From NCBI RefSeq assembly GCF_041381155.1, contig NC_091145.1, positions 42,125,697 to 42,189,696 of the forward strand: a DNA stretch of 64,000 nt. The letters are read 5' to 3'. Each line of letters starts with the position of its first letter. Within the stretch, counting starts at the first letter, position 1. The notes below the pieces were generated by a model. The model was not told the origin of the DNA. It was given only the letters and a program-made list of their open reading frames with translations, and searched no databases. Position numbers and translations under genes: made by a program. Positions 1 to 64,000 of the stretch are shown one piece after another. The stretch comes from Argopecten irradians (lineage: Eukaryota > Mollusca > Bivalvia > Pectinida > Pectinidae).

Positions 1-1349
1 TGTCATAAGAAGATACTATATAACATGTCAAAAGAAGATACTATATAACATGTCAAAGAAGATACTATATAACATGTCAAAAGAAGATACTATATAACAT
101 GTCAAAAGAAGATACTATATAACATGTCAAAAGATACTATATAACATGTCAAAAGAAGATACTATATAACATGTCATAAGAAGATACTATATAACATGTC
201 AAAAGAAGATACTATATAACATGTCAAAAGAAGATACTATATAACATGTCAAAAGAAGATACTATATAACATGTCAAAAGATACTATATAACATGTCAAA
301 AGAAGATACTATATAACATGTCAAAAGATACTATATAACATGTCAAAAGAAGATACTATATAACATGTCAAAAGAAGATACTATATAACATGTCAAAAGA
401 AGATACTATATAACATGTCAAAAGAAGATACTATATAACATGTCAAAAGATACTATATAACATGTCAAAAGAAGATACTATATAACATGTCATAAGAAGA
501 TACTATATAACATGTCAAAAGAAGATACTATATATAACATGTCAAAAGATACTATATAACATGTCAAAAGATACTATATAACATGTCAAAAGATACTATA
601 TAACATGTCATAAGAAGATACTATATAACATGTCAAAAGAAGATACTATATAACATGTCAAAAGAAGATACTATATAACATGTCAAAAGATACTATATAA
701 CATGTCGTAAGAAGATACTATATAACATGTCAAAAGATACTATATAACATGTCGTAAGAAGATACTATATAACATGTCAAAAGAAGATACTATATAACAT
801 GTCAAAAGATACTATATAACATGTCGTAAGAAGATACTATATAACATGTCAAAAGATACTATATAACATGTCATAAGAAGATACTATATAACATGTCAAA
901 AGAAGATACTATATAACATGTCAAAAGATACTATATAACATGTCGTAAGAAGATACTATATAACAATGTCAAAAGAATATATAACAACATGTCTATAAAG
1001 AAGATACTATATAACATGTCAAAAGAAGATACTATATAACATGTCTAAAGAAGATACTATATAACATGTCGTAAGAAGATACTATAAACATGTCAAAAGA
1101 AGATACTATACAACATGTCAAAAGAAGATACTATATAACATGTCAAAAGAAGATACTATATAACATGTCAAAAGAAGATACTATATAACATGTCAAAAGA
1201 AGATACTATATAACATGTCAAAAGAAGATACTATATAACATGTCATAAGAAGATACTATATAACATTTCATAAGAAGATACAATGTACTATATAACATGT
1301 CAAAAGATACTATATAACATGTCAAAAGAAGATACTAAATAACATGTCA
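1..1349. repeat. 22/25-bp minisatellite, left part
   Basis: Tandem array of a 25-bp unit (GAAGATACTATATAACATGTCAAAA, given as GAAGATACTATATA then ACATGTCAAAA) mixed with a 22-bp form lacking GAA; roughly 55 copies. Each unit carries TATATA and the palindrome ACATGT. Variants have CATAAG or CGTAAG in place of CAAAAG. The same array resumes at 7376, so the retrotransposon at 1350-7375 is inserted in it. The array runs off the left edge. No coding potential is seen. Confidence 0.97.
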
Positions 1350-1658
1350 AAATGATAATTTGATATTTATATTAAATTATAGTTTATATACAACATGAAC
1401 TTTTGCTTCAATTATTTTATTAACATTTTGTGCAATTGTTTTGTTTGTTTATTTATAATTGTTTTTAGTTTGTTTAGGTGGCTTATGTATCATTGCTTAC
1501 GGGTATATGTATATGTAGATCAAATGTTTCACATATGTTACATGTAAATTAGGGATGCGCTGATTGACCAATCAGCGTTCATTTGGGGGATCCCTTGTTG
1601 GGGTTGTTGGAACCCCATAGCATAGTTTTCGTTGCAAAATGGCGAATGTGTAGGCTAA
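1350..1658 (+). repeat. Split direct repeat A1
   Basis: About 309 bp, starting AAATGATAATTTG and ending GTGTAGGCTAA, repeated almost exactly at 6611-6921. It forms the left end of the Ngaro element. A 72-residue open frame at 1583-1801 starts in it but is not recognisable and is not called. Confidence 0.93.
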
Positions 1659-2028
1659 TATTTGCTGTGCTTCTCGAGCTACTCTTCGATTACTCTACGA
1701 ACTTTCTGCTTTGTTTATTGATTCTAGGAATATTTCATCATGTGGAAATCATTATGAAAGACGTTTTAAGTGATCGTGTGTTTCAATTTACGTGGCACTG
1801 AAGGGTTTAAACTACGAATAACTTTTGTGTGGATGTTTTGAACAGCACCAACATTCTTTGGAACTTCATTCTGTTTATATTCTAGTGTTCGTCAACTGTT
1901 TAGTGACGTACGGTGCTCGTCCATCTGTAACGTTAATAGAGCATGAACTGAGATTATTTAAAAAATCAACACGTCTAGTTCATCTGTAAGTGCTGCATAA
2001 CCTGCCTTTCAACCCCAATTCCGACGTC

Positions 2029-2613
2029 ATGGCACCTAAACGTAGGAGCAGTAGTGTTAGAACTGTGCCTTATGATCCTGATCTCGTGGAAAACTGGACT
2101 ATTAGCCGTCTACGAGAGGAGTTGCGATCCAAAAACATCGCCTACAGAGCCGCAGACAAACGAATGGTTTTGGCAAGGAAGTTACGCGAAGCGAGACAGT
2201 CGGAAACGGGGTCCGTTCCTCCCTTCGTGCCTCAGAGGAGAGTTGCGGCATCCCAGGATGCAACGGGACAAGATGGCGGCGCGGAAGTGCCGCGACAACA
2301 ACAACAAACGAACAGAGTTGAAACTCTTATCACAATGGTAACTTCTCTTTCGGAAAGTGTGGCGTCCTTACAAGACAGCTACCTACGTCTTGAGAATCGG
2401 GTTGAGCGACAGAACCAACGTCATGCAGCAGCAGCTGGTAGTGAACACCAAACAGCGCGTGGCTCAACTAGTACTCATGTGCCGGTCGCGAGTACTGCTA
2501 CAATAACAGAGCCCCTCCCCCAACCTGTGTCATCGCAAGAATTTACTTTAGATTCGGCGTATAAGGGATTGGAAGCCACCGACAATAACCAAGGTGAGAA
2601 ACTCTACCCATAA
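2029..2613 (+). CDS. Gag-like protein, N-terminal part (Ngaro ORF1)
   Basis: Starts at the first ATG in a good context (GACGTCATGG); the open frame extends back to a GTG at 1990 but has no earlier ATG. The 194-residue product has a basic start (PKRRSSS) and a helical stretch around residues 20-55 (WTISRLREELRSKN, then RAADKRMVLARKL) that resembles a SAP-type nucleic-acid-binding module. A segment after that (TLITMVTSLSESVASLQ) could form a coiled coil. The frame stops at 2613, but the homologous gag body continues in the next frame, open from 2552. The two are therefore probably one gag gene, joined by frameshifting or broken by a one-base indel. Role by family: particle-forming structural protein. 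The SAP assignment is an inference from pattern only. Confidence 0.75.
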   Translation: MAPKRRSSSVRTVPYDPDLVENWTISRLREELRSKNIAYRAADKRMVLARKLREARQSETGSVPPFVPQRRVAASQDATGQDGGAEVPRQQQQTNRVETLITMVTSLSESVASLQDSYLRLENRVERQNQRHAAAAGSEHQTARGSTSTHVPVASTATITEPLPQPVSSQEFTLDSAYKGLEATDNNQGEKLYP

Positions 2614-3376
2614 ACGTACTCGGTTTGGTTACGCTTCCGAGTCGCTTCCTTTAGTTGAGACTATTTCGCCGACGTTAAGACAACACATTATCACCGGCAG
2701 AGATGTTAACCTGGCCACACTCTTAATCCCATATTTCGTTGGAAATAGCGACTCGCATGGCCAAACCATTGATAAGCCTGATATAAGACTTTCTAGGAAT
2801 TTGACACTAAACGAGTTCATTTTGGCCTTTGGAGTTTATAAGCAGGTCATGTGCTCTACGTACCCAGCTCGCCGAGTAGAACTAGATTTATATGAGCGTG
2901 ACATTGTAGAAATGGGAACTAGATATTCAGCTGGTTTCTATGAATATCACCGACAATTTTCGGCTAGAGCAGCGGCTCATCTACGTTATAACAACAAGCC
3001 CATTGACTGGTCCATCAGAGACAATGTGTTGTTCTGCAATATATTTGCAAATCAACGGCCACGCACTTGTGAATTATGTGACAGTCAGCAACATGCCACA
3101 GGTTTCTGTCCCAACAGTATTTTTGAAATGCAACGTCAGAGTGGTAAAGTAAAGACTAATGCTAAGAAGAACATGAACAACAGCCCTAATGTAGATGGAC
3201 ACGGTCGTCCTAAAGTGTATCATGAAGGTCGCGAATTGTGCAACAATTTCAACAGCCACTTCGGGTGCAGTCTGCCTACATGCCATTATTCCCATCTTTG
3301 TCTAACATGCAAAGGGGGTCATTCCAATTCTGTGTGCCCTTTAGGACAGGACCGAACTCAAAAACAGAAAAGATGA
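2552..3376 (+). CDS. Gag-like protein, C-terminal part with zinc knuckles
   Basis: The open frame has no ATG start and begins after a TAG at 2549, overlapping the upstream gag frame over 2552-2613. It contains the DIRS-type gag segment ITGRDVNLATLLIP near its start. Toward the end are three cysteine/histidine clusters: CELCDSQQHATGFC (CX2CX4HX4C), a C-X8-C-X4-C-X3-H cluster (CNNFNSHFGCSLPTCHYSH), and CLTCKGGHSNSVC. These are expected to bind nucleic acid. It ends with TGA overlapping the ATG of the polymerase frame in an ATGA, an arrangement compatible with termination-reinitiation. A GTGAG directly after CCAAG at 2594 also looks like a splice donor, so splicing is a second possible explanation for the frame change. 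Confidence 0.75.
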   Translation: MRRIRDWKPPTITKVRNSTHKRTRFGYASESLPLVETISPTLRQHIITGRDVNLATLLIPYFVGNSDSHGQTIDKPDIRLSRNLTLNEFILAFGVYKQVMCSTYPARRVELDLYERDIVEMGTRYSAGFYEYHRQFSARAAAHLRYNNKPIDWSIRDNVLFCNIFANQRPRTCELCDSQQHATGFCPNSIFEMQRQSGKVKTNAKKNMNNSPNVDGHGRPKVYHEGRELCNNFNSHFGCSLPTCHYSHLCLTCKGGHSNSVCPLGQDRTQKQKR

Positions 3377-4989
3377 ATTACTTAGATTCCTGCAGAGCAA
3401 GCACACCGGTTAACATCACAGCTTTAAAATCTGCTTTCACTGGTCATCCCGATAAAGATTTTGTTAACTTATTAACTACAGGGTTATCTGAGGGCTTCGA
3501 CACAGGTTTCCAAACTTTACCTAGCAATTCTTATGAGTGTAAAAATCTAAAGTCAGCTATGATGGATCCGAGCGCGGTAACAGATTTAGTTGGAAAAGAA
3601 CTTGAACGTGGTTATTTGTTAGGGCCGTTTGATAACATTCCATTCGATAGTTATCGTATTAATCCTATAGGCCTTTCGGAGCATAAATACTCTAAAAAGA
3701 AAAGACTCATAGTTGACATGTCAGCGCCTCATAAAGACTGTAATAATCCTAGTCTTAACAGTCTTATCGATAAGATTACTTGCTCATTGAAATACACTAC
3801 TATAGATGATGCTATTAAACTCATCAAGGACTTGGGTGAAAATGCTTGGCTTATGAAAACAGACATTACGGACGCTTTCAAATTGTTACCGATCAAACCA
3901 GTATTTTGGCCTTACCATGGTATTAAGTGGGAAGGAAAATATTTCTTTTTCACTCGTTTAGTCTTCGGAAGTCGTTCCAGTCCTAAACTGTTCGATAATC
4001 TCTCTCGTGCTATTTGCTGGATCGCTCAGAACAAATATCACATCCGACACATCCTACATTTGCTAGACGACTTTCTTGTTATCGAACCAGCGTTTGTGAA
4101 TGCATCCGACACTATGAATAGATTTATAGATTTGTTTAGAGATTTGAACATTCCTATTGGTGCCCATAAAACCGTGGGGCCGGTGACTGATATAGAGTAT
4201 TTGGGAGTGTTTTTGGACTCACAGCGTATGGAAACAAGGCTACCACCTAACAAAGTAGCACGTATTGTTGATGTATTAGAGTCCTTCGCTTGCAAAAAAT
4301 CCTACACTAAGCGCGAGTTACTTAGTTTATTAGGACATATGAACTTTGCCACGAGATGTGTAAAGCCAGGACGATCTTTTGTCTCTCACCTTATTTCCAT
4401 GTCAACTACTGTGCGTGAGCTTCATTTTCGTATTAGGCTTACCGAGGAATGTCGTTCCGACCTTAGTATGTGGGCCCTTTTTCTACGACATTGGAATGGT
4501 GTTTCATTCTTCTTAGACGATCACGTGACTACTTCTGCTGATCTCCATTTGTATACGGATGCTACTAATGAAGCCTTCGGTGGGATCTATAGGAATCAAT
4601 GGTTTAAGGGAGATTTTCCTGAAGAGCTTAAACAACATGAACCTTCTATGGCCTTGTTTGAACTGTACCCTATCGTTATGTCCTGTGTGTTATGGGGGCA
4701 TCAGTGGGCTAAGAAACGGATTTTGTTTCATTGTGACAATATGGCTACTGTTGACATAATTTCGAAAGGAAGGTCTAAGATAAAAAGCATTATGAGATTA
4801 ATGCGTACGCTTACTTATCATTCAGCTATGAACAATTTTGTTGTACATGCCATACACATTCCGGGGTCTGACAATAACTTAGCTGACGCTCTCTCTCGTT
4901 CACAGATGCATCGTTTTCGACGGCTGGCTCCGCAAGCAGACAGACTGCCTGTTCCGTGTCTTCCCCTGGAATCGCTGTCCATGACTTGA
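3373..4989 (+). CDS. Reverse transcriptase-RNase H polyprotein (Ngaro ORF2)
   Basis: The start is the ATG at 3373 that overlaps the gag stop by four bases; the frame is open further upstream inside gag. The product is about 538 residues. Reverse transcriptase motifs in order: KKKRLIVDMS then SLNSLIDK, MKTDITDAFKLLPI, FTRLVFGSRSSPKLF, and the catalytic LLDDFLVIE at about 4060-4085 (a leucine replaces the usual tyrosine of YXDD, common in DIRS-like elements). RNase H follows, with LYTDATNEAFGG, ELYPIV, CDNMATVD and NLADALSR supplying the acidic residues. No methyltransferase domain is present. It copies the element RNA and removes the RNA strand. The last 100 bases overlap the recombinase frame. 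Confidence 0.93.
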   Translation: MNYLDSCRASTPVNITALKSAFTGHPDKDFVNLLTTGLSEGFDTGFQTLPSNSYECKNLKSAMMDPSAVTDLVGKELERGYLLGPFDNIPFDSYRINPIGLSEHKYSKKKRLIVDMSAPHKDCNNPSLNSLIDKITCSLKYTTIDDAIKLIKDLGENAWLMKTDITDAFKLLPIKPVFWPYHGIKWEGKYFFFTRLVFGSRSSPKLFDNLSRAICWIAQNKYHIRHILHLLDDFLVIEPAFVNASDTMNRFIDLFRDLNIPIGAHKTVGPVTDIEYLGVFLDSQRMETRLPPNKVARIVDVLESFACKKSYTKRELLSLLGHMNFATRCVKPGRSFVSHLISMSTTVRELHFRIRLTEECRSDLSMWALFLRHWNGVSFFLDDHVTTSADLHLYTDATNEAFGGIYRNQWFKGDFPEELKQHEPSMALFELYPIVMSCVLWGHQWAKKRILFHCDNMATVDIISKGRSKIKSIMRLMRTLTYHSAMNNFVVHAIHIPGSDNNLADALSRSQMHRFRRLAPQADRLPVPCLPLESLSMT

Positions 4990-5957
4990 ATGACGATGTG
5001 GATCTCCTGTGGGACTCAGCACTAAGTCGTAGTACTCAAGCTACTTACCAGTCAGGACTTAATTGTTTTTTGACTTTTGTGTTGATGCAAGGAATTGGTT
5101 TTCCTAAAAACTTTTTGCCTCAGATCAATGAAGACTTGCTTATCTTGTTCGTAACACATTGCCAGCGTACGTTACACTTAAAATATGAAACAATCAAACT
5201 GTATCTGGCTGGTGTACGTTTTCACTATATTAAACAGAAATTTGGTGACCCTACCGCCAATACACTAAGACTGGCCTATATACTTCGCGCGATTAAGAGA
5301 TCTCAAGTGAACATTGCATCAAAACGTCTTCCAATTACTTTCTCAGTTTTGTCTAAAATGTGTAATGCTATTGCCTTTCATGGAATGTTTGAACCTTTCA
5401 CAGATCTTATGTTGTTATGTATTTTTAAGACAGCTTTTTATGGTTTTCTAAGATGCGGTGAATTCACATGTAAATCTTTATGGGATTCAAATTTTATTCG
5501 CCTATGTGATGTTCATGTATCACCTGATTTGTCTTGTTTTACTCTTTCCTTACGTTTGTCTAAGACTGACCCATTTGGTAAAGGTGTTGATATTAATGTT
5601 TTTGAAAATGATCTTTTAAATCCTGTGTCTACCATGCATAGATATTTGATGTTACGAAATTCATCAGACGCTGACCCTTCTTCACCTTTGTTTTTAGATC
5701 AAGTGCACTCATCCAGACCGCTAATGCGTCATACCTTTATTGGTCATTTAAAGGAGTGCTTAACCCGTGTTGGTTTGGATAATGGGTCATTTAATGGTCA
5801 TTCATTTCGAATCGGCGCTAGTACCTCAGCTGCTGCAGCAGGGGTCGAAGATCATGTCATTCAAACCTTGGGCCGTTGGTCATCTGACTGTTTCATCCGG
5901 TATATCCGTACGGAGCCAGTTACTATTCGCAGAGCGCAGTTACAGATGTCCTTTTGA
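4887..5957 (+). CDS. Tyrosine recombinase (Ngaro ORF3)
   Basis: Open from 4887 (after a TGA at 4884) with no in-frame ATG before the conserved domain, so expression by frameshift from the polymerase frame or by splicing is likely; frames overlap over 4887-4989. Counting residues from the GTG at 4956, the catalytic set is complete: Arg166 (FLRCGEF), Lys203 (LSKTDPFGKG), His282-Arg285 (GHSFRIGAS), Trp308 (GRWSSD) and the nucleophile Tyr316 (FIRYIR). The N-terminal part (LSRSTQATYQSGLNCFLTF) matches a SAM-like core-binding domain. It would integrate a circular cDNA without target duplication. All catalytic residues are intact, so the copy could still be active for this step. Confidence 0.93.
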   Translation, partial: RSLSFTDASFSTAGSASRQTACSVSSPGIAVHDLNDDVDLLWDSALSRSTQATYQSGLNCFLTFVLMQGIGFPKNFLPQINEDLLILFVTHCQRTLHLKYETIKLYLAGVRFHYIKQKFGDPTANTLRLAYILRAIKRSQVNIASKRLPITFSVLSKMCNAIAFHGMFEPFTDLMLLCIFKTAFYGFLRCGEFTCKSLWDSNFIRLCDVHVSPDLSCFTLSLRLSKTDPFGKGVDINVFENDLLNPVSTMHRYLMLRNSSDADPSSPLFLDQVHSSRPLMRHTFIGHLKECLTRVGLDNGSFNGHSFRIGASTSAAAAGVEDHVIQTLGRWSSDCFIRYIRTEPVTIRRAQLQMSF

Positions 5958-6141
5958 CTCCTTTTTATTTGAAGCCCCACACCCCCCCCCCCCTCCCCCT
6001 CTTCCCTTTAATGTAATTAGAATTTCACAACCTTGAGAATTTTCTCGAATCATCTTAAGTAATATTATATTGTATTGTATTGGGGGCTCTCACTATGTAT
6101 TGCTATCAGTATACTCAGAAATCAACACATTTTGTTCGATT

Positions 6142-6416
6142 TTGGCATTAAATTCTTGGGGAATTTTCCCCCAATATAATTCAATAGTATATATATCTAT
6201 GACAGTATGCTCCAGCTTCTCTCATATCGTTGGGGGTCTAGCTAGCATATACAGCTTCTCTCATATCGTTGGGGGTCTAGCTAGCATATACAGCTTCTCT
6301 CATATCGTTGGGGGTCTAGCTAGTCTTGTATATTCTATTCCTTTTTTCAGCATCTCCAGGTCGTTACAGAGTCTAGCTACTTCTCTGGAGCCGTTCAGGG
6401 TCTAGTGGCTTCTCTG
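6142..6416 (+). repeat. Split direct repeat B1
   Basis: Begins TTGGCATTAAATTCTTGGGG with a GGGGAATTTTCCCC palindrome, and contains three copies of a roughly 39-bp subrepeat (AGCTTCTCTCATATCGTTGG...CTAGCATATAC). The matching repeat B2 at 7124-7375 has two subrepeat copies. Open frames in B1 and B2 (6070-6405, 7124-7348) come from these subrepeats and are not genes. Confidence 0.9.
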
Positions 6417-6569
6417 TATCCTTGGAGTCTTGCTCAAGTCCCGGCTCTGACACCTCAGAGCCTCGTAATTCATCGTTTAAATATTTAGGTTGTAATTATA
6501 TATAAGTTTATTATATGGATATGAGTGAGTAGCCCCTGATACGCCAAATTGTAGTTTTAACTGTAGTGT

Positions 6570-6575
6570 AATAAA
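6570..6575 (+). terminator. Possible polyadenylation signal of the Ngaro element
   Basis: AATAAA lies about 610 bp after the recombinase stop, in the roughly 195-bp unique spacer between B1 and A2. Position fits a 3' processing signal, but this is motif-only evidence. Confidence 0.35.
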
Positions 6576-6610
6576 CAGGTAAACTGTTCTCTTGAGTGTT
6601 TGTTGTATAT

Positions 6611-6921
6611 AAAATGATAATTTGATATTTATATTAAATTATAGTTTATATACAACATGAACTTCTGCTTCAATTATTTTATTAACATTTTGTGCAATTG
6701 TTTTGTTTGTTTATTTGTAATTGTTTTTTAGTTTGTTTAGGTGGCTTATGTATCATTGCTTACGGGTATATGTATATGTAGATCAAATGTTTCACATATG
6801 TTACATGTAAATTAGGGATGCGCTGATTGACCAATCAGCGTTCATTTGGGGGATCCCTTGTTGGGGTTGTTGGAACCCCATAGCATAGTTTTCGTTGCAA
6901 AATGGCGAATGTGTAGGCTAA
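6611..6921 (+). repeat. Split direct repeat A2
   Basis: Near-identical copy of A1 (1350-1658); I see only a few differences, such as ACTTCTGC for ACTTTTGC and one added T in a T run. It is followed by about 200 bp of unique sequence before B2. Confidence 0.93.
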
Positions 6922-7123
6922 CCCACCCACCATCCCCTTCAGCACCATCGCATTTTCTTTTATTACTATCGGATTGTCTTTGCTTACATCATCAATTGCT
7001 TGTTTTATTTGTATTTCTTTTTCTTGTCATGATTTCAGATTTATTCATATATTCTTCCTCTTCTGTTAATTGGGTTACTCACTCTGTCTTTAGTACTTTT
7101 ATTAATATTAAGATTTAATTCGG

Positions 7124-7375
7124 TTGGCATTAAATTCTTGGGGAATTTTCCCCCAATATAATTCAATAGTATATATATCTATGACAGTATGTTCCAGCTT
7201 CTCTCATATCGTTGGGGGTCTAGCTAGCATATACAGCTTCTCTCATATCGTTGAGGGTCTAGCTAGTCTTATATATTCTATTCCTTTTTTCAGCATCTCC
7301 AGGTCGTTACAGAGTCTAGCTACTTCTCTGGAGCCGTTCAGGGTCTAGTGGCTTCTCTGGTCTAGTGGCTTCTCT
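7124..7375 (+). repeat. Split direct repeat B2, right end of the Ngaro element
   Basis: Repeats B1 from TTGGCATTAAATTC to GGCTTCTCT, with two instead of three subrepeats. The last 17 bp (GGTCTAGTGGCTTCTCT) are doubled, then the minisatellite resumes with AAAGAAGATAC. Confidence 0.9.
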
Positions 7376-10003
7376 AAAGAAGATACTATATAACATGTCA
7401 AAAGATACTATATAACATGTCATAAGAAGATACTATATAACATGTCAAAAGAAGATACTATATAACATGTCAAAAGAAGATACTATATAACATGTCAAAA
7501 GAAGATACTATATAACATGTCGTAAGAAGATACTATATAACATGTCATAAGAAGATACAATGTACTATATAACATGTCAAAAGATACTATATAACATGTC
7601 GTAAGAAGATACTATATAACATGTCAAAAGAAGATACAATGTACTATATAACATGTCAAAAGATACTATATAACATGTCGTAAGAAGATACTATATAACA
7701 TGTCAAAAGAAGGTACTATATAGAATGTCAAAAGATACTATATAACATGTCAAAAGATACTATATAACATGTCGTAAGAAGATACTATATAACATGTCAT
7801 AAGAAGATACAATGTACTATATAACATGTCAAAAGATACTATATAACATGTCGTAAGAAGATACTATATAACATGTCAAAAGAAGGTACTATATAGAATG
7901 TCAAGAAGATACTATATAACATGTCAAAAGAAGATACTATATAACATGTCAAAAGAAGATACTATATAACATGTCAAAAGATACTATATAACATGTCAAA
8001 AGAAGATACTATATAACATGTCATAAGAAGATACTATATAACATGTCAAAAGAAGATACTATATAACATGTCAAAAGATACTATATAACATGTCGTAAGA
8101 AGATACTATATAACATGTCAAAAGATACTATATAACATGTCGTAAGAAGATACTATATAACATGTCAAAAGAAGGTACTATATAGAATGTCAAAAGATAC
8201 TATATACCATGTCAAAAGATACTATACAACATGTCAAAAGAAGATACTATATAACATGTCAAAAGAAGATACTATATAACATGTCAAAAGAAGATACTAT
8301 ATAACATGTCATAAGAAGATACTATATAACATGTCAAAAGAAGATACTATATAACATGTCATAAGAAGATACTATATAACATGTCAAAAGAAGATACTAT
8401 ATAACATGTCAAAAGATACTATATAACATGTCGTAAGAAGATACTATATAACATGTCAAAAGATACTATATAACATGTCAAAAGATACTATACAACATGT
8501 CAAAAGAAGATACTAATATAACATGTCAAAAAAGATACTATATAACATGTCAAAGTCAAAAGAAGATACTATATAACATGTCAAAGAAGATACTATATAA
8601 CATGTCAAAAGAAGATACTATATAACATGTCAAAAAGATACTATATAACATGTCAAAAGAAGATACTATATAACATGTCAAAAGAAGATACTATATAACA
8701 TGTCAAAAGAAGATACTATATAACATGTCAAAAGATACTATAACATGTCAAAGATACTATATAACATGTCAAAGATACTATATAACATGTCAAAAGAAGA
8801 TACTATATAACATGTCAAAGAAGATACTATATAACATGTCAAAAAGATCTATATAATGTCAAAAGATACTATATAACATGTCAAAAGAATACTATATAAC
8901 ATGTCAAAGAAGATACTATATAACATGTCAAGAAGATACTATATAACATGTCAAAAGAAGATACTATATAACATGTCAAAAGAAGATACTATATAACATG
9001 TCAAAGAAGATACTATATAACATGTCAAAAGAAGATACATGTCAAAAGATACTATAACATGTCAAAAGAAGATACTATATACGATGTCAAAAGAAGATAC
9101 TATATAACATGTCATAAGAAGATACAATGTACTATATAACATGTCAAAAGATACTATATAACATGTCAAAAGAAGATACTATATAACATGTCAAAAGAAG
9201 ATACTATATAACATGTCAAAAGAAGATACTATATAACATGTCAAAAGAAGATACTATATAACATGTCAAAAGAAGATACTATATAACATGTCAAAAGAAG
9301 ATACTATATAACATGTCAAAAGAAGATACTATATAACATGTCAAAGAAGATACTATATAACATGTCAAAAAGATACTATATAACATGTCAAAAGAAGATA
9401 CTATATAACATGTCAAAAGAAGATACTATATAACATGTCAAAAGAAGATACTATATAACATGTCAAAAGAAGATACTATATAACATGTCAAAAGAAGATA
9501 CTATATAACATGTCAAAAGAAGAATACTATATAACATGTCAAAAGAAGATACTATATAACATGTCAAAAGAAGATACTATATAACATGTCAAAAGAAGAT
9601 ACTATATAACATGTCAAAAGATACTATATAACATGTCAAAAGATACTATATAACATGTCAAAAGAAGATACTATATAACATGTCAAAAGAAGATACTATA
9701 TAACATGTCAAAAGAAGATACTATATAACATGTCAAAAGATACTATATAACATGTCAAAAGAAGATACTATATAACATGTCAAAAGAAGATACTATATAA
9801 CATGTCAAAAGAAGATACTATATAACATGTCAAAAGAAGATACTATATAACATGTCAAAAGAAGATACTATATAACATGTCAAAAGAAGATACTATATAA
9901 CATGTCAAAAGAAGATACTATATAACATGTCAAAAGAAGATACTATATAACATGTCAAAGGAAGATACTAAATAACATGTCAAAAGAAGATACTATACAA
10001 CAT
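7376..10003. repeat. 22/25-bp minisatellite, right part
   Basis: Continuation of the array at 1-1349, roughly 105 copies of the 22- and 25-bp forms, with variant blocks such as AAGGTACTATATAGAATGTC and a 31-bp form with an added CAATGTACT. Copies between about 8500 and 9060 are ragged, with many small deletions. Confidence 0.96.
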
Positions 10004-11127
10004 GACGTTTTTGTGGTGTATAGACTTTTGTTGTTTTTGTGGCTGCTATAGAACCATGAATATAAAGACTAGGAATTATATGTTACATAATATTATTATC
10101 AATCTGGCAAAGCAAGTATTTCTACCCATGAGATTATCTAAAAGTTCCAAACCACAAAAGAAATTAGCCATGAATGTTATACAGTATATAAAGATGTTCC
10201 ACCGCAGACAGAGCATAAACGATAATCATTTTTTGAACAATAACTGATCAATCATTATGTATATGTGTCTAATTAACACAAAAAGTAATATAAAATAAAA
10301 AAAAAATTGAATATGTGCAATTATTACTTGCTTTCATATAGGACATAGTGCTACAGAATTTTTTTCAGGATGCAATTACTTACTTTTAATATTTTTATCT
10401 TGAAGTATAATCAGAAGCTCAAACTTTTCAATGGTGGTAATGGTGTAAAGTAAGTAACTTTTGTAACTGAAGAAAAACACTAATTAGTCTGCACCTGTTT
10501 TTGATAGTGCGACAATATCATTTGTCAGCGATGGAGCATCTTTATAAAGATTTCAGCCTGTTTGCATCCAGAGACCTTGAATGAACGTTTAACCTTCATT
10601 TTTGTATACAACAGACCTACAGTCAGGTCTTCATACACAATAGTTATTGATAAAATATTGTCTAAAGATTTTACAACACTTGGCCCCTGTGACGTTAGAT
10701 GAGGGTCAATGTCATTCATTTGAATATACAAACATGTACATGGCTGTCCTGTAACACAGCATGCTAAAGGTGTAATATCACATCTCTGGCTATCTTTTTT
10801 TCCATGAACAAAGATCCCTAAAATTCCAAGGTGTAATATCACATCTCTGGCTATCTTTTTTTCCATGAACAAAGATCCCTAAAATTCTAAGGTGTAATAT
10901 CACATCTCTGGGTGTCTTTTTTTTCCATGAACAAAGATCCCTAAAATTCCAGCCACAATGTTTTCAGTAACAGCATCTTATTAAAGACTACTATATCATA
11001 AAGACCAAAGCAACAAAACAATTACCTATTACGTACATTTTATTTCACAGCATTGAATAATTAAGGTTTATAAACATAATAATGGTATACAGAGTAAAGT
11101 GTTCGGGCTATCAATATTATTCTGTTT
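10004..11127. other. Spacer without recognisable gene
   Basis: AT-rich single-copy sequence between arrays. Open frames of 81 (plus, 10002-10247) and 115 residues (minus, 10525-10872) are present but resemble nothing I recognise. It includes the small repeat listed next. Confidence 0.6.
10769..10951. repeat. About 61-bp repeat, three copies
   Basis: Three near-identical copies of a unit starting GTGTAATATCACATCTCTGG and including TTTTTTTCCATGAACAAAG. It accounts for part of the minus-strand open frame at 10525-10872. Confidence 0.85.
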
Positions 11128-13018
11128 GTAGATATCTTCAGAATACCATATTGTCACCAGTGTAGATATCTCCAGAATACCACATTGTCACCAGTGTAGA
11201 TATCTCCAGAATACCATATTGTCACCAGTGTAGATATCTCCAGAATACCATATTGTCACCAGTGTAGATATCTCCAGAATACCATATTGTCACCAGTGTA
11301 GATATCTCCAGAATACCATATTGTCACCAGTGTAGATATCTTCAGAATACCATATTGTCACCAGTGTAGATATCTCCAGAATACCATATTGTCACCAGTG
11401 TAGATATCTCCAGAATACCATATTGTCACCAGTGTAGATATCTCCAGAATACCATATTGTCACCAGTGTAGATATCTCCAGAATACCATATTGTCACCAG
11501 TGTAGATATCTCCAGAATACCATATTGTCACCAGTGTAGATATCTCCAGAATACCATACTGTCACCAGTGTAGATATCTCCAGAATACCATATTGTCACC
11601 AGTGTAGATATCTCCAGAATACCATATTGTCACCAGTGTAGATATCTCCAGAATACCATATTGTCACCAGTGTAGATATCTCCAAATACCATATTGTCAC
11701 CAGTGTAGATATCTCCAGAATACCATATTGTCACCAGTGTAGATATCTCCAGAATACCATATTGTCACCAGTGTAGATATCTCCAGAATACCATATTGTC
11801 ACCAGTGTAGATATCTCCAGAATACCATATTGTCACCAGTGTAGATATCTCCAGAATACCATATTGTCACCAGTGTAGATATCTCCAGAATACCATATTG
11901 TCACCAGATATCTCCAGAATATACTGTCAGTGTAGATATCTCCAGAATACCATATTTTGTCACCAGTGTAGATATCTCCAGAATACCATATTGTCACCAG
12001 TGTAGATATCTACCATATTGTCACCAGTGTAGATATCTCCAGAATACCATATTGTCACCAGTGTAGATATCTCCAGAATACCATATTGTCACCAGTGTAG
12101 ATATCTCCAGAATACCCTATTGTCACCAGTGTAGATACCAGAATATTGTCACAGTGTAGATATCTCCAGAATACCATACTGATATCTCCAGAATAACCAT
12201 ACAGTCACCAGTGTAGATATCTCCAGAATACCATATTGTCACCAGTGTAGATATCTCCAGAATACCACATTGTCACCAGTGTAGATATCTCCAGAATACC
12301 ACATTGTCACCAGTGTAGATATCTCCAGAATACCACATTGTCACCAGTGTAGATATCTCCAGAATACCATATTGTCACCAGTGTAGATATCTCCAGAATA
12401 CCACATTGTCACCAGTGTAGATATCTCCAGAATACCATATTGTCAACAGTGTAGATATCTCCAGAATACCATATTGTCACCAGTGTAGATATCTCCAGAA
12501 TACCATATTGTCACCAGTGTAGATATCTCCAGAATACCATATTGTCACCAGTGTAGATATCTCCAGAATACCATATTGTCACCAGTGTAGATATCTCCAG
12601 AATACCATATTGTCACTAGTGTAGATATCTCCAGAATACCATACTGTCACTAGTGTAGATATCTCCAGAATACCATATTGTCACCAGTGTAGATATCTCC
12701 AGAATACCATATTGTCACTAGTGTAGATATCTCCAGAATACCATATTGTCACTAGTGTAGATATCTCCAGAATACCATATTGTCACCAGTGTAGATATCT
12801 CCAGAATACCATATTGTCACCAGTGTAGATATCTCCAGAATACCATATTGTCACCAGTGTAGATATCTCCAGAATACCATATTGTCACCAGTGTAGATAT
12901 CTCCAGAATACCATATTGTCACCAGTGTAGATATCTCCAGAATACCATATTGTCACCAGTGTAGATATCTACAGAATACCATTGTCACAAGTGTAGATAT
13001 CTCCAGAATACCATATCA
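11128..13018. repeat. 34-bp minisatellite
   Basis: About 55 copies of TAGATATCTCCAGAATACC + ATATTGTCACCAGTG, highly uniform except around 11900-12190, where several copies are shortened. Each unit holds the palindrome GATATC. It lies just beyond the putative poly(A) signal of ORC5. Confidence 0.96.
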
Positions 13019-13022
13019 GGTT

Positions 13023-13028
13023 TTTATT
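13023..13028 (-). terminator. Candidate poly(A) signal of ORC5
   Basis: AATAAA on the minus strand, about 460 bp after the ORC5 stop codon and immediately before the 34-bp array. Only the motif and position support it. Confidence 0.4.
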
Positions 13029-13284
13029 TTGCCATTGAAATATCATGATCACTCACCACAATATACATAAGTTAGTAAATTTGCTTTAAAATTGCAGAAA
13101 TATACCTAAATAAATGTATATAAATATACAAAAGTAGTTTTGCTTGTTTTCGAGAACATGCAAAATTGAGGCTATTGATTTTATATCACATTAGTCTTTG
13201 TCCAATTTACACAACATCAAATCACTTGATGGCATAATATTTGGTTTAAATTAAATACCGTCTGGGTAGAGCAATAACATGCAT

Positions 13285-13402
13285 TTTTTATACCTGGTCC
13301 ATCACTTGTTTTTATACCTGGTCAATCCCTTGTTTTTATACCTGGTCCATCCCTTGTTTTTATACCTGGTCCATCCCTTGTTTTTATACCTGGTCCATCC
13401 CT
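13285..13402. repeat. 24-bp repeat in the ORC5 3' region
   Basis: Five copies of TTTTTATACCTGGTCCATCC + CTTG, inside the probable 3' UTR of ORC5 (13023-13488). Confidence 0.9.
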
Positions 13403-13488
13403 CATTTCGAAATCTTTCCTTTGAGAGATGACTAGTTCTAGTGTATCCCTAGTAACTACAGCAACTCCATCTGGTGGTTAACAACAGT

Positions 13489-13534
13489 CTACACAAAGTC
13501 GTATAAATACCTCACGACATCAAATCCCACAGTT
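13489..13534 (-). CDS. ORC5: ORC5 exon 14 (C-terminus)
   Basis: A 46-nt final exon: the first base completes AG|A (Arg433), then [14 protein letters not shown] and TAG. Acceptor TTCCAG|AACTG. The peptide matches the invariant FD..(K/R)YLYDF end of ORC5, which settles the choice against two weaker candidates elsewhere. Confidence 0.93.
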
Positions 13535-16500
13535 CTGGAACAAATCATAACAAAATGTTAATGTAATTATTTATACAATTTATTCTATACTCCATATATT
13601 TCTAATCTTCCCAAAATCACTACTCACTTATTTTCAGACAAATTCAGATGTAACAGAACACAGGATTTTTATATGATAGAAATACATTTTAAACTATTTA
13701 TCTCACTTTTCCCACTTTTCAAAAGTTAAGATCATCTGGTACATTGGTTACTAGGTAACACAGGTTACCTGGTACATTGGTTACTTAATAACACAGGTCA
13801 CCTGATACATTGGTTGCTAGGTAACATATATCACCTGGTACATTGGTTACTTGGTAACAATATCACCTTGTACATTGGTTACTAGGTAACACAGGTCACC
13901 TGATACATTGGTTGCTAGGTAACATATATCACCTGGTATATTGGTTACTTGGTAACATATATCACCTGGTACATTGGTTACTAGGTAACACAGATGATCT
14001 GGTACATTGGTTGCTAGGTAACACAGGTCACCTGGTACATTGGTTATTTGGTAACATATATCACCTGGTACATTGGTAACTTGGTAACATATATAAGCTG
14101 GTACATTGGTTGCTAGGTAACATATATCACCTAGTACATTTTTAACTTGGTAACATATATCACCTGGTACATTGGTTACTTGGTAACATATATCACCTGG
14201 TACATTGGTTGCTAGGTAACATATATCACCTGGTACATTGGTTACTAGGTAACATATATCACCTGGTACATTTGTTACTATGTAACAAATATCACCTGGT
14301 ACATTGGTTACTATGTAAAATAAATCACCTGGTACATTGGTAACTAGGTAACATATATCACCTGGTACATTGGTTGCTAGGTAACATATATCACATGGTA
14401 CATTGTACATTAGTCACTTGGTAACATATATCACCTGGTACATTGGTCACTAGGTAATATATAATACCTTGTACATTGGTCACTAGGTAACATATATCAC
14501 CAGGTACATTGGTTACTAGTTAATATATATCACCTGGTACATTGGTTACTAGGTAATATATAATACCTTGTACATTGGTCACTAGGTAACATATATCACC
14601 TGGTCAGTTGGTTACTAGGTAACATATATCATCTTGTACATTGGTTACTAGGTAACACAGGTCACCTGGTACATTGGTTACTAGGTAACACAGGTCACCT
14701 GGTACATTGGTTACTAGGTAACATATATCACCTGGTACATTGGTTACTTGATAACATATATCACCTGGTACATTGGTTACTAGGTAACACAGGTCACCTG
14801 GTACATTGGTTACTAGGTAACACAGGTCACCTGGTACATTGGTTACTAGGTAACACAGGTCACCTGGTACATTGGTTACTAGGTAACACAGGTCACCTGG
14901 TACATTGGTTACTAGGTAACACAGGTCACCTGGTACATTGGTTACTAGGTAACACATATCACCTGGTACATTGGTTACTAGGTAACACAGGTCACCTGGT
15001 ACATTGGTTACTTGGTAACATATATCACCTGGTACATTGGTTACTTGGTAACATATATCATCTTGTACATTGGTTACTAGGTAACACAGGTCACCTGGTA
15101 CATTGGTTACTTGGTAACATATATCACCTGGTACATTGGTTACTAGGTAACACAGGTCACCTGGTACATTGGTTGCTAGGTAACATATATCACCTGGTAC
15201 ATTGGTTACTATGTAACAAATATCACCTGGTACATTGGTTACTTGTAACATATATCACCTGGTACATTGGTTACTAGGTAACATATATCACCTGGTACAT
15301 TGGTTACTAGGTAACATATATCACCTGGTACATTGGTTACTTGGTAACATATATCACCTGGTACATTGGTTACTAGGTAACATATGTCACCTGGTACATT
15401 GGTTACTAGGTAACATATATCACCTGGTACATCGGTTACTTGGTAACATATATCACCTGGTAAATTGGTTACTTGGTAACATATATCATCTTGTACATTG
15501 GTTACTAGGTAACACAGGTCACCTGGTAGATTGTTTATTTGGTAACATACATCGCCTGGTACATTGGTTACTTGATAACATATATCACCTGGTACATTGG
15601 TTACTTGATAGATAACATATATCACCTGGTACATTGGTTACTAGGTAACATATATCACCTGGTACATTGGTTACTAGGTAACACAGGTCACCTGGTACAT
15701 TGGTTACTAGGTAACACATATCACCTGGTACATTGGTTACTAGGTAACACAGGTCACCTGGTACATTGGTTACTGGTAACATATATCACCTGGTACATTG
15801 GTTACTAGGTAACATATAGGTCACCTGGTACATTGGTTACTAGGTAACACAGGTCACCTGGTACATTGGTTATTTGGTAACATACATCACCTGGTACATT
15901 GGTTACATTGTAACATATATCACCTGGTACATTGGTTACTAGGTAACATATATCACCTGGTACATTGGTTACTAGGTAACATAGGTCACCTGGTACATTG
16001 GTTACTAGGTAAACACATATCACCTGGTACATTGGTAACTAGGTAATACAGGTCACCTGGTACATTGGTTACTAGGTAACATATATCACCTGGTACATTG
16101 GTTAACTAGGTAACATATATCACCTGGTACATTGGTTACTAGGTAACATATATCACCTGGTACATTGGTCACTAGGTAACATATATCACCTGGTACATTG
16201 GTTACTAGGTAACACATTGGTCACCTGGTACATTGGTTACTAGGTAACACAGGTCACCTGGTACATTGGTTAACTGGTAACACAGGTCACCTGGTACATT
16301 GGTTACTAGGTAAACATATATCACCTGGTACATTGGTTACTTGGTAACACACCTGGTCACCTGGTTACATTGGTACATTGGTTACTAGGTAACATATACA
16401 TTGGTTCACATATATCTTGGTACATTGGTTACTAGGTAACACATATATCACCTGGTACATTGGTTACTAGGTAACACATATCACCTGGTACATTGGTATC

Positions 16501-19500
16501 TTGGTAACTAGGTCACCTGGTACATTGGTTACTAGGTAACATATATCACTGGTACATTGGTTACTTGGTATATTAGTCACATTGGTTACTAGGTAATACT
16601 ATATTCACCTGGTACATTGGTTACTAGGTAACACAGGTCACCTGGTACATTGGTTACTATGTAACATATATCACCTGGTACATTGGTTACTTCACTGTAC
16701 ATTGGTAACACAGGTCACCTTGTACATTGGTTACTAGGTAACATATATCACCTGGTACATTGGTTACTAGGTAACACAGGTCACCTGGTACATTGGTTAC
16801 TAGGTAACATATATCACCTGGTACATTGGTTACTAGGTAACACAGGTCACCTGGTACACTGGTTACTAGGTAACACAGGTCACCTGGTACATTGGTTACT
16901 AGGTAACACAGGTCACCTGGTACATTGGTTAGTTGGTAGGTAACATATATCACATGGTACATTGGTTACTAGGTAACACAGGTCACCTGGTACATTGGTT
17001 ACTAGGTAACATATATCACCTGGTACATTGGTTATTAGGTAACACAGGTCACCTGGTACATTGGTTACTAGGTATCATATATCACCTGGTACATTGGTTA
17101 CTAGGTAACACAGGTCACCTGGTACATTGGTTACTAGGTAACATACATCACCTGGTATATTGGTCACTAGGTAACATACATCACCTGGTACATTGGTCAC
17201 TAGGTAACTATGTGGAGTATAGGTTCCCATGAAAGAATGATCTAAGTCAGTCAATTGAAAGGTTTTCTTTTCTCTTCCCTTTTTATTGTCAAACCCAATA
17301 TGGCTGCTTGTGTTTGGATTTGTTTCAAAGTTATTAGGTAACTAAAATCTAAGCAGACCCTACAAATTCAATTTGAGGGAGACATTGTCAGTACATTATT
17401 GCGAAAGTTTCAAAATCCAAGGTGACTGCTAATCAGCCATGTAACTTCCTACTCATTCACAAAATGCAATTGGCAAAAATCCAGTCAATAAGAGGAAATA
17501 ACATTTGATATTTCAAACAATAAGTATGAGGAAAAGTGAAAACAAACTTCAATTGTCAAAAAGAAAGATGTCAACCCTTTTGTTTAATCAATCCTAACAT
17601 TAAATATGCTTTACAAGGGCAAATGGGAGCGAACAAACTTCAACTAAATAAGTAACAGTAATAAACTTTTAATGTATCAAACTCCATAATGGCTGCTTTT
17701 TTACCATTTCATTGATCGATTAGTCCTAAAATGTACAACTAAGGTCCTAGCGGAACCAAATGCATGAAATTGAGAAAGATTCCTTCGGTACTTTCTGTGA
17801 AATAGCAGTAATAAAAGGACAGACGATAGAAACATGTGATGATGGTGGGTTACAAATCCTAGACCAGGTACGTCAGTGACTAGGTACTTTCTGTGAAATA
17901 GCAGTAATAATAGGACAGACGATAGAAACATGTGATGATGGTGGGTTACAAATCCTAGACCAGGTACGTCAGTGACTAGGTACTTTCTGTGAAATAGCAG
18001 TAATAATAGGACAGACGATAGAAACATGTGATGATGGTGGGTTACAAATCCTAGACCAGGTACGTCAGTGACTAGGTACTTTCTGTGAAATAGCAGTAAT
18101 AATAGGACAGACGATAGAAACATGTGATGATGGTGGGTTACAAATCCTAGACCAGGTACGTCAGTGACTAGGTACTTTCTGTGAAATAGCAGTAATAATA
18201 GGACAGACGATAGAAATATGTGATGATGTGGTGGTTACAAATCCTAGACCAGGTACGTCAGTGACTAGGTACTTTCTGTGAAATAGCAGTAATAATAGGA
18301 CAGACGATAGAAACATGTGATGATGGTGGGTTACAAATCCTAGACCAGGTACGTCAGTGACTAGGTACTTTCTGTGAAATAGCAGTAATAATAGGACAGA
18401 CGATAGAAAATATGTGATGAGGTTACAAATCCTAGACCAGTACGTCAGTGACTAGGTACTTTCTGTGAAATAGCAGTAATAATAGGACAGACGATAGAAA
18501 CATGTGATGATGGTGTGAGTTACAAATCCTAGACCAGGTACGTCAGTGACTAGGTACTTTCTGTGAAATAGCAGTAATAATAGGACAGACGATAGAAACA
18601 TGTGATGATGGTGGGTTACAAATCCTAGACCAGGTACGTCAGTGACTAGGTACTTTCTGTGAAATAGCAGTAATAATAGGACAGACGATAGAAACATGTG
18701 ATGATGGTGGGTTACAAATCCTAGACCAGGTACGTCAGTGACTAGGTACTTTCTGTGAAATAGCAGTAATAATAGGCAGACGATAGAAAATGTGATGATG
18801 GTGGTTACAAATCCTAGACAGGTACGTCAGTGACAGGTACTTTCTGTGAAATAGCAGTAATAACATGTAGAAATATGTGATGATGGTGGGTTACAAATCC
18901 TAGACCAGGTACGTCAGTGACTAGGTACTTTCTGTGAAATAGCAGTAATAATAGGACAGACGATAGAAATATGTGATGATGGTGGGTTACAAATCCTAGA
19001 CCAGGTACGTCAGTGACTAGGTACTTTCTGTGAAATAGCAGTAATAATAGGACAGACGATAGAAACATGTGATGATGGTGGGTTACAAATCCTAGACCAG
19101 GTACGTCAGTGACTAGGTACTTTCTGTGAAATAGCAGTAATAATAGGACAGACGATAGAAACATGTGATGATGGTGGGTTACAAATCCTAGACCAGGTAC
19201 GTCAGTGACTAGGTACTTTCTGTGAAATAGCAGTAATAAAAGGACAGACGATAGAAACATGTGATGATGGTGGGTTACAAATCCTAGACCAGGTACGTCA
19301 GTGACTAGGTACTTTCTGTGAAATAGCAGTAATAAAAGGACAGACGATAGAAACATGTGATGATGGTGGGTTACAAATCCTAGACCAGGTACGTCAGTGA
19401 CTAGGTACTTTCTGTGAAATAGCAGTAATAATAGGACAGACGATAGAAACATGTGATGATGGTGGGTTACAAATCCTAGACCAGGTACGTCAGTGACTAG

Positions 19501-22500
19501 GTACTTTCTGTGAAATAGCAGTAATAATAGGACAGACGATAGAAATATGTGATGATGGTGGGTTACAAATCCTAGACCAGGTACGTCAGTGACTAGGTAC
19601 TTTCTGTGAAATAGCAGTAATAATAGGACAGACGATAGAAACATGTGATGATGGTGAGTTACAAATCCTAGACCAGGTACGTCAGTGACTAGGTACTTTC
19701 TGTGAAATAGCAGTAATAATAGGACAGACGATAGAAATATGTGATGATGGTGGGTTACAAATCCTAGACCAGGTACGTCAGTGACTAGGTACTTTCTGTG
19801 AAATAGCAGTAATAATAGGACAGACGATAGAAATATGTGATGATGGTGGGTTACAAATCCTAGACCAGGTACGTCAGTGACTAGGTACTTTCTGTGAAAT
19901 AGCAGTAATAATAGGACAGACGATAGAAATATGTGATGATGGTGAGTTACAAATCCTAGACCAGGTACGTCAGTGACTAGGTACTTTCTGTGAAATAGCA
20001 GTAATAATAGGACAGACGATAGAAATATGTGATGATGGTGAGTTACAAATCCTAGACCAGGTACGTCAGTGACTAGGTACTTTCTGTGAAATAGCAGTAA
20101 TAATAGGACAGACGATAGAAATATGTGATGATGGTGGGTTACAAATCCTAGACCAGGTACGTCAGTGACTAGGTACTTTCTGTGAAATAGCAGTAATAAT
20201 AGGACAGACGATAGAAATATGTGATGATGGTGGGTTACAAATCCTAGACCAGGTACGTCAGTGACTAGGTACTTTCTGTGAAATAGCAGTAATAATAGGA
20301 CAGACGATAGAAATATGTGATGATGGTGAGTTACAAATCCTAGACCAGGTACGTCAGTGACTAGGTACTTTCTGTGAAATAGCAGTAATAATAGGACAGA
20401 CGATAGAAACATGTGATGATGGTGGGTTACAAATCCTAGACCAGGTACGTCAGTGACTAGGTACTTTCTGTGAAATAGCAGTAATAATAGGACAGACGAT
20501 AGAAACATGTGATGATGGTGGGTTACAAATCCTAGACCAGGTACGTCAGTGACTAGGTACTTTCTGTGAAATAGCAGTAATAATAGGACAGACGATAGAA
20601 ACATGTGATGATGGTGGGTTACAAATCCTAGACCAGGTACGTCAGTGACTAGGTACTTTCTGTGAAATAGCAGTAATAATAGGACAGACGATAGAAACAT
20701 GTGATGATGGTGAGTTACAAATCCTAGACCAGGTACGTCAGTGACTAGGTACATTCTGTGACAGCTGTTCATTATCACAAGTAGAACACTTGTCAAAGGA
20801 AATTTCTAATTGTCACCAAAAAATATGGAGAATTAATGATCTACAACATTTCCTTCCTGGCTAATCCATTCAGAATAAGGTCAAGATGCCCACCAGAGAG
20901 TTACGTACTAAAGTGTATGTTAACTACAGCTTCATCAAACCTACAGCCAATTAGGCACTGTTAAACGAGTGTTGGGGACGGCCAATCACAGCACTATAGC
21001 TCAATCTGCTACAGTAGGTCAATGTTCTTAGTGAAAATGATGATCATAACCAGGCAAAATTATAGTACCTCCAATAAATACAATCAGACAATAATAACAA
21101 CCTTTCAGATTGTAATGGCTTTTTTTTACATTCACAAATTGAATTTTCATTTACAAATGGAACATTATAAAAATAGTAACAATTTTTAATGTGGCAATGA
21201 CCTTGGAAGCCACCAGTACTGACATCGATACAGATTTGATGATTTTTGTTTTAGCAATGACTTTGAGTATGATAATCACTGACCTTGACAATAGTTTAGT
21301 CTCTTGTCACAGTAACCTCGAGTGTAACAAGTACTGACCTTGACCCTAATTTATGACCTTTATTATAATAATGACCTTGAGTATAATGAGTACTGACCTT
21401 GACACTAATTTATGACCATTATTATAACAATGACCTTGAGTGTAATGAGTACTGACCTTGACACTAATTTATGATCTTTATTATAACAATGACCTTGAGT
21501 GTAATTAGTACTGACCTTGACACTAATTTATGATCTTTATTATAACAATGACCTTGAGTTTAACGAGTACTGACCTTGACACTAATTTATGACTTTTATT
21601 ATAGCAATGACCTTGAGTGTAACAAGTACTGACCTTGACACTGATTTACGACCTTTATTACAACAATGACCTTGAGTGTAATAGATACTAACCTTTACAC
21701 TAATTCATGACCTTAATTATGACAATGACCTTGAGTGTAATGATTACTGACCTTGACACTAATTTATGATCTTTATTATAACAATAACCTTGAGTGTAAT
21801 GAGTACTGACCTTGACACTGATTTATGACCTTTATTATAATAATGATCTTGAGTGTAAAGAGTACTGACCTTGACACTAATTTATAACCTTAATTATAAC
21901 AATGACCTTGTGTGTAACGAGTACTGACCTTGACACTGTTTTATGATCTTTATTATAACAATGACCTTGAGTGTAAAGAGTACTGACCTTGACACTAATT
22001 TATGACCTTAATTATGACAATGACCTTGAGTGTAATGAGTACTGACCTTGACACTAATTTGTGGTCTTTTTTATAACAATGACCTTCATTGTGTATGAGT
22101 ACTGACCTTGACACCGATTTGATGAACTCCAAGGACACTAGACATTTATACTTTGGTGTGTCTATTTGGTCATCTCCGGCCACTTGTCCAAGCATGTTCA
22201 AACTGACCAGTGAAGAGATCTACAATAATGTCAACAAGAGGCCCATGGGCCTTAACGGTCACCTGAGTTAGAATATATAATGAAACAAATTAAAGACATA
22301 TAAACACTATATGCTGGGCCTTGAAGTTGGTCAGTGATTTGTAAATTTGACTTTTTAGGCTATGAAGAGTATTTGCTTCCATCAAACCTGTGAACTTAGA
22401 GGTATTTTTTGAAATTTTAATCATTTTGACCCTGTTTGGTCCTGCCCCTCTTGTCCCCCAGGGGGTCATCGAGGATGGATATGGATGTTAAAATGCTATA

Positions 22501-25500
22501 TCTAAGGCTTATAATTCTAATCAAGTTTGACTACGAAAATTGGGCAAATAATGTTCACAAATATGTTTTTCCTATATAAACTATAGTAAACTTGACCCCT
22601 CCCCAGGGGGTAACGTGAGACCCCAAGGTCATATAATTCACAATTTTTATAAAACACCTTAAGACCTTTCCATCTATAATTATTTGATTCTACTATATCC
22701 AGAATTTTAGAAGATTTTTGAAGTTTTAGCCTATTTGACCCTTTTTTAGCCCTGCCCCTCTGCCCTCAGGGGGTCGGCCAGGACCAATATATATGATATC
22801 ACAATGCTATCTCAGGCTAATAATTCTAACCAAAATTGAGCAAAAAATGCTCATTAATGTGTTTTTCCTATATAAACTATAGTAAACTTGACCCCCTCCC
22901 CAAGGGGAAACAGGAGACCCCAAGGTCATATCATTTACAATTTTCATAAACAAACTTTAAGACCTTTTCATCTATAAAGTGTATTTGATTATACCATTTC
23001 CAGAATTTTAAAAGAATATTTTTGAAGCTTTAGCCTATTTGACCTTTTTGGCCCCGCCCCTCTGCCCCAAGGGGGTCGGCCTGGACCAATATGGATATGA
23101 TATGCTATCTCAGGCTAATAATTCTAACCAAGTTTGACTCATTTCCTATGAAAATTGAGCAAAAAATGCTCATAAATGTGTTTTCCCTACATGAACTATA
23201 GTAAACTAGACCTCCTCCCCAGGGGGAAACGTGAGACCCCAGGGTCATATAATTCACAATTGTTGTAAAGGACCTTTTAAGACCTTTCTATTTATGAAAA
23301 GTATTTGATTCTACCATTTCCAGAAGTTCAGAAGAAGATTTTTGAAGTTTTAGCCTATTTGACCCTTTTTTAGCCCCGCTCCTCTAGCTCTGCCCCCAGG
23401 GGGTCGGCCAGGACCAATGTGGATATGATATTAAAATGCTATCTCAGGCTAATAATTCTAACCAAGTTTGACTCGTTTCCAATGAAAATTGAGCAAAACA
23501 TGCTCATAAATGTGTTTTCCCTATATGAACTATAGTAAACTAGACCTCCTCCCCAGGGGGAAACGTGAGACCCCAGGGTCATATAATTCACAATTTTTGT
23601 AAAGGACCTTAAGACCTTTCTATTTATGAAAAGTATTTGATTCTACCATTTCCAGAATTTCAGAAGAAGATTTTTGAAGTTTTAGCCTATTTGACTCCTT
23701 TTGACCCCGCCCCTAAGGCCCCTGGGGGTCAGTCATAGAAAATTTGTTAATAGGATTAAATGGCCATCTCATACTGATAATTCTGACAACATTTGACTCC
23801 TTTCCTATTACAAATGACCAACTAATACTCAAAAATGAGTTTTCCAACTATAGTAAACTTAACCCCCTCCCCAGGAGGAAACTAGAGACCCCAGGGTCAT
23901 ATAATTCACAATTTTTGCAAAGGACCTCAAGACCTTTCTATCTATGAAGAGTATTTGATTCTACCACATCTGTGAGTAGAGAAGAAGATTTTTGAAATTT
24001 TACTCAATTTTACCCCTTTTGGCCCCTCCCACAGCCCCCCCGGGGGGGGGGGGGGGGGGGGGGGACCATATAATTCACAATTTTGATTGGCCTTATGCCT
24101 TAGAAGGTTTGTGGAAAATTTCATTGAAATTGCTTCAGCAGTTTTGGAGAAGAAGTCGAAAATGTAAATTGTGTACGGACATACGACGCACGACGACGGG
24201 ACAAAAGGCGATTAGAATAGGTCACTTGAGACTTCGTCTCAGGTGACCTAAAAATCCAATAGGGCGTTTAGGAGCTCATTGATATCTCTGTGCAGAATTA
24301 TGTCAGAGCTTTAAAAAAAGATATACAAATGTACTATTTACCAGTTTCCTATTAAATACATTTAAAAAATTCCAATCAAAGTTCAAATTTGAAACAGTTG
24401 ATCTACAGGAAAAAAAATAACCTTGATTATGTGTTAATCAATCTTATTTTATACTTTTAATTACTACAAATACATTAGTAGTAGGTGCTACATTTCATTA
24501 ATGATCAACTTACCTGTACAAATATATTAGCAGTATGTGCTACCTTTCATTGATGATCAACTTACCTGTACAAATATATTAGCATTAGGTGCTACCTTTC
24601 ATTGATGATCAACTTACCTGTACAAATATATTAGCAGTAGGTGCTACCTTTCATTGATGATCAACTTACCTGTACAAATATATTAGCAGTAGGTGCTACC
24701 TTTCATTGATGATCAACTTACCTGTACAAATATATTAGCAGTAGGTGCTACATTTCATTGATGATCAACTTACCTGTACGAATACATTAACAGTAGGTGC
24801 TACCTTTCATTGATGATCAACTTACCTGTACAAATGTATTAGCAGTAGGTGCTACATTTCATTGATGATCAACTTACCTGTACAAATATATTAGCAGTAG
24901 GTGCTACATTTCATTGATGATCAACTTACCTGTACGAATACATTAACAGTAGGTGCTACCTTTCATTGATGATCAACTTACCTGTACAAATGTATTAGCA
25001 GTAGGTGCTACATTTCATTGATGATCAACTTACCTGTACGAATACATTAGCAGTAGGTGCTATCTTTCATTGATAATCAACTTACCTGTACAAATATATT
25101 AGCAGTAGGTGCTATCTTTCATTAATGATCAACTTACCTGTACAAATATATTAGCAGTAGGTGCTACATTTCATTGATGATCAACTTACCTGTACAAATA
25201 TATTAGCAGTATGTGCTACCTTTCATTGATGATCAACTTACCTGTACAAATATATTAGCAGTAGGTGCTACCTTTCATTGATGATCAACTTACCTGTACA
25301 AATATATTAGCAGTAGGTGCTATCTTTCATTGATGATCAACTTACCTGTACAGATATATTAGCAGTAGGTGCTACATTTCATTGACAATCAACTTACCTG
25401 TACAAATATGTTAGCAGTAGGTGCTACATTTCATTGATGATCAACTTACCTGTACAAATATATTAGCATTAGGTGCTACCTTTCATTGACAATCAACTTA

Positions 25501-28500
25501 CCTGTACAAATATATTAGCAGTAGGTGCTACCTTTCCCTCAACGATGGAGAAGAAAATCGCCATAAGTCTGTCAATAGGGAAGTGTTTAGGACCCAACAT
25601 GTGGTTACTGGTCTGAAACAGTCAACAATATCAGATTATTCTATCACAAGGATTTTATTACCGAGTTCAAGGTTACTAAAGGCAATGTGACAGGTCTCTT
25701 GTGCCTCTTGGTAATCCAAAAGTTGCTTGAAATATCAGTATACTATAATTCTATTGTTTCACTACTGTAGGTATTTAAATGTTTTACTAGGAACATTCAG
25801 CCAATCAACAACACTTGTATTATCAGTATATAACACTTACCAGCTGTAATCAGACTAATTTGTTTAGGATTGGTCAATACTCACAGGTCCTCGTACTGAT
25901 ACTTCAAAATATCAACATGATTTTCAAGTGGAAAATACAAATATTAAGTAGCACTAATTATGACTTTCCTCCTTAGACCAGGGAAAGCGTTTCTAACTTC
26001 ATTAATTTTAAGAGACTCCTTGGGTTTCTAGTGCTCGTTTGCCTCGGTTTTCACAAGGAAAATATTTTTATCTCTCAGAAGTCAAACAGATAGACTTTGT
26101 TACATTGACGAAATTTTACCTGAATGATGGTCAAGGTCATTCATTTCTATAAAATCTATAGCCCCCAAATCCAACATAATAAAGTCTCAAATATAAGGTC
26201 TAAATCTGATGAAAAGGTTATTTACAGGTATTTAACTTTATCCCATTGGTCTGATCAAATGGTAAAATTTATAAATTTAAACAAATTTTTAATTTATCTG
26301 CCCCAACAATCATACATCCAATCCCTAGTTTAGTTATGATTTTATTTGAAATAAACAATTAAAGTCATATCAGGACATAAAGGAAATTGTATATATAATA
26401 AGTGTATTGGGGAGACTGCTGTATTTATACATGGTGTGCCTTCATGTGATAAGTGTGTTTGGGAGACTGCTGTATTTATACACGGTGTGCCTTCATGTGA
26501 TAAGTGTGTTTGGGAGACTGCTGTATTTATACACGGTGTGCCTTTATGTGATAAGTGTATTTTGGAGACTGCTGTATTTATACACGGTGTGCCTTCATGT
26601 GATAAGTGTATTGGGGAGACTGTATTGGGGAGACTGTTGTATTTATACACAGTGGGAGACTGCTGTATTTATACACGGTGTGCCTTATGTGATAAGATTG
26701 TTTGGGAGACTGCTGTATTTATACACGGTGTGCCTTTATGTGATAAGTGTGTTTGGGAGACTGCTGTATTTATACACGGTGTGCCTTTATGTGATAAGTG
26801 TGTTTGGGAGACTGCTGTATTTATACACACGGTGTGCCTTTATGTGATAAGTGTGTTTTGGAGACTGCTGTATTTATACACGTGTGCCTTTATGTGATAA
26901 GTGTTTTGGAGACTGCTTATATACACGGTGCCTTATTGATAGTGTTTGGAACTGCTGTATTATACACGGTGTGCCTTCATGTGATAAGTGTATTGGGAGA
27001 CTGTTGTATTTTACACAGTGTGCCTTCATGTGATAAGTGTGTTTGGGAGACTGCTGTATTTATACACGTGTGCCTTCATGTGATAAGTGTATTGGGGAGA
27101 CTGTTGCATTTATACACGGTGTGCCTTTATGTGATAAGTGTGTTTGGGAGACTGCTGTATTTATACACGGTGTGCCTTTATGTGATAAGTGTATTGGGGA
27201 GACTGTTGTATTTATACAAGTGTGCCTTTATGAAAGAGTGTGTTTGGGAGACTGCTGTATTTATACACAGTGTGCCTTCATGTGATAAGTGTGTTTGGGA
27301 GACTGTTGTATTTATACACGGTGTGCCTTTATGTGATAAGTATTTTTGGGGATGTGTTTTATACTGTGTGCTTATTTAGTTTTTTGGGAGACTGCTGTAT
27401 TTATACACGGTGTGCCTTTATGTGATAAGTGTGTTTGGGAGACTGCTGTATTTATACACGGTGTGCCTTTATGTGATAAGTGTGTTTGGGAGACTGCTGT
27501 ATTTATACACGGTGTGCCTTCATGTGATAAGTGTGTTTGGGAGACTGCTGTATTTATACACGGTGTGCCTTCATGTGATAAGTGTGTTTGGGAGACGTTT
27601 GTTTGCTGTATTTATACACGGTGTGCCTTTATGTGATAAGTTTGTTTGGGAGACTGCTGTATTTATACACGCTGTGCCATTATGTGATAAGTGTATTTTG
27701 GAGACTGCTGTATTTATACACGGTGTGCCTTCATGTGATAAGTGTATTGGGGAGACTGCTGTATTTATACACGGTGTGCCTTCATGTGATAAGTGTGTTT
27801 GGGAGACTGCTGTATTTATACACGGTGTGCCTTCATGTGATAAGTGTGTTTGGGAGACTGCTGTATTTATACACGGTGTGCCTTTATGTGATAAGTGTAT
27901 TGGGGAGACTGTTGCATTTATACACGGTGTGCCTTTATGTGATAAGTGTATTGGGGAGACTGCTGTATTTATACACGGTGTGCCTTCATGTGATAAGTGT
28001 GTTTGGGAGACTGCTGTATTTATACACGGTGTGCCTTCATGTGATAAGTGTGTTTGGGAGACTGCTGTATTTATACACGGTGTGCCTTTATGTGATAAGT
28101 GTGTTTGGGAGACTGCTGTATTTATACACGGTGTGCCTTTATGTGATGTGTATTTTGGAGACTGCTTATTTATCACTGTGTGCCTTTATGTGATAAGTGT
28201 ATTTTGGAGACTGCTGTATTTATACACAGTGTGCCTTCATGTGATAAGTGTATTGGGGAGACTGCAATATTTTTTACAACTATTTAAAAGAAAATGGTGA
28301 CACAGGAAGAACAGATAATATCCTTTTAGCTAGATGTGCCAATATTTTAGCTTTATTTTGATTCAGATGGACTAGAAGGTATACTATATAATACAGTAGT
28401 GGTGAGGTTTGTGTACTTACCCTCTCATGTTTCTTAATAAATTTGGCTCTCCTGTCAACTTTACCAGAGTTCTGAAAGTAAAAAGCTTTCAATATATTGA

Positions 28501-31500
28501 CTGCTTGTATAAATAAAAGCATTTAAAAACGTAACAAGATTGTTCATGTCAATGTGCAAGCTTGTTGAAGGACCCAGACACATCCTACCTGGGGTATACA
28601 TATCAGATAAACTAGTCCTCCAATAATACTCTTAGTCTCTTATGATATTTAGATACTGTTGACATTATATTTTACAGAATGTATCTTTACACATTAATAC
28701 CATTGCCATGTGGATACTGTGATAATGATAATATAAAGTAAATCTTTACATTTTAATATTATTGATTTATAAAGAATTTTTATGTAAGTTACAATGTAGA
28801 TCAATTTTAATCATTGTGATCCTGCTTGTTGGTCGTGATAAATATGTTAGAGAGCAGAAACAATGAACATATTGCCAATTAACAACATAGAACCCAGATC
28901 CTAGCATTATAAAGATATTCCAAAATAGTGTTATGTAGCCTGACACATGTTGTAATTGCTAATACATCTGAAAGGTTGTAAATTGTGTGAAGATCGCTTC
29001 TGTACTTTCTGAGAAACAGCGATAACAAATTTCAATGATGAAATCAAAGATGGCAGCCGGTTGGTCATCTTGTTGACCAATCAGTCCAAAATGCAATATG
29101 CACAACAAGGACCCTAGGGAAACATACATATGCAATTTGAGACAGATCCCTTCAGAACTTTCTGAGAAATAGCGGTAACAAACTTTAACTATCAAAATTC
29201 AAGATGGCGGCCGATCGGCCATCTTGTTTGTGGATCAGTCTCAAAATGCAATATGCGCAACTAGGGTTCTAGGGGAACCTACCTATGATCGGTCGGACCC
29301 AAAATGCAATATGCACCACTAGGGCCTTAGGAGAACTTGTATGTGAAATTTGGGCTAAAAACTACAATTTTACCCAAATAAGGCAAATAGCCTTATACAT
29401 ATTATAATTACTAATACAACCCAAAGGCTGTAAAGTGTGTGTAGTTTTCTGATCAAACTCTCTCACTAAAATCTACAAACCTACCCTGGCAAAAAACCTG
29501 CGATCAGTCTTGGCTGGATTGTAGGAAGCCAGGTAAGCTGCGATCAACAGATACTTGGAATAGTATGGAAGTTCTACATGGTTTCTTGATGACAAACCTA
29601 CAAATGATAAATAGTTAGAACAGTTTGTAACACAGCCTGTACCTCAATATCAAAGTACGATGTGACACAAGATTACAAGTAATACTGTAACACATGCTTA
29701 TAGTGAGGCACCATATACATAATTATACATTTCAGATCTACGCAAATTATAATAGAGAATCTTAACATTTCTTTGTTTCACTAAGATGCCTTGAACATAT
29801 TATTCATTTCATTATTATGATTCTGAAGAATTTTTTTTCTCTTGAGAAAAAATTCCATTATTATAGTTCTGAAGGATTTGTTTTCTTTTGAGAAACAAGA
29901 GGCCCAGAGGGCCTGTATCGCTCACCTGGTTTGTAATGCCAAGTAATGTTCTGAATACAGGTTCATTGTTTCTTTTCTGAAGGAATTTTAATATTTACCT
30001 TTAATTCCCCTATTAAGCCCTGCCCCTCCTGCCCGAAGCGGGTCAGGGGCAAAATTTATACAAGTTCTGTTCCCCTTCTCCCAAGGATGTTTGTGGCCAA
30101 ATTTGGTTACAATCCATGCAAAACTCTAGGACAAGTAGCAATTCATAGGATTAACCACTATTTCTCCTATTGGGCCCCACCCCTCTCATCCCTGGGGGGT
30201 CAGAGCCAAAATTTATACAAGTTCTGTTCACCTTCCCCCAAGGATGTTTTTGACCAAATTTGGTTACAATCCATGCAGAACTCTAGGACAAGTAGTGATT
30301 TATAGAATTACCTCTTTTCCCCAATTGGGCCCCGCCTCTCCTGCCCCCGGGGGGTCAGAGCCAAAATTTATACAAGTTCTGTTCCCCTTCCCCCAAAAAT
30401 GTTATTGGCCAAATTTGGTTACAATCCATGCAGAACTCTGGGACAAGTAGCAATTTATAGAATTTACCTCTATTTTCCCTATTGGGCCCCGCCCCTCTTG
30501 TCTCTTTGGGGTCAGAGCCAAAATTTATACAAGTTCTGTTCACCTTCCCCCAAGGATGTTTGTGGCCAAATTTGGTTACAATCCATGCAGAACTCTAGGA
30601 CAAGTAGCGATTTAAAGGATTTACCTCTATTTCCCCTATTGGGCCCTGCCTCTCCTGCCCCCAGGGAGGTCAGAGCCAAAATTTATACAAGTTCTGTTCC
30701 CCTTCCCCCAAGGATGTTATTGGCCAAATTTGGTTACATACCATGCAGAACTCTAGGACAAGTAGCAATTTATAGGATTTACCTCTATTTCCCCTATTGG
30801 GCCCTGCCCCTCCTGCCCCTAGGGAGTCAGAGCCAAAATTTATACAAGTTCTGTTCCCCTTCGCCCAAGGATGTTTGTGGCCAAATTTGGTTACATACCA
30901 TGCAGAACTCTAGGACAAGTAGCGATTTATAGGATTTACCTCTATTTCCACTATTGGGCCCCGCCCCTCCTGCCCCCGGGGATCAGAGCCAAAATTTATA
31001 CAAGTTCTGTTCCCCTTCCCCCCAAGGATGTTTGTGGCCAAATTTGGTTACAATCCACGCAGAACTCTAGGACAAGTAGCGATTTAAAGGATTTACCTCT
31101 ATTTCCCCTATTGGGCCCCACCCCTCCTGCCTCTGGGGGTCAGAGCCAAAATTTATACAAGTTCTGTTCCCCTTCTCCCAAGGATGTTTGTGGCCAAATT
31201 TGGTTACAATCCATGCAAAACTATAGGACAAGTAGCAATTCATAGGATTAACCACTATTTCTCCTATTGGGCCCCACCCCTCTCATCCCTGGGGGGTCAG
31301 AGCCAAAATTTATACAAGTTCTGTTCACCTTCCCCCAAGGATGTTTTTGACCAAATTTGGTTACAATCCATGCAGAACTCTAGGACAAGTAGTGATTTAT
31401 AGAATTACCTCTTTTCCCCAATTGGGCCCCGCCTCTCCTGCCCCCGGGGGGTCAGAGCCAAAATTTATACAAGTTCTGTTCCCCTTCCCCCAAAAATGTT

Positions 31501-34500
31501 ATTGGCCAAATTTGGTTACAATCCATGCAGAACTCTGGGACAAGTAGCGATTTATAGAATTTACCTCTATTTGCCCTATTGGGCCCCGCCCCTCTTGTCT
31601 CTGTGGGGTCAGAGCCAAAATTTATACAAGTTCTGTTCACCTTCCCCCAAGGATGTTTGTGGCCAAATTTGGTTACAATCCATGCAGAACTCTAGGACAA
31701 GTAGCAATTTAAAGGATTTACCTCTATTTCCCCTATTGGGCCCTGCCTCTCCTGCCCCCAGGGAAGTCAGAGCCAAAATTTATACAAGTTCTGTTCCCCT
31801 TCCCCCAAGGATGTTATTGGCCAAATTTGGTTACAATCCATGCAGAACTCTAGGACAAGTAGCAATTTATAGGATTTACCTCTATTTCCCCTATTGGGCC
31901 CTGCCCCTCCTGCCCCCAGGGAGTCAGAGCCAAAATTTATACAAGTTCTGTTCCCCTTCCCCCAAGGATGTTTGTGGCCAAATTTGGTTACATTCCATGC
32001 AGAACTCTAGGACAAGTAGCGATTTATAGGATTTACCTCTATTTCTCCTATTGGGCCCCACCCCTCTCATCCCTGGGGGGTCAGAGCCAAAATTTATACA
32101 AGTTCTGTTCACCTGCCCCCAAGGATGTTTTTGACCAAATTTCGTTACAATCCATGCAGAACTCTAGGACAAGTAGTGATTTATAGAATCACCTCTTTTC
32201 CCATATTGGGCCCCGCCTCTCCTGCCCCCGGGGGGTCAGAGCCAAAATTTATACAAGTTCTGTTCACCTTCCCCCAAGGATGTTTGTGGCCAAATTTGGT
32301 TACAATCCACGCAGAACTCTAGGACAAGTAGCGATTTAAAGGATTTACCTCTATTTCCCCTATTGGGCCCCGCCCCTCCTGCCCCCAGGGAGGTCAGAGC
32401 CAAAATTTATACAAGTTCTGTTCCCTTCCCCCAAGGATGTTTGTGGCCAAATTTGGTTACAATCCATGCAGAACTCTATGACTAGTAGCGATTTAAAGGA
32501 TTTACCTCTATTTCCCCTATTGGGCCCCACCCCTCCTTCCTCTGGGGGTCAGAGCCAAAATTTATACAAGTTCTGTTCCCCTTCCCCCAAGGATGTTTGT
32601 GGCCAAATTTGGTTACAATCCATGCAGAACTCTAGGACAAGTAGCGATTTATAGGATTTACCTCTATTTCCCCTATTGGGCCCCGCCCCTCCTGCCCCGG
32701 GGGTCAGAGCCAAAATTTATACAAGTTCTGTTCCCCTTCCCCAAAGGATGTTTGTGGTCAAATTTGGTTACAATCCATGCAGAACTCTATGACTAGTAGC
32801 GATTTAAAGGATTTACCTCTATTTCCCCTATTTGGCCCCGCCCCTCCCGTCGCGGGGGGTCAGAGCCAAAATTTGTACAAGTTCTGTTCTCCTTTCCCCA
32901 AGGATGTTTGTGGCCAAACTTGGTTACATTCCATGCAGAACTCTAGGACAAGTAGCGATTTATAGGATTTACCTCTATTTCCCCTATTGGGCCCCGCCCC
33001 TCCTGCCCCCGGGGGGGTCAGAGCCAAAATTTATACAATTTCTGTTCTTCTTCCCCAAAGGGTGTTTGTGGCCAAATTTGGTTACAATCCATGCAGAACT
33101 CTATGACTAGTAGCGATTTAAAGGATTTACCTCTATTTCCCCTATTGGGCCCCGCCCCTCCTGCCCCCGGGGGGTCAGAGCCAAAATTTATACAAGTTCT
33201 GTTCCCCTTCCCCCAAGGATGTTATTGGCCAAATTTGGTTACAATCCATGCAGAACTCTATGACTAGTAGCGATTTAAAGTATTTAAGGACAGACGGACG
33301 GACGGACGGATGGACGGACGGACGAAGGACGCCGCGCCATGACATAAGCTCACCGGCCCTTTGGGCCAGGTGAGCTAAAAAAAATATCTCTGTCAATCTG
33401 TTGCCAAGTGTGTAACAAGTCAGCATGAGTTATCTCCCTTCCATCTAAGATGCAGATTCCACAGTACAGGTACATATAAAATGACCAGTCAGGGCTACTA
33501 CTTAAAACAACTTTCTTTCGTAGATACTTAATATCTCGATTTCTGTTTCAAAACATGTTCGCAAAGAATAAGTTTTGCAGATTTAAAATTAAATAGAAAT
33601 ATCTTTGAATTTAATTTGGTAACAATTGTGGAATATATCAAATTGCAGAGAGAAACTTTCGTAAATTTATTTTGATCGAAAAATTCGCGAAAATAGATTG
33701 CAATCGGTAGAAAATAGGTTACAGTATCCTGATTAATAATATATGATTGACTATTACTTACAAAAACTTAAAAATATTTCATTCTAAAGAGAAAATGTTT
33801 GCGTTAAAATACGAATATCTAGTTTGGAAAATCAATGTTGACCTTTAGTTAACTATGAAATGAACAATCTTGGGTAAATAAATATTGTCAAGAAATCAAC
33901 TGCACAATCATACTTTTAGTTATTAATAAATTGTATGTTCAAATGTGAAATGGTGGTTTGGAGTAGACGTCTGAGGTTTTCTGTTATATCCAACATCATA
34001 ACAATGTATGAAACTTGGTACATATTAAATGTTGCAGATAAACTTAAACTAAAATAATTTTGATACCTTTACGATGCTCAATGCTGATGTTTTATCTCCA
34101 ACATGTTCCATTGTAAACTAGAATCTCGAAATCATACCAACGATAGGTTATTTAAATAGAAAATTTAAACTTCACTTAGTCAAAATCCTGATCAAAATGG
34201 CAACTCCGAACTTTCTCAGTATTAATTAGTGCAAATTAGTAACATTATGTATGTGATAAACTAGAGAATTATTTTTAATTAAAGGATTAATAATACCTTG
34301 TACAGATGGGGTCTGTCCTAATTCTGTGTCCTGTTGTGCTTTCTCCCACTGAGAGCTGAGAATCAGAAAGTAACACATACTGTATCATCCCCGCAAAAAC
34401 TAGAACACCGACATGTCAGAAAGGGCCCTCCTCAATGAGCCTTACGATTAGAAAATGACTGATGACAGTATAGTATGAGAGATCCTAGAGGGATCTTGGC

Positions 34501-37500
34501 ACCTACCGAAGAATGATCTATGTCTGACAATGGAAAAAGGGATCTTTTCGCTGTTTTTTAAAGCTTTAAATATCAAAATCTAGTGGCTGCCTGTTGACCA
34601 TCATGTTGATAGATTGTTCCCAAAATGCAATATGCACAACTTAATAGGGTCCTAGGGGAATTCTACCTATGAACTTTGAGACAGATCCCGTCACTGAGAA
34701 ACAGAGGTAACAATTTTCAACTACCAAAATCCAAGATGTCTGCCTGTCAGCCATTATGTTAATTGATTGGTCCCGAAATGAATATGAACAACAAGGGCAC
34801 TTGGGGAACCTACATATGAAATTAAAGACAGATGATTCCCTCTGTTACGTTGTGAGAAATAGTAGTAACAATTTTCAACTATCAATATCCAATATGGCTG
34901 CCATTCGGCCATTTTGTTGACTGATCAAGTACAAAATGCAATATGCGTAACTAGGGTTTTAAGGGAATCTACCTATGAAATCTGAGACAAATACCTTCAG
35001 CACTTTCTGAAAAATAGCGGTAAAAAAACTTCAACTATCAAATTCCAAGATGGCTGTCTTGTTGATCGTTCTAGGGCCCCAGGGAAACCTATAGATGGAA
35101 TTTTAGACAAATCCCTTCATTAATTTCGGAGAAATACCGGTATAATGATATCTGACCGATTAGTCCCAAAATGCAATATACGCAACAAGGGTCTTAGGGC
35201 CCTAAACCTACATATAAAATTTGGGAAAGATCCCTTCAGTACTTTCTAAGAAATCGCAGTAACAATCTTTTAACTATCAAAAATCCAAGATGGCAGCGTG
35301 GCGGCCATATTGTTGATGAATCGGTCTCAAAATACAGACAGACAACCTGATTACTATAAGGCACCCACATCTCGATGTGGGGCCCTAATAACAGGCTATA
35401 CGATGTTGAGACATGGACACTTATGTCTTAGTAATTTCTACTTTTCCATTCCATTTCAATGATTATGAAAATGAAAGACAGATTTGAGCAAAACTTCTAT
35501 CACAAAAGAAGACAACAACATTTTGAACACTAGTTAGTTATAGATGACAGTATAGATTCTGATGCTGATACATACCTAGACACTTCTGTTACACTAGTTA
35601 GTTATAGATGACAATATAGATTCTGATGCTGATACATACCTAGACACTTCTGTTACACTAGTTAGTTATACGTGACAATATAGATTCTGATGCTGATACA
35701 TACCTAGACACTTCTGTTACACTAGTTAGTTATACGTGACAATATAGATTCTGATGCTGATACATACCTAGACACTTCTGTTACACTAGTTAGTTATACG
35801 TGACAATATAGATTCTGATGCTGATACATACCTAGACACTTCTGTTACACTAGTTAGTTATACGTGACAATATAGATTCTGATGCTGATACATACCTAGA
35901 CACTTCTGTTACACTAGTTAGTTATACGTGACAATATAGATTCTGATGCTGATACATACCTAGACACTTCTGTTACACTAGTTAGTTATACGTGACAATA
36001 TAGATTCTGATGCTGATACATACCTAGACACTTCTGTTACACTAGTTAGTTATACGTGACAATATAGATTCTGATGCTGATACATACCTAGACACTTCTG
36101 TTACACTAGTTAGTTATACGTGACAATATAGATTCTGATGTTGATACATACCTAGACACTTCTGTTACACTAGTTAGTTATACGTGACAATATAGATTCT
36201 GATGTTGATACATACCTAGACACTTCTGTTACACTAGTTAGTTATACGTGACAATATAGATTCTGATGCTGATACATACCTAGACACTTCTGTTACACTA
36301 GTTAGTTATACGTGACAATATAGATTCTGATGTTGATACATACCTAGACACTTCTGTTACACTAGTTAGTTATACGTGACAATATAGATTCTGATGTTGA
36401 TAACATACCTAGACACTTCTGTTACACTAGTTAGTTATACGTGACAATATAGATTCTGATGTTGATACATACCTAGACACTTCTGTTACACTAGTTAGTT
36501 ATACGTGACAATATAGATTCTGATGTTGATACATACCTAGACACTTCTGTTACACTAGTTAGTTATACGTGACAATATAGATTCTGATGTTGATACATAC
36601 CTAGACACTTCTGTTACACTAGTTAGTTATACGTGACAATATAGATTCTGATGTTGATACATACCTAGACACTTCTGTTACACTAGTTAGTTATACGTGA
36701 CAATATAGATTCTGATGTTGATACATACCTAGACACTTCTGTTACACTAGTTAGTTATACGTGACAATATAGATTCTGATGTTGATACATACCTAGACAC
36801 TTCTGTTACACTAGTTAGTTATACGTGACAATATAGATTCTGATGCTGATACATACCTAGACACTTCTGTTACACTAGTTAGTTATACGTGACAATATAG
36901 ATTCTGATGCTGATACATACCTAGACACTTCTGTTACACTAGTTAGTTATACGTGAACATATGATGATGTGACTGACCTTCTGTAATGATTGACTGAGTG
37001 ACATACCTAGACACTTCTGTTACACTAGTTAGTTATACGTGAACTGTAATATAGACTTCTGATAGTTAGTATACATATTCTATGTGATACACTAGACACT
37101 TCTGTTACACTAGTTAGTTATACGTGACAATATAGATTCTGATGTTGATACATACCTAGACACTTCTGTTACACTAGTTAGTTATATACAGATTCTGATG
37201 CTGATACATACCTAGACACTTCTGTTACACTAGTTAGTTATACGTGACAATATAGATTCTGATGCTGATACATACCTAGACACTTCTGTTACACTAGTTA
37301 GTTATACGTGACAATATAGATTCTGATGTTGATACATACCTAGACACTTCTGTTACACTAGTTAGTTATACGTGACAATATAGATTCTGATGCTGATATA
37401 TATACATACCTAGACACTTCCCGTAGGTACACTGTTTGTAGTGCCTTTTTCAGATGGGGTTCTATATTTTTCCATAACTTGCGTGAGTCAGAGGCTTCTG

Positions 37501-40500
37501 CTGTAAAGTTTAGATAGACATGCTACATTATTAAAACTTTTCCACACCCCTTTCTATAACCAGGTAATAGACATCAGAGAGGGATCTGTGTGCCACCATG
37601 AGACGAAAAAGAAATTCATATTAAGTCTGTTCGCAATCTTGTTTTCAGATCGGTCCAAAAATACAATAAACATAACTAAACGCAAAGACAAAACTGCATA
37701 TGGAATTTTTCTGAGATAAAGCAATAACAAACTTCAAGTGCTAAAGTCCAAGATGATTGCAGTATTATTTGGTATTTGGATTATCAGTTAGTTTGACCTA
37801 ATTACAGTGTTAATGTTAACTGTGTTACTTATCGATACTTTTACCTGTTTGTTATGTTAATGCAACCTCGTGGTGAACCACACAAGCTAAATAATATGCC
37901 CGAAGTTGAAGCAGTCTTGTTCGTTCTGTGTCACATGAAAGCAGATAAAGGTCACTAAACACAGCAATGGCTACCTCTCAGCCATTTTGTGCTTTTAATA
38001 CACAAAACAAGGCACTATGGGGGACCTCCACATGGAATTTCAAAGATACCTTCAGTACTAGTGCTTTCTAAGTAAAACTGATAACAAACTCTGTCAAAAT
38101 CAAACATGGCTGCTCTTCGGCCATCTTCTTTTCAGATTGGTCCCAAAAAGCAATGTGCATAAAAAGGCAACAAGTGAAACTATCAAATTTGAAACAGATC
38201 CCTTCATTAATCTCTGAGCTATAGTGATCACAAACTTAATTTTAATTCATTAATCACTAAGCTATAATGATAACAAAGTTAACTTTAATTCATTAATCTC
38301 TAAGCTATAGTGATAACAAAGTTAACTTTAATTCCTTAATCACAAAGCTATAGTGATAACAAAGTTAACTTTAATTCATTAATCACTAAGCTATAGTGAT
38401 AACAAAGTTAACTTTAATTCCTTAATCACAAAGCTATAGTGATAACAAAGTTAACTTTAATTCCTTAATCACAAAGCTATAGTGATAACAAAGTTAACTT
38501 TAATTCCTTAATCACAAAGCTATAGTGATAACAAAGTTAACTTTAATTCCTTAATCACAAAGCTATAGTGATAACAAAGTTAACTTTAATTCCTTAATCA
38601 CAAAGCTATAGTGATAACAAAGTTAACTTTAATTCCTTAATCACAAAGCTATAGTGAAAACAAAGTTAACTTTAATTCCTTAATCACAAAGCTATAGTGA
38701 TAACAAAGTTAACTTTAATTCCTTAATCACAAAGCTATAGTGATAACAAAGTTAACTTTAATTCATTAATCACAAAGCTATAGTGATAACAAACTTAACT
38801 TTAATTTATTAATCTCTAAGCTATAGTGATAACAAACTTAACTTTAATTTATTAATCTCTAAGCTATAATAACAAAGCTATAGTGAATAACAAAGTTAAC
38901 TTTAATTCCTTAATCACAAAGCTATAGTGATAACAAAGTTAACTTTAATTCATTAATCACAAAGCTATAGTGATAACAAACTTAACTTTAATTTATTAAT
39001 CTCTAAGCTATAGTGATAACAAACTTAACTTTAATTTATTAATCTCTAAGCTATAGTGATAACAAAGTTAACTGTAATTCATTAATCTCTGAGCTATAGT
39101 GATAACAAAGTTAACTTTGATTTATTATTCACTGAGCTATAGTGATAACAAAGTTAACTTTAATTCATTATTCACTGAGCTATAGTGATAACAAAGTTAA
39201 CTTTGATTTATTATTCACTGAGCTATAGTGATAACAAAGTTAACTTTAATTGTCAAAATCCATGGTGGCTGCCTCGATCAGCGCCCAAAATGCAATATGC
39301 GTTACTATGCACTGAGGGGAACCTAAATAGGAAATTTTTATGTTGTAATTGGTTGAACAGAAAAGTTTATTGGTTGAACAGAAAAGTTTATCACAGATTG
39401 GAATTACCAACTGAGAATTTTATGTATCTGTTCGACCAAAATTATTTGTTGTTCCAGGTATGAGCATTTGTGGGAGGGAGGTTAAAAATAAAGCAATAGA
39501 TAAATATTAAATACTCTACATTTTGTATGTATACTGACCTTCTCCTGTTTTGATTGGCTGACAGTATTGGTCATAGTTAAGTCCAGCCTATTATACAAAA
39601 GAAAAAAATGAATATGTACACTAGCAGATAAATATATAATGTCACAATGAATGAAATTGTATACTGATATTGCAGTTAACATGCCAACATATCTGATCAG
39701 GTAAATATGTACAGGAGATAAATATAGAATGTCAAAACAAATTATATTATACTGATATTGTAGTTAACATCCCAACATATCTGATCAGGTAAATATGTAC
39801 AGGAGATAAATATAGAATGTCAAAATAAATTTAATTATACTGATATTGTAGTTAATATCCAAACATATCTGATCAGGTAAATATGTACAGGAGATAAATA
39901 TAGAATGTCAAAATAAATTAAATTATACTGATATTGTAGTTAACATCCCAACATATCTGATCAGGTAAATATGTACAGGAGATAAACATAGAATGTCAAA
40001 ATAAATTAAATTATACTGATATTGTAGTTAACATCCCAACATATCTGATCAGGTAAATATGTACAGGAGATAAACATAGAATGTCAAAATAAATTAAATT
40101 AAATTGTAGTTAACATCCAACATATCTGATCAGGTAAATATTACAGGAGATAAATATAGAATGTCTTATACTGATATTGTAGTTAATATCCCAAACATAT
40201 CTGATCAGGTAAATATGTACAGGAGATAAATATAGAATGTCAAAATAAATTTAATTATACTGATATTGTAGTTAATATCCAAACATATCTGATCAGGTAA
40301 ATATGTACAGGAGATAAATATAGAATGTCAAAATAAATTAAATTATACTGATATTGTAGTTAATATCCAAACATATCTGATCAGGTAAATATGTACAGGA
40401 GATAAATATAGAATGTCAAAATAAATTTAATTATACTGATATTGTAGTTAATATCCAAACATATCTGATCAGGTAAATATGTACAGGAGATAAATATAGA

Positions 40501-43500
40501 ATGTCAAAATAAATTTAATTATACTGATATTGTAGTTAATATCCAAACATATCTGATCAGGTAAATATGTACAGGAGATAAATATAGAATGTCAAAATAA
40601 ATTTAATTATACTGATATTGTAGTTAATATCCAAACATATCTGATCAGGTAAATATGTACAGGAGATAAATATAGAATGTCAAAATAAATTAAATTATAC
40701 TGATATTGTGGTTAACATCCCAACATATCTGATCAGGTAAATATGTACAGGAGATAAACATAGAATGTCAAAATAAATTAAATTATACTGATATTGTAGT
40801 TAACATCCCAACACATCTGATCAGGTAAATATGTACAAGAGATAAATATAGAATGTAACGGTAAAATAAACTTGAACACCGATACATCAGAAAGGGCCCT
40901 GCTCAATGAGCCTTACAGATATCGGATTTCCCTCAGGTCCCTACACTCACCAGATATCAGATTTCCATCAGGTCCCTATACTCTCACCAGATATCTGATT
41001 TCCCTCAGGACCTTACACACTCACCAGATATCTGATTGCCCTCAGGTCCCTACACACTCACCAGATATTGGATTTCCCTCAGGTCCCTACACACTCACCT
41101 GATATCGGATTTCCTTCAGGTCCCTACACACTCACCAGATATCGGATTTCCTTCAGGTCCCTACACACTCACCAGATATCTGATTTCCATTAGGTCCCTA
41201 CACACTCACCAGATATCTGATTTTCCTCAGGTCCCTACACACTCACCAGATATCTGATTTCCCTCAGGTCCCTACACACTCACCAGATATCTGATTTCCC
41301 TCAGGTCCCTACACACTCACCAGATATCGGATTTCCATTAGGTCCCTACACACTCACCAGATATCTGATTTCCATTAGGTCCCTACACACTCACCAGATA
41401 TTTGATTTCCTTCAGGTCCCTACACACTCACCAGATATCGGATTTCCTATAGGTCCCTACACACTCACCAGATATCGGATTTCCCTGAGGTCCCTACACA
41501 CTCACCAGATATCTGATATCCCTCAGGTCCCTACACACTCACCAGATATCTGATTTCCCTGAGGTCCCTACACACTCACCAGATATTTGATTTCCTATAG
41601 GTCCCTACACACTCACCAGATATCTGATTTCCCTCAGGTCCCTACACACTCACCAGATATCTGATTTCCTATAGGTCCCTACACACTCACCAGATATCGG
41701 ATTTCCCTGAGGTCCCTACACACCATGTGGAACACACTGAGTAGGAGATTAAGGTACATAGAGTAGAAGTCCGCCTCACATCCTTCTGGTCGGTCCTCAG
41801 TCAGAATGGCTAGGACTTCATCTAAAATAAGAACACCAATCAGGTATTAATTGTACACTTTTGTTTGTTTGTTTGATTAATTAACGTCCTATTAACAGCT
41901 ATGGTCATGTAAGGACGGCCTCTCATGGATGCGGTGTGCTGCGTGTATGTCATGCGAGGTGCGTGTTTTGGGAGACTGCGGTATATTCATGTTGTGTCTT
42001 CGTCTTCTTGTATAGTGGAACTTTAGCCATTTTTATAGTGCTATATCACTGAAGCATGCCGCCGAAGACACCAAGCAACATACCCCACCCGGTCACATTA
42101 TACTGACAACAGGCAAACCAGTCACAGTCGTCCCACTCCCTGTATGCTGAGCGCTAAGCAGGAGCAGAAACTACCACTTTTATAGACTTTGGTGTGTCTC
42201 AGCCAGGGGACAGAACCCAGTGCCTTCCTCACGGTACACCAATGACTAACTATTCAACATCAGAGATCATCGTATCTTGATGACATTTACTTTTTAAGTA
42301 AATATGACCGCTGCATTTGTCATTTAATCCATCATTTACAAAATGTACCCAACTGAATATTTAGATTATTTGTTATTATTAAATAATACCTTTAGTGTAG
42401 TCTGGGAAGTTCACTATATATGGTTCACAATATCCTGTTCCGGTTCTGAATTTCTCCCACACAATTTCAGTCATCAGTATCACACAGACATTTTGTTTTG
42501 TCTGTATAAAAAATACAAAAGAGAAATTAGATAACTGCCTAATCTGCTAGTATACAGAACTTGAAATGACAGATAGTAATAGATAGTGCTTTAACAAGAG
42601 ATAGTGCTTAACAAGAGTATCTCCCCTTTGACGTGACAGATGGTGATATATAGTGCTAAACAAGATTATCTCCCCTTTGACATGACAGATTGTGATAGAT
42701 AGTGCTAAATAAGAGTAGATCTCCCCTTTGACATGACAGATTGTGATAGATAGTGCAATAGAGTAGATCTCCCCTTTGACATCACAGATAGTGATAAATA
42801 GTGCTAAATAAGAGTATTTCCCCTTTGACATGACAGATGGTGATATATAGTGCTAAACAAGAGTAGATCTCCCCTTTGACATCACAGATAGTGATAGATA
42901 GTGCTAAATAAGATATCTCCTCTTAACAGATTGTGATAGATAGTGCTAAATAAGAGTATCTCCCCTTTGATATGACAAATAGATACATAGTGCTAAATAA
43001 GAGTATTTCCCCTTGACAGATAGTGATAGATAGTGCTAAATAAGAGTAGATCTCCCCTTGACAGATAGTGATAGATAGTGTTAAATAAGTGTAGATCTCC
43101 CCTTGACAGATTGTGATAGATAGTGCTAAATAAGAGTATCCCCCCTTTGACATGACAGATAGTGATAGATAGCGCTAAATAAGAGTATCTCCCCTTTGAC
43201 ATCAGATAGTGATAGATAGTGCTAAATAAGAGTAGATCTCTCCTTGACAGATTGTGATAGACAGTGCTAAATAAGAGTATTTCCCATTTGACATGACAGA
43301 TTGTGATAGATAGTGCTAAATAAGAGTATTTCCCCATTGACATCAGATAGTGATAGATAGTGCTAAATAAGAGTATCTCGCCTTTGACATGACAGATAGT
43401 GATAGATAGTGCTAAATAAGAGTATCTCCCCTTTGACATCAGAGTGATAGATAGTGCTAAATAAGAGTATCTCGCCTTGACAGATTGTGATAGATAGTGC

Positions 43501-46500
43501 TAAGAGTATCTCGCCTTGACAGATTGTGATAGATAGTGCTAAATAAGAGTAGATCTCGCCTTTGACAGATAGTGAAAGATAGTACTAAATAAGAGTATTT
43601 CCCCTTGACAGATAGTGATAGATAGTACTAAATAAGAGTATCTCGCCTTTGACATGACAGATAGTGATATATAGTGCTAAATAAGAGTATCTCCCCTTGA
43701 CAGATTGTGATAGATAGTGCTAAATAAGAGTAGATCTCCACTTTGACATGACAGATTGTGATAGATAGTGCTAAATAAGAGTATCTCGCCTTTGACATGA
43801 CAGATAGTGATGTATAGTGCTAAACAAGATTATCTCCCTTTAACATGACAAATAGAGATAGACAATGCTAAATAAGAGTAGTTCCCCTTTGACATGACAA
43901 ATAGAGATAGATAGTGCTAAATAAGAGTATCTTGCCTTTGACATGACAAATAGTGATATATAGTGCTAAACAAGATTATCTCCCTTTGATATGACAAATA
44001 GAGATATATAGTGCTAAACAAGATTATCTCCCCTTTGACATGACAAATAGAGATAGATAGTGCTAAATAAGAGTATCTCCCCTTTGAGAACATTTAGACA
44101 TAACCAGAGATTTCCCGGATGCAGATTTTCTGCGTCTCTGACGCACAAAAATGGCAAGGGACTCCTAAAATAAAATGATGGGAGTCCTTGGGACTCAATG
44201 TGGAAGGAATTTAAGATGAAAATTACAGGTCAGTTAGATGAAGTAGAAGAAATAATTGTCTATTTTTTTCAAAAGTATATACAATTATTGCAGTACAAGA
44301 TATATTTTCTGATACAGCATAGAAAGTTTTATAAGATCGACAAGAAATTTTAGCAAAAAGACTCCAATGTTCTTATAAAGGACTCACAAATTTCAAACCT
44401 AGGAGTCCCTAAGACCCCCAAAGTAAAAACAGAAGCGAACTCCCTGCATAACAATGTAATCAATCGATTGAAGGGAGATGCTTTATGTTTATATATAACC
44501 AAAACACCATGAAATGCTTTTAGCACTGTTCAAATTAATATGTATATGTCAAAGATTGGGTATAAGTGCTTTCACTTTTAGTGAGAAAATGATAAAAACT
44601 TGAAAATAGTTTCCAAAGAATTCTTCTCCATAAATCCAAAGGTCTTAAAGGTCATTTGACAACCTTGACAATCGTCGTATAGGAAATTAATTAGATACGA
44701 TGTCATGTTAGCAATCTTCAATTTGTGATCAACTAGAGATATGACAATACTTTGTCAAGATCATATCAGGATCATTTTAGGCAAGTTTCACGGGTAGAAC
44801 TTGAGAATGAAACGTTTTTTGGTTAGCAAATTTCTTCTTATTTATTGGTAGGTTTATATAATGTAAGATAGGTCCTCTATCATATCATAGGTGTTACTAT
44901 AAGTGGATATCAAAATATGGCGGACGTTTTCAGTAGTCAGTAGTGAGACAATATAGTTGCCTTCAATTCAAGTAATGAATCGATTAGTAATCCATTACAT
45001 GCAACCGAATAATAGATTACAAAAATCAAAAATCGTTTGAGCCCTACGAAAACCTGTTCTATAACTTACCAACTCCTGTAGTCTGAGGAAGGCAGGTAAG
45101 ATGTTGATTTCTTTATCTCGCAAATACTCAGCTTTATCTAACACCTGAAATTATTCAAAACCCAAAATAGTATAACTGATGAGATTCCTGTAGTTCTACT
45201 TACCAACAGTTAAGGTAACACAACATAAATGTTGACTAGGAAGCTTATTGCTAAGACTAAACAGACAATAAATCTGCAGGAAAAGTTACCAACACCTAAT
45301 TATAATGTACAATTATGGCCCCCTGTGAGAATGGTCTCCCTGGAAAGTTATTTTCTCAAGGGCTAAGCATGAAGCGACACATAGGGACATAATTATTTTA
45401 TATCAAACAAAATTAAAAGAAATCCATATATTTTTTAACATCAAAAAGCTACTGGTATCTAAATCTCTGGTAAAAGAACTCATGACGATATATCCCGACT
45501 ACCTTGCTAATTCAGCGGGCTGAAAAAAAATTAAGCAACATTGTTGCCATTGTTGGTGTTGCAGATGACATCAACTTCCTGTCACATGCGAAGCTTCCAA
45601 AGGGTTATTTTCCTTGGGTTATTTCCCTCCCCTTCCGATTAAGTTCTACCCAATCAGAAAATTCTAAATGAAACCACATCCATACTTTTACTTTAATTAC
45701 AATATATACTACACACATTAAGTATTTTTCTATGTGTGTGTATACAGATCTAACCACACCCATCCCATACTTACAATATATACTACACACATTAAGTATT
45801 TTTCTATGCGTGTGTATACAGATCTAACCACACCCATCTTTTTACTTACAATATATACTACACACATTAAGTATTTTTCTATGCGTGTGTATACAGATCT
45901 AACCACACCCATCCCATACTTACAATATATACTACACACATTAAGTATTTTTCTATGCGTGTGTATACAGATCTAACCACACCCATCTTTTTACTTACAA
46001 TATATACTACACACATTAAGTATTTTTCTATGCGTGTGTATACAGATCTAACCACACCCATCCCATACTTACAATATATACTACACACATTAAGTATTTT
46101 TCTATGTGTGTGTATACAGATCTAACCACACCCTTCCCATACTTACAATATATACTACACACATTAAGTATTTTTCTATGTGTGTGTATACAGATCTAAC
46201 CACACCCTTCCTAATACTTACAATATATACTACACACATTAAGTATTTTTCTATGCGTGTGTATACAGATCTAACCACACCCATCTTTTTACTTACAATA
46301 TATACTACACACATTAAGTATTTTTCTATGTGTGTGTATACAGATCTAACCACACCCATCCCATACTTACAATATATACTGTCTGTTTGGCCAGGCCTTG
46401 GTCCTCACACACTTGTTTGAATGTACGTATAAAATCATTCATGTTTTCACACTTTAGGTAAGATTCAGGGTCGGCCATGTAGGATCGTAAACCCTGAAGT

Positions 46501-48834
46501 TTATTGAGGATCTTCTCGTACATAAATCTCTGATTGTAACATTCCACACAATTCACCATCACGTGGGGAAGCTGTAGATAAAGGGAAGTAATTAATACTA
46601 CTTAAAATATTCTGTACTATTCTAGCTTCCAACCTTAAAATCAATATCAATACTAATAAATCAGCGTAAGCTATAAGTTATACCATATCATCTATTGATG
46701 TTATAGATTTGACACTGAACCACTATAATATCTGTGAACCAACATTCTTTCGTTTGCAATTTATTTTTGCACACTTCAAGCAGAATACCAATGGTGGTAA
46801 TATGAGGTCAAAGACTATAACAAAGGAGGGAGGAGTGTAGCAGGACTGGGTCAATCAATCATTGGCGACCAAGTAGCTCAATAAGTAAATCGACTAGGAA
46901 GTATTTGGAGGTCCCAGGTTTGAGCCCCGGTCTATAGTTAGTCGCTACATTGTATTTCCTCCTGTTACATTTGTATACAAATAATGAGAAATTTACCAAC
47001 ACAGCAAACAATATTCTAATTTGCATTAACATCGTATCTTAGTAACTAAATGTCAAGGGAATTGTAAGTTTAGCATGGAAATACATTGAAGCTCTACCAG
47101 GTAGTAATCTGTGGGAAGCTTTACCTTAAACAAGAAAAGGCCAAAGTTTTTACCTCTAGTATCAGAAGCTAGTCTGATATGGCAACTGGCTGTCTTGTTC
47201 TTTTCGTCAATATAAAATTTAGATATGAAAATACTGAAATCTTACCTGTAATGTCTGAAGAAGTGAGTTTATGATGAGTGACTTGCCCGTCCCTGTGTGT
47301 CCATATATAAACAAAGCTGGTGGTGCCACCTGGTCTCGCTGAAATACAACATTTTAACTCCTGTCTAAATGTATATTGCATGCCTATAAATGATACCATT
47401 ATAATGTATAGTATTTTTGATAACATTATAATTACCTTAATAGTTGATATCAATATATAATTACCTTGATCCGTTGTAATTACATAAATACCAAGGTCCA
47501 TTATAATTACATTGATGCCATTATAATTACATTGATGCCATTATAATTACATTGATGCCATTATAATTACATTGGTGCTATAATTTCATTAATACCATTA
47601 TAATTACATTGATGCCATTATAATTACATTGATGCCATTATAATTACATTGATGCCATTATAATTACATTGATGCCATTATAATTACATTGATGCCATTA
47701 TAATTACATTGATATCATTCTAATTACATTAATAGTTGATATCATTATATGTTTACCTTGATATCATGATTTATTACATTTATGACATTATAATTACATT
47801 GATACCATTATAATTACATTGATACCATTAATTATAATTACATTGATGCCATTATAATTACATTGATACCATTATAATTACATTGATGCCATTATAATTA
47901 CATTGATACCATTATAATTACATTGCCATTATAATTACATTGATACCATTATAATTACATTGATACCATTATAATTACATTGATGCCATTATAATTACAT
48001 TGATATCATTCTAATTACATTAATAGTTGATATCATTATATGTTTACCTTGATATCATGATTTATTACATTTATGACATTATAATTACATTGATACCATT
48101 ATAATTACATTGATACCATTATAATTACATTGATACCATTATAATTACATTGATACCATTATAATTACATTAATGCCATTATAATTATATTGATGTCATT
48201 ATTTCTATCTTGATACCAATATAATTACATTGATATCATTATAATTACATTGATATCATTATAATTACATTGATACCATTATAATTACATTGATACCATT
48301 ATAATTACATTGATACCATTATATCTATCTTGATACCATTATAATAACATTGATATCATGATAATTACATTGATATCATTAAAATTACATTGATATCATT
48401 CTAATTACATTGATATCATTCTAATTACATTAATAGTTGATATTATTATATGTTTACCTTGATATCATGATTTATTACATTTATGACATTATAATTACAT
48501 TGATACCATTATAATTACATTGATATCATTATAATTACATTGAAATCATTATAATTACATTGATACCGTTATAATTACATTGATACCATTATATCTACCT
48601 TGATACCATTATAATTACATTGATACCATTATAATTACATTTATACCATTATAATTACATTGATATCATTATAATTACATTGATACCATATCTACCTTGA
48701 TACCTTTATAATTATATTGATACCATTATATCTACCTTGCCTGTGAGAGATACTAATGTCTTGATCTGCTGGTCCCGACAACAGATTTTATCGGACATGA
48801 TCTTGACTGGATCCTCTATATCCATAGTGGTCAT
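13489..48834 (-). CDS. ORC5: Origin recognition complex subunit 5, 14 exons
   Basis: AAA+ subunit of the nuclear origin recognition complex, which binds origins and loads MCM helicase. The gene was rebuilt from 14 exons, all flanked by GT/AG with matching phases, giving 1344 nt and 447 residues (human ORC5 is 435). The start is the ATG at 48834, with an in-frame TAG upstream. The Walker A motif GHTGTGKS is at residues 46-53 (exon 2). The Walker B segment VYIVLDKAE spans the exon 3/4 junction (D134, E137). Other recognisable ORC5 segments are [108 protein letters not shown] and a C-terminal [11 protein letters not shown], covering AAA+ core, lid and winged-helix region. Introns total about 34 kb, mostly arrays and transposons. 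Five donors are embedded in tandem arrays. Assignment is firm from family resemblance; exon ends are predicted, not transcript-tested. Confidence 0.95.
13738..17210. repeat. 33-bp minisatellite in ORC5 intron 13
   Basis: Roughly 100 copies of GGTACATTGGTTACTAGG + TAACATATATCACCT, with an alternative ending ACACAGGTCACCT. The near-palindrome GTTACTAGGTAAC sits in each unit. Because 33 is divisible by three, frames stay open on both strands, for example repeated [11 protein letters not shown] on the minus strand; these have no other gene-like property. Copies at about 16300-16620 are ragged. Confidence 0.96.
17211..17784. other. Decayed interspersed repeat modules
   Basis: Contains degenerate modules of an element seen better at 28930 and 34480: a stretch like GAGAAAGATTCCTTCGGTAC, GAAA(T)AGCGGTAACAAACTTC, CAAAATCCAAGATGGCTGC. 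The final module passes directly into the 96-bp array. Confidence 0.6.
17785..20755. repeat. 96-bp minisatellite in ORC5 intron 13
   Basis: About 31 copies of a 96-bp unit that starts GTACTTTCTGTGAAATAGCA and includes GATGATGGTGGGTTACAAAT and CAGGTACGTCAGTGACTAG. The 96-bp period keeps minus-strand frames open for up to 660 codons (18814-20796; unit [20 protein letters not shown] and so on). Its left border reads straight out of an interspersed-element module (17740-17790), so the array probably arose from it. Confidence 0.96.
20756..21179. other. Single-copy part of ORC5 intron 13
   Basis: No gene or repeat recognised. One AG on the minus strand (near 20935) could open a short FDEAVV... frame, but exon 14 at 13489 fits far better. 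Confidence 0.6.
21180..22106 (-). repeat. 59-bp array seeded at the ORC5 exon 13 donor
   Basis: About 16 copies, on the minus strand reading GTGTCAAG|GTCAGTACTCAT followed by TACACTCAAGGTCATTGTTA and TAATAAAGGTCATAAATTA. GTGTCAAG is the end of exon 13 and GTCAGT its donor, so each unit carries a copy of the splice site. Each unit also has two TCAAGGTCA motifs. Divergence between copies is higher than in the other arrays, which suggests it is older. Confidence 0.93.
22107..22219 (-). CDS. ORC5: ORC5 exon 13
   Basis: 113 nt coding [20 protein letters not shown] then [17 protein letters not shown]. Acceptor TTGTAG|ATCTCT, donor TCAAG|GTCAGT, phase 2. A transposon starts 13 bp upstream of the acceptor, and the exon end plus donor are repeated in the 59-bp array that follows. 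Confidence 0.94.
22233..24250. mobile_element. Non-autonomous interspersed element with internal ~300-bp repeats
   Basis: Starts AACAAGAGGCCCATGGGCC, containing the perfect palindrome GGCCCATGGGCC, then GGTCACCTGAG; it ends with GAGACTTCGTCTC and CTCAGGTGACC. GGTCACCTGAG and CTCAGGTGACC are inverted ends. The interior repeats about five times a module with CTATAGTAAACTTGACC, CCCCAGGGGG, AAGACCTTTC, TTTTGAAGTTTTAGCC and GCCCCTC. No coding frame. A run of about 25 G follows seven C near 24040. The layout resembles other bivalve elements with repetitive cores; exact family not identified. Confidence 0.75.
24470..25501 (-). repeat. 52-bp array seeded at the ORC5 exon 12 donor
   Basis: About 20 copies. 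On the minus strand each unit is AAAGGTAGCACCTACTGC + TAATATATTTGTACAG (34 nt identical or nearly so to the end of exon 12, coding [11 protein letters not shown]) followed by GTAAGTTGATCATCAATG, the donor and first intron bases. The copy nearest the exon is the real one. Confidence 0.96.
25502..25612 (-). CDS. ORC5: ORC5 exon 12
   Basis: 37 codons, [20 protein letters not shown] then [17 protein letters not shown]. Acceptor TTTCAG|ACCAGT, donor GTACAG|GTAAGT. The last 34 nt of the exon and the donor are repeated about 20 times through the start of intron 12 (52-bp array). Confidence 0.95.
25613..26396. other. Single-copy part of ORC5 intron 11
   Basis: AT-rich intron sequence with no feature recognised; the frame at 26124-26333 has no gene-like property. 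Confidence 0.6.
26397..28270. repeat. 51-bp minisatellite in ORC5 intron 11
   Basis: About 36 copies of TTTGGGAGACTGCTGTATTT + ATACACGGTGTGCCTTCATG + TGATAAGTGTG. The 51-bp period keeps several frames open on both strands (for example [17 protein letters not shown]). Copies between 26880 and 27040 are ragged. The start of the unit resembles TTTTGGGAGACTGCGGTAT in the interspersed element at 41866-42250. Confidence 0.96.
28421..28471 (-). CDS. ORC5: ORC5 exon 11
   Basis: A 51-nt exon coding [17 protein letters not shown], a basic helix. Acceptor TTTCAG|AACTCT, donor GAGAGG|GTAAGT, phase 0. Confidence 0.92.
28930..29345. mobile_element. Interspersed element modules, intron 10
   Basis: About three modules with GACAGATCCCTTCAGAACTT, GAGAAATAGCGGTAACAAAC, AAAATTCAAGATGGCGGCC, GGCCATCTTGTT, AAAATGCAATATGC and AGGG(T/C)CCTAGGGGAACC. 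The same modules occur at 17.3, 34.5-35.3, 37.6-38.2 and 39.3 kb. Coding potential not seen; family not named. Confidence 0.7.
29485..29597 (-). CDS. ORC5: ORC5 exon 10
   Basis: 113 nt coding [20 protein letters not shown] then [17 protein letters not shown], the most conserved C-terminal helix of ORC5. Acceptor TTGTAG|GTTTGT, donor GCCAGG|GTAGGT, phase 0. Confidence 0.95.
29893..33377. mobile_element. Non-autonomous element with 157-bp core repeats
   Basis: Begins AACAAGAGGCCCAGAGGGCC and TCGCTCACCTGG; ends CACCGGCCCTTTGGGCC and CCAGGTGAGCT, so GCTCACCTGG/CCAGGTGAGC form inverted ends and both ends carry GGCCC-loop-GGGCC hairpins. The core is about 21 copies of a 157-bp module (CCTATTGGGCCCCGCCCCTC, GGGGGTCAGAGCC, AAAATTTATACAAGTTCTGT, AAGGATGTTTGTGGCC, CATGCAGAACTCTAGGAC). 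A (GACG)n run at about 33290-33325 precedes the right end. Open frames inside come from the repeats. Same architecture as 22233-24250. Confidence 0.82.
33378..34296. other. Single-copy part of ORC5 intron 9
   Basis: AT-rich intron sequence; nothing recognised. Confidence 0.6.
34297..34355 (-). CDS. ORC5: ORC5 exon 9
   Basis: 59 nt coding [20 protein letters not shown]. Acceptor TCTCAG|CTCTCA, donor TACAAG|GTATTA. It matches the variable SQWEKLQ region of ORC5. Confidence 0.9.
34480..35395. mobile_element. Interspersed element with repeated modules, intron 8
   Basis: Starts near GAGATCCTAGAGGGATCTTGG (hairpin GATCC...GGATC) and ends near CACCCACATCTCGATGTGGGG (hairpin). Between are about five modules of 150-170 bp with AAAATGCAATATGC, CTAGGGGAA, GAGACAGATCCC, GAGAAATAG(C)GGTAACAA, CCAAGATGGCTGCC and GGCCAT(C)TTGTTGA. 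Best-preserved copy of the family also seen at 17.3, 28.9, 37.6 and 39.3 kb. Confidence 0.75.
35520..37409 (-). repeat. 64-bp array seeded at the ORC5 exon 8 donor
   Basis: About 29 copies. On the minus strand each reads AACAGAAGTGTCTAG|GTATGTATCAGCATCAG followed by AATCTATATTGTCACGTATA and ACTAACTAGTG. GAAGTGTCTAG is the last 11 nt of exon 8 and GTATGT its donor. Two scrambled copies lie at about 36955-37100. A T/C variant (GATGTTG/GATGCTG) is grouped in blocks, showing local copy spreading. Confidence 0.96.
37410..37500 (-). CDS. ORC5: ORC5 exon 8
   Basis: 91 nt coding [20 protein letters not shown] and QTVYLREVS. Acceptor TTACAG|CAGAAG, donor TCTAG|GTATGT, phase 2. The last 11 nt and the donor start the 64-bp array of intron 8. 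Confidence 0.94.
37560..38184. mobile_element. Decayed interspersed element modules, intron 7
   Basis: Begins near CAGAGAGGGATCTGTGTGCC and carries modules of the family at 34480 (CAAGATGATTGCAG, AACATGGCTGCTCTTCGGCC, GGTCCCAAAAAGCAATGTGC). It runs into the 43-bp array, and module remnants continue after the array at 39250-39340. Confidence 0.65.
38185..39250. repeat. 43-bp minisatellite in ORC5 intron 7
   Basis: About 25 copies of TTAATCACAAAGCTATAGTG + ATAACAAAGTTAACTTTAATTCC, each with the palindrome GTTAAC. First and last copies merge into interspersed-element modules (CCCTTCATTAATCTCTGAGC at 38200, GTCAAAATCCATGGTGGC at 39250), so the array lies inside such an element. Confidence 0.95.
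39539..39587 (-). CDS. ORC5: ORC5 exon 7
   Basis: A 49-nt exon coding [16 protein letters not shown]. The phases (0 in, 1 out) fit exons 6 and 8, and the peptide matches the NFPKYCEPVVKGE segment of vertebrate ORC5. Acceptor AATAG|GCTGG is weak in pyrimidines; donor GAGAAG|GTCAGT. Confidence 0.88.
39600..40860. repeat. 88-bp minisatellite in ORC5 intron 6
   Basis: About 14 copies of a unit with AACATATCTGATCAGGTAAA, TATGTACAGGAGATAAATAT, AGAATGTCAAAATAAATTAA and TACTGATATTGTAGTTAAC. The first partial copy lies within about 25 bp of the exon 7 acceptor but no exon sequence is included. Confidence 0.93.
40915..41690 (-). repeat. 37-bp array seeded at the ORC5 exon 6 donor
   Basis: About 21 extra copies. 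On the minus strand the unit is TGTGTAGGGACCTCAG + GGAAATCCGATATCTG|GTGAG. The first 32 nt match the end of exon 6 ([11 protein letters not shown]) and GTGAG is the donor, so 86 percent of the unit is exon sequence. Small variants such as ATCTGA for ATCGGA and CCATTA for CCCTCA are scattered. Confidence 0.96.
41691..41821 (-). CDS. ORC5: ORC5 exon 6
   Basis: 131 nt, [14 protein letters not shown] to [11 protein letters not shown]. Acceptor TTTTAG|ATGAAG. The donor ATATCTG|GTGAGT is the first of about 22 nearly identical donors, because the last 32 nt of the exon and the donor are tandemly repeated through intron 6. The exon-proximal donor is chosen; later ones would insert 37 bp each. Confidence 0.92.
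41866..42250. mobile_element. Interspersed element in ORC5 intron 5
   Basis: Starts TTTGTTTGTTTGATTAATTA then ACGTCCTATTAACAGC and includes GTAAGGACGGCCTCTCATGG, TTTTGGGAGACTGCGGTAT, CACTGAAGCATGCCGCCGAA, ATACCCCACCCGGTCACATT and GACAGAACCCAGTGCCTTCC. GC-richer than its surroundings and with a SINE-like look. I associate this sequence with repeats common in bivalves, but the family name is not certain. Confidence 0.65.
42390..42501 (-). CDS. ORC5: ORC5 exon 5
   Basis: 37 codons plus one base: [18 protein letters not shown] and [18 protein letters not shown]. This is the sensor-region strand and following loop of the AAA+ core. Acceptor ATACAG|ACAAAA, donor CTAAAG|GTATTA, phase 1. Confidence 0.94.
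42580..44085. repeat. About 48-bp minisatellite in ORC5 intron 4
   Basis: Roughly 30 copies of GACAGATAGTGATAGATAGT + GCTAAATAAGAGTATCTCCC + CTTTGACAT, with length variants lacking TTTGACAT or with an added AGA before TCTCC. No exon sequence included. Confidence 0.94.
44086..45069. other. Single-copy part of ORC5 intron 4
   Basis: Contains a 44100-44470 stretch with GGGACTCCTAAAATAAAATG, GGGAGTCCTTGGGACTC and AGGAGTCCCTAAGACCCCC, which may be a degraded transposon. No coding frame supported. Confidence 0.4.
45070..45144 (-). CDS. ORC5: ORC5 exon 4 (Walker B)
   Basis: 25 codons beginning [10 protein letters not shown], the Walker B acidic pair D134/E137, and ending FLRLQEL. Acceptor TTTCAG|GTGTTA, donor GAGTTG|GTAAGT, phase 0. 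Confidence 0.95.
45700..46370 (-). repeat. 74-bp array seeded at the ORC5 exon 3 donor
   Basis: About nine copies. On the minus strand each starts AGTATATATT|GTAAGTATGGG, the last 10 nt of exon 3 plus the donor, followed by TGGGTGTGGTTAGATCTGTA and TACACACGCATAGAAAAATA. Alternating unit types (CCCAT and CTTTTT before ACTTAC) form a two-unit higher-order pattern. Confidence 0.95.
46371..46571 (-). CDS. ORC5: ORC5 exon 3
   Basis: 67 codons, [13 protein letters not shown] to KQTVYI, the largest exon. The acceptor is CTACAG|CTTCCC and the donor is TATATT|GTAAGT, phase 0. The last 10 nt of the exon plus the donor are the seed of the 74-bp array that fills the start of intron 3. Confidence 0.95.
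46864..46935 (+). mobile_element. tRNA-derived SINE fragment in ORC5 intron 2
   Basis: A tRNA-like stretch with an A-box-like GTAGCTCAATAAGT and a B-box-like GGTTTGAGCCCC at tRNA spacing. Stem bases do not pair well enough for a working tRNA, so a SINE head or a tRNA pseudogene is more likely. The intron around it (46572-47245) is otherwise single-copy. Confidence 0.55.
47246..47338 (-). CDS. ORC5: ORC5 exon 2 (Walker A)
   Basis: 31 codons containing [20 protein letters not shown], the P-loop of the AAA+ domain. Acceptor TTTCAG|CGAGAC and donor TTACAG|GTAAGA are both phase 0. Confidence 0.95.
47500..48735 (-). repeat. 20-bp minisatellite filling ORC5 intron 1
   Basis: About 60 copies of ATAATTACATTGATACCATT (plus strand) with longer variant blocks (AATAGTTGATATCATTATAT, GTTTACCTTGATATCATG) that themselves recur at about 47.73, 48.03 and 48.43 kb. 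Several units near exon 1 read, on the minus strand, CAAGGTAGATATAATGG, identical to the exon 1 donor region. Confidence 0.95.
48736..48834 (-). CDS. ORC5: ORC5 exon 1
   Basis: 33 codons, from [11 protein letters not shown] to SLTGK. A second ATG lies three codons downstream. An in-frame TAG seven codons upstream of the first ATG bounds the start. The donor is GGCAAG|GTAGAT, phase 0. The intron begins directly with the 20-bp array. Confidence 0.85.
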
Positions 48835-48837
48835 CAG

Positions 48838-49030
48838 TCCCTGATATCTTTCCTATAACCAGCTATATACTCTGTGACCTGTATCACACACTGGAATCAG
48901 TCCCCGATACCTTTCCTATAACCAGCTATATACTCTGTGACCTGTATCACACACTGGAATCAGTCCCCGATACCTTTCCTATAACCAGCTATATGCCTTA
49001 TACTCGGTAACCTGTATCACACACTGGAAC
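48838..49030. repeat. 62-bp repeat at the ORC5 5' end
   Basis: Three copies of CAGTCCCCGATACCTTTCCT + ATAACCAGCTATATACTCTG + TGACCTGTATCACACACTGGAAT, the first starting four bases upstream of the ORC5 ATG. It therefore covers the 5' UTR or core promoter. Confidence 0.9.
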
Positions 49031-49399
49031 TTGACAGTAGTGAATTTTTTATAGACCAATATACATTGGAACTGTTGTTCAGGAGACCTGTAACATTCAA
49101 TTGATTATTATTCTCTTTATTTCCTACAAATCCACAAACATTTCATAAACGGAATAAAACTATTCACATGAGGGCATGCAGCCTTATATTGCCTTTACCT
49201 CAGATTTGTTTTCAGCAGTCATTTAAAAACATTATTTTGATGTACACAGAAATAAACTCTGATTAGCTTATTTTATAACTCTCAGGTCAATAAGCCTTAG
49301 ATAGTAAGTCCAATTTGTATTATCATTAACAGAGATTATGTAGGTTAAACAGAGGAGCCATCAGTGTATGTAGAATGTGTGTATAGATATGGATCCCCC

Positions 49400-49490
49400 A
49401 GAGCTGTGTATTCTATACAGAGCTGTGTATTCTATACAGAGCTGTGTATTCTGAACAGAGCTGTGTATTGAGCTGTGTATTTTACACACA
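49400..49490. repeat. About 20-bp repeat, four to five copies
   Basis: GAGCTGTGTATTCTATACA repeated with small changes, in the intergenic region between the two divergent genes. Confidence 0.85.
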
Positions 49491-50009
49491 GGCTGCATAT
49501 TCTACCAAACTCAGAAGGCAGTCTTCCCATGACTGCAGTAATGGAAGGGTTGCCTTCTGATAGCATTGGCCGAAAGGAATATTATTCAATGAATATATAG
49601 CTTAAAGGAATTTATGAATGGAAGTTTATGAATGAAATGGTTCAAGAGGCCACCACTAGATGCCATTGTAGGGCAATATAGTATACCATATAGATAGCCA
49701 TAATACAAATGCTACGTGTTGTATTAAAAATTAACAGGATAAAATAAATAAACATTGACTAATATTTCTATTGATATCGATACTATACATTCAATTATTT
49801 GTGACAAAACTGCCGGGAATGCATACACGGATTTATTTGTAGGTGATTGTGGACATTATTCATGTTTTATTTTGTTTGTTGTTTTCTCAAATAACGTTAA
49901 CTGTGAACAATGATAATTACAATAACATGACTAACATATAATAAACCAACATCTGTGCTATCACTGCATTGTCATCATCTATACAAGGGTTTGCATATAA
50001 AGCCTTGAC

Positions 50010-50113
50010 CTATAGCAGGTGCTCCAAATCAGTAGTAGTTTGATACACATGTACACGTGCAGTTACTGAGTATATGCGATTGCGTATCAAACTATTTGGA
50101 GCGCTTGCTATAG
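50010..50113. repeat. 104-bp inverted repeat (hairpin)
   Basis: The left arm CTATAGCAGGTGCTCCAAAT pairs with right arm ATTTGGAGCGCTTGCTATAG, with two mismatches that would be G-U pairs in RNA. AGTTTGATAC pairs with GTATCAAACT further in, after a 7-nt bulge. It could be a small MITE or a transcribed hairpin. Confidence 0.75.
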
Positions 50114-50594
50114 AATTATACCGTGTCTTCATGCATGAATTACAAAGTGTATATGTTATATATCCTCCTTACTTAATTACTTCTGTGTAGGACCCATAGA
50201 AAGAATTACCTGCAGCTGATCTTCAAGCCTTTATTTTTCCCACCAAAATGCCAAGATTTAATTCTACTTCCTGTTTCCGGCAAAATATGACCCATGACCT
50301 CTGCATCTATAATGAGCCATGTGGTATTCTTAAAATAGCTCTGGCGGAACAGGTTTATGCATGGCGATGTCAACAACAGGTAAGCGCAGCCAATCGCGAG
50401 ACCGAGGTAGAAACCTGTTCTACCAGTTTGATCGGGCGCTATTTTTAGATTGTATTTCCATTGATAGAGGCTACGAAACGTAGACCTCACCCTCCGTTTA
50501 CAACTGACACACGAGGTCCGATTTCGGCAAGTGGAAGAGACGTCGGGAGACTGTAAATATCGCACAAACAGGTGCGACAGATCCGAGTAGCATC

Positions 50595-51024
50595 ATGACG
50601 TCCGTTATAGATCCGAATGTGTCTAAATTCAACCCAGAGACAGCAAGGGTCTATCATTTTCGTTACATGAGAGAATACCGTGCTATTTGTGCATTATGGG
50701 GTTTGCTTACTATCATCTGGTGTATTTTGAATCTGGTGACATTTATACAGCCTCAGTGGATTGGAGATAGTCCTCAGTCCCCGGGGTACGGTCATCTGGG
50801 CGTGTACGCTAACTGTTACCCCGACCATGGTCGTGGGGAGTATGTGTGTGACGGGTCCCCATTCAGCTGGGATTCCATCCTCAACAACTCCTTCAAAGCT
50901 ACATCATTCTTCGTCGGTGTGTCAGCATTACTGATGCTCATCACTGTGGCTGCTCTTCTCTTCTTCTTCTGCTTCAAGAAAACCCTGGTCTTCTACTTGT
51001 GTGGAATTATGGAAATCATTTCGG
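50595..51024 (+). CDS. LHFPL-like exon 1
   Basis: 143 codons plus one base, from MTSVIDPNVSKF through most of membrane segment 3 (IMEIIS). The donor is TTCGG|GTATAA, phase 1. Reading on past the donor gives a stop at 51056. Confidence 0.93.
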
Positions 51025-54000
51025 GTATAACAAGATTTAATCATTTATTATTTTAAGTTGGTCGTATCTGTGTATCCGACTATAGTTACACTGTCATAAC
51101 AAAATATTTTACTCTCATTAATCGCAATAAATTAATGAAAAGATGATAATTAATTTTAATGAAAGTGTCTACCTTTATTAAATGATATCATTTAAAAATC
51201 CACATACATATACACGAATAATAATATGCAATATGATTGATTTAAAATAAAAACAAATGAATTATGTCCCCTTGATATGTGGTACACAATGTAATTCCAT
51301 TGAAGCACAGCAAATTTTAAAAATAAATAACTAAAATATTATTTTAAAAACCCTGATGTAATAAATCTAAATATTCACTTTGTACTATATGTACATGGTC
51401 CAATGTTTGAGTTAAAAGAAAACAATAAACAGCAATATATTAATGATTGTGACTTTCTGACATTAATTGTCATTCATTAAAAAATAGGCCTATCAAATAT
51501 ATTTTAGATAGCAGTACAATAAACATAAAATGTAACAAAATGCTAGTTCAGTTCTTCAGCCCCTCGCACTATTCAATAGAACACTCTTAATCGAACAGTG
51601 TTCCATATAATTACCCAACCACTCTGTGCTCCATCCCTCCCCCTCCACTACCCAATACAAACATCCCCTATAATAACCCAACCACTCTGTGATCCATTCC
51701 TCCCCCACTACCCAATACAAACATCCCCTATAATAACCCAACCACTCTGTGCTCCATCCCTCCCTCCACTACCCAATACAAACATCCCCTATAATAACCC
51801 AACCACTCTGTGATCCATTCCTCCCCCATACCCAATACAAACATCCCCTATAATAACCAACCACTCTGCCCATCCCCCCTCCACTACCCAATACAAACAT
51901 CCCCTATAATAACCCAACCACTCTGTGATCCATTCCTCCCCCCCACTACCCAATACAAGCATCCCCTAAAATAACCCAACTCTCTGTGCTCCATCCCCCT
52001 CCACTACCCAATACAAACATCCCCTATAATAACCCAACCACTCTGTGATCATTCCTCCCCCACTACCCAATACAAACATCCCCTATAATAACCCAACCAC
52101 TCTGTGATCATTCCTCCCCCCACTACCCAATACAAACATCCCCTATAATAACCCAACCACTCTGTGCTCCATCCCCCCCTCCACTACCCAATACAAGCAT
52201 CCCCTAAAATAACCCAACTCCTCTGTGCTCCATCCCCCCTCCACTACCCAATACAAGCATCCCCTAAAATAACCCAACTCCTCTGTGCTCCATCCCCCCT
52301 CCACTACCCAATACAAACATCCCCTATAATAACCCAACCACTCTGTGATCATTCCTCCCCCCACTACCCAATACAAACATCCCCTAAAATAACCCAACCA
52401 CTCTGTGATCATTCCTCCCCCCACTACCCAATACAAACATCCCCTATAATAACCCAACCACTCTGTGCTCCATCCCCCCACTACCCAATACAAGCATCCC
52501 CTAAAATAACCCAACTCCTCTGTGCTCCATCCCCCCTCCACTACCCAATACAAACATCCCCTATAATAACCCAACCACTCTGTGATCATTCCTCCCCCCA
52601 CTACCCAATACAAACATCCCCTATAATAACCCAACCACTCTGTGATCCATTCCTCCCCCCACTACCCAATACAAACATCCCCTATAATAACCCAACCACT
52701 CTGTGCTCCATCCCTCCCCCACTACCCAATACAAACATCCCCTATAATAACCCAACCACTCTGTGATCCATTCCTCCCCCACTACCCAATACAAACATCC
52801 CCTATAATAACCCAACCACTCTGTGCTCCATCCCTCCCCCCACTACCCAATAAACACCCCAATAACCAACCACTCTTGATCATCCCCCACTACCCAATAC
52901 AACTCCCTAAATAACCCAACCACTCTGTGATCCATCCCCCCCCCCACTACCCAATACAAACATCCCCTATAATAACCCAACCACTCTGTGATCATTCCCC
53001 CCCACTACCCAATACAAACATCCCCTATAATAACCCAACCACTCTGTGATCATTCCTCCCCCCACTACCCAATACAAACATCCCCTATAATAACCCAACC
53101 ACTCTGTGCTCCATCCCCCCCCCCACTACCCAATACAAACATCCCCTATAATAACCCAACCACTCTGTGCTCCATCCCCCCCTCCACTACCCAATACAAA
53201 CATCCCCTATAATAACCCAACCACTCTGTGCTCCATCCCCCCTCCACTACCCAATACAAACATCCCCTATAATAACCCAACCACTCTGTGCTCCATCCCT
53301 CCTCCCCCCACTACCCAATACAAACATCCCCTATAATAACCCAACCACTCTGTGATCATTCCTCCCCCCACTACCCAATACAAACATCCCCTATAATAAC
53401 CCAACCACTCTGTGCTCCATCCCTCCCCCCACTACCCAATACAAACATCCCCTATAATAACCCAACCACTCTGTGCTCCATCCCCCCTCCACTACCCAAT
53501 ACAAACATCCCCTATAATAACCCAACCACTCTGTGATCATCCTCCCCCCACTACCCAATACAAACATCCCCTATAATAACCCAACCACTCTGTGATCCAT
53601 TCCTCCCCCACTACCCAATACAAACATCCCCTATAATAACCCAACCACTCTGTGCTCCATCCCTCCCCCCACTACCCAATACAAACATCCCCTATAATAA
53701 CCCAACCACTCTCTGCTTCACCCCTACCCCTCCACTACCTAATACAAACATCCCCTATAATAACCCAACCACTCTGTGATCATTCCTCCCCCCACTACCC
53801 AATACAAACATCCCCTATAATAACCCAACCACTCTGTGATCATTCCTCCCCCCACTACCCAATACAAACTTTCCCTATAATAACCCAACCACTCTCTGCT
53901 CCATCCCTCCCCCCACTACCCAATACAAACATCCCCTATAATAACCCAACCACTCTGTGCTCCATCCCCCCCTCCACTACCCAATACAAACATCCCCTAT

Positions 54001-57000
54001 AATAACCCAACCACTCTGTGATCCATTCCTCCCCCTCCACTACCCAATACAAACATCCCCTATAATAACCCAACCACTCTGTGCTCCATCCCCCCTCCAC
54101 TACCCAATACAAACATCCCCTATAATAACCCAACCACTCTGTGCTCCATCCCCCCTCCACTACCAAATACAAACATCCCCTATAATAACCCAACCACTCT
54201 GTGCTCCATCCCTCCGCCCCCCACTACCCAATACAAACATCCCCTATAATAACCCAACCACTCTGTGCTACATCCCCCCTCCACTACCCAATACAAACAT
54301 CCCCTATAACAACCCACTACTCTGTGCTCCATCCCTCCCTCCACTACCCAATACAAACATCCCCTATAATAACCCAACCACTCTGTGCTTCATCCATCCC
54401 CTCCACTATCCAATACAAACATCCCCTATAATAACCCAACCACTCTGTGCTCCATCCCCTCCCCCCACTACCCAATACAAACATCCCCTATAATAACCCA
54501 ACCACTCTGTGCTCCATCCATCCCCTCCACTATCCAATACAAACATCCCCTATAATAACCCAACCACTCTGTGCTCCATCCATCCCCTCCACTACCCAAT
54601 ACAAACATCACCTATAATAACCCAACCACTCTGTGCTTCATCCATCCCCTCCACTATCCAATACAAACATCCCCTATAATAACCCAACCACTCTGTGCTC
54701 CATCCCTCCCCCCACTACCCAATACAAACATCCCCTATAATAACCCAACCACTCTGTGCTCCATCCATCCCCTCCACTATCCAATACAAACATCCCCTAT
54801 AATAACCCAACCACTCTGTGCTCCATCCATCCCCTCCACTACCCAATACAAACATCACCTATAATAACCCAACTCCTCTGTGCTCCATCCCCCCCCCTCC
54901 ACTACCCAATACAAACATCCCCTATAATAACCCAACTACTCTGTGCTCAATCCCTCCCCCAACTACCCAATACTGAGCCCCTCACTCTACTTTTAAAATA
55001 CATTAGCACCTGCTAATAACACATCCACCCAGTTCTCTCATTAAACTCCCCAAAACAATATACTAACATATGTATACCCCCTTCATGACAATGACACACA
55101 TCACCCAAATGGGTCTGATCACTTCTCAAGAGGCTCTTTAAAATGATGAGCCCCTTTATAATAACATGACCATTCCTCCAAACGCCTTTCCCTCCATTAG
55201 CCAATACAAACAAAATCATAACCCCTTCCCCTCTTGACTATAGCCAACACAAACATCCTCCTAATAAGATCAGTATTTGTCCCATTTGATTCATTTGAGT
55301 CCACATTATCACCCCCTAAAATGAAATATGAGGGATGCCATTGAGGAGACTTTGGTATCCTATAGTTACAACTTTGTGTCCCTCCACCGTGTGTATGGTG
55401 GAAGTTCTATATTGTTTGACCTGCATCAGCTAGTCCTTGAAGGCTTGACTTTATAATGACTAATTACAGCACACATTAAAATTTGATTATATTATTACTC
55501 TTTTATATAACATTATACCTAATCAAATTGATTTCATATTTTGATTATCTATATATGTCAATATACATGCTATTTTGTTGGCTCAGTAAATACACACAGC
55601 TATATAATTTGGTGCTTAAAATCAAATAAGACAGTGTTTTAAGGGTCTTGATCATGAGTACCAATCTCAAAATACAAACAGCAGACAATCTACAGTTTTA
55701 ATGTCAATAAACAGACAATTGTTTGATGCTTTGGACATTTAGATACACTTATGTATACATGTTGTTTCTACATGCAGTTCTATATATGAGAGCAATTACA
55801 ATTCCAAAGGAAGTTATCAACAAATGTAGAAGAGGTTCTAGATGTGTTGTCAAGAAATTGAAAATGTAACCTTTAATTGATTATGTTATAAAACTTGTAT
55901 TTTAAGGGTATTCTAGCAGTGGCGTAGCGCCCTTGCATGCTTGAGCATGCAAAAAATGATCTTTTGCATGGCCTGTGACTTACAAAGATTATATACTGAC
56001 TATTTCAGCCCTATTTATGTCCTGGTCTGTGACTTACTAAGATTACACTGACTTTTTCAACCCTGTGTATGTTCCTGGTCTGTGACTTACTAAGATTATA
56101 TACTGACTATTTCAGCCCTGTTTATGTTCCTGGCCTGTGACTTACTAAGATTATACTGACTGTTTCTGCCCTGTTTATGTTCCTGGCCTATGACTTACTA
56201 AGATTATACTGACTGTTTCTGCCCTGTTTATGTTCCTGGCCTGTGACTTACTAAGATTATACTGACTGTTTCTGCCCTGTTTATGTTCCTGGCCTATTAC
56301 TGACTATTTTAGCTCTATTTATGTTCCTGGCCTGTGACTTGCTAAGATTATACTGACTATTTCAGCACTTTTTATGTTGTTGGTCTGTGATTTACTAAGA
56401 TCATACCTACTATTTTAGCGCTATTTATGTTCCTGGCCTGTGACTTACTATGATTATACTGACTTTTTTCAGCACTATTTATGTTCCTGGCCTGTGACTT
56501 ACTAAGATTCTACTGACTATTTCAGCCCTGTTTATGTTCCTGGTCTGTGACTTACTAAGATTATACCTGTACTGACTATTTCAGCCCTGTTTATGTTCCT
56601 GGCCTGTGACGTACTAAGATTATACTATTTCAGCCCTGTTTATGTTGTTAGTATGTGACTTACTAAGATTTTACCGACTATTTCAGCCCTGTTTATGTTC
56701 CCGGCCTATGAATTACTAAGATTATACTGACTATTTCAGCCCTGTTTATGTTCCTGGCCTGTGACTTACTAAGAATATAATAACTATTTCAGCATTATTT
56801 ATGTTCCTGGTCTGTGATTTACTAATATTATACTGACTATTTCAGCCCTGTTTATGTTGTTGGTCTGTGATTTACTAAGATTATACCTGTACTGACTATT
56901 TCAGCCTTATTTATGTTCCTGGCCTGTGACTTACTAAGATTATATACTGACTATTTCAGCCCTCTTTATGTTGTTGGCATGTGACTCACTAAGATTATAC

Positions 57001-57961
57001 TGACTATTTCAGCCCTGTTTATGTTCCTGGTCTATGGTTTACTAAGATTATACTGACTATTTCAGCCTTATTTATGTTCCTGGTCTATGATTTACTAAGA
57101 TTATACTGACTATTTCAGCCTTATTTATGTTCCTGGCCTGTGACTTACTAAGATTATACTGACTATTTCAGCCCTGTTTATGTTCCTGGCCTGTGACTTA
57201 CTAAGATTATACTGACTATTTCAGCCCTCTTTATGTTGTTGGCATGTGACTCACTAAGATTATACTGACTGTTTCAGCACTGTTTATGTTCCTGGCCTGC
57301 GTGATTTACCCGAGTGGATGGAATCAGCCCGAGGTAAAGACTATCTGTGGTGACATGGCGGGTGAATACCGCCTCGGGGAGTGTGGTGTCCGCTGGGGCT
57401 ACATACTCGCCATCCTTGGTATATTTGATGCAGCCTTCCTTGCTGTCCTTGCTTTTCTCCTAGCCACAAAACGTGCCAAGCTGGAGATGTACTCGACGAC
57501 AGGAACAGTGACCAAGTGTGAGTATAATTCTGATACTATCTTTTATTCAATAGCAGGAACATCAGATGGAATATCTATAGCTTTACAAACATTACCACTT
57601 TAATGAAAGCAGGAAAATTTATCTGGTGAGATGGTTTTACAAAATACCAATAAATTTAATGAAAGCAGAACCTCTAGAAAACTTTATCGTGTTCTATTCA
57701 GTACATTTCTAAGAGATCTGTTTTTCAGGAGAATATAAGATGATTCAGTGTAGACTCGTAGAAAACTTGACTTTGTTCTATACATGTATTTTATTTCGGA
57801 TTCTCACTTGAATATATATTGTTAATATGTTCGTGATTACAGCGGAGCTGAATGGTTACTCTGGTGACACTCTTTCCAAGCATTCCATACCAATCCAGCC
57901 TGTGGTGGCCGTTCCAGACTCTCAGTACGGTGGGACTCGACGCGGTGACTTTACCCTGTGA
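50595..57961 (+). CDS. LHFPL-family tetraspan membrane protein, 3 exons
   Basis: Three exons (50595-51024, 57278-57517, 57843-57961) join in frame to 262 residues. Membrane segments: about 31-52 (ALWGLLTIIWCILNLVTFIQ), 109-133 (FFVGVSALLMLITVAALLFF), 137-160 (LVFYLCGIMEIISALFMFLA) and about 190-212 (WGYILAILGIFDAAFLAVLA). The first loop has the family pattern FIQPQWIGD and paired cysteines (YANCYPD, EYVCDG). The second has YPSGW and CGDMAGEYRLGECGVRW, typical of LHFPL proteins. It looks closest to the LHFPL3/4/5 (TMHS) group, whose vertebrate members work with hair-cell channels or GABA-A receptors; the molluscan role is not known. Start ATG follows AGCATC. The array before exon 2 repeats its acceptor. 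Confidence 0.92.
51025..51597. other. Start of LHFPL-like intron 1
   Basis: AT-rich single-copy intron, no feature recognised. Confidence 0.6.
51598..54985. repeat. 60-bp minisatellite in LHFPL-like intron 1
   Basis: About 56 copies of CTCTGTGCTCCATCCCCCCT + CCACTACCCAATACAAACAT + CCCCTATAATAACCCAACCA, very C-rich on this strand. The length of the C run varies (CTCCCCC to CCCCCCCCC). Open frames on both strands are by-products. Copies around 52850-52920 are ragged. Confidence 0.96.
54986..55955. other. Middle of LHFPL-like intron 1
   Basis: Mostly single-copy. At 55918-55960 is CAGTGGCGTAGCGCCC followed by the hairpin GCATGCTTGAGCATGC; the first motif resembles ends of DNA transposons, but no matching second end is seen. 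Confidence 0.45.
55956..57277 (+). repeat. 53-bp array seeded at the LHFPL-like exon 2 acceptor
   Basis: About 25 copies of CTGACTATTTCAG|CCCTGTTTATGTTCCTGGCC + TGTGACTTACTAAGATTATA. The 22 nt after TTTCAG match the start of exon 2, including the phase (G|CC for G|CA, both Ala). Each unit also has TACTAAG and CTGAC, both good branch-point sequences. Several copies vary (TGTTGTTGG for TGTTCCTGG). Confidence 0.95.
57278..57517 (+). CDS. LHFPL-like exon 2
   Basis: 240 nt, starting LFMFLACVIYPSGWN after the split Ala codon (G|CA), through the fourth membrane segment to GTVTK. Acceptor TTTCAG|CACTG, donor CAAGT|GTGAGT, phase 1. The preceding array carries about 25 earlier copies of the acceptor. 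Confidence 0.94.
57518..57842 (+). other. LHFPL-like intron 2
   Basis: A 325-bp intron with no feature beyond the splice sites. Confidence 0.8.
57843..57961 (+). CDS. LHFPL-like exon 3
   Basis: 119 nt, the cytoplasmic tail from ELNGYSGDTLSKHS to GGTRRGDFTL and TGA. Acceptor ATTACAG|CGGAGC; split Ser codon T|CG. The end FTL could be a PDZ-type tail, which is an inference. Confidence 0.88.
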
Positions 57962-58377
57962 TTCTGTTGGACTGTATAAATTATCTCTGCCAACATACTT
58001 GCTGCTATATGTAACTGAGGTGAAGCTGGTGATCAAATGTACAGCTGTATAATTCAATATCCTCAGTAAAATCAATAATAAGTATCTATACTGAAATGTT
58101 CCACACCATACAACTGATCATGGCCCAGAGTGAGGATCCCAGCGATGGAACAAAAGTCATGTTTATGTGATGTAGATACAAGCTTGCACTATATTTCTTT
58201 GCATAGATTGAGCATGAGCACTTAATAGAAAAAAAAAAGATAATTTTCTATATGCATGTATTAAAAAGCTTTGAATAGAATGAGTGTCAAGATAATTGAC
58301 AATTTTCAAATTACCTGGTACTGTTTTCAGATTGATGATTTATTTCTCTATTCTGTAAGTAAACCAGCCTTAAGCAT

Positions 58378-58383
58378 AATAAA
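58378..58383 (+). terminator. Candidate poly(A) signal of the LHFPL-like gene
   Basis: AATAAA about 420 bp after the stop codon. Motif and position only. Confidence 0.45.
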
Positions 58384-59740
58384 AAGTTTCCATACATCCC
58401 AGACAGGCCAGATGGGATACTAGTGTCGTGATAAAGCTTTTCTCTCATATGTGAGAAATAGAATCTATATATATATATATTTTTTTTTTTTGTGAGAAAT
58501 AGAATCTATATTTTTTGTGAGAAATAGAATCTATAATCTTTTTGTGAGGAATAGAATCTGTAACTGCAGATTTGTGTATTTGAGTGATGTGAGGCATAAT
58601 ATATCAAATTGTATAGGAGGCCCAATGAGGATAGGAAATCAGTGATTGTTACAGACAGTAGTAAGAAACATAATGACGTCAGACTTCTGATTATTACATA
58701 GGTAAAATTAGCAGTTCATCCACATCCTCTCAATGTCACAAACTGGTTCTGAACCTGTTGTAGAATTTTCTCATTCATTCCTGACAGAACTCTTCTAATT
58801 CTGGACATGTCATCACTGATCTTCAGGAGTATGAGATCTATATCATGGGTACAGTATTATGTAGATTTTTTTTCTAGAATGTATTGTTTAAAATGTTTAC
58901 CGACACAACGATGAATTTAACCTCTGCCAGTCTATGCTCTCTGATATTATTCAGTCAATGTACATAAGTCTGTCCAAGGCTAGCAGTATGGCTAATTGTA
59001 CAAAACAGAAATATCACCTTTTGAAAAATATTTGATACATGTACTTGAAGTAGAGATTATGTCTCATTAAGTATCTATATCACCCTGTCTCTTTGGAAAT
59101 ATAGTGACATGTATGATATTACTGATTTATAAATGTTGTACTTTTATATACTAGGACTGGACATAATGAGGTTTCTATAGTCTCACTCAAACATTACTCA
59201 ATACATGTACCCTTAAGTTGTGTGAGTGTATTTTAATGTATGTTTTACCAGTTTAGCTCATAAACTACGAAGCTATATACACAATGAATTATGTATATAT
59301 ATATATATATTATTATCATTCATATATCCATAATGAACTACTAGAAAATGGTATCAAGTTTTTTTGGTTAAATTTATTAATGCGATATATTTTTCAAAGG
59401 AAACGGGGGGGAAAAATAGGAATCGTATATCCCAATGATAAAATTTACTCATAGGAAGAAAATTGAAATCTGGAATTCCATGTTTATTACCGGCATTAAT
59501 GCTCAGATACACATATGGGAAATGTGGTGAAAATCAATTCTTTTCAAAGTAGGAGATTGGATAATGTGATATCATATATTTGATGTGATTTTTTTAAAAA
59601 TCTTTTTGTATATAAGAAAAATAAAATAAAATAATATACCATTTTCCAAAACTTGTGTAAGACTTTTTTTCAGTCTTTTTATATCACCTTCAATGTCACT
59701 TCATGTTATACAAAAGGATTGTCCAACAAGGCCTTGAACT
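58384..59740. other. Intergenic sequence
   Basis: AT-rich with short simple repeats: GTGAGAAATAGAATCTATA about four times at 58440-58560, and (TA)n at 59290-59312. No gene recognised. Confidence 0.6.
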
Positions 59741-59744
59741 CAAC

Positions 59745-60050
59745 CTTGGTTTGATGACTTGTCGGATTATTGGTTGACCTTTACCCGGAGACTTTAAGTC
59801 ATTGACCTTTGCTCCTGTGACTTGATAAAGGTCTTGACCTTTGCCTTGTGCCTAATAAAGGTCTTTACCTTTGTTCTGTTACTTGTAAGTCCTTGACCTT
59901 TGCTCTGTGGCTTGATAAAGGTCTTGAACTTTGTCCTGTGACTTGTAAGTTCTTGACCTTTGCCCATTGGCTTTATAAAGGTCTTGACCTTTGTCATGTT
60001 ACTTTTATGTTCTAGACCTTTGCCCTGTAACTTGATGAATTCCACATTTT
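59745..60050. repeat. About 60-bp degenerate repeat with TGACC motifs
   Basis: About five copies built from two related halves: TGACTTGATAAAGGTCTTGA + CCTTTGCCCTG and TGACTTGTAAGTCCTTGACC + TTTGC. The symmetric AAAGGTCTTGACCTTT occurs in most copies. Confidence 0.85.
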
Positions 60051-61590
60051 CATATAGCAGTGCGCTCTGACCTTACACCAAACATCTATCTGTCAATGTC
60101 CAAGTCTGGTGTAAGGGCCAGAGTATCTCGTGCTACATTAACCTGTGACTTGTTTCAGATGAAGTTTTTACCTTAGATATGTTTGGATTAGTCCTTCATC
60201 TGTGATCTGTGACTTGTGTCATATTAAGTCATTGAAATTTGATTCTGTGAAATGTCAGATAGGTTCTATAGAGTTATACCTATATATATACAAAGTATGT
60301 ATCTCTAATGCTTTATAATATGAAAGATTAAAGTTGTATTTCTTGTAATTTTCACCATCACGAACTCTCGTATAACATACAATATGTGACTATGGATGCT
60401 TATATATGATGCTTCAATCCATGAAATCACCAAAATACTATTGACATAGCGGTAAATGTTGCATGAAATATCATACTTTTTGAAAGAACCGCCACAGTCA
60501 ACGCCATGTTTCAAACTTTCAGGTGATATGACTAATATCGGAAAACCGAGTTGCATCACATGATCGACATTGGCGATACCCGTATAGATCGGAACCTCCA
60601 GAGCCCTATCACGTGGTCAATATCGGCAATACATGTACAGATCTGAATAGATCGTAACAGTTTGGACACCTTAAAAATCAATATTTTTTGTTTTGATTGT
60701 TTAATAACTTTGCGAATAAAAAAGTCGGTAAATATCGAAAGTTTAAAACTTAGAGAGGCAGAGAAAATATGTAGTACACTTTAAATACTTTTTCTATGCC
60801 AAAAATACAACAAGTCACAGACCATACAACTTTAAATCTACGTAGGCAAGCTTTTTCTTAAATGTAAGACAAAGGTCAAAATAAAAATCATAATGCCCTA
60901 CCTTAGGTATTCAACACACTGCCTCACCTAGATAGACCCATATATATCAACTAGGAAATTCCACTGCCTTACATTTACAAGACATGTCTTTCCAACTTTT
61001 CTATATACAATTTGTATGACCTGATTTACAAACCCTATCTATATAAACATGTCCTATCATCGTTCTAGAATTAGAATAAAACTGAAAGTGAGAACATACA
61101 AGTAAAATCCATCATCCATCTTTCTACGTTTAATTCTCACTCTTTCTTTGGATCACAGACTTGTGTATACATAAATAAAACATGAACTGATACAGCAATG
61201 ATGTACACGACTTGGTAAACATACGCATCACCATCAAGTATAAATGGTTTATGCATCACCATCAAGTATAAATGGTTTATAAGTTGTCTATGTGGCATTA
61301 AACAATGGTTTGACAATATAACAGTGTCATGTCTACAGTAACTGAGGACACCAGTACAACCATGAAGGGCAGTATATATGATCTGTACACAGAAATCTAT
61401 ATACCACATTTACATCATTATCCAACAAATATACATGTATATCCTTGGAGTTTCATCACTTTATCTTCCATGGAAGTTATTGCCCAGACAACCATTTTTT
61501 CTTTGTAAAATTTGCACTTCCTTAACCTTTGACCTTCAGGTCAAGGACACAGTGATTAAATAAAGTCAGCATTAAGCCAAACAAGAATTT
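60051..61590. other. Intergenic sequence
   Basis: Single-copy, AT-rich. A 26-bp direct repeat (CATCACCATCAAGTATAAATGG) lies at 61225-61280. Open frames of 84 and 90 residues on the minus strand are not gene-like. Confidence 0.55.
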
Positions 61591-61594
61591 ATAA

Positions 61595-64000
61595 GGAGAA
61601 CCAGCCCGTTATTGTTCAGAATGAAGACCTTCTGTAAATAGGAGGGCCAGTCCTATAATTAAATGTTGTTCAGAATGGAGACCTACTTTAATTAGGAGAA
61701 CCAGTCCTATAATAAAATGTCGTTCTGAATGGAGACCTACTGTAATTTGGAGAGCCAGTCCTATAATAAAATGTTGTTCAGAATGGAGACCAACTGTAAC
61801 TAGGAGAGCCAGTCCTATAATTAAATGTTGTTCAGAATGGAGACCTACTGTAATAAGGAGAGCCAGTCCTAAAATAAAATGTTCAGAATAGAGACCTACT
61901 GTAATTAGCAGAGCCAGTCCTATAATAAAATGTCGTTCAGAATGGAGACCTACTTTAATTAGGAGAACCAGTCCTATAATAAAATGTCGTTCAGAATAGA
62001 GACCTACTGTAATAAAAAGAGCCAGTCCTTTAATTAAATGTCGTTCTGAATGGAGACCTACTGTAATTTGGAGAGCCAGTCCTATAATAAAATGTTGTTC
62101 AGAATGGAGACCAACTGTAATAAGGAGAGCCAGTCCTATAATTAAATGTTGTTCAGAATGGAGACCAACTGTAACTAGGAGAGCCAGTCCTATAATTAAA
62201 TGTTGTTCAGAATGGAGACCTACTGTAATTAGGAGAACCAGTCCTATAATTAAATGTTGTTCAGAATGGAGACCTACTGTAATTAGGAGAGCCAGTCCTA
62301 TAATAAAATGTCGTTCAGAATGGAGACCTACTGTAATTAGGAGAACCAGTCCTTATAATTAAATGTCGTTCAGAATAGAGACCTACTGTAATAAAAAGAG
62401 CCAGTCCTATAATTAAATGTTGTTCAGAATGGAGACCTACTGTAATTAGGAGAGCCAGTCCTATAATAAAATGTCGTTCAGAATGGAGACCTACTGTAAT
62501 TAGGAGAGCCAGTCCTATAATAAAATGTCGTTCAGAATGGAGACCTACTGTAATTAGGAGAACCAGTCCTATAATAAAATGTCGTTCTGAATAGAGACCT
62601 ACTGTAATAAAAAGAGCCAGTCCTATAATTAAATGTTGTTCAGAATGGAGACCAACTGTAATAAGGAGAGCCAGTCCTATAATAAAATGTCGTTCAGAAT
62701 AGAGACCTACTGTAATTAGGAGAACCAGTCCTTATAATTAAATGTCGTTCAGAATAGAGACCTACTGTAATTAGGAGAGCCAGTCCTATAATAAGATGTC
62801 GTTCAGAATAGAGACCTACTGTAATTAGGAGAACCAGTCCTTATAATTAAATGTCGTTCAGAATAGAGACCTACTGTAATTAGGAGAGCCAGTCCTATAA
62901 TAAAATGTCGTTCAGAATGGAGACCTACTGTAATTAGGAGAGCCAGTCCTATAATAAAATGTCGTTCAGAATGGAGACCTACTGTAATTAGGAGAGCCAG
63001 TCCTATAATAAAATGTCGTTCAGAATGGAGACCTACTGTAATTAGGAGAGCCAGTCCTATAATTAAATGTCGTTCAGAATGGAGACCTACTGTAATTAGG
63101 AGAGCCAGTCCTATAATAAAATGTCGTTCAGAATGGAGACCTACTGTAATTAGGAGAGCCAGTCCTATAATAAAATGTCGTTCAGAATGGAGACCTACTG
63201 TAATTAGGAGAGCCAGTCCTATAATAAAATGTCGTTCAGAATGGAGACCTACTGTAATTAGGAGAGCCAGTCCTATAATAAATGTCGTTCAGAATGGAGA
63301 CCTACTGTAATAAGGAGAGCCAGTCCTATAATTAAATGTCGTTCAGAATGGAGACCAACTGTAATAAGGAGAGCCAGTCCTATAATAAAATGTCGTTCAG
63401 AATGGAGACCTGCTGTAATTAGGAGAGCCAGTCCTATAATAAAATGTCGTTCAGAATAGAGACCTACTGTAATAAGGAGAGCCAGTCCTAAAATAAAATG
63501 TTCAGAATAGAGACCTACTGTAATTAGCAGAGCCAGTCCTATAATAAAATGTCGTTCAGAATGGAGACCTACTGTAATTAGGAGAACCAGTCCTATAATA
63601 AAATGTCGTTCAGAATAGAGACCTACTGTAATAAAAAGAGCCAGTCCTATAATTAAATGTCGTTCTGAATAGAGACCTACTGTAATCAGGAGAGCCAGTC
63701 CTATAATAAAATGTCGTTCAGAATAGAGACCTACTGTAATAAAAGAGCCAGTCCTATAATTAAATGTCGTTCTGCATGGAGACCTACTGTAATCAGGAGA
63801 GCCAGTCCTATAATAAAATGTCGTTCAGAATAGAGACCTACTGTAATAAAAAGAGCCAGTCCTATAATTAAATGTCGTTCTGAATAGAGACCTACTGTAA
63901 TAAAAAGAGCCAGTCCTATAATAAAATGTCGTTCAGAATAGAGACCTACTGTAATTAGGAGAGCCAGTCCTATAATAAAATGTCGTTCAGAATGGAGACC
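61595..64000. repeat. 54-bp minisatellite, runs off the window
   Basis: About 45 copies of TGTCGTTCAGAATGGAGACC + TACTGTAATTAGGAGAGCCA + GTCCTATAATAAAA, with recurring variants (TGTTGTTC, AATAGAG, AATAAAAAGAGCC) arranged in blocks that hint at higher-order copying. Confidence 0.96.

Follow-up and report, generated by a model that had tools for sequence, protein, structure and literature searches.

Tandem arrays spanning splice junctions in scallop genes, with a probable bias towards 5′ splice sites across the genome

The window analyzed here, i.e. the whole stretch of 64,000 bases at G000:C12:42125697-42189696 of a single haploid scallop assembly (846 Mb), holds a gene for ORC5 on the minus strand and, as its neighbour on the plus strand, an LHFPL-like gene (PF10242). 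The coding region of ORC5 comprises 14 exons at 13489..48798, counted from the methionine taken as the start through the stop codon, with the true start possibly lying slightly further upstream. All of its 13 introns have GT-AG ends, and the joined exons give 435 amino acids followed by a stop codon, with the ORC5 of Pecten maximus being the closest database protein (92% identity). When aligned with five animal ORC5 proteins, the product was free of gaps at all five junctions bearing the arrays described below. Tandem arrays, as found by TRF and merged by hand, cover 35,960 of the 64,000 bases of the window (56%). A first-pass annotation of this DNA had described splice-junction arrays in these two genes within 21180..57300, a span that ORC5 passes at the lower limit, reaching 13489.

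The proposal that five ORC5 introns open with arrays made of the end of the preceding exon together with the 5′ splice site was confirmed, and these arrays all read on the minus strand. At exon 3 (array 45692..46380, exon end 46371) the period was 74/75, with 10 exonic nt in the unit and 10 copies, whereas exon 6 (40916..41723, exon end 41691) had a period of 37, 33 exonic nt and 21 copies. The array of exon 8 (35527..37420, exon end 37410; period 64, 11 exonic nt, 28 copies) was extended by eye, as TRF ends it at 37402 and so misses the junction by 8 nt, and its spacings are irregular close to the exon. Exon 12 (24465..25536, exon end 25502; period 52, 35 exonic nt) had CAG|GTAAGT in each of its 20 copies, and exon 13 (21315..22114, exon end 22107; period 59, 8 exonic nt) had 16 junction-like matches, two of which fell outside the main register. 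A sixth case at exon 1, from the beginning reported as weak, is indeed so: the period-20 array of intron 1 (47498..48730, minus strand) is begun by TRF 5 nt into the intron, with exon 1 ending at 48736, and the end of that exon can be traced only weakly in the unit.

In the LHFPL-like gene, an intron ends in a 3′ splice-site array on the plus strand (55969..57299, exon start 57278; period 53, 22 exonic nt), again as first annotated, with the junction backed by PF10242 on both sides (model positions 2-117 and 117-181, respectively). The exonic shares given earlier hold for exons 3, 8 and 13 and for LHFPL, while those of exons 6 and 12 are to be corrected from 32 and 34 nt to the values above. 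Sequences and periods differ among these arrays. They are distinct, and each extends from the exon edge into the intron, also in agreement with the earlier description. The LHFPL intron additionally contains, at window positions 51606-54973, a 3.4-kb array with a 60-bp unit that is strongly C-rich on the plus strand, and the GC skew around it was -0.73 (window 52001-56000).

The splice signals were well kept in the repeated units. Searching for ORC5 junction copies with at most five mismatches in 16 nt, we found GT kept in all of the 95 copies at exons 3, 6, 8, 12 and 13, and the AG was kept in 21 of 25 junction-like copies of the LHFPL array. Most array copies departed little from their consensus; the exon 8 and exon 13 arrays include a few that are strongly rearranged. 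The donor appeared at first to be conserved within the units as if functional (pooled Fisher P 1.1e-6), a sign undone by window ranking, in which its conservation relative to other parts of the unit was not significant (combined P 0.30). Reading on past the first donor, an in-frame stop follows after 42, 9, 49, 6 and 109 nt in introns 3, 6, 8, 12 and 13, respectively, and after 21 nt in intron 1; in LHFPL, the nearest in-frame stop upstream lies 31 nt before the acceptor used. The ORC5 arrays contact introns on the donor side only (five introns, using TRF limits plus exon 8), and many arrays in this gene contain no donor at all.

We compared the locus with random placement in two ways, the resulting P values being post hoc throughout, for a locus picked as striking. 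Shuffling of arrays within their own introns, with an exon overlap of up to 40 nt permitted, gave means of 0.91 donors and 0.91 acceptors spanned; using TRF limits, 4 donors and no acceptors were observed (P(≥4) 0.003), and with exon 8 added the five donors gave P(≥5) 0.0003. When the arrays were instead removed from the introns and each was represented there by a single founder unit, the mean was again 0.91 donors, with P(≥5) 0.0005, or 0.016 when donors and acceptors were pooled. By both within-intron nulls (P 0.0003-0.0005 for five), donor arrays at this locus thus exceed random placement, in line with the earlier interpretation. A circular-shift null over the gene (mean 8 donors) was discarded as uninformative because arrays can swallow whole exons. 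As the locus had been selected for being striking, exons elsewhere in the genome were also examined.

Family searches gave 82 myosin-head and 80 dynein DHC_N2 exon matches, of which one myosin match straddling two pieces and 20 dynein matches were left out. The sample used was therewith 81 myosin and 60 dynein exons, or 141 exons in 284 kb, from motor-gene loci chosen as such rather than drawn at random from the genome, with exon ends taken as HMM match ends (accurate to some tens of nt) and with TRF score limits of 80 (myosin loci) and 60 (dynein loci). Array coverage in the two sets was 10.7% and 10.5%, as compared with 56% in the window. Junction-spanning arrays recur here, at one myosin donor (L041, 210-857; period 54, 12 copies, 39 exonic nt) and two dynein donors (L052, period 47, 18.7 copies, about 25 exonic nt; L053, period 52, 9 copies, about 48 exonic nt), and at one myosin acceptor (L015, 2997-5545; period 60, 42 copies, 19 exonic nt). 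These four cases contradict the view that ORC5 is a special locus; what sets it apart is the unusual abundance of arrays in its introns. A weak donor array, L003, falls outside the count of three donors.

With regards to frequency, the three junction-spanning donor arrays among 141 exons showed no clear excess over the 1.9 expected from unit density, nor did the myosins alone, with one donor and one acceptor spanned as against 1.25 expected for each. Array edges, on the other hand, crowd the donors: 10 lay within 50 nt of a donor and 13 at 50-500 nt, which by exposure is a 2.8-fold density (P 0.014; 141 exons), whereas at the acceptors of the same exons the numbers were 4 and 17 (0.87-fold, P 0.68). 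Considering only arrays of at least 100 bp, the donor edges numbered 7 versus 11 (2.35-fold, P 0.069) and the acceptor edges 3 versus 16. Several candidates were rejected as junction arrays: L039 (1892-2140) begins about 24 nt inside the intron, L045, L046 and L047 start no more than about 30 nt from the donor with no exon sequence in the unit, and L049 extends to the acceptor region, likewise without exon sequence in its unit; the latter four were counted solely as edges in the edge test.

For the whole genome, we counted triples of 9-base words, defined as three copies separated by gaps of 20-50. The donor word CAGGTAAGT gave 3383 such triples versus 101 for the reversed word, and the donor word CAGGTGAGT gave 2118 versus 306. 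Two control words lacking the donor GT, each differing from CAGGTAAGT by one base, gave 556 versus 5 (CAGGAAAGT) and 542 versus 89 (CAGCTAAGT). Expressed as the share of occurrences starting a triple, this corresponds to 17.4% of 19404 for CAGGTAAGT and 21.8% of 9737 for CAGGTGAGT, with 7.6% of 7277 for the control CAGGAAAGT; the shares of the reversed words were 1.9% of 5409, 10.6% of 2883 and 0.1% of 5220, respectively, the 10.6% of one reversed control weakening the contrast. The acceptor word TTTTTACAG formed triples in 352 of 25149 occurrences versus 199 of 37321 when reversed, a weak 2.6-fold difference; as this word is not itself in excess, few of its places need be acceptors.

Because long arrays weigh heavily in triple counts, arrays were also counted by eye among the matches listed, assuming that the places are in contig order, as they appear. 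Among these matches, CAGGTAAGT had 4 arrays in 6.47 Mb of C1, CAGGTGAGT had 12 in 71.14 Mb of C1 (including the place at C1:62236508, where the printed letters are not a clean array), CAGGAAAGT had 7 in 324.3 Mb (C1-C5), three of them within the same 71.14 Mb, and CAGCTAAGT had 2 in about 222.5 Mb. Array density among the matches listed was thereby 7.8-fold higher for CAGGTGAGT than for CAGGAAAGT (P 1.6e-5; P 0.018 for 12 versus 3 arrays in the shared 71.14 Mb), and it was also higher for CAGGTAAGT than for CAGGAAAGT (P 4e-5) and, with 11 arrays taken for CAGGTGAGT, higher for that word than for CAGCTAAGT with its 2 in 222.5 Mb (P 8e-6). Single-word lists, in which any period was accepted, gave among the matches listed four arrays of at least three copies in 5.4 Mb for CAGGTAAGT, one in 10.7 Mb for CAGGTGAGT and one in 11.5 Mb for CAGGAAAGT, which is less favourable to a donor bias. 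At G000:C1:5016567-5017817 (period about 68) the listed copies are all CAGGAAAGT except for a CAGGTAAGT at 5017048, and a word can therefore change inside an array. The donor bias in words is probably real and coarsely measured, for arrays that are known from the words rather than from exons. As to the idea that arrays overlap splice sites genome-wide beyond random placement, the outcome is favourable overall, not settled: donor words are arrayed more than control words and edges crowd donors in the 141 exons, but the junction-spanning cases do not clearly exceed expectation.

Amplified splice junctions, which the first-pass annotation did not know as described, have a precedent of the same structure in amphioxus (PMC3087553, PMC3902484). 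PMC3087553 describes 'mirages' in globin genes and Adh3, in which exon-intron boundaries, at either 5′ or 3′ splice sites, are duplicated in tandem in the manner of minisatellites, with units from tens to 160 bp, AG/GT in most copies, and both normal splicing and instability reported. In the scallop, the unit likewise spans the exon-intron boundary at five ORC5 donors, one LHFPL acceptor, L041, L052, L053 and L015, at 5′ or 3′ sites, and splice signals are kept in the copies (donor GT in 95/95, LHFPL AG in 21/25). Undisturbed splicing, as in amphioxus, would be in line with the ungapped protein alignment of ORC5. The scallop arrays differ in belonging to another phylum, in having far more copies in several cases (up to 42), in occurring five times in one gene and in a probable donor bias at genome scale, of which the amphioxus account makes no mention. 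The lancelet genes PGBD5 and TnC, according to PMC3902484, carry tandem repeats of 60 and 108 bp over 5′ and 3′ splice sites that are thought harmless to splicing; splice sites are duplicated there as in the scallop, but with few copies and in a cephalochordate.

In duplicated genes of humans, internal tandem repeats that alter transcripts and may form new introns (PMC2812944) lie, like the scallop arrays, on exon-intron boundaries, but neither outcome is indicated in the scallop. Intron gain through tandem duplication (PMC4974935; the idea is also cited in PMC3087553) involves, as do the ORC5 arrays, the copying of a segment that carries splice signals. A gained intron is bounded by duplicated copies, whereas the ORC5 arrays are on the donor side only, and a new intron is not indicated because the aligned ORC5 product shows neither insertions nor gaps at the five junctions. 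A minisatellite in an intron of an abalone TSSK1-like gene is, in the available text of PMC6905558, not described as junction-spanning. In a literature search covering titles and abstract starts, mostly outside subscription journals, we found no mollusc or genome-wide case of junction arrays.

We interpret the arrays as mirages whose founding or survival is biased towards donors in this scallop genome, and give this reading a probability of roughly 0.6. The structure itself, its presence in further genes and a donor bias among words and array edges are observed, while the direction of growth, the choice of the proximal donor and a mutational origin of the bias are inferences. The founding step would be a short tandem duplication straddling a 5′ splice site, after which slippage or unequal exchange could expand the array into the intron while keeping the copies alike, so that their GTs stay intact. 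The working donor is most likely the exon-proximal copy, because under exon definition the upstream acceptor is joined with the donor closest to it, and because splicing at a donor further downstream would bring in an in-frame stop; with that copy remaining functional, the array would be tolerated. Exon definition is in general known to favour the donor nearest the exon. For L041, the translated pieces stay open in the coding frame, and distal splice sites would therefore add in-frame repeats and not stops. The donor bias of mirage arrays probably holds across the genome and, if real, is more plausibly mutational, reflecting a duplication preference near 5′ splice sites, than selected.

The strongest remaining rival has no preference in it: duplications would found arrays randomly in introns, those touching a donor would survive through their one intact junction, and ORC5 would have many donor arrays simply because its introns are mostly array. 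We consider this unlikely, even if the coverage of the window (56%, versus 10.7% and 10.5% for the motor-gene loci) and the near-expected number of spanning cases in the sample speak for it. Intron interiors should be equally harmless, yet array edges crowd donors; donor words exceed control words; and ORC5 by itself is above random expectation. Tolerance alone explains neither the preference for donors over the intron interior nor the absence of such a preference at acceptors. That the word excess comes mostly from dispersed satellites or minisatellites of mobile elements unrelated to exons, with the junction cases being separate and rare, would fit with arrays found through words alone, without link to exons, and with the CAGGTAAGT copy inside the period-68 CAGGAAAGT array; it is nevertheless very improbable, as the units of the four printed CAGGTAAGT arrays look unrelated (spacings of about 46, 41, 48 and 42). 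Least probable is selection for arrays that provide a long AT-rich intron with numerous U1-binding sites near its beginning, securing intron recognition or suppressing premature polyadenylation, as U1 does: the copies keep GT and the words in excess are strong-consensus donor words, but conservation of the donor does not significantly exceed that of other parts of the unit and many donor-less arrays are tolerated in the same gene.

A bolder version of the donor-biased reading, which we put forward tentatively, is that tandem amplification in this lineage acts preferentially on 5′ splice sites genome-wide, with a few per cent of donors arrayed and with seeding by events tied to donor recognition. 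Candidate events at exon ends would be U1 binding, nascent-RNA or R-loop stress, or nucleosome edges. If this is true, the spliceosome must choose the exon-proximal donor among up to 28 near-identical ones.

With these findings, junction arrays, known so far from individual genes of amphioxus, are extended to a mollusc. New here is the genome-wide test, by which signals at intron starts seem to occur in arrays at a higher rate than the words used for comparison. The donor-specific bias thereby suggested turns the origin of junction arrays into a countable genome-wide question. The arrays also constitute natural tests of splice-site choice, with rows of 10 to 28 near-identical donors in ORC5 where the first alone keeps the frame, and with two acceptor arrays (25 and 42 copies) in which the conserved protein requires use of the last copy.

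Some further observations can be added. The periods of L041 and L015 (54 and 60) are both divisible by three. Finally, a myosin exon of L002 contains at 5102-5344 a 118-bp tandem duplication of two copies, left uncounted as lying inside the exon, in which the frame is shifted between the copies and which could represent an allele, an error in the assembly or a junction duplication of very recent origin.
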